From Ianthella basta (lineage: Eukaryota; Porifera; Demospongiae; Verongiida; Ianthellidae): a DNA stretch of 64,000 nt. The position numbers and the translations under genes were made by a program. This document shows positions 1 to 64,000 of this stretch, piece by piece. Position 1 is the stretch's first letter, and every line of letters begins with the position of its first letter. The notes under the pieces were generated by a model. It worked only from the letters and a program-made list of their open reading frames with translations, had not been told where the DNA came from and made no database searches. The stretch lies in NCBI GenBank assembly GCA_964019415.1, contig OZ025888.1, positions 4,226,536-4,290,535 of the forward strand, in the 5' to 3' direction.

Positions 1-501
1 AAGCAAGGATAAGATGGATGATAAGATAGGGTGCATGATGGCTGCAAGCGACCGGGAAATGAACCCATTGACGTTTACGTGCCAGTAATGCAGAAGGGGG
101 ACCAGTTTTGCACGCCTTCCCCGTGCTTCCTGCTATGTTTGCATGTACCTGAAGAAGCTCCCTTCTTCTCCGCCGTCTACCACCTCAGCGACATAGGGGT
201 AAAACAGGGGTAGAATCAATTTTAGATTAGCTTCAGCAGCGCTTTTGAATGGTGTGCAACGTGTGCGGATATCTGCAAGCTTGAGCGATAAACAGAGGGT
301 CGCCCTACAGTACAGAATATTACACAGTGTATTCGCTACGCGCGTGCTTACTGGCCACAGTCACGTGATACGCCAACTTCCAGAAAATCACTGTACGAGT
401 AATAAGGAGATACGGATGTACATGGACGGTATTCTTTCGTAAGAGAGTCGTAAGAGTTCCTGGAAGAACACAGCTACAGATTTCTTCGTATAGCTAACAA
501 G
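1..501. other. Left edge, no recognised gene
   Basis: Only short open frames of 60-65 codons occur here on either strand, and none resembles a known family. The last 20 bases before the ATG at 502 give a good animal initiation context (AACAAGATGG). The stretch presumably holds the promoter and 5' UTR of the gene starting at 502, but I see no TATA box or other distinct element. Confidence 0.4.
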
Positions 502-945
502 ATGGTAAAGGGACGCAATGTCAAGATTCAAATCACTAACCAATCCAGCCACGAAATGACCTACCAGAGTGATTGGTTTCACGCAGGTCGCCTTGCAGAT
601 GCCTTTAAGTGGCCAGAGAAGATTGCTAGCGAAGGAGGATCTGCTACAGTTTTATGCTATGAAAGAGACAATTACTTATTTGGCGGATGTTCTGGCTATG
701 TGACCTACGAAATGGCGGGAAAGGAGGTTACCATTGCCTTTTCCAATCCTCTAGTTGGTACCAACAAGCTCAACATTGCAACCGATGGAGATGGAGCGTG
801 GAACCGTATGGACAATCGCAAATATGAGCCATTTCAGATCGACATCGTCCTCGCTGATAACACAGCACTCTCCTTCAAATGCAGTTGTACAGGAGGAGCA
901 ACAAATGAATGTGACATCACGATTGTGAACGTGCAGTTAGGTTAA
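502..945 (+). CDS. Small intronless beta-rich protein, possibly cytolysin/lectin-fold
   Basis: This is a single uninterrupted frame of 147 codons from an ATG in strong context to TAA. It has no signal peptide and no transmembrane segment, so the product is probably cytosolic or released unconventionally. The predicted pattern is alternating beta strands: an N-terminal strand (residues 7-13), a Trp-Phe-x-x-Gly segment near residue 28, a Cys-Tyr-Glu-Arg strand near residue 52, a Gly-Cys-Ser-Gly-Tyr-Val-Thr-Tyr strand near residues 61-69, and a C-terminal cysteine cluster (Cys-Ser-Cys near residue 128, another Cys near 138). The strand order and a Ser-Asn-Pro motif after a Phe-rich strand weakly recall the actinoporin/aegerolysin/fungal fruit-body lectin superfamily. 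I cannot confirm this, and any pore-forming or sugar-binding role is speculation. The gene is convergent with CDC5L. Confidence 0.72.
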   Translation: MVKGRNVKIQITNQSSHEMTYQSDWFHAGRLADAFKWPEKIASEGGSATVLCYERDNYLFGGCSGYVTYEMAGKEVTIAFSNPLVGTNKLNIATDGDGAWNRMDNRKYEPFQIDIVLADNTALSFKCSCTGGATNECDITIVNVQLG

Positions 946-1040
946 TTTAACAGCTAGCCGGCCATCGATCTGTGGCAATCTAATGAATAGTCGCCAGAAC
1001 AAGGTACACCTATTATATAGAGTTTACTTGTGTTTTGAAT

Positions 1041-1046
1041 AATAAA
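1041..1046 (+). terminator. Poly(A) signal AATAAA
   Basis: A canonical AATAAA hexamer lies about 96 bases after the stop codon of the 147-codon gene. It is the natural 3' end signal for that gene and lies before the convergent CDC5L stop at 1298. Confidence 0.6.
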
Positions 1047-1297
1047 TTAGTGGATTTTTAACTCTTTGACTAGTATAATTTTAACACCCGCCATATTGTA
1101 GCACCACTACCACTCAGTACATGCAGTTACACAGTGGTGCTTGTAATGAAGATTAATGTTTTATGTGCAGTCCTAAAATATTACAGTGTCATTGGTACAC
1201 TTCATCTATTAACAGATGAAACAAACTATTCTGCACTCTAGCAATACAGTGAGTGTACATGCATTACTTCTTGTCTGTGTACGATAGTGTAAGTGTG

Positions 1298-9716
<8,419 letters not shown>

Positions 9717-9810
9717 GGCCCCTTTCGCTCTTCAGGTAAGGTCAATCTGCCCGAAATGTTGCGTATTTGATTCCGCACACAGTCTCGTGGATTCTACTCG
9801 TCGCCCCTGA

Positions 9811-10087
9811 GAAATTGCGTCAGATGACGTCAGCGAAGTGGGCGTGCCCAAGGGTGCAGCCATCTCCATTTTGGGCCCGTATCAGCTGTTTAGTACTCTT
9901 CTTTGAGAGCTAGCCCTCATTGTCCAAGATGTGTGAATTGTTAGATGCATATAATCTGTGGTACCTAGCACATGACGTGTTCTGGTACTGATTAGCTACA
10001 GCTTATTCTGACACAGCCTAGCTTTCATAGATCTAGCTACGTAGCTAGCTAGCTGTGTAGATCAAGTAAACACATTAGCTAACTAAC
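9811..10087 (+). repeat. Direct repeat, left copy, just upstream of CDC5L
   Basis: This segment of about 277 bp matches 63736-64000 in the same orientation, starting at GAAATTGCGTCAGATGACGT and continuing through GCGTGCCCAAGGGTGCAG to a TAGC-rich end at ACATTAGCTAACTAAC. Its first 25 bases contain TGACGTCA, a perfect CRE/ATF site, about 110 bp upstream of the CDC5L start codon. It could be part of the CDC5L promoter or of a divergent + strand transcript. The two copies bracket the whole receptor array. Confidence 0.85.
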
Positions 10088-10431
10088 TATTGCTGCTAGT
10101 TAGTGAGGGCACATGTAACTGGCTAACTGCACTATGTGAAATCAGCCTAGTCTGGCCCACTAGCCTGATAACTAGGAAACTTCCAGCCATCAGTAGCTAG
10201 CTGTGTGCATAGCTATAACTATAGCTAGCTAGATAGCTACACATGACAAGATAGTATTATATTAGATTGTGGCTAGCTAGCTAGCTATTACCCTAGGCCT
10301 AGATACTCTGCAGTACTGTCCACAGTAATCTCTGTTAAGGTGTATCATGCGCCTAGCTCTGAGTAGGAACTCCCTCTTGGTCTGCAATGCAATGTTTCAT
10401 CATCTATTACCTTGCACATGCACTTGCACAT

Positions 10432-10434
<3 letters not shown>

Positions 10435-10483
<49 letters not shown>

Positions 10484-10578
10484 AGACACCCACCCACAAC
10501 ACACCCACCCCCCCCCCCCCCCACACGCACAGCTAGCTACACGCACACTCACATACACACACACACACACACACATTT
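10435..10578 (+). repeat. (CA)n, poly-C and CA compound repeat
   Basis: A pure AC run to about 10480 is followed by CAGACACCCACCC units, a run of about 14 C residues, and a second AC run. It lies in intergenic DNA. Confidence 0.95.
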
Positions 10579-11223
10579 CATAATTTGTGAAGCAGGTGTA
10601 TGTGCAAGCAGACAGGCAAGAACATGCAAGCATACAGAAATACTTAGCCAAAGGTATTCATGGGTACTGTCCACTAGGAAGACACTTGCAGGCACAGGCA
10701 GATAGACTGCTAGGAGCCATTGAATCTTTCTGTACCATTGGCAGTACCAGAAGACAAAAGGTCCTGACTTCACCCATGCAGTACTCAATTGTATGCTGTG
10801 CTGTCAGAAATAAAATTTACACAATAATAAATTATTAAAGCAAACAGAATATAGGGTCTTTGAAGTTGTAGACACTGTATAATTATAATATGACTTCTAA
10901 GTCCTTGACTAGCCACCATAGCCAGGTACAGATAAAAGCTACATTGGTGAGCAAAACCATACAATACATAACATACCTCACTGTAGCTATAGGTAATGGC
11001 TTGTGTTAGTGAAGCAGGGCTGTGTCCATGGCCAAGTAGATAGGCAATAACAAGTACCAAACATGACAGGTGTTTGTGATCACTGTCCATTAGGAAGCCA
11101 CTAGTAATGGGCAGGCACAGACTACCAGAAGCCACCTAGGGGCTCCAATTAGTATCTTTTGTACACCACCACAGTGGCAGTTCTAGATTGAGAAGAATAA
11201 TGTATCCCAGAGTGGTCTGACAA

Positions 11224-11272
11224 TTAAGATACCATTGGCTTTAGGACTCATCACAGCCAGTCTCCAAACAGG
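11224..11272 (+). pseudogene. Relic leader exon of a receptor gene
   Basis: The segment GGACTCATCACAGCCAGTCT followed by CCAAACAGGTA is the 3' half of the family's leader exon with its donor. The expected ATG context has changed to ATTAAG and the leucine codons are degraded, so no signal peptide can be made. The upstream 170 bp still carries the family's AGGAAGCCACT flank. No following Ig exon is found, so this is the stump of an older array member. Confidence 0.75.
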
Positions 11273-12120
11273 TATACACTATGAAACTATGCTGACCGAC
11301 AATTGACTATGCTTTACATATGACTTTCTTACTGTATTCCCTTCTAAATTTGAGAACCCAAACTCAATCTTTGGCTAATAAGGCCTATCAGAAATTTTAA
11401 CATGCATGTGATATATGAGCATCCTTTGTTATTTTACAGTAGTTGTAGTTCCTGTTTTGAATTCTGCATTAATCATTACACACCTAGTCCCAGATTGATT
11501 CGCCCCTCTGCAGCTTGCATTAGTAGTGCTATTAATTATGCATGCACAGAGACACTTATTGTGACTTGCACTGCATTGCTGTGTGACCATGGTGATGGTT
11601 TATATACTATAACTCAGCTATTAAATACTAGGAGGTATCTGACACTTGACTGACAAACACTGGCTTCTAGAAGAACAGTAGCTAGCTGAGTGAAGCTCTA
11701 GCAGTAGCTACACCAGTGTCCCAGCTTCTGGCACTTAGCTAACACTTTCTGCCACTTTCTGCTGAGTGTCCACATTCACTTTCATGTGATCAGAGCAGCC
11801 ACATTGAGGCATCCTCATATATCATTTATACCAGTGAAAGCCAAGCTGATGAAAAAGGCATTTTTCCTTGATCAGCTCTGAGATGGAGCAAATTTTCTCC
11901 CTGCAAGTATGAGAGCAATCAATTACATGACATGTTATCATAGTGTTAATATAATTATTATGCCATTTAACTCTCTAGTATCCTGTATTAATGAGATCAT
12001 ACCATATTTTGAATCATACCAAAGATTCCTTTATAATTATTTACCCTATATTATAGCTAGCTACATGCATAAATGCACACTTACACACACCCTCCCCCAA
12101 CACATAAGCACACCATCATG

Positions 12121-12200
<80 letters not shown>
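12121..12200 (+). repeat. (CA)n microsatellite upstream of receptor gene 1
   Basis: About 40 uninterrupted AC units, lying about 380 bp before the start codon of gene 1. Confidence 0.97.
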
Positions 12201-12204
<4 letters not shown>

Positions 12205-12581
12205 AATTACATAGTCATTATAAGAAGAAGATTAAAGTGCCTGCGAAGTTGTGAATATTGCATATGACTTTTAGCCCTTGACTGACCACCTGGTGCATGA
12301 TGAAAGTTGCACTCATTGCAGCAATAGGTATGTAGTAGTGATAGTAGGAGTGGCCTATATTAGTGAACCAGGCCTGTGTCCATATAGACATATGTGCAGG
12401 TAATAAACAAGACTTAGTGCATATATCCCTGACAGTGTTACATATAAGGAAGCCGCAGTCTTGCAAGCATGGTCAATTAGGCTGTGGAAGCCACAAAGTG
12501 GTTTCCAATTAGTGTCCCCTACAGTGTGATAGTATCAGAGAAGGACAATATCTCAGTCTTCAACTTCATAGAGTTCAGCCA

Positions 12582-15500
12582 ATGAAGGTGCTGTTGGTTC
12601 TACTGGGACTCATCACAGCCAGTCTCCAAACAGGTAGGAGGGGCTTAGGAGTGATTGCTTGGGATAGAGGGAGTTGAGGAGTTATTGCGTGGTACCATCC
12701 ACATGACTCACAGGAGAGGCAGACGTTGTGGCAAAGATTAGGGCTTACAATGCTAGTGGAATACTCTACACTGAGTCAGGAAATGTAATCAGAATTGCCA
12801 GCTTCACACTGGGAACAAGAGTTCTTCTGACCTGTGATGTGACAGGACTACCTGAGGGGAGTGAAGTGACCAGGTACAAGTGGTACCACAAGTGCCCTCA
12901 AATGGGGTGTATGGTACAAGAGATACAAGAGGGAACCCCCTACTACAGAGCAGTGGCTGACACTCTATTGGTGGATGTCACTTCCCATGATTTGGGAGGA
13001 ATGTACTATTGTGATGCTGAGTATGGCAATGAACAGAGCATGAGAGGTTTCACATCAAGAATCACTGTAACAGGTTAGTGAGTTTATTAAACGTAGGTTG
13101 AAAACATATTCTGTGCTCTTCTACTGTATGTCTACATTCTGTAGCTAGCCCTGGTCCATTCCTCTTCACATCAACCTCCCTCCTCCTTGAAAATGCCCTC
13201 ATCACTGATACACAGCAGGTAACAGGAAAGGATAGACAGAAGTGGATCTTCTGCACCGGTGGGGGGAATCGAGAAAAAACACAAATTTCACACCCTGAGA
13301 CCAGTAATATTATTGCAAAGAGTCCAAGTGATAGTAACACTGTCACAAGTGAGCTGAACAGTTACACTAGAAATGGACTCTATTATTGCATCCTACAATC
13401 AACAAGGACCTACTTCTCAGTTTACTTGAAGAACTCAAGTAAGCAAGTTGATGCTGTCAACTGATCACACTCAAAAACACACTCACATTTACAGCGATAG
13501 GTTTGTATTTTTAGTCCTTACTACTGAACATATGCAAATCCATTCTTCTAGCCACTCTACCAATGCCCCATGTAAGTGTCCAGAACACTATGTGGACCTT
13601 CACATCACCAGATGGCAGCCAAGTGGAGAGATATATTGTAGAGTTTGAGTGCAGAGTGCGAAACATCACATTTGTAGAGAAGTACATGAGTGTCAGTGCT
13701 AATAGTAAAGGAACTGGACGAGTAACAAGAAATATGTCATATTTTGGAGGACTAGGCCAGCTCTACAGAGTGAAGGTGTGGGCAGTTAGTGGACACAACA
13801 TCAGTCAACAGCCAGCAGTGAAGTGTCTTACACCAGATGGGCAATGTAGAGAAGGTAGGGGAGGCATGTGAAGAAATGTGGTGTTGTGACCTACTGTGGA
13901 ATTGGTTCTGAGTATGGGTATGGTCGGCATGTGCATAATGTAATCCAGTTAGTTTGTTTGTTCACAATTCAGGCTAAAATACAGGGGAAGTTAACTTCAA
14001 ACTCGCCAATTTTACTGCTGTCAAAAATATGGAGTTACTGTACATTTCCAAATTTCAGAAGTTATGCCATGTATCTTCCACTTAAATTTTGACTGTGATT
14101 TGGTTCATTTACCTCCAACAATGGAACTTCAATTCCCTGCATTACAGCAGCTTTGTACCTTGCATGTACTCTAGCTATAGCCCAAGTTGCAGTGCACTGC
14201 TCCATGTAGCGAGTTAACCTGTTGATACAGTGCAAGTTACAATATGCACCACTAATCTAAAGTAAATAATATACTATAATATAAATAAGTAAAATAATAT
14301 AATGTCCTGGGGATTTGGCAGCCCTCATGAACATGTGCTAGGTGTGGCTTTGAAGTATGGAAGATTTTAAGACTTTTAAATGAGACAGCATTTTTAATTA
14401 GGCCTTTGTTCTACAGGCAGCACGCAAAGTGCTAATATAAATGCGCTAAGCATAACACTTATTGTATGGTGCATTTATATTGATGCATAGTGGAATTTGG
14501 TATATTAATGTAGCTGGGCTCACTGTGGTGTGAACCTTGGTGGACACGTCCAAGTGGCCCATCTCCCTAAGTTATTAGTGGGATTACTTAATTAGTCTCA
14601 AAATGGCTGAGATAAGCGAGGTGTGCTGTATAGCCCACCAACAGGGTCCCTGACACTTAGTGGACATAGTTAGATAATCCAATTATGCATGTCATTAGCA
14701 GGATTGCTTAATTATTCACAAGATAGCGGAGATGTTTTGAACAATCACATATCGGCACCAATTTGCAGGTATTTGTCACCTATGCAGGAGCAGAGCATCA
14801 CCCACATGTACACCTGCTCACAACTATCCAACCAAAGCCTACAGCTACTATAGTGTATAAAACTTCCTGTAGAATTAAAAGAGATTTAGGAATAGCCAGC
14901 AGAAGAAGCATAGAAACAAGCAACAGTAACTAACACCATGATGAACCACATTGCTGTGAAGTTTGCTCTGCATTCCTAATTCCTTGTAGCTACATGGAAC
15001 TAGCTAGCTAGACATTTGGGCCCATGTTGCTGTACAAGGAAATTAAGAACACTAGGTATGTAAGTCCTTGTACACAACTTAGGTCCGTAGGTCTCCTGTG
15101 TTGAGCACTAGGAGCGCACAAAAATTTGGTGGGAAGAAGGAAGGATATCTAGAGTATGAAAAGACAAAATGGGAGACGAGCAGCCTATGACGCTTTTCTC
15201 TTACGTGAACTCCAGGTTGCCTTTGGGTGCGCTTGTGACTGTGCAAAAAGAGATCAACAATGATTATACTGTAACACAACAGAGGTTTGAACGTAGAGTC
15301 CTCAAGAGCACTTTCTTGTTGCTGTTGAAAGAGCTTAGAGCCACTTATACTCAGTGCCACTACAAACTACAAGAACTGTAGCATGAAGATTCTGGCTAGA
15401 AGAGTTGGCTCACTTGCTGAAAGGTGGCCCATAATTCGCAAAAATTGTTCAATGCTTGGAGATACCTATAATGCTAAAAAAACATGCCAGCATTATTTAT

Positions 15501-17762
15501 CTGGGCCTAATTAAGATAGGAGACGCCATTTTGAACGGGGCACACTCCTAAATAGACATCATGAGCATGACATCTGATACCACCACATAGATATATACAC
15601 CCACCACCACCACCGCCACAGTGCAAGTTACAAGACATGCGCACATTCAATATATGTGCCAGAGCTCTGGAATAACGACCCGCACCACCATCACGCAGTG
15701 CAAGTCGGAAAAGCACACCAGTATAATTATTATGTGCTAGAACCACTAGCATGTCTTGTAACTTGCACTGTGGTGGTGGTGGTGGTGGGTGTCTATATCT
15801 ATGTGGAGCTGCAAGAAAACAAACCACCACATCAAGTGTTGTTACCCCATACTACCACCACCACCAGTGCTAGTAACAATATTATGGACACCACATGCAT
15901 TCATAGACGAAAAAGACCACCACTACCACCACATGGCGCAAGTTACAATGTAGTGAATGCATGCATTCAGTATGTGTGCCATTGCTCTAGAAAACAGACC
16001 ACTACCACCATCACCACACAGTGCAAGTTACAATAATGATATTATGGCCATCATATGCATTTCTAGACGAAAAAGACCACCACAGTGTAAGTTACAATGC
16101 ATGCATTCAGTATATGCGCCATTGTTCTAGAAAAGCACCACCGCCACCACCACACAGTGCAAGTTACAATATTCCAGCCACCGCCACCTGTACCAGCTGA
16201 ATATCTGCACCAGATGGTCATAGAAAAAGACCACCACCAGTGCAAGTTACAGTGGGCCCGGGACAGCACCATTTGCACCACCACATGTGCCAGAAAGTAA
16301 ATTCGCTCAATGGCTGACGAAAAAGACCACCAGCCCAAGTTACAGCCAGTCAGAACCTGCACCGCCGCCATTGGAGTGCACGCTGCAGCAAGCAAATGTA
16401 ACTTGCCGAAGGGCATGCAATTGAATTTCTGCCCATATCCTCAATTCAATGGCATGCCTTTACGTAGGCAAGCTTACAATCGCGTCATTAATTTTGCTTG
16501 CTAAAGTGTGCACTCTAATGGTGGCGGTGCAGGTTCTGACCGGCTGTGACTTGCCCTATAGGCCTAGTGGTCTTTTTCTTCAGCCATTGGGTGAATTTAC
16601 TTTCTGACACATGTGGTGGTGTGAATGGTGTGTGTGCTGCCCTGGGCCCACTATAACTTGCACTGCTGGTCTTTTACTATGACCAACTGGCGCAGATACT
16701 CTACTGGCACACGTGGTGGTGGCTGCAATATTGTATATAACTTGCGCTGCATGATGGTGGTGGTGGTGGTCTTTGTTCCATGCAGAGCAATGCCGCGCTT
16801 ATTAAATGCATGCATTGTAACTTGCACTGTGTTGTGATGGTGGTAAGCTATATATATATAAGCACCTGCCATTGTTCAAATGTTCAAGTTTACAGTGTTA
16901 CTGATTGCAATGATTATCATCATGTGCACTAGATGGACCAACAACAAGCACAGTGATGAATACACCAACAGCCGTAGACAGCAGAGGAAATCTAACTCCA
17001 GCAACAGTGGCTACTTCATCAGCACTGACTGACTTGTTTTCTGTGTCACCCTCCTTACCAAGTGGACCGCAAGGTTGGCACATAATGCAAATTGAGGTAT
17101 GATACAGCCGATTTCAGAATGGTTGGCCAAAAAGCAAATGGCAAATGGTGTGACGTCATAGCAAATGGCAATACTGTACAATAGGAATGATGTAATGGCA
17201 AGCAGTTAAACTAATAGTGACGTCACGCCACTTGACCATTCTGCCATTTGCCATTTTGGCCAACCATTCTGAAATTGGCTGTATCACTTTGACTAAATAA
17301 CTCAATACAAGGCATTGTATGAAAGAAAACACACTTAGTGAATAGATTTGAGGAAAGGCTATAGTGAAATCTATCCGAGGTAAGCCTTTGTAGCCATTCT
17401 GGACTTTGTGGTGAAACAAGCCTAGATCTGTCACTATACGTCTTTTCATAGGTACTTTATCAACAGTACTGCCAATATCCATTGGTGCACTAATGGTTCT
17501 TGTGGGCATAGCCACATTCACTGCTGGTGTGGTGATGTTGGTAAGAGCCAATCACAGGAGGGTACTGGACCACTCCCCCAAGCCACCTCCTCCTGGAACT
17601 GATCACTATGAGGTGGTGGATGAAGGGAAGAAGAGCACACCTCTTGGTGCAGGGGTCTACGAGGAGGTAGACAAGCAGGACACAGAGGGACACAACAAGC
17701 ACTATCAGGAGCTGGACCTGATGAAGATGGAGAGGAGCGAGTATGCATCCGTAAAAGCTTAA
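12582..17762 (+). CDS. Ig-domain transmembrane receptor 1, type A tail, intact
   Basis: Exons: 12582-12633, 12714-13073, 13145-13438, 13552-13854, 16933-17073, 17452-17762. They total 1461 nt and 486 residues with all junctions in phase 1. Order: signal peptide (about residues 1-18, MKVLLVLLGLITASLQTG); Ig-like 1 (to about 137) with LLTCDV, YKWYH and GMYYCDAEY; Ig-like 2 (to about 235) of the YFSVYLKNSS subtype; FN3-like domain (to about 336) with YRVKVWAVSG; Ser/Thr/Pro stalk (to 383); transmembrane segment about 392-414; tail with KPPPPG and Tyr436 (YEVV), Tyr453 (YEEV), Tyr468 (YQEL) and Tyr481 (SEYASV). The last fits the ITIM consensus. Expected at the cell surface, signalling through SH2 proteins; ligand unknown. 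The 3-kb fourth intron holds a large palindrome, and intron 5 holds a MITE absent from paralogues. Domain calls come from motifs only. Confidence 0.85.
15586..15803. repeat. Foldback element in intron 4 of receptor gene 1
   Basis: The left arm (about 15586-15640) and right arm (about 15748-15803) are near-perfect reverse complements. Each contains a (CCA)n or (TGG)n run next to GTGCAAGTTACAAGACATGC or its complement. The loop is about 110 bp. The same GTGCAAGTTACA motif recurs about a dozen times up to 16.85 kb. Confidence 0.8.
16060..16850. repeat. Approximately 790-bp imperfect palindrome in intron 4 of receptor gene 1
   Basis: The left arm (about 16060-16395) and right arm (about 16498-16850) align as reverse complements with roughly 80% or better identity. 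Landmarks are CCGCCGCCATTGGAGTGCAC against GTGCACTCTAATGGTGGCGG, TGGGCCCGGGACAGCACC against the CTGCCCTGGGCCCA region, and AAAGTAAATTCGCTCAATGG against CCATTGGGTGAATTTACTTT. The roughly 100-bp centre has a smaller palindrome (GGCATGCAATTGAAT against ATTCAATGGCATGCC). GCAAGTTACA motifs point right in the left arm and left in the right arm. No coding content. Confidence 0.85.
17101..17285. mobile_element. 185-bp MITE in intron 5 of receptor gene 1
   Basis: The ends are inverted repeats starting GATACAGCCGATTTCAGAAT on the left; the match runs about 27 bp with one mismatch and then continues imperfectly for about 60 bp. Both arms carry GTGACGTCA. The paralogous introns of genes 2, 5 and 7 read straight through GAGGTATGATAG at this point, so they are empty sites. 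Confidence 0.8.
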
Positions 17763-18369
17763 CCAACATAGCTACCTAATGTTCTAAGACTGCAATAGTG
17801 TGTGCTTAATATACTTATCACATCTGCACATAACTTGTAATTGGTTGTAGCTACACAAGTGAGTGTGCTAAGAAAGAAACCCAGTAACGTACAAATTGTC
17901 TGGTTGTTATAGTAAAGTGTATGCTACTCCATGTGTTAATGGATCTTCTGAATTGTCTATGCTACAGTAGTTATACCTTTCTGAATTACAAGACAACATC
18001 AACATTAGTGGCCTATTGATGCATTGTAGAACTCCCTTTCCTTCCAATGTCACAATCAACCTGGTGTTGTGAATCATATCTATTTGCTTTTGGTGCTGCT
18101 GAGCACAAGACCATACCTACATAAGTACATAGTAAGTACATAGTACATAAGTACATAAGTACATAGCCACTCAAGAGCCTTATTACATCCCAATGGTGTA
18201 CTGGTCTCTCTCCACTGAGAGGAGTCAAGCTGTGTTCTTGCTATGTCCTCCTAATCCAAATTCTAAGATGCTGGCCAAGCTAGCCACATATTGTACAGCA
18301 ATTGAGTAGTGGCTCGCTGTGTGCAATGCATGGAGTCAAATTTATTTCAGCCAAGTGTAGCTGTGTATA

Positions 18370-19298
18370 CAGGGCCGTCGGAGGCGGTACGGCCGGTACG
18401 GCCATGGCCGTACCACTTTTTGAACAGCTAGCAGGTTTTTTTTAATTTTCAAAAGCAGTGTTTTTAGCTACTAAACCAGATAACCCCTACCCTAACTTAA
18501 CTAACCGTTGAGGAAACAAAGAAGCAATGATCTTAGGTTGTTAGCAGATGCAATGAAACAGGAGATATCAAGTAGGGTCCAATATTTCACGATTTGCAAG
18601 CACGCTCCTTTCTTCCGCCATGTTTTGTTACGTAATCGATTCAAAACGTAATAAAGATGGAGGCCAGCAGCGCGTACGTAGGCAATCGACCCACACCTGG
18701 CGCTACGAAGCATGGCTTGTAGCACCACACGTCAGCGAATCGCTATACCCTTAACGGTGATGTAACAATTCAAAATGGTCTCATCGTCGAAGCACGTGGA
18801 CCTAAGAAACGCCGACGATAGGTGACAAGTCTCATCAGCCTCGCGCAGGTTTTTAGTACCCTAAGCGTCAATTCGGTGTGAAGAAGATCGTTTCTCGAAC
18901 TTTCCAAGAGAGCTGGTATACAATGTGAGGATTTTGCATAATAGCTAGCAACTTTGAAATGCTAGCTAGCTAAATCAAATTGTATCTAATATTTAGCTAT
19001 GGCACGTATCTAGCTTCATACAATGCTGAACGTTTAGCTATAGTAAACATGATTTAGCTGCTTTTTGCTGTATATCACTGATATCATTGTGAAATCTATG
19101 TAACCCTCTTAAAACGACTTACTGACTGATCGAGAGTGCATGCTGGGCTAGCACATTCTTGAGGCACAGATCCGTAGCAAACATTATCTATGATAATGAA
19201 AAGTAGCTAAAAAAATTTTTTTCGCTCGCTTCGCTCGCGACATTTTGTATCCTTCACCCAATGGCCTTACCACTTCTAAATTGCCTCCGACGGCCCTG
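18370..19298. mobile_element. 929-bp non-autonomous DNA transposon
   Basis: It starts CAGGGCCGTCGGAGGC and ends with the exact reverse complement, a perfect 16-bp terminal inverted repeat. Just inside, imperfect inverted matches continue (GGCCATGGCCGTACCAC against GTGGTAAGGCCATTGG). GTATA sits directly outside both ends and may be a short target duplication. CAG/CTG termini resemble hAT-like elements, but no transposase frame is present. An internal CGCTCGCTTCGCTCGC palindrome lies near 19223. Confidence 0.8.
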
Positions 19299-19752
19299 GT
19301 ATATGTTAGTTAACATGCATATGCAGGCATGCAGGAATGCCACCACAAAGCTGATCCCACACCATATGTATGATCATTCACCTCACTTCCTGCATGCTCA
19401 GCAATGGAACTAAGGGACTAGCTCCTCTTTGGGCAGGTCACTTATAGATATGCCTGACACCATACCATACCAAATTGATCTGTGGGTGCTAGATGAACAA
19501 TGATAGGCTTTACATGGAATGAAGGGGGTAGTGCTGCCATCCGTACAAATATACTTAGAACATTGAGACAGATCGAAGTGCATGTGAAGTATAGACAATA
19601 TACAATACAATGTCTATTCCAAGGTGAACGGATTCATGAACATCTCACATAGTGGTAGTGATTTGTGAAGTATAGTAATATAGGTGATGAAGCAGTCAGG
19701 CAATGACATGCATACTAAAAATTTACATACAGTACTAGTGTTCGAGGTTACT

Positions 19753-19855
19753 ATCCATTAGGAAGCCACTTGTAAACACTTTCAGGAAGCCACCAAGTGG
19801 CTCCCAAGTAGTGTCTGCTGTATCACAATATCCTTGCACGTAAGGAGTTCTAACA
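19753..19855 (+). promoter_or_regulatory. Conserved 5' flank of receptor gene 2
   Basis: The order AGGAAGCCACTTGTAAACAC, then GGAAGCCACCAAGTGGCTCC, then AGTGTCTGCTGTA, then TTCTAACA and ATG, is repeated in front of nearly all array members at the same distance. It probably holds the core promoter and 5' UTR. No TATA box is obvious. Confidence 0.5.
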
Positions 19856-22114
19856 ATGAAGATGCTGTTGGTGTTACTGGGACTCATCACAGCCAGTCTC
19901 CAAACAGGTAGGAGGGGCTTAGGAGTGATTGCTAGAATGGGAAGGTTATATTTAGGGGAGTGATTGTTGGCTATATACTATACCATCCACATGACTCACA
20001 GGAGAGGCAACTGTTATGGTGAAGATCAGGGCTTACAATGCTAGTGGAAAACTCTACACTGAGTCAGGAAGAACAATCAGAATTGCCAGCTTCACACTGG
20101 GAACAAGAGTACTTCTGACCTGTGATGTGACAGGACTACCTGAGGGGAGTGAGGTGATCAGATACAAGTGGTACCACAACTGCACTCAAGTGAGGTGTGA
20201 GATTGAAGAGGGAACACCCTACCTCAGAGCAGTGGATGACACTCTATTGGTAGATGTCACTTCCCATGATTTGGGAGGGAGGTACTATTGTGATGCTGAG
20301 TATGGCAATGAACAGAGCAAGAGAGGTTTCACTACACAAATGAGTATAACAGGTTAGTGAGTTCATCAAACATAACTATGTGGGTCTGGATGACAGCATT
20401 GTTTGGACTGTTCCACTCTACATCTATGTTCTGCAGATAACCCTGGTCCATTCCTGTTTACCCCCAAATCCCTCCTCCTTGAGAACACTCTTATTACTGA
20501 CCTACAACAGATAACAGGAAATGGACAACAGAGTATAACCTGTGGAGGTGGGCATGCAGGGATATTCCGAGAGAATTCTGCAGCCCATGCAACTGGTTGG
20601 CATAGGGAGCATTTTACAACAGCATCTTCATGCTAATGGACATTATTATTGCTTGGACCACTCAATGAAGAGGATCTACTTTAATATTTTCACCAACAAC
20701 TTCAGTAAGTCCATTACACATGTAGGGGATGCAAAGGTGTACACAAGTCCTAAAAGTGAAGTATATACACCTTTCCATCCACAGCTGCCCTGCTTACACC
20801 AATCATACACACCAGTGCAGGAGAGTGGACCTTCACATCACCAGGTGGTAGCCAAGTGGAGAGATATATTGTAGAATTTGAGTGCAGAGTACAAAGCCTC
20901 ACATTTGTAGAGAAGTACATGAGTGTCAGTGCTAATAGTGAAGGAACTGGACGAGTGTCAAGAAATGTGTCATGTTTTGGAGGACTAGGCTAGCTCTACA
21001 GAGTGAAGGTGTGGGCAGTTGTTGGGCGCAACATCAGTCAACAACCAGCAGTGAAGTGTCTTACACCAGATGGGCAATGCAGAGAAGGTAGGGGAGGCAT
21101 GCAAAGAAATTTGATGTTCTGACCTGCTGCAGGAATAGTTCTGAGTATGCATAGGTGTAGTCAGCATTTGTATATTTTCCAGTTACTGCTCTAATGCATA
21201 ATATTAATTTTAGCTACTGTACGTTTGAATATTTTGAAAATCATGTCATGCATCTTCCAGTTATTGACTGATTTGGTTCACTGACCTCCAACAATGGAAT
21301 TTCAATTCCCTGTCATTATAGCAGCTTTGTACATACCTTGCATGCTACTCTAGCTTGCAGTGTACTGCTCCATGCATGTAGCAGGTTAACCTGCTGAAAG
21401 TACATACACCTGCCATTGTTCAGATGTCCAAGTTCACAGTTTTACTGATTGCAATGATTATCATCATGTGCACTAGATGGACCAACAACAAGTGCAGTGA
21501 TGATTACACCAACAACTGCAGGCAGCAGAGGAATTCCAACCTCAACAATAGTGGCTACCACATCAGCAATGACTGACCAGCCACCACTGTCACCCTCCTT
21601 ACCAAGTGGACAACAAGGTTAGTGCCTAATGAAAACTGAGGTATGATAGCATTGTGCCTTAATAACTCAATGCAAAGCATTTAATATGAAAGCAATCACA
21701 CCTATATTGGATGGATTTGGGGAAACTCTAGTGAAATCAATCCAAGGCGAGTCTTTGTAGCCATTTTGTCCCTTGTGGACTTTGTCATTACTCCCTATCA
21801 TAGGTACTTTATCAACAGTGCTGCCAGTATCCATTGGTGCACTAATGGTTCTTGTGGGCATAGCCACATTCACTGCTGGTGTGGTGATGTTGGTAAGAGC
21901 CAATCACAGGAGGGTACTGGACCACTCCCCCAAGCCACCTCCTCCTGGGACTGATCACTATGAGGTGGTGGATGAAGGGAAGAAGAGCACACCTCTTGGT
22001 GCAGGGGTCTACGAGGAGGTAGACAAGCAGGACACAGAGGGACACAACAAGCACTATCAGGAGCTGGACCTGATGAAGATGGAGGGGAGCGAGTATGCAT
22101 CCGTGAAAGCTTAA
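19856..22114 (+). pseudogene. Ig-domain receptor 2, type A tail, ectodomain broken
   Basis: Exons by homology: 19856-19907, 20002-20352, 20437-20704, 20785-21087, 21477-21617, 21804-22114. Leader, Ig-like 1 (117 codons, extra cysteines in HNCTQVRC), stalk, transmembrane segment and tail are open. The Ig-like 2 exon is 268 nt instead of a multiple of three, with a frame change between about 20545 and 20590. The FN3-like exon has TAG at 20991-20993 where paralogues have CAG. A full-length receptor cannot be made from the plain gene model. Because all exons are phase 1, a transcript skipping exons 3 and 4 would still be open. The tail is almost identical in DNA to gene 1's. Confidence 0.8.
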
Positions 22115-22560
22115 CCGAAATATAACTATCTAATTATATACGTTGCATATTCTAAGAGTGCAATAACAGTGTGTGCCTAATACATTTATCACATCTACAC
22201 ATAATAATTATATTTCTGGTTAAAGCTACACAAGTGAGCATGCTAAAAGAAAGAAGCCCAGTAACATACATTGTCTGGTTTGTATAGTAAAGTGTATACA
22301 ACTACATTTGTTAATGGATCTTTTGAAATGTTAATACATTATAGGTGAACGTACCTGTCTGAATTAGAAGACATCAACATTAGTGGCCTCTTGATGTATT
22401 ATAGAACTGCCTTTCCTTGCATTTTTTACGATCAACCTGACATTGCGGATCATATTCATTTTGCTTTCAGTGCAGCTGAACACAAGACCATAAGTACATA
22501 GCCACTCAAGATATATGGTGCACAGAGTACTGTACAATTGCACGCACACATGCACGCATA

Positions 22561-22673
<113 letters not shown>

Positions 22674-23239
22674 TGTTGCTGCTCACCATCACTTAGGAAG
22701 CCACTTGCAAGTTGTACACACACATCATGCTCAAAAGACTCCCACTAATGCAGATCCTACCCAGCCCCACAGTCTATTTCACTAACATTGTACACACAAG
22801 GGTACTACACATAGCTATATGGGTGCAACCACTTTAGGAAGCCATTTGCAAACAAGAGCACACATTACACTGTAGAAGCCCCCCAAGTGGTACACTCACT
22901 CATTAGGAAGTGCATGTAGATCTAAACATTTATTTAATGATATGCACATTATATGATCATGGATGTGAACTATGTTGTGCTGTAGTTACATACATCCCAT
23001 GATACATAGGTCATGTCAGTGGTACAGTAAACTGGAGGCGTTTGTCATACACATCAGAAGACAAGGCATAGTGCAACTCTTCCAAGATTGGACGGTTTGC
23101 TGTGACACATCAATGAAAATTCAACCACTTCACACCTACCCAATCTGTTATTGTCTATAGACCCACACTAAACAGGCCAGGTGGAGTTGTTCATAGCAAT
23201 GTTGTCAGTGTTATCATACAGTCTAAAAAGGCATTCACC

Positions 23240-23605
23240 ATGTACAATCCATCAGTGAACAAGGGCTCCCTCAAGGGGCACATTGATGCCGTGTTGGACA
23301 TTGCTACGTATGCCCCCCAGGCTGGGTCTCCTTCTGTCCTGCAGCTTGGACAGGACAGACAGCAGTCATCATCTGTGGTCACCTGCATCCCTTATGCTGA
23401 AGAGCTGGGTCTGCCAACATCTATGGACTTTGTCCTGAGGCAGCTGGTGGTTGGTTACAACACAGCTCAGGCTGTGGTGTATGACATTGAGATGTGCAAA
23501 ACTGCCATAAAGCTGGACTGTGCAACAAGCTATAACCACACCCCCAACACACAAGTGAACAAGGTCCACTCCTTCCCAGTACTATCACACCTCAATGACT
23601 GGTGA
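23240..23605 (+). pseudogene. Striatin-like WD40 fragment, copy 1
   Basis: The 121-codon frame is colinear with part of the C-terminal WD40 domain of striatin-family proteins: a Leu-x-Gly-His opening (SLKGHIDAVLDIA), a segment LGLPTSMDF, QAVVYDIEMCK and TQVNKV. Striatins are scaffolds of the STRIPAK phosphatase complex. There is no upstream coiled-coil or caveolin-binding region, the first WD repeat has lost its normal ending, and the frame stops after one and a half repeats. It is best read as a transposed gene piece. Copies lie at 32462-32830 and 49720-49840. Confidence 0.6.
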
Positions 23606-23989
23606 TGGCATGTGCAGACAATGCGGCATCACTACATGTACAGTTACATAATGTTTGGATTAGTAATGTTCTATCTGGATGCAAAAACAGTGCATGGAAA
23701 AGAAATTGCATATTTACATGCTATACAGGAACATGCCCATTATGGCTGAAAATTGCACTCCCTTCATCTTCACTTCATTGCAACTGCATGATCAGTTTAT
23801 CCAACAATTCAATCCTGTCATTACAGCAGCTGCATTGCTGCCTGCTCTATATAGCTAGAGCTCATGCAGTCGCCACCTAGCTATTCTTCATAAAGCAGGT
23901 ACACCTGCCAAAGATGGGTGTTCTTCCTATATACTCAAAAGTTAAGTAGCAAGTTCATAGTGTGACTGGATCAGACAAGTGCACTATAA

Positions 23990-24110
23990 CTAGGTGGACC
24001 AACAACAGACCCATTCGTGTTTACACCAACAACTGCAGGTAGCTAGGAAGAACCAACTGAATACTGCATCAACGATCAACAACAACTGACACTTCATCAT
24101 GCACATCAAG
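23990..24110 (+). pseudogene. Relic stalk exon of a receptor gene
   Basis: The sequence GGTGGACCAACAACAGACCC followed by ACACCAACAACTGCAG matches the start of the family's stalk exon behind a CTAG acceptor. The continuation is frameshifted. Similar relics lie at 33865-33920 and 50335-50450, each about 400-600 bp after a striatin-like fragment. Confidence 0.6.
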
Positions 24111-26413
24111 AGGACCCTAATGTTGCATTGATATGAAGAATACATGAAGTAGAATAGCATCTGGACTAGATAACTCAATATCCATATAATATCATATGTC
24201 AAACAATAGCACAAGACTTTGTCGTATGTTGCTTCCTTTTATGGGATGATGCATGTAAATGTGCATTATCAATCCCCACATTATGTATTTCACTTCTTGG
24301 TCAGCAATGGCACAAATACACTCTTCCTTTCATTCTGTTTGTTAAAACTAGATGAACAATGATACTGCTTTATGCATGGAGGAGGGAGTAGTGCTGCCAT
24401 CAAGAGAAGCATATTAAGCATTAAGAACAATGATCAAAGACAAGCACATGAAATTATACATACAGTGTCTTAACCCTTGGCAATATGCATTTACCAGGTG
24501 CATGACAGCACATGAGATTATGTTACATTCCGCTGTGAACTGACTTGTGAATATCTCGCATAGCGGCACTAATCTAATTGTGAAGCAGGTACTCAAGTGG
24601 ACAGGCAATAGCAAGCATACAATATATTCCGTATTTTAGTAGGTGTTCATGGATATGGTCCATTAGGAAGCCACTAGTAAACATGGGCAGATAACTATAA
24701 CATGTAGAATGCCAGAAGCCAACAAGTGTCCCCTAATTAGTGTCTTCAGTACCATAGTATCTATAGCAGTATCACAAGAGGACAACAGCCCGGCCAGTGT
24801 TCAACTTTACACAGTTCTGACAATGAAGGTGTTGTTGGTTCTTTTGGGACTCATCACAGCCAGTCTCCAAACAGGTAGGAAGGTTGGTTGAGGGTGACTG
24901 CCAGTGAGGGAGGGAGTAGGGGAGTGATTGCATGGTGGCCATGTACCATCCACATGACTCACAGGAGAGGCAGTTTTAGTGATGAAGATCAGAGCTTACA
25001 ATGCTAGTGGAAAACTCTACACTGAGTCAGGAAGAACAATCAGTATTGGCAGCTTCACACTAGGAACAAGAGTTCTTCTGACCTGTGATGTGACAGGACT
25101 ACCTATGGGGAGTGAGGTGGTCAGATACAAGTGGTACCACAACTGCTCTCAACAAGTGAGGTGTGAGATAGAAGAGGGAACACCCTACCTCAGAGCAGTG
25201 GCTGACACTCTATTGGTGGATGTCACTTCCCATGATTTGGGAGGGGGTACTATTGTGAAGCTGAGTATGGCAATGAACAGAGCATGAGAGGTTTCACATC
25301 AGAAATCAGTGTAACAGGTTAGTGAGTTTATTAAACATAATTACATGCAGAGGTCTGGTTATTTTCAGTGCTTTCTACTCGATGTACATCTATGATTGCA
25401 GCTAGCCCTGGTCCATTTCTCTTCACACCAAACTCCCTCCTCCTCAACCATGCCCTCATCACTGATGCACAACAGGTAACAGGAAAGGATGGGAATCAGT
25501 GGATCAACTGCACCAGTGGGGATCAAAGTGGGCCAGAAATAATCTCTGGGGACCAGAGATTTCTTGTATCAAGTGGAGGTGGTAGTAACACTGCCACAAG
25601 TGAGCTAAGCAGTTTCACTAGCAATGGACGCTATTTTTGCCACATACGAATATCAACAAGAGCCTATTTCTCAGTTTACTTGAAGAATTCAAGTAAGCAA
25701 CACACTCGCATTAACATTGGCCACAAGTTTGCATGCACTTTTACTAATGAATACTTATGTTATAATCCATTCTTCTAGCCACTCTACTGTTGCCCCATGT
25801 AAGTGTTCAGAACACTATGTGGACCTTCACATCACCAGATGGCAGCCAAGTGGAGGAATATATTGTAGAGTTTGAGTGTAGTGTACGAAACATCACATTT
25901 GTAGAGAAGTACATGAGTGTCCTTGCTAATAGTGGAGGAATTGGACGAGAAGCAAGAACTATATCCTGTTTTGGAGGACTAGGCCAGCTCTACAGAGTGA
26001 AGGTGTGAGCAGTTAGTGGACACAACATCAGTCAACAGCCAGCAGTGAGATGTCTTACACCAGATGGACAGTGTAGGGAAGGTATAGGTGGCACACAAGG
26101 ACAGGGAATACGGGGCAGGCATTGTTATCTAGTATATTTTTATGGAATGTCAATGTTGCCAGATGTAGGGATAGTGAAAAGGTATTTAAAGTCAATAAAT
26201 GTACTTGACCTGGGTTGTTGCATAGACTGTCCCCCCTCCTTGTTGACCTAGGTTGTTGCGTGGGCTCCCCCCCCCCCCCCCTTGCTCTGGAGGTTTTTTT
26301 GCCAGTTGGTTATACCATGCTTTGCAAATACACACTGCATCTGTCCTTGTTTTGTGGGATATTGTTATGGAGTGACCAATGAGTGTTGTAGAGTTGCAAG
26401 TTGCTTAATGGCA

Positions 26414-26485
26414 ACAAGTTTTTTGAGTTAAAAAACTCGTGGGGTGCCGGGGCGCCTTTGAACTCGAACTACTTGCTAGCCCCTG
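26414..26485. repeat. Small foldback repeat in receptor gene 3
   Basis: CAAGTTTTTTGAGTT on the left and GAACTCGAACTACTTG on the right are imperfect inverted repeats around a GTGGGGTGCCGGGGCGCC core. A cleaner copy lies at 37822-37878. Confidence 0.6.
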
Positions 26486-27116
26486 TCTATGTTAAATAGT
26501 GCAGTGCAATGTTGATTCCATATTGACATACGTACTTATTGTCAGCGCAATTCTCTGTCCACATCATGCTACACACAGCATTGCCTACAACATGCATGGT
26601 TGTGGCCTACAGCTGGTATATCTATCCGTGCCATTATATTCCACATCGGTGTTGCCTGGCCATTGTGGAGTAGCCGTCGCGAAGCAGCTGTCGTGGGGGC
26701 GCTGGAGCAGGGAAGCCCACTGAAGGCGGGCTTTCCTGCTAGTACATACATGATCACAAACACGAAGCCATACAAATACCTAAATCTGAAGATGCCCCAA
26801 AAATGATTATTATTGTAATGCATTATATCAAGACTGCATGATTATTTTCACAAGGTGAACCAACCACAAACACTGTGATGATTACACCAGCAACTGTAGG
26901 TAGCAGAGGAACTCCAACTCTTAATAACAGTGGCTGCCACAACAGTAATCGCTAACTGACTTGCCATCTCCTGCACCAAATGGACCACATACCTGGGAAC
27001 AATGCATTCACTGCATTGCCATTGCCAACTTAACGCCCAATTCCAATGTATAATGTGAAACAAAGCCATCTCTGCCATTGCTACCTTTCTTGGATACAGT
27101 ACAATTACTGGTACTT

Positions 27117-27182
27117 CAGTGCTGCCAATATCCATTGGTACACTAATGGTTCTTGTGAGCATAGCCACATTCACAGCTTGTA
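27117..27182 (+). pseudogene. Truncated extra type A transmembrane exon inside gene 3
   Basis: The DNA from GTGCTGCCAATATCCATTGG through GCATAGCCACATTCACAGC matches the first 60 bases of the type A transmembrane exon and then diverges. With the broken stalk copy just before it, it shows that a stalk-to-tail unit was inserted or duplicated within gene 3. Confidence 0.8.
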
Positions 27183-27954
27183 CATATAACAACGATTGTC
27201 ATTACATGATTATGTTCACTATTCCTGTATATAATAGGTAGATCAACAACAAACCCACCGGTGTTTACACCAACAGCTGTAAGTAGCAGAGGAACTCCAA
27301 CTACAACAACAGTGGCTACTTCATCAGCAATAACTGGCCTTTCACCCTCAAGCTCCACACCAAGTGGACCCCTTGGTTAGTATACCTATTATACAGTTCT
27401 ACAATATAGGGTAGAATCAGTGATGCAGTTTGGGAGGGCTGCTTGGTAGTAAAGTCAAGCAGGCATATAGTCACTATTTCTGGATCATGCAAGTTTTGCA
27501 ATGCCCTCCCCCCTTACCCCATTCCACTGTCTTTTGGTTGAATGTTAACTGCACTGCCATCACCACCTCAATACCTACATCTTGTGTGAAACAACACAGT
27601 CACATTTATTTGACATTGCTTCCATTTACAGGTACATGTACATGTACTTTATCAACAGTGCTGCCAATATCCATTAGTGCACTAATGGTTCTTGTGGGCA
27701 TAGCCACATTCACTGCTGGTGTGGTGATGTTGGTAAGAGCCAATCACAGGAGGGTACTGGACTACTCCCCCAAGCCACCTCCTCCTGGGACTGATCACTA
27801 TGAGGTGGTGGATGAAGGGAAGAAGAGCACACCTCTTGGTGCAGGGGTCTACGAGGAGGTAGACAAGCAGGGCACAGAGGGACACAACAAGCACTATCAG
27901 GAGCTGGACCTGATGAAGGTGGAGAGGAGCGAGTATGCATCCATGAAAGTGTAA

Positions 27955-29092
27955 ACATACTACCTGTTTGAGTGAAAACTACCTAATATAGTCTATTTGG
28001 AGAGTGTGTAGTGACCGCTTGCTGAGAATAAAATCCAGTTAGGTAAAAGTTGGTGGAATAATATTATCATCGGTAAAGTGAAAATAACTGTGTTGAAGGA
28101 TCTTCAGCATGCCAATCGCTCTAGACCTCTTTCGTGATAAAGGAGAGAGCATCAACATCAGCGGCCCGTTGATGTATGCACAAGAACCTGGTCTTGGCAG
28201 TTACGCTTGTTTTCTAGTTACTGCTATGACACCAGAACACAAAACACTCACAAAGTGTCACAATGACATGTTACTACTTTGAGGAGACTGTGTTCTTGAC
28301 AAATTCTTCCTCCGAATCAAAGATGCTGACTAAGCTAGGCTGCCACAAAATGAGATGAGTCAAAATGGCTCACTGCATCATGCAGTGAACCAAGAACACT
28401 TTTGATAAATAGGTGAATACAAGTAAACAGAAATGCTACCCCTTATAATTACGTTCATCTGCATGGTCCGCACATTGTAGGATTATTTATGTGTCCAGAC
28501 TCCTTTTTGGGCAGGCCACTGTATTGCTGACATGCTTTATACCAGACCATCATATATCCATTCAGTTGGTGGATTCTAGGTGGACAATCATAAATTCAAT
28601 GCACAAAGGGTGGGAGGGGAATATATAATGCTGCAAGCAATGGAAGCATATTATTTCAAGAACATGCTCACAGCTTAAAGTGCATGTGACGTTACACCAC
28701 ATGTACATACAATGAATTAGCTCATGCCTAAGCACATACGTACCAAGTGCAATCATGGATGCACTTGAAAGTACGTTGCCGTCCATGGTGAACTAACTGA
28801 TGAATATCTGTCATAATTAAATATAATTATATTGTAACACTATAAACACTTCACTATAAATGTATAATAATATTATTGTTAGCAGGTGTTCAAGTAGACA
28901 GACAGTGATAAGTACATTTACCTCACATAGGTGTATGTGGTTACTGTCTATTTGGAAGCCACTTGCAATCATGGGCAAATAGACTGACAGGCACCACCAA
29001 GGGCCCCCAATTTAGTGTCTTATATTCCACAGTGACAGTGTCGGAGGAGGACAATATCCCAGTATTCACTTTTAGTTTAGAGAGTTTCAATA
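27955..29092. other. Intergenic DNA between receptor genes 3 and 4
   Basis: The first 600 bp is a second kind of 3' flank shared only with gene 7 (compare 45847-46500). The last 250 bp is the receptor 5' flank. No gene is recognised. Confidence 0.6.
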
Positions 29093-29821
29093 ATGAAGGT
29101 GTTGCTGATACTCCTTGGACTCATCACAGCTAGTCTCCAAACAGGTAGGAAAGGGCTTAGGAGTGATTGCTAGGGATAGAGGGAATTGAGGAGTTATTGT
29201 GTGGTACCATCCACATGACTCACAGGAGAGGCAGCTGTTATGGTGAAGATCAGGGCTTACAATGTTACCAGTGAACTGGGAAAGATTCTACACTGAGTCA
29301 GGTAGAACAATCAGTGTAACCGGCTTCACACTGGGAACAAGAGTTCTGACCTGTGATGTGACAGGACTACCTGAGGGGAGTGAGGTGACCAGATACAAGT
29401 GGTACTACAGGTGCCATCAAATGGGGTGTATGGTACAAGAGATACAAGAGGGAACCCCCTACTACAGAGCAGTGGCTGACACTCTATTGGTGGATGTCAC
29501 TTCCCATGATTTGGGAGGGAGGTACTATTGTGATGCTGAGTATGGCAATGAACAGAGCATGAGACGTTTCACATCAGCAATCACTGTAACAGGTTAGTGA
29601 GTTCATCAAACATAATTATGTAGGTCTGGATGGCAGCATTGTTTGGACTGTTCCACTATACATCTATGTTCTGCAGATAGCCCTGGTCCATTCCTGTTTA
29701 CCCCCAACTCCCTCCTACTTGAGAACACTCTTATTACTGATCTACAACAGATAACAGGAAATAGACAACAGAACTGCCCATTTACACACTTGCTTGCAGG
29801 TGGTTTATGAAGTGGAGGTAT

Positions 29822-30012
29822 TGAAAGACAACGTTCGGAACTACACATGGTAAGGAAAGAGGGGGGAATAGAAAAACGGCAGTGAACCGGACCAGCACCG
29901 GCAACCTCCAGATCTTTAGCCGACCCTTTAGCAGCCGGGTCACTGGTCACCGCCAACAGCCACTGATCCATTCCCTCCTTATATACCAATGTGGGCGGGC
30001 CCTATCCAGAGC
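29822..30012 (+). mobile_element. Short interspersed element, tandem copy 1, in gene 4
   Basis: Same family as 6376-6543, but longer on the right: it continues through CCTTATATACCAATGTGGGC to GGCCCTATCCAGAG. It disrupts the Ig-like 2 exon region of receptor gene 4. On the - strand it has a B-box-like GGTTCACTGCC. Confidence 0.75.
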
Positions 30013-30066
30013 CTCCTTTGAAACTCCCACACCGGGCACTGACTAATCAGTGACTTATCGGAAATG

Positions 30067-30420
30067 TTGATTAAGATGGTCTATGTACCATGGTGACGCT
30101 AATGAAAGACAACGTTCGGAACTACACATGGTAAGGAAAGAGGGGGGAATGGAAAAACGGCAGTGAACCGGACCAGCACCGGCAACCTCTAGATCTTTAG
30201 CCGACCCTTTAGCAGCCGGGTCACTGGTCACCGCCAACAGCCACTGATCCATTCCCTCCTTATATACCAATGTGGGCGGGCCCTATCCAGAGATCTGGAG
30301 GTTGCCGGTGCTGGTCCGGTTCACTGCCGTTTTTCCATTCCCCCCTCTTTCCTTACCATGTGTAGTTCCGAACGTTGTCTTTCATTAGCGTCACCATGGT
30401 ACATAGACCATCTTAATCAA
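30067..30420. mobile_element. Short interspersed element copy 2 with 130-bp inverted partial copy
   Basis: The + strand copy runs about 30103-30296. The segment 30067-30196 and the segment 30291-30420 are reverse complements over 130 bp with a single mismatch (CCTCTAGATCT against CCTCCAGATCT), separated by 94 bp. The arms include about 36 bp of flanking DNA (TTGATTAAGATGG onward), so the inversion copied flank as well as element. A transcript would fold into a very stable hairpin. Confidence 0.9.
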
Positions 30421-32461
30421 GTGGAGGTATATACTACATAGTGGGGGAATGTGGATTAGACTAGGAATAAATGAGCCCTATATGGTCTGAAATAAACCGT
30501 TTTGAGCAATTTCACTTGATGACTGCATTTTGGCGACACTGTATAGCTAGCATGTTCACAGTGTTACTGCTTGCAGTGATCGATTACTAGTGCAATAGGC
30601 AGATAAACTACAAAGCCAGTGATGCTTACACCTACATGTGTAGGTAGCAGAGAAACTCCAACTCCAACTGTAATGACTACCAGATCAGCAATGACTCACT
30701 TGTTACCCTCCACACCAAGTACACCAAATGATATGCAGATTGATAGTAGATGCATGCACGTACATGCAGTTTATGTCACTATTGCATAAATATGACACAG
30801 CACTTTAAACAAATCAGTTGGACTGCCGGCATATTATAATATGTCTTCTGCAATTCTGATATGTACATTCATTTGATCATGTGAGTGCTTGCTTTCTGTA
30901 CCACCAATCCATGTGGTGCCCTAATCAAAGTCTCATGTCTTCACTCCCTGCATGTATAGCTATAGATGCCCTGTCAGAAACTGGCACATTCATTGGAGTG
31001 GGGGTTGCAGGTGTGTTCATCCTCCTTTCAGTGTTGACCCTGATGGGCATTGGTAGTAGTGGTGGTGAAGAAGAAGGTGACAAATATGCAGAAAGGAGAC
31101 TCAAAGATGGAAGACTATCAATGTTGCAATAATGTATTGATGTTTAAGCAAAAACACTGAGGTGGAAGAGAAAGTCTGGGTGCTGTTCAAGCCTATGATG
31201 TAGAGAATGTTGGGAAAGGTTGGACTGTCGGTGGATTTGATCCATATGAAGATGTCGATGACAAGGCACAGATCAAAACTACAATGAAGCTATTACAAAA
31301 GAATCCACCACTCCACTCAGTGTAACCAACAGTGGGGATCTGATGCAGTTGTGGACAAGAGCCAGAAGAACGGGGCAGAGAAGGAGAAAGAAACTGTCAC
31401 TAACAAAGATGATCTGTATGCCATGCCAATTAAGAAGAAAGGCAAGTTAACGGAAACAGGGGAGGGAGTGGAGGATAGTGGAGGTGTGGAAAAATGAGAG
31501 AATAATAACGACATGGCAGAGAATGTGTATGAGCCAAAGGCAAACAGCAAATCTATGCAGCAGATCCTGATCAGCAGATTGAAGGAGACAGAAAGGCTCA
31601 GAATGTTGACATGTTGTATGCAGTCATGGATAAGAGTCATATATAAGAAGAAAATGAGAAGTGGCTTCCCTCCCTTAACAGTATAATTTGTAATAGCCAT
31701 GTGTGCGAATTAACTCATATACAATCTTATGCTGGTTAGTCAGTTACTCAGTGTGATGGGAATTCAGGCCCAGTGCACTGCATGCATATGGGGCACAGAG
31801 TACTGTACAACTGCACACATACACATGCACACATACACCATATAGATAAATGACCCACCATAGATATATAAAAGGGGTCATTTATAATTGCACACACAAA
31901 GGATACTGTGTTGCTGCTTGCCATCGCTTACAAAGCCACTTGCAAGTACAAACAAAGATTCCCCCTAATGCAGGTCCTACCCAGCCCCACAGTCTATTTC
32001 ACTAACATTGTACACACAAGGGCACTACACATAGCTATATGGGTGCAACCACTTTAGGAAGCCACTTGCAAACAAGAGCGCACATTACACTCTAGAAGCC
32101 CCCAAGTGGTACACTCACTCATTAGGAAGTGCATGTAGATCTAAAATTAATGATATGCACATTATATGCAGTTGAACTAAGAGAGAACATGATCATGGAT
32201 GTGAACCATGTCATAGTTACATACATAGGTCATGTTGGTGATACAGTAAAGTGGAGGCATTAATCGTACACATCAGAAGGCAAGGCATGGCACAACTCCT
32301 CTAAGCTTGGACGGTTTGCTGTGGCACATCATGCAGTGGAAATTCAACCACCAGCTGCCTCACACCTACATCATTTGTTAGGCTATCGACCACACTAAAC
32401 AGGCCAGGTGGAGTTGTTCATGACAAAGTTGTCAGTGTGATCATATAAAGAAGTATTCACC

Positions 32462-32830
32462 ATGTACGACCCAACAGCGAACAAGGGCTCCCTCAAGGGG
32501 CACAGCAATGTCTTGTTGGACATTGCGATGCACCCCAGGTTGGGTCTCCTGTTCTGCAGCTCGGACAGAATATGTCAGCTGTAGAACAGACGGCAGTCAT
32601 CATCTGAGGTCACCTGCATCCTTTACATTGAAGAACTGGGTCTGCCAACATCTGTGGACTTTGTTCATAGTGACCTGAGGCAGCTGGTGGTTGGTAACAA
32701 CACGGCTCAGGCTGTGGTGTATGACATTGAGATGTGCAAGGTTGTTATGAAGCTGGACTGTGCAAAGAGCTATAGCCACACCCCCAACACACAAGCGAAT
32801 GAGGTCCGCTATCATGCCTCAGTGACAGGT
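32462..32830 (+). pseudogene. Striatin-like WD40 fragment, copy 2
   Basis: It opens YDPTANKGSLKGHSN and continues LDIAMHPRLGLLF and CSSDR, a good WD-repeat pattern (Gly-His to Ser-Ser-Asp-Arg), then reaches a TAG stop near 32583. In a second frame it continues LGLPTSVDFVHSDLRQLVVG, QAVVYDIEMCK and NTQANEV. It is less worn than copy 1 in the first repeat and includes HSD, missing from copy 1. The frame change and stop mark it as non-functional. Confidence 0.6.
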
Positions 32831-32869
32831 GATGACTTGTACTCCTTGAAGTGTTGTGTGAATGTGCTC

Positions 32870-33205
32870 CGTGTTGCATATGAGGGAGAAGCAGAAGAAG
32901 AACTATGACAAAAGACAGGAGCTGAAACCCCTGAATCCTAGAGATAGTATGTGGATCCCAGGAATGCAAGGAGATACGGAAGGGTGGAGACGGAAATCTC
33001 ACCAAAGACATACAGGGTGTCTACACCATATGGATAGTGCAAAGAAATTGCCAAAACCTATTACCATGCAATTCCCAATCCACCTACTTTGTTTGGTAAT
33101 AACCACTACGAGGACATCCCAGAGCCTTCTTCTTTGCCACCCACTAAATACCCTTCGGTAGCAACTACTCCATCTGCAACTGAAACAAGTTAAACCAGAG
33201 AGCAC
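32870..33205 (+). mobile_element. Ty3/gypsy-like integrase C-terminal remnant
   Basis: Directly after the WD40 fragment, in several frames, come REKQKKNYDKRQELKPLNPR, SMWIPGMQGDTEGW, a short PKPITMQFPIHLLC-like region, and codons for EPSSLPPTKYPSVATTPSAT. The first two recall the linker after the integrase core in Ty3/gypsy polyproteins (basic Lys/Arg block, then a Val-Trp-Ile-Pro type motif). No core Asp-Asp-Glu domain or LTR is seen. The last part recurs at 49840-49900. Confidence 0.45.
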
Positions 33206-33935
33206 CAAACTCACAGTGGACATACTTTGGTAATGCCTGACCGTTACATGGCCAACCTTGTGATGGACACCTTTATCTAACATCCCCATAGCTAGAAGAG
33301 GAGATGTAGTAGTAGGTTGTGTGACATCGTGTATTCTGTACTATTGATTAGATAAGTGCTGTATGATTTCATTAAGATAAGAGACCACTTGCGTTATTGC
33401 CTGCTACCTTACCTTGTGTTAGCTGTCATTGGTCTGCATGCTGTCCATTTGAATTGAGACAATCCGAAGGCGTTACTGTTACATAATGTTTGACTAGCAC
33501 AGTAAAATGTTATCAGGATGCAACAACAGTGCATGAAAATATTTGCAATCTACGTATGTAGCTATGTATACAGAAACATGCCCATTACAGCTGACATTTG
33601 TGTTCCCTTCATCTTCACTTCATCGCAACTGCATATTCACTGGCCTCCAACAATTGAATCTGAATTCCTTGTCATTATGGCAGCTGCATTGCTACTTGCT
33701 CTATACAGCTAGAGCTCATGCAGTCACCAACTAATTATTCTTCATGAAGAAGGTACATCTGCCAAAGGTGGATGCTCTTGCTATTTACTCAAAACTTAAG
33801 TAGCAAGTTCATATATAGTACTACTGGATCAAATGACTGTATTAGTGTATGCACTATAGTATATACGTAAACCAACAGCAGACACATTCATGTTTACACC
33901 AGAAAGTCAACCACGAATTGAATACTGTATCAATT

Positions 33936-34046
33936 GAAGTGAGGGCTTCTCAGCTGGCTCAGGCATCAGAAAGGGTTGGTTCTCTAATACCAGCTTCACG
34001 TTTCAACCCTGTTGTGAAGCTGGTATTAGAGAACCAACCCTTTCTG
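33936..34046. mobile_element. Penelope-like foldback insertion, 111 bp, with 12-bp target duplication
   Basis: The insertion is flanked by ACTGTATCAATT at 33924-33935 and 34047-34058. Inside, AGAAAGGGTTGGTTCTCTAA and the following bases form a perfect inverted repeat of about 32 bp with the right end (to TTTCT). The same ends with a longer loop occur at 53605-53766, where a hammerhead-like motif is present. Confidence 0.8.
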
Positions 34047-34833
34047 ACTGTATCAATTAACAATCGCCAACTCTGCATCCACATCAAGAGGATGGCAAAG
34101 TTGCACTTATATGAAGATTGCATGAGGTAGAAGAGCATCTGGACTAGATAACTCAATATCTATATAACATCATATGTCAAACAATAGCACAACAAGACTT
34201 TGACGTATGTTGCTTCCTTTAATTTTATGGGATGATCCATGTAAATGCACAATATCAATTCTCACATTGTATTCTGTATTTTACCTCACTTCTTGCTCAG
34301 CAATGGCACTAAGGCACTCCTCCTTTCATTCTGTCTGTTAAAGCTAGATGAACAATGATACTGCTTTACGCATGGAGAAACGGAGTAGTGCACCCAGCAA
34401 TTGAAGCATAATTATTAAGCATTAAGAACAATGACTACAGAATAAAGAATAAAGTACAATGCACATGAAGCTATGCATACAATGTCTTAGCCCTTGGCGC
34501 CCCATTTGTTCAGTGCATGACAGCACATGAGATTAAGTTACATTTCATTGTGAACTGACTTATGAATATCTCACACTACAGCACTGATCTAATTGTGAAG
34601 CAGGTGCTCAAGTGGACAGCAATAACAAGCATACAATATATTCCATATTTTAGTAGGTGTTCATGGCTATGGTCCATTAGGAAGCCACTAGTAAACATGG
34701 GCAAATAGCTATAACATGTAGACTGCCAGAAGCCATGCAAGTGTCTCCCAACTAGTGTCTTCAGTACCATAGTATCCATAGCAGTATCACAGGAGGACAA
34801 CAGCCCAGTGCTCAACTTTGGACAGTTCTAACA

Positions 34834-37092
34834 ATGAAGGTGCTGTTGGTTCTCCTTGGACTCATCACAGCCAGTCTCCAAACAGGTAGGAGGGGCTTAG
34901 GAGTGATAGCTAGGGATAGAGGGAGTTGAGGAGTTATTGTGTGGTACCATCCACATGACTCACAGGAGAGGCAACTGTTATAGTGAAGATCAGGGCTTAC
35001 AATGCTAGTGGAAGACTCTACACTGAGTCAGGAAATGCAATCAGAATCACCAGCTTCACACTGGGAACAAGAGTTCTTCTGACCTGTGATGTGACAGGAC
35101 TACCTGAGGGGAGTGAGGTGACCAGATACAAGTGGTACCACAGGTGCCCTCAAATGGGGTGTGTGGCACAAGAGATAGAAGAGGGAACCCCCTACTACAG
35201 AGCAGTGACTGACACTCTATTGGTGGATGTCACTTCCCATGATAAGGGAGGGAGGTACTATTGTGATGCTGAGTATGGCAATGAACAGAGCATGAGAGGC
35301 TTCACATCAGCAATCAGTGTAACAGGTTAGTGAGTTCATCAAGCCATAATGATGTAGGTCTGGATGACAACACTGTTAACTCCACTCTACATCTACACGT
35401 ATGTTCTGCAGATAGCCCTGGTCCATTCCTGTTTACCCCCAACTCCCTCCTCCTTGAGAACACTCTTATTACTGACCTACAACAGATAACAGAAAATGGA
35501 CAACAGAGAATAACCTGTGGAGGTGGGGTTGGAAGGATATTCCGAGTGGATTTTGCAGACCAAGTGGTTGCCGATGGGAGCATTTCACAACAGCATCTTC
35601 ATACAAATGGACGTTATTATTGCTTGGTCCTCTCAATGAAGAGGATCTACTTTAGTATTTTCTTCAACAACTTCAGTGAGTCCATTACACATGCAGAGGA
35701 TGCAAAGGTGTACACATGTCCTAAAAGTGAAGCATATACACTTTCCACAGCTTCCCTGCCTACACCAATCATACACACCAGTGCTGGAACGTGGACTTTC
35801 ACATCACCAGATGGCAGCCAAGTGGAGAGATATATTGTAGAGTTTGAGTGCAGGGTACGAAACATCACATTTGTAGAGAAGTACATGAGTGTCAGTGCTA
35901 ATAGTGAAGGAACTGGACGAGTAGCAAGAGATGTATCATGTTTTGGAGGACTAGGCCAGCTCTACAGAGTGAAGGTGTGGTCAGTTAGTGGACACAACAT
36001 CAGTCAACAGCCAGCAGTGAGATGTTTTAGACCAGATGGGCAATGCAGAGAAGGTAGGGGAGGCATGCAAAGAAATGTGGGGTTCTGACTTGCTACAGGT
36101 GGCTCTGAATATGCGTGGGTATGGTCAGCATCTGCGTATTACTGCATGCTCTAATGCATAACTATGGAGATATGTACGTTCCTATATTTCAAACATCATG
36201 CCATGCATCTTCCAGTTATTGACTGATTTGGTTCGCTGACTTCCAACAACAGAATTTGACCTCCCTATCATATTACAACAGCTTTGTACCTTGCATGCAC
36301 TCTAGCTATAGCTCAAGTCACGATGTAGTGCTCCATGTAGCAATTATGTTAGACTGCTAAAGGTATATATACACTCCTGCCATTGTTCAAATGTCCAAGT
36401 TCACAGTGTTACTGATTACAATGATTATCATCATGTGCATTAGATGGACCAACTACAAGCACAGTGATGACACCAACAACCATAGGCAGCAGATCTAGAG
36501 GAAGTCCAACTCCAACAATAGTGGCTACCACATCAGCAATGACTGACTTGCCACCACTGTCACCCTCCTTACCAAATGGACAACAAGGTTAGTGCCTAAT
36601 GAAAACTGAGGTATGATAGCTTTATGACTAAATTATTACCCAATACAAAGCATTGTAGGAACGTAGTTACACCTATTGGATAGATTTGAGGAAACTCTAG
36701 TAAAATCTGTCCAAGGTGAGTCGTTGTAGCCATTTCAGACATTTTGTTCTTTGTGGCCTTTGTCATTGCTTCCATTAATAGGTACTTTATCAACAGTGCT
36801 GCCAATATCCATTGGTGCACTAATGGTTCTTGTGGGCATAGCCACATTCACTGCTGGTGTGGTGATGTTGGTAAGAGCCAATCACAGGAGGGTACTGGAC
36901 CACTCCCCCAAGTCACCTCCTCCTGGGACTGATCACTATGAGGTGGTGGATGAAGGAAAGAAGAGCACACCTCTTGGTGCAGGGGTCTACGAGGAGGTAG
37001 ACAAGCAGGACACAGAGGGACACAACAAGCTCTATCAGGAGCTAGACCTGATGAAGGTGGAGAGGAGCGAGTATGAATCAGTAAAAGCTTAA
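34834..37092 (+). CDS. Ig-domain transmembrane receptor 5, type A tail, intact
   Basis: Exons: 34834-34885, 34966-35325, 35412-35675, 35751-36053, 36444-36587, 36782-37092; 1434 nt, 477 residues. Ig-like 1 has LLTCDV, YKWYH, the extra pair in HRCPQMGC and GGRYYCDAEY. Ig-like 2 is the shorter subtype ending in SMKRIYFSIFFNN, with ITCGGG and RYYCLVL as its cysteine strands. The FN3-like domain has FECRVRNITF and YRVKVWSVSG. The stalk is Thr/Ser/Pro-rich (PTTIGSRSRGSPTPTIV). The transmembrane segment is followed by four tyrosine motifs, the last YESV. Intron 3 (35676-35750) is exactly 25 codons long and stop-free in frame, so unspliced RNA would also be translatable. This is the cleanest member of the array. 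Confidence 0.87.
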
Positions 37093-37821
37093 CCAATATA
37101 TATGTTTATATAGTGTGTGCTTAATATACTTAGCACATCTACACATAACTTATAATTGGTTATAGCTACACAAGTGAGTGTGCTAAGAAACCTAGTAGCA
37201 TACAGTTTGTCTGGTTGGTATATATGGTGTATACTACTCCATGTGTTGGATCTTCTGAAATGTCAATGCATATACATTAGTACTACCTTTCTGAACTACG
37301 TACTGTACAAGACAACTTCAACGTTAGTGGCCTCTTGATGTATTGTAGAACTCCCTTTCCTTGCAATTTCACAATCAACCTAGCAATGAGGATCATACCT
37401 ATTTGCTTTCGGTGCTGCTGAGCACAAGACCATACATACAGAGCCACTGAAGAGCCTTACAACCAATGCTGTACTGGTCCCTCTCCACTGATTGGAGTCA
37501 AGCTGTGTTCTTGCTACTAGCTGACATACCCACCCTTTGGGTGGGTCTCTCCGCGTGCTCAGCGCACATTGGCTGGATTTGACATAACATTCTTTTGGTG
37601 GAATGAAAGGCTGTACGTTGTCAAGGGCTGCAAGAGTAGTTAAAATGGCTGGTTCCCAGCCTATCACAAGCCAGCGACTCGGTTCCTTACAAGTTTTGAA
37701 CTACCTGCACAGGTAGCAATGGAGGCTGGCTGCTATAACAATGGTAGAGTTTAATTCTAACATTTGCCGACAACGAACTAGGGGATCTCCAGCAACCACA
37801 AGTCCTAGAGACCAATAATTA

Positions 37822-37878
37822 ACAAGTATTTTGAGTTAAGAAACTCGTGGGGCTGCCGCCCCCACTCAAAATACTTGC
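37822..37878. repeat. Small foldback repeat
   Basis: CAAGTATTTTGAGT and its exact reverse complement ACTCAAAATACTTG enclose a GTGGGGCTGCCGCCCC core. A diverged copy lies in gene 3 at 26414-26485, so this is a dispersed family. Confidence 0.7.
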
Positions 37879-38044
37879 TCCCTTCGGTCGCTGCTCTGTC
37901 ACTCACGACTGGTAAACATGACATTGTGTCATATGCTTCAGTGACCTCAGCACACACACACACACACCTCCTCCTCCTCTGCACACATTTGGACATTGGG
38001 CAGGATTCAAGACACAACGTTATAACACTATGGCAGTCTAAGTC

Positions 38045-38200
38045 CAGTAAATGAGAGACCTCCACTCATCTCGGTCTTGTACTACTTGTTGCCAGTTGGG
38101 TATAGATGCTAGGTCTCTGTTCAGTAGGTCAACCCATCGCTGTTGAGTTCCACCAGGCAGCCTTTTCTTTCTTTTTGGGCAGCACCGCAGCATCTGCTTC
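38045..38200 (-). mobile_element. LINE ORF2 C-terminal remnant
   Basis: The - strand frame reads PKRKKRLPGGTQQRWVDLLN, then DLASIPNW and VVQDRDEWRSLI. A basic Arg-Lys-Pro-Gly block, Arg-Trp-x-Asp, and a final Asp-Arg-x-x-Trp-Arg motif are characteristic of the extreme C-terminus of many non-LTR retrotransposon endonuclease/reverse transcriptase proteins. Only about 50 codons remain and they run into a CA microsatellite at the 5' side. Confidence 0.6.
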
Positions 38201-38257
38201 ACACACACACACACACACACACACGCGCACGCACGCACGCACACACACACACACGCA

Positions 38258-38323
<66 letters not shown>
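38200..38323 (+). repeat. (CA)n/(CGCA)n microsatellite
   Basis: AC units alternate with GCAC blocks and end in a pure AC run of about 48 bp. The repeat lies at the end of the LINE remnant. Confidence 0.95.
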
Positions 38324-38325
<2 letters not shown>

Positions 38326-38834
38326 GGTATTACCTAATACCTGATACCTGATACCCGTGTATTGTACATCAATTATTCGTTATTTACCATTCATCCATTC
38401 ACCACTATTAACTATGTATTGTAAATTATCTATTTAAACCTTATCCATCCACCATTATTACCCATGTATTGTACTGTACTGTCTTGTACCAGTACCTGCA
38501 TGAAAATCTACCATAATTATGAAGTTAATTACATTGGTGTGTAAACCCATGAACACCTCACTGTAGCAATAGGTATGTAGTAGCGATAGTGGTAGTGGCT
38601 TATATTGGTGAAGCAGGTCTCTGTCCAAGTAGACATGTGCAGGCAATACATAAGCAAGTGCATATATACCTAACAGTGTAGGTGTTCATGGTTACTGTCA
38701 ATTTGGAAGCCACTTGTAAGCCTGGAAAATTAGGCTGCAGAAGCCACCAAGTGGTTCCCAATTAGTGTCCTCTACAGCACAATAGTTTCAGAGAAGGACA
38801 ATAATTCAGTCTTCAACTTCATAGAGCACTGCCA

Positions 38835-40231
38835 ATGAAGGCGCTGGTGGCCGTACTGGGACTCATCACAGCCAGTCTCCAAACAGGTAGGAGGGGCTTA
38901 GGAGTGATTGCCATGGATAGAGGGAGTTGAGGAGTTATTGTGTGGTACCATCCACATGACTCACAGGAGAGGCAACTGTTATGGTGAAGATCAGGGCTTA
39001 CAATGCCAGTGGAAAACTCTACACTGAGTCAAGAAATACAATCAGAATTGCCAGCTTCACACTGGGAACAAGAGTTCTTCTGACCTGTGATGTGACAGGA
39101 CTACCTGAGGGGAGCGAGGTGATCAAATACAAGTGGTACCACAACTGCACTAGACCAATGTGTGAGATACCAGAGGGAACTCCCACTACAGAGCAGTGGA
39201 TGACACTCTATTGGTGGATGTCATTTCCCATGATTTGGAAGGGAGGTACTATTGTGATGCTGAGTATGGCAATGAACAGAGCATGAGAAGTTTCACATCG
39301 GCAATCAGAGTAACAGGTTAGTGAGTTCATCAAACATAATTATGTAGGTCTGGATGACAGCATTGTTTGACTATTCCACTTTATATCTATGTTCTGCAGA
39401 TATCCCTGGTCCATTCCTGTTTACTCCCACTTCCCTTCTCCTTGACAACACTCTTACTACTCACCTTCAGCAGATAACAGGTACAACTCAAGTGCACCAA
39501 TCCATGTACATATCCCTAACATGGGTATTGATCTTTTGCTTTTAGGCACAGCAATTGGCACATTCATTGGAGTTGGGATTGGTGTAGGTGTTTTCCTCCT
39601 CCTTTCAGTGTTGACCCTGGTGGGCATAATCTTGGTAGTAGTGGTGGTGAGGAGGAAGGTAACTTATAAGCAGAAAGGAGACTCAAAAATGGAACACAAT
39701 CCATACTACAACAATGCATTGGTGGCTAAGCAAGGAAATGAGATGGAAGAGAAATGTCTAGGTGCTGGTCACGACTATGTTTATGCTGATATGAATGAGG
39801 GAAAAGGCTCTATGGTTGATGGTTTTGATCCATATGAAGATGTCGATGGCAAAGCACAGATCAAAGCTGCAATGAAACAAGCACCAAAAGAATCCTCCAC
39901 CCTAGTCAGTGTGACCAACATTGGGGATCTGTATGCAGTTGTGGACAAGAGCAAGAAGAAAGGGGCAGAGAAGGAGAAAGAAACTGTCACAAACAAAGAA
40001 GATCTGTATGCCATGCCAATGAAGAAGAAAGGCAAGTTAATGGAGACAGGGGAAGGAGTGGTGGAGAGTGGAGGTGTGAAAAAGGGAGAAGAGAATGACA
40101 ACATGGTAGGGGTCATGTATGAGCCAAAGGCAGACAGTGAGTCTGTGCAGCAGATTGAAGGAGACAGCAAGGCTTCGAATGTTGAGATGCTCTATGCAGT
40201 CGTGGATAAGAGTCGTAAGAAGAAACAGTGA
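38835..40231 (+). pseudogene. Ig-domain receptor 6, type B tail, ectodomain deleted and frameshifted
   Basis: Leader 38835-38886 (MKALVAVLGLITASLQTG) is open. The Ig-like 1 exon 38967-39316 is 350 nt: one base is missing in the Gly-Thr-Pro-Tyr-Tyr region near 39182, so the frame ends in TWKG-type nonsense. The Ig-like 2 exon keeps only its first 81 nt (39400-39480), ending ACAG before GTACAA, which can act as a new donor. The FN3-like and stalk exons are gone. A 65-bp intron then leads to the intact type B tail exon at 39546. Leader joined to the short exon and tail (skipping Ig-like 1) would give an open 272-codon frame, a membrane protein with almost no ectodomain. Confidence 0.75.
39546..40231 (+). 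CDS. Type B transmembrane and cytoplasmic tail exon, fully open
   Basis: This terminal exon (686 nt, phase 1 start, stop TGA) encodes a glycine-rich transmembrane segment (GTFIGVGIGVGVFLLLSVLT, then a Val-rich stretch), an Arg-Arg-Lys stop-transfer, and a roughly 190-residue hydrophilic tail. Tyrosine motifs include PYYNN (Grb2-type Tyr-x-Asn), DYVYADM (Tyr-x-x-Met, PI3K-type), PYEDVD (Src-family SH2-type), LYAVVD twice, LYAMPM and MYEPKA. The tail has lysine-rich blocks and ends SRKKKQ. It is closely similar to 59598-60283. An in-frame ATG (39521) just upstream in the intron would allow MGIDLLLLGTAIGTF as an alternative start. Confidence 0.75.
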
Positions 40232-40451
40232 AAAATGACTTTTCTTCCATAACAATATAGTTTTCAGATACCAAGAACATGTGTGCAAATTAACTCATTC
40301 AACCTTATCTCAATCATTCTGTTATTTTGCTGTGGTGGTGAACTCACGATTTAATCATTAGTATTAAATTTTGTTTATGTATATACAGTATGATGGGATG
40401 AGATAAGACGGAGGATGAGAGGCACATTACTATACACTGTCATTGTAGAGT

Positions 40452-40625
40452 ACAGTGAAACCTGTCTATGACAGCCACCTGTGGGCCAGTTATAATCGGC
40501 CTTTTATAGAGAGGTGGCTGCATTGCAGAGTTAGACTGCAACGCTGATGCGTGGGCCCAGGGAGGCTGACTGTTTTAGAGAGGTGGCTGCCCTGTACACT
40601 GACCATTTTTAACAGGTTCCACTGT
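40452..40625 (+). mobile_element. 174-bp MITE with 14-bp inverted ends
   Basis: The ends ACAGTGAAACCTGT and ACAGGTTCCACTGT are inverted repeats with one mismatch. The body has two TAGAGAGGTGGCTGC blocks. Related copies lie at 60498-60675 (+) and in a CDC5L intron at 8409-8540 (-). Confidence 0.75.
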
Positions 40626-41087
40626 GTATAGCTGTAGTAATAAAAGTAGAACATTTTGCATGACATTGTTTATACAACTAGACAGTCTAGCAGTGCCAAA
40701 CTCCCTGTTGTGATATTGATCTGCTACATGAAGTGCTCCCATTTTCAATAATATGTGTAACAGAGCTGAGTGTAGTCTAGCAAGCCAGACTATAAGCTGA
40801 GTGTTGGCTTCATGTCACATGACTGTCGCTTGTCCTTTTATGTGTTGATTCTATGTCATGCAATTAATTAGCTTGTTACTATGAATGTATTTTCAGTAGC
40901 GCAGGCCATGAACACCGCTTTGTCTTTCTTTGTACATTGTCTTGTATCCTATATAATTAGCATTTACTCAGTTTGCGATTGCCTTAGTGCTCAGTGCAGT
41001 TGCCAAGTGTACCCGCGACCGTTGCGTGCATGCTCCCTCCCAGCGACCCCCCGTCGATCATCGGGCCACAGCACAGTACTATAGTAA

Positions 41088-41153
41088 GTTCCATGATGTT
41101 TTTGCATCCTGATCAAAGTATATTTTGACCAGGATGCAAGAACAACATGGAAA
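41088..41153. ncRNA. Perfect-loop hairpin, miRNA-precursor-like or tiny foldback
   Basis: The two arms of 29 nt (TTCCATGATGTTTTTGCATC at the left) pair along their length with two mismatches and one G-U pair around a loop of about 6 nt. The paralogous block at 61787-61851 also keeps a stem despite sequence change. Whether it is transcribed is unknown; it may equally be a small transposon footprint. Confidence 0.35.
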
Positions 41154-41445
41154 TTGCTGTACGTATTCATGTGTACAGAAATGTATCAATTGAAATTTAC
41201 CTTTGAAAAAACATTGTTGTTCCGTTCATCTCCATTTCAATTCTTGAACACCTCTGTCCTCCATGCAACCATTGAACCTTAGCTCCCTATCATTACAGCA
41301 TCTTCATTGCTATATTCATCTTTTAGCTAAAGCTCAGTCAGTCCAACTATACTTGACGAAACAGGTACATACAACTGCCAAAGATGCATGAAGCTAGACG
41401 AATTCCACTATAACAATCAATACTACATGTACATCAATCAGCAAT

Positions 41446-41486
41446 AGCTGACTTATCATCATCCACATCAAGTGGACCGCACGGTT
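41446..41486 (+). pseudogene. Relic 3' part of a stalk exon
   Basis: ATAGCTGACTTATCATCATC followed by CACATCAAGTGGACCGCACG and GTTTGC matches the end of the family's stalk exon with its donor. The same relic is present at 62150-62196. Confidence 0.55.
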
Positions 41487-41577
41487 TGCATTTACATGCA
41501 AACTGCATGAAGTATAGGATAGTGTTCTGACTAAGAAATGTACATAAGTCAATACTGAGCATAACAATTGTGAGAAA

Positions 41578-41780
41578 CAACTGCCAATATCCATTGCTAT
41601 ACTACTTGTTCTTGCATAGCCACATTCACTGCTGGTGTGGTGATGTTGGCAAGAGCAAATCACAGGAGGGTACTGGACCACTCCCCCAAACCACTCTGAG
41701 AGGACACAACAAGCAATATACATCAGGAGCTGGACCTGATGAAGATAGAGCAGAGCGAGTATGCATCCATGAAAGCTTAA
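41578..41780 (+). pseudogene. Truncated type A tail exon after receptor gene 6
   Basis: It has homology to the type A transmembrane/tail exon from CTGCCAATATCCATTG to the final TAA, but the start is degraded and about 110 bp covering the first two tyrosine motifs (YEVV and YEEV) is deleted. It has no leader or ectodomain exons of its own. Confidence 0.85.
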
Positions 41781-42579
41781 GCAAAATGCCTGTTTAAGTG
41801 AATGCTACATGATTACATAGTATGTTTTACAGTGCATTTTTACAGAGTGTAATTAATATCATTTTTATCACATCTACACATACCGTATTCAATTACGATC
41901 ATAATAATTGCTATTATACTAGAGAGTGCACTTCCTGGTTGATGTAGTAAAGCGTATAGCTACCAATAACTGTATGTATTAACTGATCATCTAAATGTCA
42001 CTGCACATATACCTTTCTGAATTACAAAGAGAGTATCAGTATTAGTGGCCTGTTCATGTATTGTACAATTGTCTTCAATAATGTGCTCAATCAACTTGGC
42101 ACTGTGGATCATATTCATTTTGCTTTCAGTGCTGCTGAACACAAGACCATACATAACCACTCACAGAGCCTTACATGTCCCCATTCAGCTCTGGTCCATC
42201 TCCACTGAGAGGAGTTTAGCTGTGTTCCTGCTTTGCACTTGCCACCTTCTAGTCTATATTTTAAGATACTGGTCATACTAACCACAAACTGTACCACATA
42301 TGAGTATAGTGGCTTACCATTATATGCCATGCATGGAATCAAAGCAAATTTCAGCTAATTAAGTGTATAGCAAGCAATGCAGGCACACAGGAGTGCCACC
42401 CTGAAGCTGATCCCACACCATGTGTATGATCATTCACCTCACATCCTGCATGCTCAGCAATGGGACTAAGGGACTAGCTCCTCTATGGGCAGGTCACTCA
42501 TAGGTATGTCTGACTCCACACCATCCATACCCTTTTGGTCTTTGTATACTATTATATGGACAGTGATATAGCTTACATG

Positions 42580-42783
42580 GAATGAACGGATTCAGAACCA
42601 TCCTTGTCACTGTGGAGGTTGGGTCAAGGGAGTTCCTCCACAAACAGAGCCTCAACAACCTCTACACCCTAGTGAAGGCGCCCCACAAGGACAAGTTGGC
42701 TCTGAAAACGGAGATGATCCACAGAGCAATCTCGGGTTCCTTCCTCATCTGGTGCTGCTGCAACTGGCTGCTCTCTGGCTGAC
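42580..42783 (+). mobile_element. Possible retroelement-derived coding fragment
   Basis: The 66-codon frame reads GFRTILVTVEVGSREFLHKQ, SLNNLYTLVKAP and MIHRAISGSFLIWC. The Val-Glu-Val-Gly-Ser-Arg-x-Phe and Ser-x-x-Ile-Trp pattern resembles the C-terminal part of proteins associated with sponge and cnidarian non-LTR elements, but I cannot name the family. Paralogous flanks lack it, so it looks like an insertion. Confidence 0.3.
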
Positions 42784-43376
42784 AGCTCTGTGCTTGTGGT
42801 ACCATGCATATGCATGCTTCGCATATATCATTTTGTTCATATTAGGAGGCTCAGCTTGTACTGTGCTTGCTTGTCCTTCAGAACATTTGGCAGTGTTGGG
42901 ATCCCCTCCACACACCTGTCCCATTAGTGCATACAATCACATGTATTTGTACCCGCTTTGCAAAAATAATGGTGACAAGTGTAAAGAAAGGTAGTGCTGC
43001 CATCAGCAGAAATGTAAAGAACAAGTGATGAGAGATTGAAGTGCATGTGAAGTATAGACACTGTACCATACAATATCTTATCCCTCAGCTAACCAGGTGC
43101 ATGGATGCAAATGAAATTTTACATCCATGCACCAATACATTTTAAGGTGAACTGTCTCATGACCATCTCACATAGTGGCAGTGAATTGTGAAGTATAATA
43201 GTATAGGTAATCAAGTAGTCAGGCAATGACATGTAACATATTAGGTGTTTGTGGTTACTGTCCATGAGGAAGCCACTTGTAAACACTGTCAGGAAGCCAC
43301 CAAGCGGCTCCCAAGAACTCTACCATAGTATCAAGGGAGGGCAATATCCTTGTGCTTCACATAAGGAACTCTAACA

Positions 43377-45846
43377 ATGAAGGTGCTGTTGGTTCTACTT
43401 GAACTCATCACAGCCAGTCTCCAAACAGGTAGGAGGGGCTTAAGAGTGATTGCTAGGGATAGAGGGAGTTGAGGAGTTATTGTGTGGTACCATCCACATG
43501 ACTGACAGGAGAGGCAACTGTTATGGTGAAGATCAGGGCTTACAATGCTAGTGGAAAACTCTACACTGAGTCAGGAAATACAATCAGTATAGCCAGCTTC
43601 ACATTGGGAACAAGAGTTCTTCTGACCTGTGATGTGACAGGACTACCTGAAGGGAGTGAGGTGATCAGTTACAAGTGGTACCACATGTGCACTCAAATGG
43701 GGTGTATAGTACAAGAGATACAAGAGGGAACCCCCTACTACAGAGCAGTGGCTGACACTCTATTGGTGGATGTCACTTCCCATGATTTGGGAGGGAGGTA
43801 CTATTGTGAAGCTGAGTATGGTAATGAACAGGGCAGGAGAGGTTTAACATCAGCAATCAGTGTAACAGGTTAGTGAGTTCATCAAACATAATTATGACTG
43901 TCTAGACTGTCTGACTAGATGACAACATTGTTTGGACTGTTCCACTCTACATCTATGCTCTGCAGATAACCCTGGTCCATTTCTGTTTACCCCCACTTCC
44001 CTCCTTCTTGAGAATACTCTTATTACTGACCTACAACAGATAACAGGAAATGGACAACGGATTATAACCTGTTCAGATGAGAGAGGAGATATATTCCGAG
44101 AGAGAAGTACACTGCCATTAGATACAAAAGGAAGCATTTCAGCAGCAAATCTTCAAATAAATGGACAGTACTATTGCTGGAGTAGTCCAAACAAGAGGAT
44201 CTTCTTTAATGTGTTCACCAAGATCTTCAGTAAGTTCATAAATAGGACTGGTGCAAAGATGCATGAATACTGTGTGTCAAACAGTTTATGCATGCATGAT
44301 TTAGAATTCACATATAGTGTACATAAGAACACCTTTCCACAGCTGCCCTGCCTACACCAATCATACACACCAGTGCTGGAGAGTGGACCTTCACATCATT
44401 ACAAAGTGGAAGGAAGAGATATATTGTAGAGGTTGAGTGTAGTGTACGAAATATGACATTTGTAGAGAAGTACATGAGTGTCAGTGCTAATAGTAAAGGA
44501 ATTGGACGAGTAGCAAGAAAAATATCATGTTTTGGAGGACTAGGCCAGCTCTACAGAGTGAAGGTGTGGGCAGTTAGTGGACACAACATCAGTCAACAGC
44601 CAGCAGTGAAGTGTCTTATACCAGATGGAAAATGTAGACAAGGTAGGGGAGGCATGTGAAGAAATGTGGTGTTTTGACTTGCTGCAGGACTGGCTCTGAG
44701 TAAGGGTATGGTTGGCATTTGTATATTTCCCAGTTACTGCTCTAATGCTTAATTATGGAGTTACTATATATACTTTCTGTATTTCAAAAATTATGCTGTG
44801 CATCTTCCAGTTATTGACTGATTTGGTTCACTAACCTCTAATAATGGAATTTGAACCCCCTGTCGTTACAGCAGCTTTATACTTTGCACATACTCTAGCT
44901 ATTGCTAGTCACTGTGTACTGTTCCGTGTAGCAATTAAGTTAACATGCTGAAGTGTATACAGTGTAACATATATACACTCCTGCCATTGCTCAAAAATCC
45001 AAGTTCACAGTTATACTGATTGCAATAAAAATCATGCCATGCATCATCCATTTATTGACTGATTTGATTCACTGCCCTCCAACTGTTACAATGGAATTTG
45101 AGTTCCATGCCATTACAACAGCTTTGTATCTTGCATGCACTCTAGCTATAGCTCAAGTAACAGTGACCCCTCCATGTAGCAATTAAATTATATAACCTGC
45201 TGAAGGTATGTATTTACTCCTGCCATTGTTCAAATGTCTATGTTTACAGTGTTACTGATTGTAATGATTATCATCATGTGCACTAGATGGACCAACAACA
45301 AGCACAGTGCCACCACTGTCATCCTCCTCATCAAATGGACAACAAGGTTAGTGACTAATGAATACTGTCTGTGGTATGATAGCTTTATGCCTAAATAACT
45401 CAATATAAAGCATCATAGGAATGAAATCACACCTATTGAATAGATTTGAGGAGACTCTAGTAAAATGTGTCCAAGGTGAGTCTTTGTAGCCATTTTGCCC
45501 TTTGTGGTCTTTGTCATTACTTCCTTTCATAGGTACTTTTATCAGCGCAGTGCTTCCAATATCCATTGGTGCACTAATGGTCCTTGTGGGCATAGCCACA
45601 TTCACTGCTGGTGTGGTGATGTTGGTAAGAGCCAATCACAGGAGGGTACTGGACCACTCCCCCAAGCCACCTCCTCCTGGGACTGATCACTATGAGGTGG
45701 TGGATGAAGGGAAGAAGAGCACACCTCTTGGTGCAGGGGTCTACGAGGAGATAGACAAGCAGGACACAGAGGGACACAACAAGCACTATCAGGAGCTGGA
45801 CCTGATGAAGGTGGAGAGGAGCGAGTATGCAACCATGAAAGCGTAA
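43377..45846 (+). CDS. Ig-domain transmembrane receptor 7, type A tail, intact, short stalk
   Basis: Exons: 43377-43428, 43509-43868, 43966-44229, 44343-44642, 45287-45346, 45533-45846; 1350 nt, 449 residues, all phase 1. Ig-like 1 has HMCTQMGC and GGRYYCEAEY. Ig-like 2 is the most divergent of its subtype (ITCSDERGDIF, QYYCWSSPNKRIFF). The FN3-like exon lacks one codon and has a changed turn (SLQSGRKRY in place of SPDGSQVERY). The stalk exon is only 60 nt, with about 80 nt deleted relative to its relatives. The tail exon starts GTFISAVLPISI and ends SEYATMKA. Its 3' flank is of the second type, shared with gene 3. Confidence 0.83.
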
Positions 45847-47026
45847 ACCTAATACCTGTTTGAGTGAGAACTACCTAATATAGTCTATTTGGAGAGTGTG
45901 TAGTGACCGCTTGCTGAGAGTAAAATCCAGTTAGGTTAAAGCTGGTGTAATATCATTATGAACAATAAAGTGAACATAACTGTGTTGATGGATCTTCAGC
46001 ATGTCAATCACTCTAGACCTCTTTCGTGATAAATGAGAGAACATCGAAATCAGTGGCCTGTTGATGTATGCACAAGAACCTGGCCTTGGCAATTACGCAT
46101 GTTTTCTAGTTTCTGCTATGATACCAGAACACAAACACTCACAAAGCCTCATAATGACATGTTACTACTGGCCCATCCCTTTTGAGGAGTCTGTGTTCTT
46201 GACAAATGCTTTGTCCAAATTGAAGATATCGATGCTGACCAAGCTAGGCACAAATGTACCACAAAGTGAGATGAGTCAAAATGGCTCACTATTATACATC
46301 ATGCAGCAAACCAAAAACACTTCAGAATCTGATAAAAAGGTGAATATCAGTAAGCAGAAATGCCCTTACAGTCATCTGCATGGTCCCAACATTGTAGGAT
46401 CATTTATGTGTTCAGATTCCTTTTTGAACAGGCCACTGTATTGCTGGCATGTCTGATACCAGTTGTCTGTCACCAGACCATCCTATGCCCATTCATGCAG
46501 TCAGTGGATTCTAGATGGACAAAATAAATTTAGCACATTAAGGGTGGGAGGGGAGTATTTAGTGCTGCAAGCAATGGAAACATACTATTATTAATTAAGA
46601 ACATGCTCACAGCTTAAAGTGAATGTGATGTTAAAACACTGCATGTACATGCAATGACTTAGCTCTTGCCGAAATGCATACGTACCAAGTGCATACATGA
46701 ATGCACTTGAAAGCACACTGCCTTCCATGGTGAACTGACTCATAAATATCTGTCATAATATTATATAATTATAATGTAACACTATAAATGTATAATAATT
46801 TAATTGTGAGTAGGTGTTCAAGTACATTCACCTGACAAGAATACATACATAGGTGTATGTGGTTACTGTCCATTTAGGAAGCCATGTGCAAACATGGGCA
46901 GATAGACTTACAGACATCACCAAGTGGCCCCTAATAAGTGTCTTCCAGCATATTCTACAGTGGCAGTGGCAGTGGCAGAGGAGAACAATATCCCAGCATT
47001 AAATTGTAGTTTAGAGTGGTCTAATA
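45847..47026. other. Intergenic DNA between receptor genes 7 and 8
   Basis: The 3' flank is shared with gene 3, followed by the receptor 5' flank. A 131-codon frame at 46061-46456 is not conserved as coding in the gene 3 flank. No gene is recognised. Confidence 0.6.
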
Positions 47027-49318
47027 ATGAAGGTGCTGTTGGTTCTACTGGGTCTCATCACAGCCAGTCTCCAAACAGGTAGGAGGGGCTTAAGAGTGAT
47101 TGCTAGGGATAGAGGGAGTTGAGGAGTTGTTGTGTGGTACCATCTACATGACTCACAGGAGAGGCAACTGTTATGGTGAAGATCAGGGCTTACAATGCTA
47201 GTGGAAAACTCTACACTGAGTCAGGAAATACAATCCGTATAGCCAGTCTCACACTGGGAACAAGAGTTCTTCTGACCTGTGATGTGACAGGACTACCTGA
47301 AGGGAGTGAGGTGATCAGTTACAAGTGGTACCACAACTGCCTTCAAATGGGGTGTATGGTACAAGAGATACAAGAGGGAACCCCCTACTACACAACAGTG
47401 ATTGACACTCTATTGGTGGATGTCACTTCCCATGATTTGGGAGGGAGGTACTATTGTGATGCTGAGTATGGCAATAAACAGAGCATGAGAGGTTTCACAT
47501 CAACAATCAGTGTAACAGGTTAGTGAGTTCATCAAACATAATTATGTAGGTCTCGATGACAGCATTGTTTGGACTGTTCCACTCTACATCTATGTTCTGC
47601 AGATAGCCCTGGTTCATTCCTGTTTACCCCCAACTCCCTCCTCCTTGAGAACACTCTTATTACTGACTTACAACAGATAACAGGAAATGGACAACAAAGT
47701 ATAACCTGTGGAGGTGGGCAGGTAAGGATATTCCGACAGGAATCTGTAGACCAAGTTGTTGGCAGAGGGAGGATTTCACAGCAGCAGCTTCATACAAATG
47801 GACATTATTATTGCTTGGGCCACTCAATGAAGAGGATCTACTTTAATATTTTCACCAACAACTTCAGTGAGTCCATTACACATGCAGGGAATGCAAAGGT
47901 GTATATACATGTCCTAACAGTGAAGCATATACACCTTTCCACAGCTTCCCTATCTACACCAATCATACACACCAGTGCTGGAGAGTGGACCTTCACATCA
48001 CCAGATGGCAGCCAAGTGGAGAGATATATTGTAGAGTTTGAGTGCAGTGTACGAAACATCACATTTGTAGAGAAGTACACAAATGGCAGTGCTAATGGAG
48101 GAGGAACTGGAGAGGTGGCAACAAATGAATTATGTTTTGGAGGACTAGGCCAGCTCCACAGAGTGAAGGTGTGGGCAGTTAGTGGACACAACATCAGTCG
48201 ACAGCCAGCAGTGAGATGTCTTATACCAGATGGGCAACGCAGAGAAGGTAGGGGAGGCATGAAAATAATATGATGTTCTGACTTGCTACAGGTAGTTCTG
48301 AATATGCATGGGTATGGTCAGCATCTGCATACTATACTGCCTAATGCATCGTTAATGGCGTTACTGTACGTTTCCATACTTCAAAAATCATGCCATGCAT
48401 TCCAGTTATTGACTGGTTCACTGACCTCCAACAATGGAATTGAACTTGCTGTCATTACAGCAGCTTCTCTAGCCCTAGCCCAAGTCATGGTGTACCGCTC
48501 CATGTAGCAACTAAGTTAACCTGCTGAAGGTACTATATACTCTTGCATGCCATTGTTCAGATGTCCAAGTTTACAGTTTTACTGATTGCAATGATTATCA
48601 TCATGTGCACTAGATGGACTAACTACAAGCTACAAGTGATGTTTACACTATCAACTGCAGGCAGCAGATCTAGAGGAAGTCCAATTCCAACAATAGTGGC
48701 TACCACATCAGCAATGACTGACTTGTCACCACTGTCACCCTCCTTACCAAATGGACAGCAAGGTTAGTGACTAATGAATACTGAGGTATGATATGCCTAA
48801 ACATTAAAAACAAAGCATTATAGGAATGAAATCACTCCTATTTAGATAGATTTGAAGAAACTCTAGTGAAATCAATCCAAGGTGAGTCTTTGTAGCTATT
48901 TCGGACATTTTGGCCTTTGTGGTCTTTGTCATTACTTCCTTTCATAGGTACTTTATCAACAGTGCTGCCAATATCCATTGGTGCACTAATGGTCCTTGTG
49001 GGCATAGCCACATTCACTGCTGGTGTGGTGATGTTAGTAAGAGCCAATCACAGGAGGGTACTGGACCACTCCCCCAAGCTACCTCCTCCTGGGACTGATC
49101 ACTATGAGGTGGTGGATGAAGGGAAGAAGAGCACACCTCTTGGTGCAGGGGTCTACGAGGAGGTAGACAAGCAGGACACAGATGGACACAACAAGCACTA
49201 TCAGGAGCTGGACCTGATGAAGGTGGAGAGGAGCGAGTATGCATCCATGAAAGCTGAACCAATAAAGCTACCTAATTACGTTGTATATTCTAAGAGTGCA
49301 ATAACAGTGTGTACCTAA
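47027..49318 (+). CDS. Ig-domain transmembrane receptor 8, type A tail with lost stop codon
   Basis: Exons: 47027-47078, 47159-47518, 47603-47866, 47945-48247, stalk, 48948-49318. The usual stalk acceptor (exon from 48614) gives a stop after eight codons because of a 2-base insertion. Using the CTGCAG acceptor at 48660 (stalk 48661-48762) restores the frame and gives 1452 nt, 483 residues. Ig-like 1 has HNCLQMGC; Ig-like 2 has ITCGGGQVRIF and GHYYCLGHSMKRIYF; the FN3-like domain has FECSVRNITF and a changed loop (YTNGSANGGG). The usual TAA after the type A tail is GAA, so the frame runs 20 residues further to TAA at 49316. Intron 3 (78 bp) is stop-free and in frame. Functional status is uncertain but not excluded. 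Confidence 0.7.
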
Positions 49319-49719
49319 TACACTTATCACATCTACACATAATAATTGTATTTCTGGTTATAGCTACACAAGTTAGTGTGCTAAGAAAGAAGCCCAGTAA
49401 CATACATTGTCCGTTTTGGGAAGTGTATACAACTCAATTTTTCAATGGATCTTCTGAAATGTCAATGCATAATTATGGTATACCTTTCTGAATTACAAGA
49501 CAACATCAACATTAGTGGCCTCTTGATGTATTATAGAACTGCCTTTCTTTGAATTATTTCACGATCAACCTGACATTGCAGATCATATTCATGTTGCTTT
49601 CAGTGCAGCTGAACACAAGACCATAAGTACATAGCCACTCAAGATATGTGGTGCACAGAGTACTGTACAATTGCACGCACACACGCACGCATATGCACAC
49701 ACACACACGCACACACACA

Positions 49720-49900
49720 CAGTAGTCATCATCTGAAGTCACCTGCACCCCTTATATGTTGAAGAGTTGGGTCTGCCAACATCTGTGGACTTTGTTTATC
49801 ATGACCTGAGCCAGCTGGTGGTTCGTAACAACACCCACTGAATATCCTTTGCTACCAACTATTCCATCTGCAACTGAACAAGTTAAACTGGAGAGTACCA
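49720..49900 (+). pseudogene. Striatin-like WD40 fragment, copy 3, with element tail
   Basis: Only the segment corresponding to LGLPTSVDF is left, followed by a deletion that joins it to the PTEYPLLPTIPSATEQ-like end of the integrase-like remnant seen at 33140-33200. It is the most worn of the three copies. Confidence 0.55.
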
Positions 49901-51194
49901 AACTCGCAGTGGACGTACATTAGTAATGCCTGACTGTTACATGCCAACCTGGTGATGGACACCTTTAACTATAACATCCCCATAGAAGTTACAAAGGGAG
50001 ATGTAGCAGTGGGTAGCATGACATTGTGTACTTTGCATACTATTGTGATTAGATTAGTGCTCTATGACGATAAGAGACCACATGTGTTTTACCACCTGTA
50101 CCTTACCTTGTGCTGGTTGTCATTGGTCTGCACGCTGTCCATGATCCACCATTGCCTTCAACATTGCTGCCTGCTCTATATAGCTACAGAGCTCCATGCA
50201 CTCGCCATCTAATTACGTATTCTTCCTGAAGCAGGTATACCTGCCAAAGATGGGTGCTCCAGCTAATTACTCAAGTTAAGTACCAAGTTCATAGTGTTAC
50301 TGGATCAGATGACTGTATCAGTATGTGCAGTATAGCTAGGTTGACCATCAACAGACCCAATCATGTTTACACCACCAACTGCTGGTACCTAGAAGAAGTC
50401 AGCCACCAACTAGATACTAAATTGATCAGCAATAACTGACTTATCTTCATTCACAAAGAGGACCTCAAGGTTGCATTTATATGACGATTGCATAAAGTAG
50501 AATAGCATCTGGACAAGATAACTCAATATCTACAGTAAATATCATCATATGTCAAACAATAGCACTACAAGACTTTGTCATACATTGCTTATTTTATGGG
50601 ATGATGCATGTAAATGTACTTTAGCGATGCCCACATTGTATCATGATTATCACCTCACTTCTTGCTCGGCAATTGAACTAAGGCACTCCTCCTTTCATTC
50701 TGTCTGTTAAAGCTACATGAATAATGATACTACTTTATGCATTGAGGAAGGGAGTAGTGCTGCCATCAATAGAAACATATTAAGCATTAAGAACAATGAT
50801 GATAGATATAGAATAATGCACATGAAGTTATGCATACAGTGTCTTAACCCTTGGCAATATGTATTTACCAGGTGCATGACAGCACATGAGATTAAGTTAC
50901 ATTCCGTTGTGAACTGACTTGTGAATATCTCACATGGCGGCACTGATCTAATTGTGAAGCAGGTGCTCACGTGGACAGGCAATAACAAGCATACAATATA
51001 CGTACCTTACATGGCATGGTGTTCATGGTCAATTGAAGCCACAAGCAAATTTTAATATGGGCAATTATATAGACTCCCAGAAGCCACCATGCAAGTGTCT
51101 CCCAACTGGTGTCTTCAGTACCATAGTATTGATAGCAGTATCACAGGAGGACAACAGCCCAGTGTGCAACTTTGGACAGTTCTAATTATAACAA

Positions 51195-51247
51195 CAAAGG
51201 TGCTGTTGGTTCTACCAGGACTCATCATGGCCAGATTCCAAACTGGC
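51195..51247 (+). pseudogene. Relic leader exon upstream of receptor gene 9
   Basis: AAGGTGCTGTTGGTTCTACC, then GGACTCATCATGGCCAGATT and CCAAACTGGCAG, match the leader exon. The ATG has become AAA and the GT donor is lost. About 160 bp of 5' flank precedes it. Confidence 0.8.
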
Positions 51248-51477
51248 AGTGATTTGCAATTGTGAAGTATAATAGTAATAGTATAGGTGCATGATCTTGG
51301 CAATGACATTCATAGTATTTACTTACAGAAGCTAGGTACATAGATGTTTGTGGTTGCTATCCATTAGGAAGCCACTTGTAAACAGTGTCAAGAAGCCACC
51401 AAGTGGCTCCCAAGTAGTGTACACTGTACCATAACATCACTGGAGGACATTCAATACTTCTTGCGCCTTAAGCTGTA

Positions 51478-51626
51478 GCTAGGCATATGTTCACAGCTAC
51501 TATCCATTAGGAAGCCATTTGTAAACACAGTCAGGAAGCCACCAAGTGGCTCCCAAGTAGTGTCTGCTGTACCACAGTATCAGGGGAGGGTAATATCATT
51601 GCGCTATGACATAAAGAGTTCTAACA
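51478..51626 (+). promoter_or_regulatory. 5' flank of receptor gene 9, near-identical to gene 10's
   Basis: These 149 bp match 56812-56960 with one visible difference. They contain CATTAGGAAGCCATTTGTAA, GGAAGCCACCAAGTGGCTCC and AAAGAGTTCTAACA directly before ATG. This is the highest flank identity within the array and marks genes 9 and 10 as a recent duplicate pair at their 5' ends. Confidence 0.55.
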
Positions 51627-54600
51627 ATGAAGGTGCTGTTGGTTCTACTGGGACTCATCACAGCCAGTCTCCAAACAGGTAGGAGGGGCTTAGGAGTGGT
51701 TGCTAGGGATAGAGGGAGTTGAGGAGTCATTGTGTGGTACCATCCACATGACTCACAGGAGAGGCAGCTGTTATGATGAAGATCAGGGCTTACAATGCTA
51801 GTGGTGAATTGGACATTGAGTCAATAAATACACGCCTAAGAGACAGCTTCACACTGGGAACAAGAGTTCTTCTGACCTGTGATGTGACAGGACTACCTGA
51901 GGGGAGTGAGGTGATCAGCTACAAGTGGTACCACAACTGCACTAGACCAATGTGTGAGATACAAGATGGAACACTCTACTACAGAGCAGTGGAAGACACT
52001 CTATTGGTGGATGTCACTTCCCATGATCTGGGAGGGAGGTACTATTGTGATGCTGAGTATGGCAATGAACAGAGCATGAGAGGTTTCACATCAGCAATCA
52101 GTGTAACAGGTTAGTGAGTTCATCAAACAAAATTATGTAGGTCTGGATGGCAGCATTGCTTGGACTGTTCCACTCTACATCTATGCTCTGCAGATAGCCC
52201 TGGTCTATTCCTGTTTAACCCAAACTCCCTCCTCCTTGAGAACACTCTTATTACTGACCTACAGCAGATAACAGGAAATGGACAACAGAGTATAACCTGT
52301 GGAGGTGGGCAGGTAAGGATATTCCTACAGGAATCCGGGGGCCAATTGCAAGTGGTTGGCGGAGGGAGCATTTCACAGCAGCATCTTCATACAAATGGAC
52401 ATTATTATTGCTCAGGCCACTCAATGAAGAGGATCTTCTTTAATATTTTCACCAACATCTTCAGTGAGTCCATTACACATACAGGGAATATATATATAAC
52501 ATATGTCCTAGCATATGCACCTTTCCACAGCTTCCCTGCCTACACCAATCATATACACCAGTGCTGGAGAGTGGACCTTCACATCACCAGATGGCAGCCA
52601 AGTGGAGAGATATATTGTAGAGTTTGAATGTAGTGTACGAAACATCACATTTGTAGAGAAGTACATGAGTGTCAGTGCTAATAGTGGAGGAATTGGACGA
52701 GTAGCAAGAAATGTATCGTGTTTTGGAGGACTAGGCCAGCTCTACAGAGTGAAAGTGTGGGCAGTTAATGGACACAACATCAGTCTTCACCCAGCAGTGA
52801 AGTATCTTTCAGCAGATGGACAATGCATTGAAGGTAGGATGCACACATGAACAATGTAGCGTTTCTAACCCACTGCATAGAGCAATGATTAGCATAATTA
52901 TTGTCTTTAATTACAGCATCAGCTTTTGTTTTATTTATAATGTTATACAGTAAAAGGACCAGCAATATAATCCCAGTGATGTTGATACCAACAACTGTAG
53001 GGAACAGAGTAAATCCAACTCCAACAACAGTGGCTACCACTTCATCAAAGCCTGGCCTGTCACCGTCCACATCAGGTGGATCACAAGGTTAACACAAATG
53101 TCTTGATAGTAGATCACCAATAGGCACATGGCAAATATACAGTGTTGAATATGTATGAATGTGAAGTGTGAAATGTGTATAGATTGGCAATGCAAAGCAG
53201 ATAGGGGAGACATGCAAAGAAACTGGTGTTTTGACATACTGATTGAATGGTGATGAATATAGGTATGGTTGGCATCTCCATGCATATATATAATATCCCG
53301 GTTACTGCTCCACTGCACATGAAGTTACTGTATGTTTTTATATTTCAAAAATCATGCCATGCATCCGTCCATTTATTGACTGATTTGATTCGCTGACCTC
53401 CAACAATGTAATTTAAGTTCCCTATCACTATTTATACAACAGCTTTGAAGAAGAAGTGGATGATATTAGTTATGAGGAAGTTACTGAGGCCATAGGAAAG
53501 CTAAAGAATAGGAAGGCACCAGGATTATGTGGAATTAATGCTGAAATGTTGAAAGGAGGAGGGGGTATAGTGGTTAAATGCCTTCATTTAGTAATACAGA
53601 TGATGAAGTGAGGGCTTCTCAGCTGGCTCAGGCATCAGAAAGGGTTGGTTCTCTAATACCAGCTTCACAACAAGGTTGAAAACCTTGCCGACGTTTCGAA
53701 CAGATGCTCTGGTCTTCTTCAGGGCGAAGTGTTGTGAAGCTGGTATTAGAGAATCAACCCTTTCTCATACAGATGATGTGGAAAAGGGTGAAGTGGTGGA
53801 AGATTGGAGAAGAGCTATCACTGTACCATTGCATAAGAAAGGCAGCAAATTGGCGTGTAACATTTATAGAGGGATTAGCTTGCTAAGTAGCTAAGTGTAT
53901 GCCAAAATCCTGGATATTCGGCTGAGGAGTAGAATGAAGAGCATGGTGATGGAAGTGCAAGGGGGTTCAAAAGTGGGAGGAGCTGTGTCAGTCAGATTTT
54001 TATCATCAGGTAGCTGAGTGAGAAGATTTTAGAGAAAAATAAGCAGATGACAATAGAGTGTGTTGATTTGGAAAAGGCTTACAATAAAGTATGTAGAGAG
54101 AATCTATGGAGAATGTTGGTAAGGTATAAAGTAGGTGGACAGTTACTGAGAGCTGTTCAGTCATGTTACAGGGCGAATCAAGCATGTGTAATGGTCAATG
54201 GTAAACTCTCAAGATGGTTTTCTATTTCTCAAGGTGTTCGACAAGGGTGTGTGATGTCACCTTGATTGTTTAACATAAAATTAATATAGATGGAATAACT
54301 AGGGAGGCAATGGACGAATTTGCAAGGGGAGTACAGTTGTCTAATACAAAGTTGCAGGTGTTACACTTTGCTGATGATATTGTAATGGTCACTGAGAGGA
54401 AGGAGGAGATACAGAAGAATCTTGAAGTATTAAAGACAGTTATGGATAAGCGGGGGATGAACATACATTTGGGGATAACAAAGGTGATGGTACTAAGCAG
54501 AGTAAAAGAGGGATGTAGTGTGACAATTGACCGTGAGAAGATTGAAGAGGTGCAGAGTCTAAAGTATCTTGGATCAAGTATCAGTGCTGATGGGTCAAGT

Positions 54601-55724
54601 GATGACGATATTGAACAAGGAATACAGTAGGTGCTGCAACGAGGGTGGTTGGTGCAATGTGGAAGGAAGTGTTGGAGCGGAGGGAGTTAAAGAAGGAAAC
54701 AAAACTGCAGGTCTTTATAATGCAATGGTAGTGCCTACTCTCCTCTACGGCTGCAAAATGTGGACAGTGCAGAAGAGACATGAAAGTAGGTTGCAGGCTT
54801 GTGAAATGATGTATCTGCGAAGAATAGAAGGTGTTTCAAGGCGAGATAGGGTGAGGAATGTGGACGACTGCGGAAGTAGAAGGATAACTTTAAATAGGTA
54901 GTATGGCCTTTGAGATATTATAACATTGATAGTACATATTTAATATGCTGGACAAAATTCATATGTTGAAATATATTTTAGCGGCTACCTCCTGCATAGG
55001 AGACAAAAGAAGGGTTGAATAATAATACAGTAATAGTAATACAATAGCTTTGTACCTTGCATGCACTCTAGCTATAGCTCAAGTCATGGTGTACTTCTCC
55101 ATGTAGCAATTGTTAGACTGCTGAAGGTATGTATTCACTCCTGCCATTGTTCAAATGTCCATGTTTACAGTGTTACTGATTGCAATGATAGTCATCATGT
55201 GCACTAGATGGACCAACAAAAAGCACAGTGATGCTTACACCAAAAAACGTAGGCAGCAGATCTAGAGAAAGTTCAATTCCAACAATAGTGTCTACCACAT
55301 CAGTAATGACTGATGCATTGGATAGATTTGAGGAAACTCTTTTAAATCTGTCCGAGGTGAGTCTTTGCAGCCATTTTGTCCTTTGTGGTCTTTGTCATTA
55401 CTTCCTTTCATAGGTACTTTATTAACAGCGCTGCCAATATCCATTGGTGTACTAATGGTTCTTGTGGGCATAGCCACATTCACTGCTGGTGTGGTGATGT
55501 TGGTAAGAGCCAAACACAGGAGGGTACTGGACCACTCCCCCAAGCCACCTCCTCCTGGGACTGATCACTATGAGGTGGTGGATGAAGGGAAGAAGAGCAC
55601 ACCTCTTGGTGCAGGGGTCTACGAGGAGGTAGACAAGCAGGACACAGAGGGACACAACAAGCACTATCAGGAGCTGGACCTGATGAAGGTGGAGGGGAGC
55701 GAGTATGCATCTGTGAAAGCTTAA
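51627..55724 (+). CDS. Ig-domain transmembrane receptor 9, type A tail, intron split by a LINE
   Basis: Exons: 51627-51678, 51759-52109, 52194-52463, 52531-52833, 53001-53087, 55414-55724; 1374 nt, 457 residues. Ig-like 1 is unusual before the conserved core (ELDIESINTRLRDS) and has HNCTRPMC. Ig-like 2 has ITCGGGQVRIF, a longer loop and GHYYCSGHSMKRIFF. The FN3-like domain ends AVKYLSADGQC, so one cysteine of paralogues (VKC or VRC) is a tyrosine. The stalk exon has a 2-base insertion near its normal start, like gene 8, and is open only from the ACTGTAG acceptor at 53000 (GNRVNPTPTTVATTSSKPG). Intron 5 contains the LINE at 53447-55038 and a second stalk exon copy (from 55207) that has lost its donor. 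The tail is typical, ending YASVKA. Confidence 0.72.
53605..53766. mobile_element. Penelope-like foldback insertion nested in the LINE
   Basis: It is flanked by ATACAGATGAT at 53594-53604 and 53767-53777 and interrupts the LINE reverse transcriptase frame. The ends are inverted repeats of about 32 bp (AGAAAGGGTTGGTTCTCTAA onward, one mismatch). The centre carries CCGACGTTTCGAACAGATGC and TCTTCTTCAGGGC, a signature seen near the termini of Penelope-like elements. The copy at 33936-34046 shares the ends but has lost most of the centre. Confidence 0.75.
53684..53726 (-). ncRNA. Hammerhead-ribozyme-like motif of a Penelope-like element
   Basis: On the - strand the order is CCCTGAAGA, a stem-loop GACCAGA-GCA-TCTGTTC (one mismatch), then GAAACGTCGG. 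This matches the hammerhead core CUGANGA, helix II, GAAA, with the very short helix III described for Penelope-like elements. One extra A lies between CUGAAGA and helix II, and helix II carries a mismatch, so self-cleavage is doubtful. Confidence 0.45.
55207..55350 (+). pseudogene. Second stalk exon copy in receptor gene 9, donor lost
   Basis: After a CACTAG acceptor the sequence reads as an open Thr/Ser/Pro stalk (KSTVMLTPKNVGSRSRESSI) until ACTGATGCATTGG, where a deletion joins it to intron sequence. The normal GTTAGTG donor is missing. Confidence 0.7.
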
Positions 55725-56960
55725 CTAAAATAATTACCTTATTACATTGTATGTTCTAAGAGTGCAATTATAATGTGTGATTCATACAGTATATTTATCA
55801 CATCTACACATATTAATAATGCACATAATTGGTTGTACGTAGCTATCCACACAGTGTGCTAAGAAAGAAGCCCAGTAACATACATTGTCTGGTTTGTGTA
55901 GTAAAGTGTATACAACTCCATGACATGTGTTTATGGATCTTCTATAATATTAATGCATATAGGTATAACTCTCTGAATAACCAAGACAGCATCAACATTA
56001 GTAGCCTAATGATGTATTGCACAACTCTCTTTTCTTAAATTTTCACTATCAACTTGGCATTGCGGATCATATTCATTTTGCTTTCAGTGCTGCTGGACAC
56101 AAGACCATGCGTACAAATTTAAAGAGCCTCAAGAGCCTTACATGTCCCAATGCTGCACTGGTCCCTCTCCATGCATTGAAACAAGTGCAGCTGTGTTCTT
56201 GCTCTGCCTTCCTAATCCATTTTAAAACGCTGGACAAGCAAGCCATAAAATGTTCCACAATTGAGTAGTGGCCACCATTATGTGCCATGCATGGAATATA
56301 ATTCATTTCAGCTAATTGTATAGTTAACAGACAGGCACACAGGAATGCTACCCCGAAGCTGATGCCCATGTACACATGCCCATATGTATGATCATTCACC
56401 TCACTTCTTGCATGCTCAGCAATGAGACTATAATTGACTGGGCAGGCCACTCATAGGTATATCTGACACCTATACTATACCCATTTGGTCTGTGGGTGCT
56501 AGATGGACAATGATATGGCTTTACATGAAATGAAGGGAGTAGTGCTGCCATCATTATAAACGTATTTAGAACAATGGTGACAGATTGAAGTGCATGTAAA
56601 GTATAGACACTTACAATACTCTCTTAGTTTTTCACGAGTTCTTATCCCCCAGGTGCATGGATGCAAATATATTTGACATTCCAGGGTGAACTGACTCAAT
56701 GACATGAACACCTCACATAGTGGCAGTGATTTGTGATGTATAGTATAGGTAATCAAGTACTTGGTCAGGCAATGACATGCATATATACATAAATCTACTT
56801 ACAGTACTGTAGCTAGGCATATGTTCACAGCTACTATCCATTAGGAAGCCATTTGTAAACACAGTCAGGAAGCCACCAAGTGGCTCCCAAGTAGTGTCTG
56901 CTGTACCACAGTATCAGGAGAGGGTAATATCATTGCGCTATGACATAAAGAGTTCTAACA
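55725..56960. other. Intergenic DNA between receptor genes 9 and 10
   Basis: It consists of the first-type 3' flank (to about 56500) and the 5' flank of gene 10, whose last 149 bp are near-identical to those of gene 9. No other feature is seen. Confidence 0.6.
56812..56960 (+). promoter_or_regulatory. 5' flank of receptor gene 10
   Basis: Near-identical to 51478-51626 (see there for the motif order). The flank is conserved even though the ectodomain exons downstream are broken, so transcription of gene 10 may persist. Confidence 0.5.
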
Positions 56961-58579
56961 ATGAAGGTGCTGTTGGTTCTACTGGGACTCATCACAGCCA
57001 GTCTCCAAACAGGTAGGAGGGGCTTAGGAGTGGTTGCTAGGGATAGAGGGAGTTGAGAAGTTACTATGTAGTACCATCCACATGACTCACAGGAGAGGCA
57101 GCTGTTATGGTGAAGATCAGGGCTTACAATGCTAGTGGAAATCTCTCCACTGAGTCAGGACAATCAGTATAGCCAGCTTCACACTGGGAACAAGAGTTCT
57201 TCTGACCTGTGATGTGACAGGACTACCTGAGGGGAGTGAGGTGATCAGATACAAGTGGTACCACAAGTGCCCTCAAATAAGGTGTATGGTGCAAGAGATA
57301 CAAGAGGGAACCCCCTACTATAGAGTAGTGGATGACACTCTATTGGTGGATGTCACTTCCCATGATTTGGGAGGGAGGTACTTTTGTGATGCTGAGTATG
57401 ACAGTGAACGGAGCATGAGAGGTTTCACATCAGCAATCAGTGTAACAGGTTAGTGAGTTCATCAAACATTGTTATGTAGGTCTGGATGACAACATTGTTT
57501 GGACTGTTCCACTCTACATCTATGTTCTGCAGATAGCCCTGGTCCATTCCTGTTTACCCCCAACTCCCTCCTCCTTGAGAACACTCTTATTACTGACCTA
57601 CAACAGATAAGTGGCTGGCGGAGGGAGCATTTCACAACAGCATCTTCATACAAATGGACATTACTATTGCTTGGGCCACTCAATGAAGAGGATCTACTTT
57701 AATATTTTCACCAACAGCTTCAGTGAGTCCATTACACATACAGGGGATGCCAAGGTGTACACATGTCCTAAAAGTGAAGCATATACACCTTTCCACAGCT
57801 GCCTGCTTATACCAATCATACACACCAGTGCTGGAGAGTGGACCTTCACATCACCAGATGGCAGCCAAGTGAAGAGATATATTGTAGAGTTTGAGTGTAG
57901 TGTACGAAACATCACATTTGTAGAGAAGTACATGAGTGTCAGTACTAATAGTGGAGGAACTGAATGAGCAGCAACAAGTGAATCATGTTTTGGAGGACTA
58001 GGCCAGCTCTACAGAGTGAAGGTGTGGGCAGTTAGTGGACACAACATCAGTCAACAGCCAGCAATGAAGCGTCTTATACCAGATGGGCAATGCAGAGAAG
58101 GTAGGGGAGGCATGCAAAGCAATGTGGCGTTCTGACCTACTGCAGGAATGGTTCTTCCGAGTATGGGTATAGTGGGCATCTATGTATTATAATTCAATTA
58201 GTTTGTTTGTTCACAATTCAAGCAACATACAAGGGAAGCTCAAGTTGGAGGTCAAACACTCGTCATTTGACTGCGCTCATGCCTGCATATGGAGTTACTA
58301 TATGTTTTTAAGTTAAAGTCATGCTATGCATTTTCCAGTTGTTGACTGATTTGGTTCACTGACCTCCAAAAATGGAATTTGACCTCTCTGTCATTACAGC
58401 AACTTTGTACCTTGCATGCACTCTAGTTATAGCTCAAGTACATATAACAGTGGTGTCAACAAACACAGTGATGTTAGTTCAAACAACTGTAGATAGCAGA
58501 AGAACTCCATCTCCAACAACAGTGACCTCTACATTGGGAGGAAGTGGCTTGACACCCTCCACATCAGGTGGATCTCAAG

Positions 58580-59122
58580 GTTTGCACTATATGCACAAAT
58601 GGCAAAGTTTTCGCTTCCACGTTCAGGTGGCACATTTATATAACAACTTCATGCGTTAACAGCAGAAATGGTGGTAGCAACCATAGAAGCAAATTATTCT
58701 GTCTAGCACCAAAAGGTTACAGACAGGCTATTTGCTTTTTATGTGTTGCTTTGGATCCACTTCTGCAGTATAAGTCTGAGACATTAGTTTGCAAAGCACA
58801 CCTTCCCTATGCTCAGTCCGAGGCTCTTTCTCATGCATGATATAACTCTTGACAACTGAATCAGTTTTGGAGCTCAAAACACTAAGACAGTCCTCCGCAT
58901 TCTGTCAATTTGAACCCACTAAACTTAATTGCATGTGCTCGGACATTGCATCTGTAAGCCTTAGACAGGCACCAGAAATAGTAGTATATTATAAGAGAAC
59001 AGTAGGGCAAGAGCTTGCCCTTTATTCATGGGAGATTTTGGGGTATGTGATTGTTTGTTAGCCCAGAAAAGGTGGTGGAGCTATATCCAGCTTTGGTATT
59101 TTAGGAGGTTATAGAGAAACAA
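58580..59122. other. Intron 5 of receptor gene 10, left part
   Basis: Unique sequence with two short open frames (58568-58840 and 58849-59061) that resemble nothing known and have no paralogue in the array. I see no feature here. Confidence 0.5.
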
Positions 59123-59123
59123 C

Positions 59124-59413
59124 TACCATATACGCTTAAACTTTCGCGGCATTAAACTTTGGTCTAGCCAGCTAGATCATCCTAACAAGCACCCAGGAGA
59201 CAGGACGGTCTAGCTGGCTAGACTAGGTTAAACTTTCATGGTTCACAGGTTTTCATGTTTTCCACGTGTTTACTTTTGCAGTTGCAGAGTCCCAAGCATG
59301 AGAATTAAAGCCTTGTGTAAGTTTTTGCAGGGTGAAGCTTTCACAGATGCATGGTTGCTGATCCACAAAAACTGCGAAAGTTTAACCCTGCAAAAGTTAA
59401 GGCGTATACGGTA
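59124..59413. mobile_element. 290-bp MITE in receptor gene 10
   Basis: Left end TACCATATACGCTTAAACTT and right end GCGTATACGGTA are inverted repeats (one mismatch in the outer 12), with further inner matches (AAACTTTCGC against GCGAAAGTTT; CTAGCCAGCTAGA against TCTAGCTGGCTAGA). The TA at each outer end fits a TA target duplication, as in Tc1/mariner-type elements. No coding content. Confidence 0.8.
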
Positions 59414-59597
59414 TTCAAACACTACTGAAGAATACAATTAATTTACACCACTTTGAAGAATCAGTCATTTTAGTCAGTCTATTTGCATTATGTCTCAATC
59501 TCTCTGTCTGTTGCATGTACTGCTATAACGTGCATCCACTCTAGTGCACCACTCCACGTACATACCCCTAACATGGGTCTTGATCTTTTCCTTGTAG

Positions 59598-60283
59598 GTG
59601 CAGCAATTGGCACATTCATTGGAGTTGGGGTTGGTGTAGGTGTGTTGCTTCTCCTTTCAGTGTTGACCCTGGTGGGCATAATCTTGGTAGTAGTGGTGGT
59701 GAGGAGGAAGGTAACTTATAAGCAGAAAGGAGACTCAAAAATGGAAAATAATCCATACTACAAAAATGAACTAGTGTCTAATCAAGGAAATGAGATGGAA
59801 GAGAAATGTCTAGGTGCTGGTCATGACTATGTTTATGCTGATATGAATGAGGGAAAAGGCTCTATTGTTGATGGTTTTGATCCATATGAGGATGTCGATG
59901 GCAAGGTGCAGAGCAAAACTGCAAAGAAACAAGCACCAAACGAATCCTCCACTCCAGTCAGTGTGACCAACATTGGGGATCTGTATGCAGTTGTGGACAA
60001 GAGCCAGAAGAAAGGGGCAAAGAAGGAGAAAGAAACAGCCACAAACAAAGAAGATCTGTATATCATGCCAATGAAGAAGAAAGGCAAGTCATCAGAGAGA
60101 GGGGAAGGAGTGGTGGAGAGTGGAGGGGTGGAAAAGAGAGAAGAGTGTGGCAGTATGGCAGGGGTCATGTATGAGCCAAAGGCAGACAGTGAGTCTGTGC
60201 AGCAAATTGAAGGAAACAGCAAGGCTCTGAATGTTGACATGCTCTATGCAGTCGTGGATAAGAGTCGTAAAAAGAAACAGTGA
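59598..60283 (+). CDS. Type B transmembrane and cytoplasmic tail exon, second open copy
   Basis: The frame and length (686 nt) are identical to 39546-40231. The transmembrane segment is GTFIGVGVGVGVLLLLSVLT plus a Val-rich stretch. The tail has PYYKN, DYVYADM, PYEDVD, LYAVVD twice, LYIMPM and MYEPKA. Differences from the gene 6 copy are mostly substitutions, with no frame change in 228 codons, suggesting selection or recent origin. An in-frame ATG at 59573 (MGLDLFLVGAAIGTF) is conserved with gene 6 and could start a shorter protein. Confidence 0.75.
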
Positions 60284-60497
60284 AAAATTACTTTCCTTCC
60301 ATGACAATATAGTTTTCAGATGCCCAGAACATGTGTGCCAATTAACTCATACAACCTTATCTCATTCATTCAGTTAATTTAGTGTTGTGGTGAACCCGTG
60401 ATTAACTTAATCATTAGTATTTGTTTACGTATAGTATGATGAGATGAGAGAAGACAGAGGATGAATGGCATATTACTACACTGTCATTTAAAGAGTA

Positions 60498-60675
60498 TAT
60501 TGAAAACTGTCTATGACAGCCACCAGTCGGCCAGTTAGTAACTGACCTTTATAGACAGGTGGCTGCATTACAGAGGTAGATTGCAATGCTTTAATGATAC
60601 TTGGGTCCAGGGAGGCTGACAGTTTTAGAGAGGTGGCTGCTTTGTACAGTGACCACCTTAAACAGGTTCCACTGT
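60498..60675 (+). mobile_element. MITE copy after receptor gene 10
   Basis: Homologous to 40452-40625, with a more degraded left end and the same right end ACAGGTTCCACTGT. It was present before the duplication that produced both type B tail blocks. Confidence 0.7.
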
Positions 60676-61786
60676 GTATAGCTGTAGTAATAAAAGTAGG
60701 ACATTTTGCATGGCATTATGTATGCAACTAGACAGTCTAGAGGGGGGCCAAAACTCCCTGTTTTGGCCCCCCTGTTCCCATGAATTGCTCCCATTTTCAA
60801 AAATATGTGTAACAGAGCTGAGTGTAGTCTAGCAAGCAAGACTATAAGCTGAGTGTTGGCTTCATGTCACATGACTGTCACTTGTCTTTTATGTGTTGAT
60901 TCTATGTCATGCAATTAATTAGCTTGTTACTATGAATGTACTTTCAATAGCGCAGGCCATGAACACTGCTTTGTCTTTCTTTGTACTTTGTTTTGTATCC
61001 TATATAAGTAGCATGTACTCAGTTTGCGAGTGCTCAGTGCAGTTACCCAGTGTACCTGCGACTGTTGTGTGTATGCTCCCTCACAGCGATCCCCCATCGA
61101 TCATTGGGCCACGATTACATATGCATATAACCCATGACATGCCTTCATATCCAGTGCATTGCATGGTGCACATAGTACTGAAAAACTCCATACACACACG
61201 TACACACACGCGCGCGCATGTGCATGCACACACGCATACACAATCATATACAGAGGATATTGTGTTGCTGCTTGCCATTACTTAGGAAGCCACTTGCAAA
61301 CATACATACACACATGCTCACATGCTCATAAGGCTTCCACTTAGTGCATATCCTCCCCTCGGCCCCACAGTCTATTTCACTATCATTAAACACACAAGGA
61401 TACTCCACTTACTTAACTAGGAGCTGCCACTTAGGAAGCCACTTGGAAACGTAAGCACACTACACTCTAGAAGTGGCACACTCACTCAATAGCAAGCGCA
61501 TTTACACCTGTGCTGTGTATGCACATTACAGCTAAGCTGAGAGAGAAATTTACCATGCATATGAGAACCATGTTATGGTGGGACTCTTCCAAGGCTGCAC
61601 AGAATTGTGGTGACACATCATGGAAGTTCTAAGGCCATGCAGGAGCCTCACACTTACATGAGCTGATACTCTACTTGGCCACATCAAACAGGCCAAGTGG
61701 AGAGGTTCATGCAAAGTTATCACCTTGATCACCTGCAATGCAATTGTTTAATGATGTTTGGAGCAGCACAGTACTATAGTAAGTTC

Positions 61787-61851
61787 CATGATGTTTTTGC
61801 ATCCTGATCAAAGCATATACTTTGATCGATCAGGATGCAAGAACACCATGG
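61787..61851. ncRNA. Hairpin, paralogue of 41088-41153
   Basis: The 5' arm is the same (CCATGATGTTTTTGCATCCT). The loop side has changed to ACTTTGATCGATCAGGATGC, which still pairs with the 5' arm, with one short bulge. Stem retention after divergence is notable, but transcription is unknown. Confidence 0.35.
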
Positions 61852-62267
61852 GACTTGATGTACATATGCATGCGCACAGAAATGCATCAATTAAAATTTA
61901 CCTTTAAAAAAACATTGCTGTTCCATTCATCTCTATTTCAATTCTTGAACACCACTGTCCTCGGTGCAACAACTGAGCCTTAGCTCTTTATCATTACAGT
62001 AGCTACATTGCTATATTCATCTTTTATATTAGTTACAGTTACCATCACAGCCAACTATTCTTGATGGAGCAGGTACATACAACTGCCAAAAGATGCATGA
62101 AGCTAAAATAATTCCACTATAACTATCAATACTACATGTACATCAATCAGCAATAGCTGACTTATCATCATCCACATCAAGTGGACCGCACGGTTTGCAT
62201 TTACATGCAAACTGCATGAAGTGTAGGATAGTGTTCTGATTAATACAAGTACATATACATATGTATA

Positions 62268-62522
62268 GCCACATTCACTGCTGGTGTGGTGATGTTGGTA
62301 AGAGCCAATCACAAGAGGGTACTGGACCACTCCCCCAAGCCACCTCCTCCTGGGACTGATCACTATGAGGTGGTGGATGAAGGGAAGAAGAGCACACCTC
62401 TTGGTGCAGGGGTCTACGAGGAGGTAGACAAGCAGGACACAGATGGACACAGCAAGCACTATCAGGAGCTAGACCTGATGAAGGTGGAGGGGAGTGAGTA
62501 TATATGCATCCATGAAAGCTTA
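62268..62522 (+). pseudogene. Truncated type A tail exon after receptor gene 10
   Basis: It starts inside the transmembrane segment (ATFTAGVVMLVRANHKRVLD) without the N-terminal part, keeps YEVV, YEEV and YQEL, then a 4-base insertion in GAGTATATATGCATCC shifts the frame just before the last motif. It mirrors the fragment after gene 6. Confidence 0.85.
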
Positions 62523-63128
62523 AGCCAACTCTTTGTTTGAGTGAAACCTTCATAATTGCTTTGGGAGTGGAATATCACACCTATATAATTATTATATCTA
62601 TAGACACAGCTTTAACTGATTTACTGTACATGTGCTGTGAAACAACCAGTCAGATAATTTGCTGTAGTATAGTGCACACAACTGTACTGATGCATCTTCT
62701 GCAAATCACGATTATTAATGAGAGAGTGAATGAGAGAGTATCAAAGTCAATAAGAAGATGTAATTATACAATAGTCTATTCTCAGTCAACCTGGGCCTGG
62801 AGTAGGGCTTCATTTCATGTTTTCAGTATCCTGTTATGGCCAAACCCACTAGAAACTTACACATTCCCCCCACATTCTATCTGACCCATCTCCATTATTC
62901 CCTTTGGGTCACGATCAGGCTGCTCACTCCATGGCTTTTCTGGCACCAATCTGCCAACACAGAACTCTCCTGTGCTCATTATCTGTGGATGCTAGTTGGA
63001 CAATGACATATTAGTATTAATAATGCAGGCTGCCATGCAGCAGTTGAAATATAATAGTAACAGTGATCCATCAGATTGAAGAAGGACTGAAGTGTATATA
63101 AGTGAAGTTATTGGCATCGGCATACATT

Positions 63129-63330
63129 GGAGTGGGATGCATGCATGTAGCATGTAACAACATGCAACTTGCACATATGGGCAATGACAATGTTCACAGT
63201 TGTGCCCTAGTGCAAGTTGTGCTGTTGCAGCATCCCACTCCCACTTGCACTGATCAATGTTGGTGTCTAACCTTCAGCAACTTGCAATGGTGGTGATGGA
63301 GGAGGAGGAGGAGGAGGTGGTGGTGCATGG
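63129..63330. repeat. Foldback with GTGCAAGTT motif and (GGA)n/(GGT)n run
   Basis: GGAGTGGGATGC (63129) and GCATCCCACTCC (63230-63241) are exact inverted repeats, with inner partial matches ACATGCAACTTGCAC against GTGCAAGTTGTGC. A (GGA)n then (GGT)n run follows at about 63297-63325. The GTGCAAGTT motif and trinucleotide runs resemble the repeats in intron 4 of gene 1. Confidence 0.65.
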
Positions 63331-63735
63331 TGCGATGGCCATGGGGTGGTAATCTGTTAGCAAATAACCCAGTGCATTCTTATGAAAGTTATGTACATTA
63401 ATGAACTATAACTCATGAACATAACAATAATACAGACGTTTTCGGGTTGATTGTTCACACCGAGCACTGGGTACTGGAGTCAAAATCATGGTATTATACA
63501 TAAACATGAGCAGTGTTGCTGTATAAAATCTCTAGCTCGCAAACTATGCATGTCATCTCTAGATTTTACAATTATACTGTATGTGTATTAATCTGTATAA
63601 CATTGTGCAAGCACTTCCCGGATACCAGTATGGGTGTGGACAAGCAATTCAAATAGGTCTGTATAGTTATATATCAGTAAACTATCTCTACTCTCTATGA
63701 TTATAGGTAACACTGCTCTCTTCCTGTACATCCCA

Positions 63736-64000
63736 GAAATTGCGTCAGATGACGTCAGTGAAACGGGCGTGCCCAAGGGTGCAGCCTACTCTATTTTGGG
63801 TCTGTATCAACTATCTAGTTCTCTTCTTTGATTGAGAGCTAGCCATCATTGTCTATCCCAGATGCATATAATCTGTGGTGCCTATCACATGACCTGTTCT
63901 GGTACTGTTAGCTATAGCTTAACTCTGACATAGCCTAGCTTCCATAGATCTAGCTAGCTGCGTAGCTAGCTAGACCAAGTAAAGACATTAGCTAACTAAC
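63736..64000 (+). repeat. Direct repeat, right copy
   Basis: Matches 9811-10087 in the same orientation, including the TGACGTCA site and GCGTGCCCAAGGGTGCAG, with scattered substitutions and small deletions. The window ends inside it, so the match may continue. Confidence 0.85.

Follow-up and report, generated by a model that had tools for sequence, protein, structure and literature searches.

A large complex of tandem Ig/FN3-like receptor genes with two tyrosine-bearing tails: a candidate paired-receptor system

The genome studied here (209 Mb in 96 contigs) carries dozens of tandem cell-surface receptor genes in a complex that is real, large and unusual, and of which the window, that is, the whole stretch of 64,000 nucleotides under analysis (C21:4226536-4290535), is a small piece. 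We propose, as a probable reading that we hold with some reserve, that these genes make up a paired-receptor system in which type I membrane receptors would share one pool of ectodomains and feed two phosphotyrosine outputs. For the array on the minus strand of contig C21, this proposal is well supported as an account of gene architecture and evolution, and moderately supported as an account of function.

Receptor genes in the window

Searches with exon queries (tblastn) recovered ten receptor copies on the plus strand, in the interval 12582..60283, with tails of two types in the order A A A B A B A A A B, which confirms both the architecture and the tail order that an earlier note on this DNA had described (Table 1). 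The exon plan, read in genes 8 and 10, consists of a signal peptide (SP), an Ig domain (D1), an Ig-like domain (D2), an FN3-like domain (D3), a Thr-rich stalk, and a transmembrane stretch with the tail (TM+tail); the exons of both genes are bounded by phase-1 introns.

The earlier note had also seen intact, decaying and fragmentary copies side by side, and this holds: by a check of splice sites and reading frames in the SP, D1, D2, D3 and tail exons, which covered only genes with both D1 and a tail and left the missing part unread where a D1 match starts late, five of the ten genes are intact (genes 1, 5, 7, 8 and 9, all with tail A) and the remainder are broken. The stalk exon is sound in genes 1 and 5 and doubtful in genes 7, 8 and 9, and D1 of gene 10 passes the check as sound, yet tblastn shows it in two frames. 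None of the three tail-B copies in the window is intact, their ectodomains being broken, and two of the three tails are still open over 228 residues. In genes 4 and 6, D3 was looked for with the exon queries in the window and not found.

Several other features lie around and between the receptor genes. The left flank of the plus-strand array is a minus-strand gene with Myb repeats and a Myb_Cef domain (Pfam), which we take to be CDC5L-like. Two related open reading frames (ORFs) between receptor genes are WD-repeat-like by eye and read like a hitch-hiking duplicated piece of a gene, and a further ORF resembles, by eye, actinoporin-like or fungal-lectin folds; a Pfam profile search with this last ORF gave no match.

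Table 1. Features of the window; positions are counted from its first nucleotide.
Feature	Position	Strand	Description
ORF	454-945		actinoporin-like or fungal-lectin-like by eye
Myb/Myb_Cef gene	3525-9539	-	left flank of the array
Gene 1	12582..17762	+	SP, D1, D2, D3, stalk exon from 16933, tail A from 17451; intact over tested exons
Gene 2	19856..22114	+	tail A; D2 split over two frames, stop in D3; pseudogene
ORF	23117-23605		WD-repeat-like by eye
Gene 3	24823..27954	+	tail A; D1 split over two frames, stop in D3; pseudogene
Gene 3, additional partial tail A exon	27107-27178	+	
Gene 4	29093..31637	+	tail B in pieces with stops; D1 in two frames, D2 truncated; wreck
ORF	32585-32908		WD-repeat-like by eye
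Gene 5	34834..37092	+	tail A; intact; match coordinates of exons: SP 34834, D1 34965-35324, D2 35411-35677, D3 35747-36052, stalk from 36444, tail A 36781-37089
Gene 6	38835..40231	+	tail B open over 228 aa (39545-40228); D1 split over two frames, D2 truncated
Tail A remnant	41616..41777	+	decayed; 3' of gene 6 tail B
Gene 7	43377..45846	+	tail A; intact over tested exons; stalk exon barely recognisable
Gene 8	47027..49318	+	tail A; intact over tested exons; stalk exon unrecognised
Gene 9	51627..55724	+	tail A; intact over tested exons; stalk exon without its usual end
Reverse-transcriptase fragments	53607-54901		in the D3-tail intron of gene 9; RVT_1 E 6e-9 for 54274-54630
Gene 10	56961..60283	+	tail B open (59597-60280); D1 split over two frames, D2 part-deleted, stop in D3
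Tail A remnant	62253..62510	+	residues 16-101 of 103; 3' of gene 10 tail B

Extent of the complex

Genome-wide, and with fragments included, there are 55 matches to tail A, 56 to tail B and 81 to D3, most of them on C21, and 80 to D2; for D1, the 150 matches scored among 297 candidates include a distant Ig family on C8. Contig C21 carries two oppositely oriented arrays, one on the minus strand at 3.63-3.82 Mb (the minus array, of which 200 kb were read) and one on the plus strand at 4.24-4.51 Mb (the plus array, represented by the window and short search-derived pieces). Tails that cover most of their exon number 66 on this contig, 25 in the minus and 41 in the plus array, and a third array lies at C23:2.82-2.93 Mb.

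Other repeated families were met in the same searches. In the region C8:6.26-7.56 Mb there are dozens of Ig domains with 29-40% identity to D1, as well as FN3 matches and a pair of B-like tails (30% identity; E 6e-6 and 3e-5); this region is perhaps a larger, older relative of the receptor family. Calx-beta, a domain of sponge aggregation factors, forms arrays on C11, C6 and C23 (at least 150 matches), the C23 receptor array lying about 1 Mb away; no Calx-beta match falls on C21 among the 150 scored of 969 candidates, so that no linkage to the receptor arrays there was seen. A query with silicatein, taken as a sponge marker, gave 8 matches in the genome; three of these places were read, and the catalytic motif of cathepsin L is present at two of them, the third not spanning it.

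A two-gene cassette in the minus array

Along the minus array the tails follow one another as B A B A B A B A B A A B A B A B A B B A A B A A B, an alternation with 21 runs among 25 tails (p 0.0013 by shuffling; one 5'-truncated B tail scored as B, A tails with a stop included, and three tails at 3.629-3.632 Mb, past a gap of about 24 kb, left out). By contrast, the plus array, window included, shows no alternation beyond chance (19 runs among 41 tails, p 0.81, counting B tails that span from residues 1-8 to at least residue 150 of 227).

The intervals between tails of the minus array differ as well. Among tails of more than 85% coverage, and with pairs that have an intervening tail left out, decayed D1 copies turn up in the B-to-A gaps (8 of 10) and in none of the A-to-B (0/9), A-to-A (0/3) and B-to-B (0/1) gaps (Fisher 7e-4 for B-to-A against A-to-B). 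The B-to-A gaps are also shorter, nine of the ten measuring 1.5-2.8 kb and one 9.7 kb, compared with 1.4-11.6 kb for the nine A-to-B gaps (p 0.025). The runs and gap tests on this array are post hoc, the pattern having been noticed already. Because the decayed D1 occurs in B-to-A gaps only, we read the unit B, remnant, A as one that is duplicated whole: on the evidence of order and spacing, the duplicated unit of the minus array is a two-gene B-A cassette.

Two other accounts were considered and rejected. That tail-B genes are pseudogenes only is true of the window and is ruled out by the minus array, where intact genes make up 8 of 10 B and 7 of 13 A genes that have both a head and a tail. 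It is also conceivable that B and A are alternative terminal exons of one gene, and A remnants do sit behind some B tails; most full A tails of the minus array own a head, however, and separate genes are therefore preferred.

Exchange of ectodomains between the two tail types

In trees built from open, near-full domains only, the number of changes of tail label is what shuffled labels give: 8 against 8.2 for D1 (28 rows), 8 against 7.3 for D2 (24 rows), and 7 against about 7 for D3 (26 rows). For the 15 minus-array genes with three open ectodomain exons and a tail (8 B, 7 A), a single clade of B ectodomains is rejected (p-AU 4e-71), and each of the four well-supported branches of the ectodomain tree mixes A and B genes. 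Two clades would be expected if cassettes had merely been duplicated; since they are not seen, we infer that A and B genes have traded ectodomains, and these trees show the genes of the minus array, as far as sequence comparison can, to swap ectodomains while their tails stay distinct. Neighbours in this array are, moreover, more alike than in random orders (3, 9 and 35 of 10,000 permutations for D1, D2 and D3, respectively).

M26 (A) and its neighbour M27 (B) share 96% identity across 2,073 columns, including upstream DNA and introns, and their match ends just past the D3 exon. The other nine aligned A-B pairs have 82-91% identity in the main match. About 750 bp of upstream DNA are common to only three of the ten pairs (M26/M27 among them), and in the remaining seven the match starts near the SP exon or at most about 350 bp upstream of it. 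Alignments of A with B genes run through exons and introns, and 151 of 170 stop between -20 and +30 bp from the end of the D3 exon; the same stop at the D3 donor is seen in 94 of the 134 A-A pairs that aligned (of 136) and in 19 of 38 B-B pairs (of 45), so that the break largely reflects fast divergence of the intron. The stalk exons of A genes can be recognised as relatives of those of B genes. Along D1, synonymous divergence varies in patches (0.02 at alignment columns 31-47 as against 0.44-0.50 at columns 103-119), which is compatible with conversion tracts and no proof of them.

Alike ectodomains on different signalling tails are thus found in this family, and, in the minus array only, an ectodomain similarity kept by recombination. 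The view that ectodomains are common to both tail types gains statistical support from the trees, the permutations and the gap test, mainly in the minus array outside the window, and the description of the locus as a birth-and-death array of Ig/FN3-like receptors with two types of tyrosine tail is likewise upheld.

Selection on ectodomains and tails

Pairwise counts among intact genes, with intervals that ignore relatedness, gave dN/dS of 0.75 (0.67-0.83) for D1, 0.58 (0.51-0.67) for D2 (long type only), 0.72 (0.62-0.84) for D3, 0.44 (0.33-0.56) for tail A (12 intact genes in 13 rows, the additional row coming from an extra exon behind M46) and 0.57 (0.54-0.62) for tail B. Within D1, 11-column windows have pN/pS above 1 between columns 19-41, 55-89 and 115-125 and about 0.3 at 43-59 and 103-113, a noisy measure in which some synonymous counts are near zero. 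Judged by these ratios, the ectodomain evolves faster than tail A; positive selection is not claimed, and D1 dN/dS is below 1 overall.

Tails and signalling motifs

Tail A has four tyrosines, each present in 18 of 18 copies and usually set in YEVV, YEEV, YQEL and SEYAS[V/I/M]; in gene 8 (48947-49318) the usual stop is lost and 20 more residues follow, with two extra tyrosines (NYVVYSKS). In tail B both YAVV tyrosines are present in 14 of 14 copies, and they are invariant in 12 B-tail proteins (three from the genome studied here) picked from the 120 listed of 340 database relatives. The two tails are weakly similar to each other (22%, E 0.027) and may therefore be old relatives rather than independent modules. 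The 70 matches to SH2 exons in the genome mean that readers of phosphotyrosine exist in the host.

It had been suggested that the tails are paired as inhibitory and activating. Two tyrosine tails are indeed there; opposite signs did not emerge from the motifs, a strict ITIM occurring in 14 of 18 A and 4 of 14 B tails (p 0.011) and ITAM spacing in 8 of 18 and 0 of 14, respectively. If one tail is inhibitory, our guess would favour tail A on account of its ITIM (usually SEYAS[V/I/M]). Activating KIRs have no known tyrosine motifs and use a charged transmembrane residue; here, in contrast to KIR/LILR (leukocyte receptor complex), both tails bear tyrosine motifs, and inspection by eye found no charged residue of the adaptor-binding type in either transmembrane stretch.

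These data bear on the possibility of neutral tandem turnover, in which unequal crossing-over would shuffle two terminal exons among duplicated adhesion receptors without functional pairing. Many pseudogenes, the random order of A and B in the plus array, the D1 dN/dS of 0.75 and the occurrence of the D3-donor break in A-A and B-B pairs would all suit such a process, which we nevertheless think improbable in view of the alternation and cassette marker of the minus array, its numerous intact genes of both kinds, and the conservation of the tail tyrosines in this genome and in nine relatives on other contigs.

Domain folds

Structure modelling bears out part of the domain assignment. D1 is an Ig domain by profile and by fold, which places it in the immunoglobulin superfamily. 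The comparison for the whole of P0001, a database protein (from a contig of 1785 bases) that has the complete architecture in one frame, was dominated by D1, and D3 was therefore folded alone; the model suggests, less firmly, that D3 is FN3-like at the fold level. For D2 the Ig assignment is tentative: it has no Pfam match over the cut-off, its model is of low to moderate pLDDT, and two-domain fold matches reach residues 220-228 at 9-16 A rmsd. P0001 ends in a third tail type with SEYADV, for which no match was found in the genome studied here, an absence that alone says little.

The top fold matches include NCAM, CEACAM6 and LAG-3. Ig/FN3 ectodomains are common in adhesion proteins, and the presence of NCAM and CEACAM6 beside LAG-3 fits receptors for somatic or developmental adhesion, for instance in cell sorting or gamete recognition, that would have no immune role. 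To this account we give little credence, since in our judgement the size of the complex, its decay and the exchange of ectodomains would be unusual for adhesion receptors of a single function.

Relatives in other assemblies

The protein database holds 340 relatives of tail B at E <= 0.001, 120 of which were listed. Identities were computed for representatives of 90% clusters of those 120 together with P0002-P0004, so that near-identical copies are hidden, against the window, the minus array and 12 short pieces; proteins were grouped by the printed size of their contig, equal sizes being taken as one contig. Proteins of a 4666589-nt contig are 69-88% alike among themselves (8 matched) and 46-69% identical to those of the studied genome (9 matched), and probably represent a separate expansion in another species. 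A 995449-nt contig corresponds to the studied locus, 10 of its 26 proteins being exact and two having one mismatch; the remaining 14 most likely come from the plus array beyond the window.

On an 871809-nt contig none of 21 proteins is exact. One reaches 98.3% identity, in a stretch that takes in an intron; the remainder, at 71-92%, are no closer to those of the studied genome than paralogues are to one another. Either this contig represents the alternative haplotype, in which case polymorphism at the locus is extreme, or it comes from a sibling species.

Discussion

We suggest the following mechanism for a paired-receptor system. Each gene would display one kind of ectodomain (Ig, Ig-like, FN3-like, Thr-rich stalk) with one of two tyrosine-rich tails, and gene conversion or unequal recombination would exchange ectodomains between A and B genes. 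Both members of a pair would be made in the same cells and meet the same variable ligands; their tails would send opposing or different signals through SH2 proteins, and those signals would decide the response to other cells or to microbes.

As to the ligands, the earlier note had pointed to allorecognition. In that case the receptors would distinguish an animal's own tissue from that of other conspecifics, a role ascribed to Hydractinia Alr and Botryllus FF/FcoR. By analogy such a role is possible, and we consider it unlikely. The large cluster of Ig receptors, the ITIM-like tails and the gene-pair units, which recall Botryllus (PMC12065747), speak for it, as does the contrast between the 871809-nt contig, with no identical protein among 21, and the 995449-nt contig; against it stand the chance that the former derives from a sibling species, the lack of Calx-beta on C21 among the scored candidates, and the fact that nothing links the ectodomain to a conspecific ligand. 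A bolder form of the idea would see here a paired-receptor histocompatibility complex at the base of the animals, with B-A cassettes gained and lost as units, ectodomains flowing freely between ITIM-bearing and mostly ITIM-less tails, two haplotypes in one animal (the 995449- and 871809-nt contigs) almost without one-to-one alleles, and repertoires private to individuals; we regard it as doubtful.

Recognition of microbes or symbionts is a serious alternative, short of probable: conversion would keep paired receptors alike since pathogens exploit one of them, as has been argued for CEACAM. The exchange of ectodomains, their faster change relative to tail A, and the decayed copies agree with this, and the available text of PMC5112662 describes such a pattern for Xenopus ceacam genes; the same pattern would, however, fit microbes and conspecifics alike.

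The proposed paired-receptor system resembles several known ones in kind. According to the available parts of two papers, Xenopus ceacam301/303 and mammalian CEACAM1/CEACAM3 have similar Ig ectodomains on different tyrosine tails, and the similarity of their binding parts is attributed to gene conversion or recombination (PMC5112662; PMC2832619). The likeness to our family is one of kind: in both, the binding parts are alike and the tyrosine tails differ. The same available text on Xenopus has the paired genes oppositely oriented and conversion in ceacam301/303 confined to the N exon (PMC5112662), whereas here the pairs stand head to tail and D1, D2 and D3 are all mixed; the FN3-like domain also sets the present family apart from CEACAM.

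In Botryllus, the FF/FcoR receptor genes of the fuhc locus form adjacent pairs, with ITIM, hemITAM or core Yxx(I/L/V) in their tails, and haplotypes vary in their content of gene pairs, as the available text reports (PMC12065747). The likeness, by description and not by sequence comparison, is that receptor genes come as adjacent pairs and that the pair is the unit of variation. As far as that text goes, the partners of a Botryllus pair belong to different families, and fester and uncle fester have no known signalling domain (PMC12065747); here, both partners have one ectodomain type and both tails bear tyrosines. The domains differ too, with sushi in Botryllus FF/FcoR and FN3-like here. For Hydractinia, the available text of two papers gives 40 clustered Alr/Alr-like genes, some of them potential pseudogenes (PMC11876637), and ITIM/ITAM-type motifs in Alr (PMC12065747). 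Clustered membrane receptors are the common point, again by description rather than sequence comparison; unlike in the minus array, no pair cassette or two-tail alternation is described in the available parts of these papers (PMC11876637, PMC12065747).

No description of the present receptor family was found in the titles and abstract openings of the open papers searched (subscription papers fall outside this scope), or in the available parts of PMC4704026, PMC9505182 and PMC12018476. If the host is a sponge, shared-ectodomain receptors with paired tyrosine-tail outputs occur beyond vertebrates, ascidians and cnidarians, and the paired-receptor design would be either very old or reached repeatedly. 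The complex would be a second case, after Botryllus, in which a receptor gene pair is the unit of array variation, and the locus offers a concrete place to probe the recognition of self and non-self, or of microbes, in sponges.
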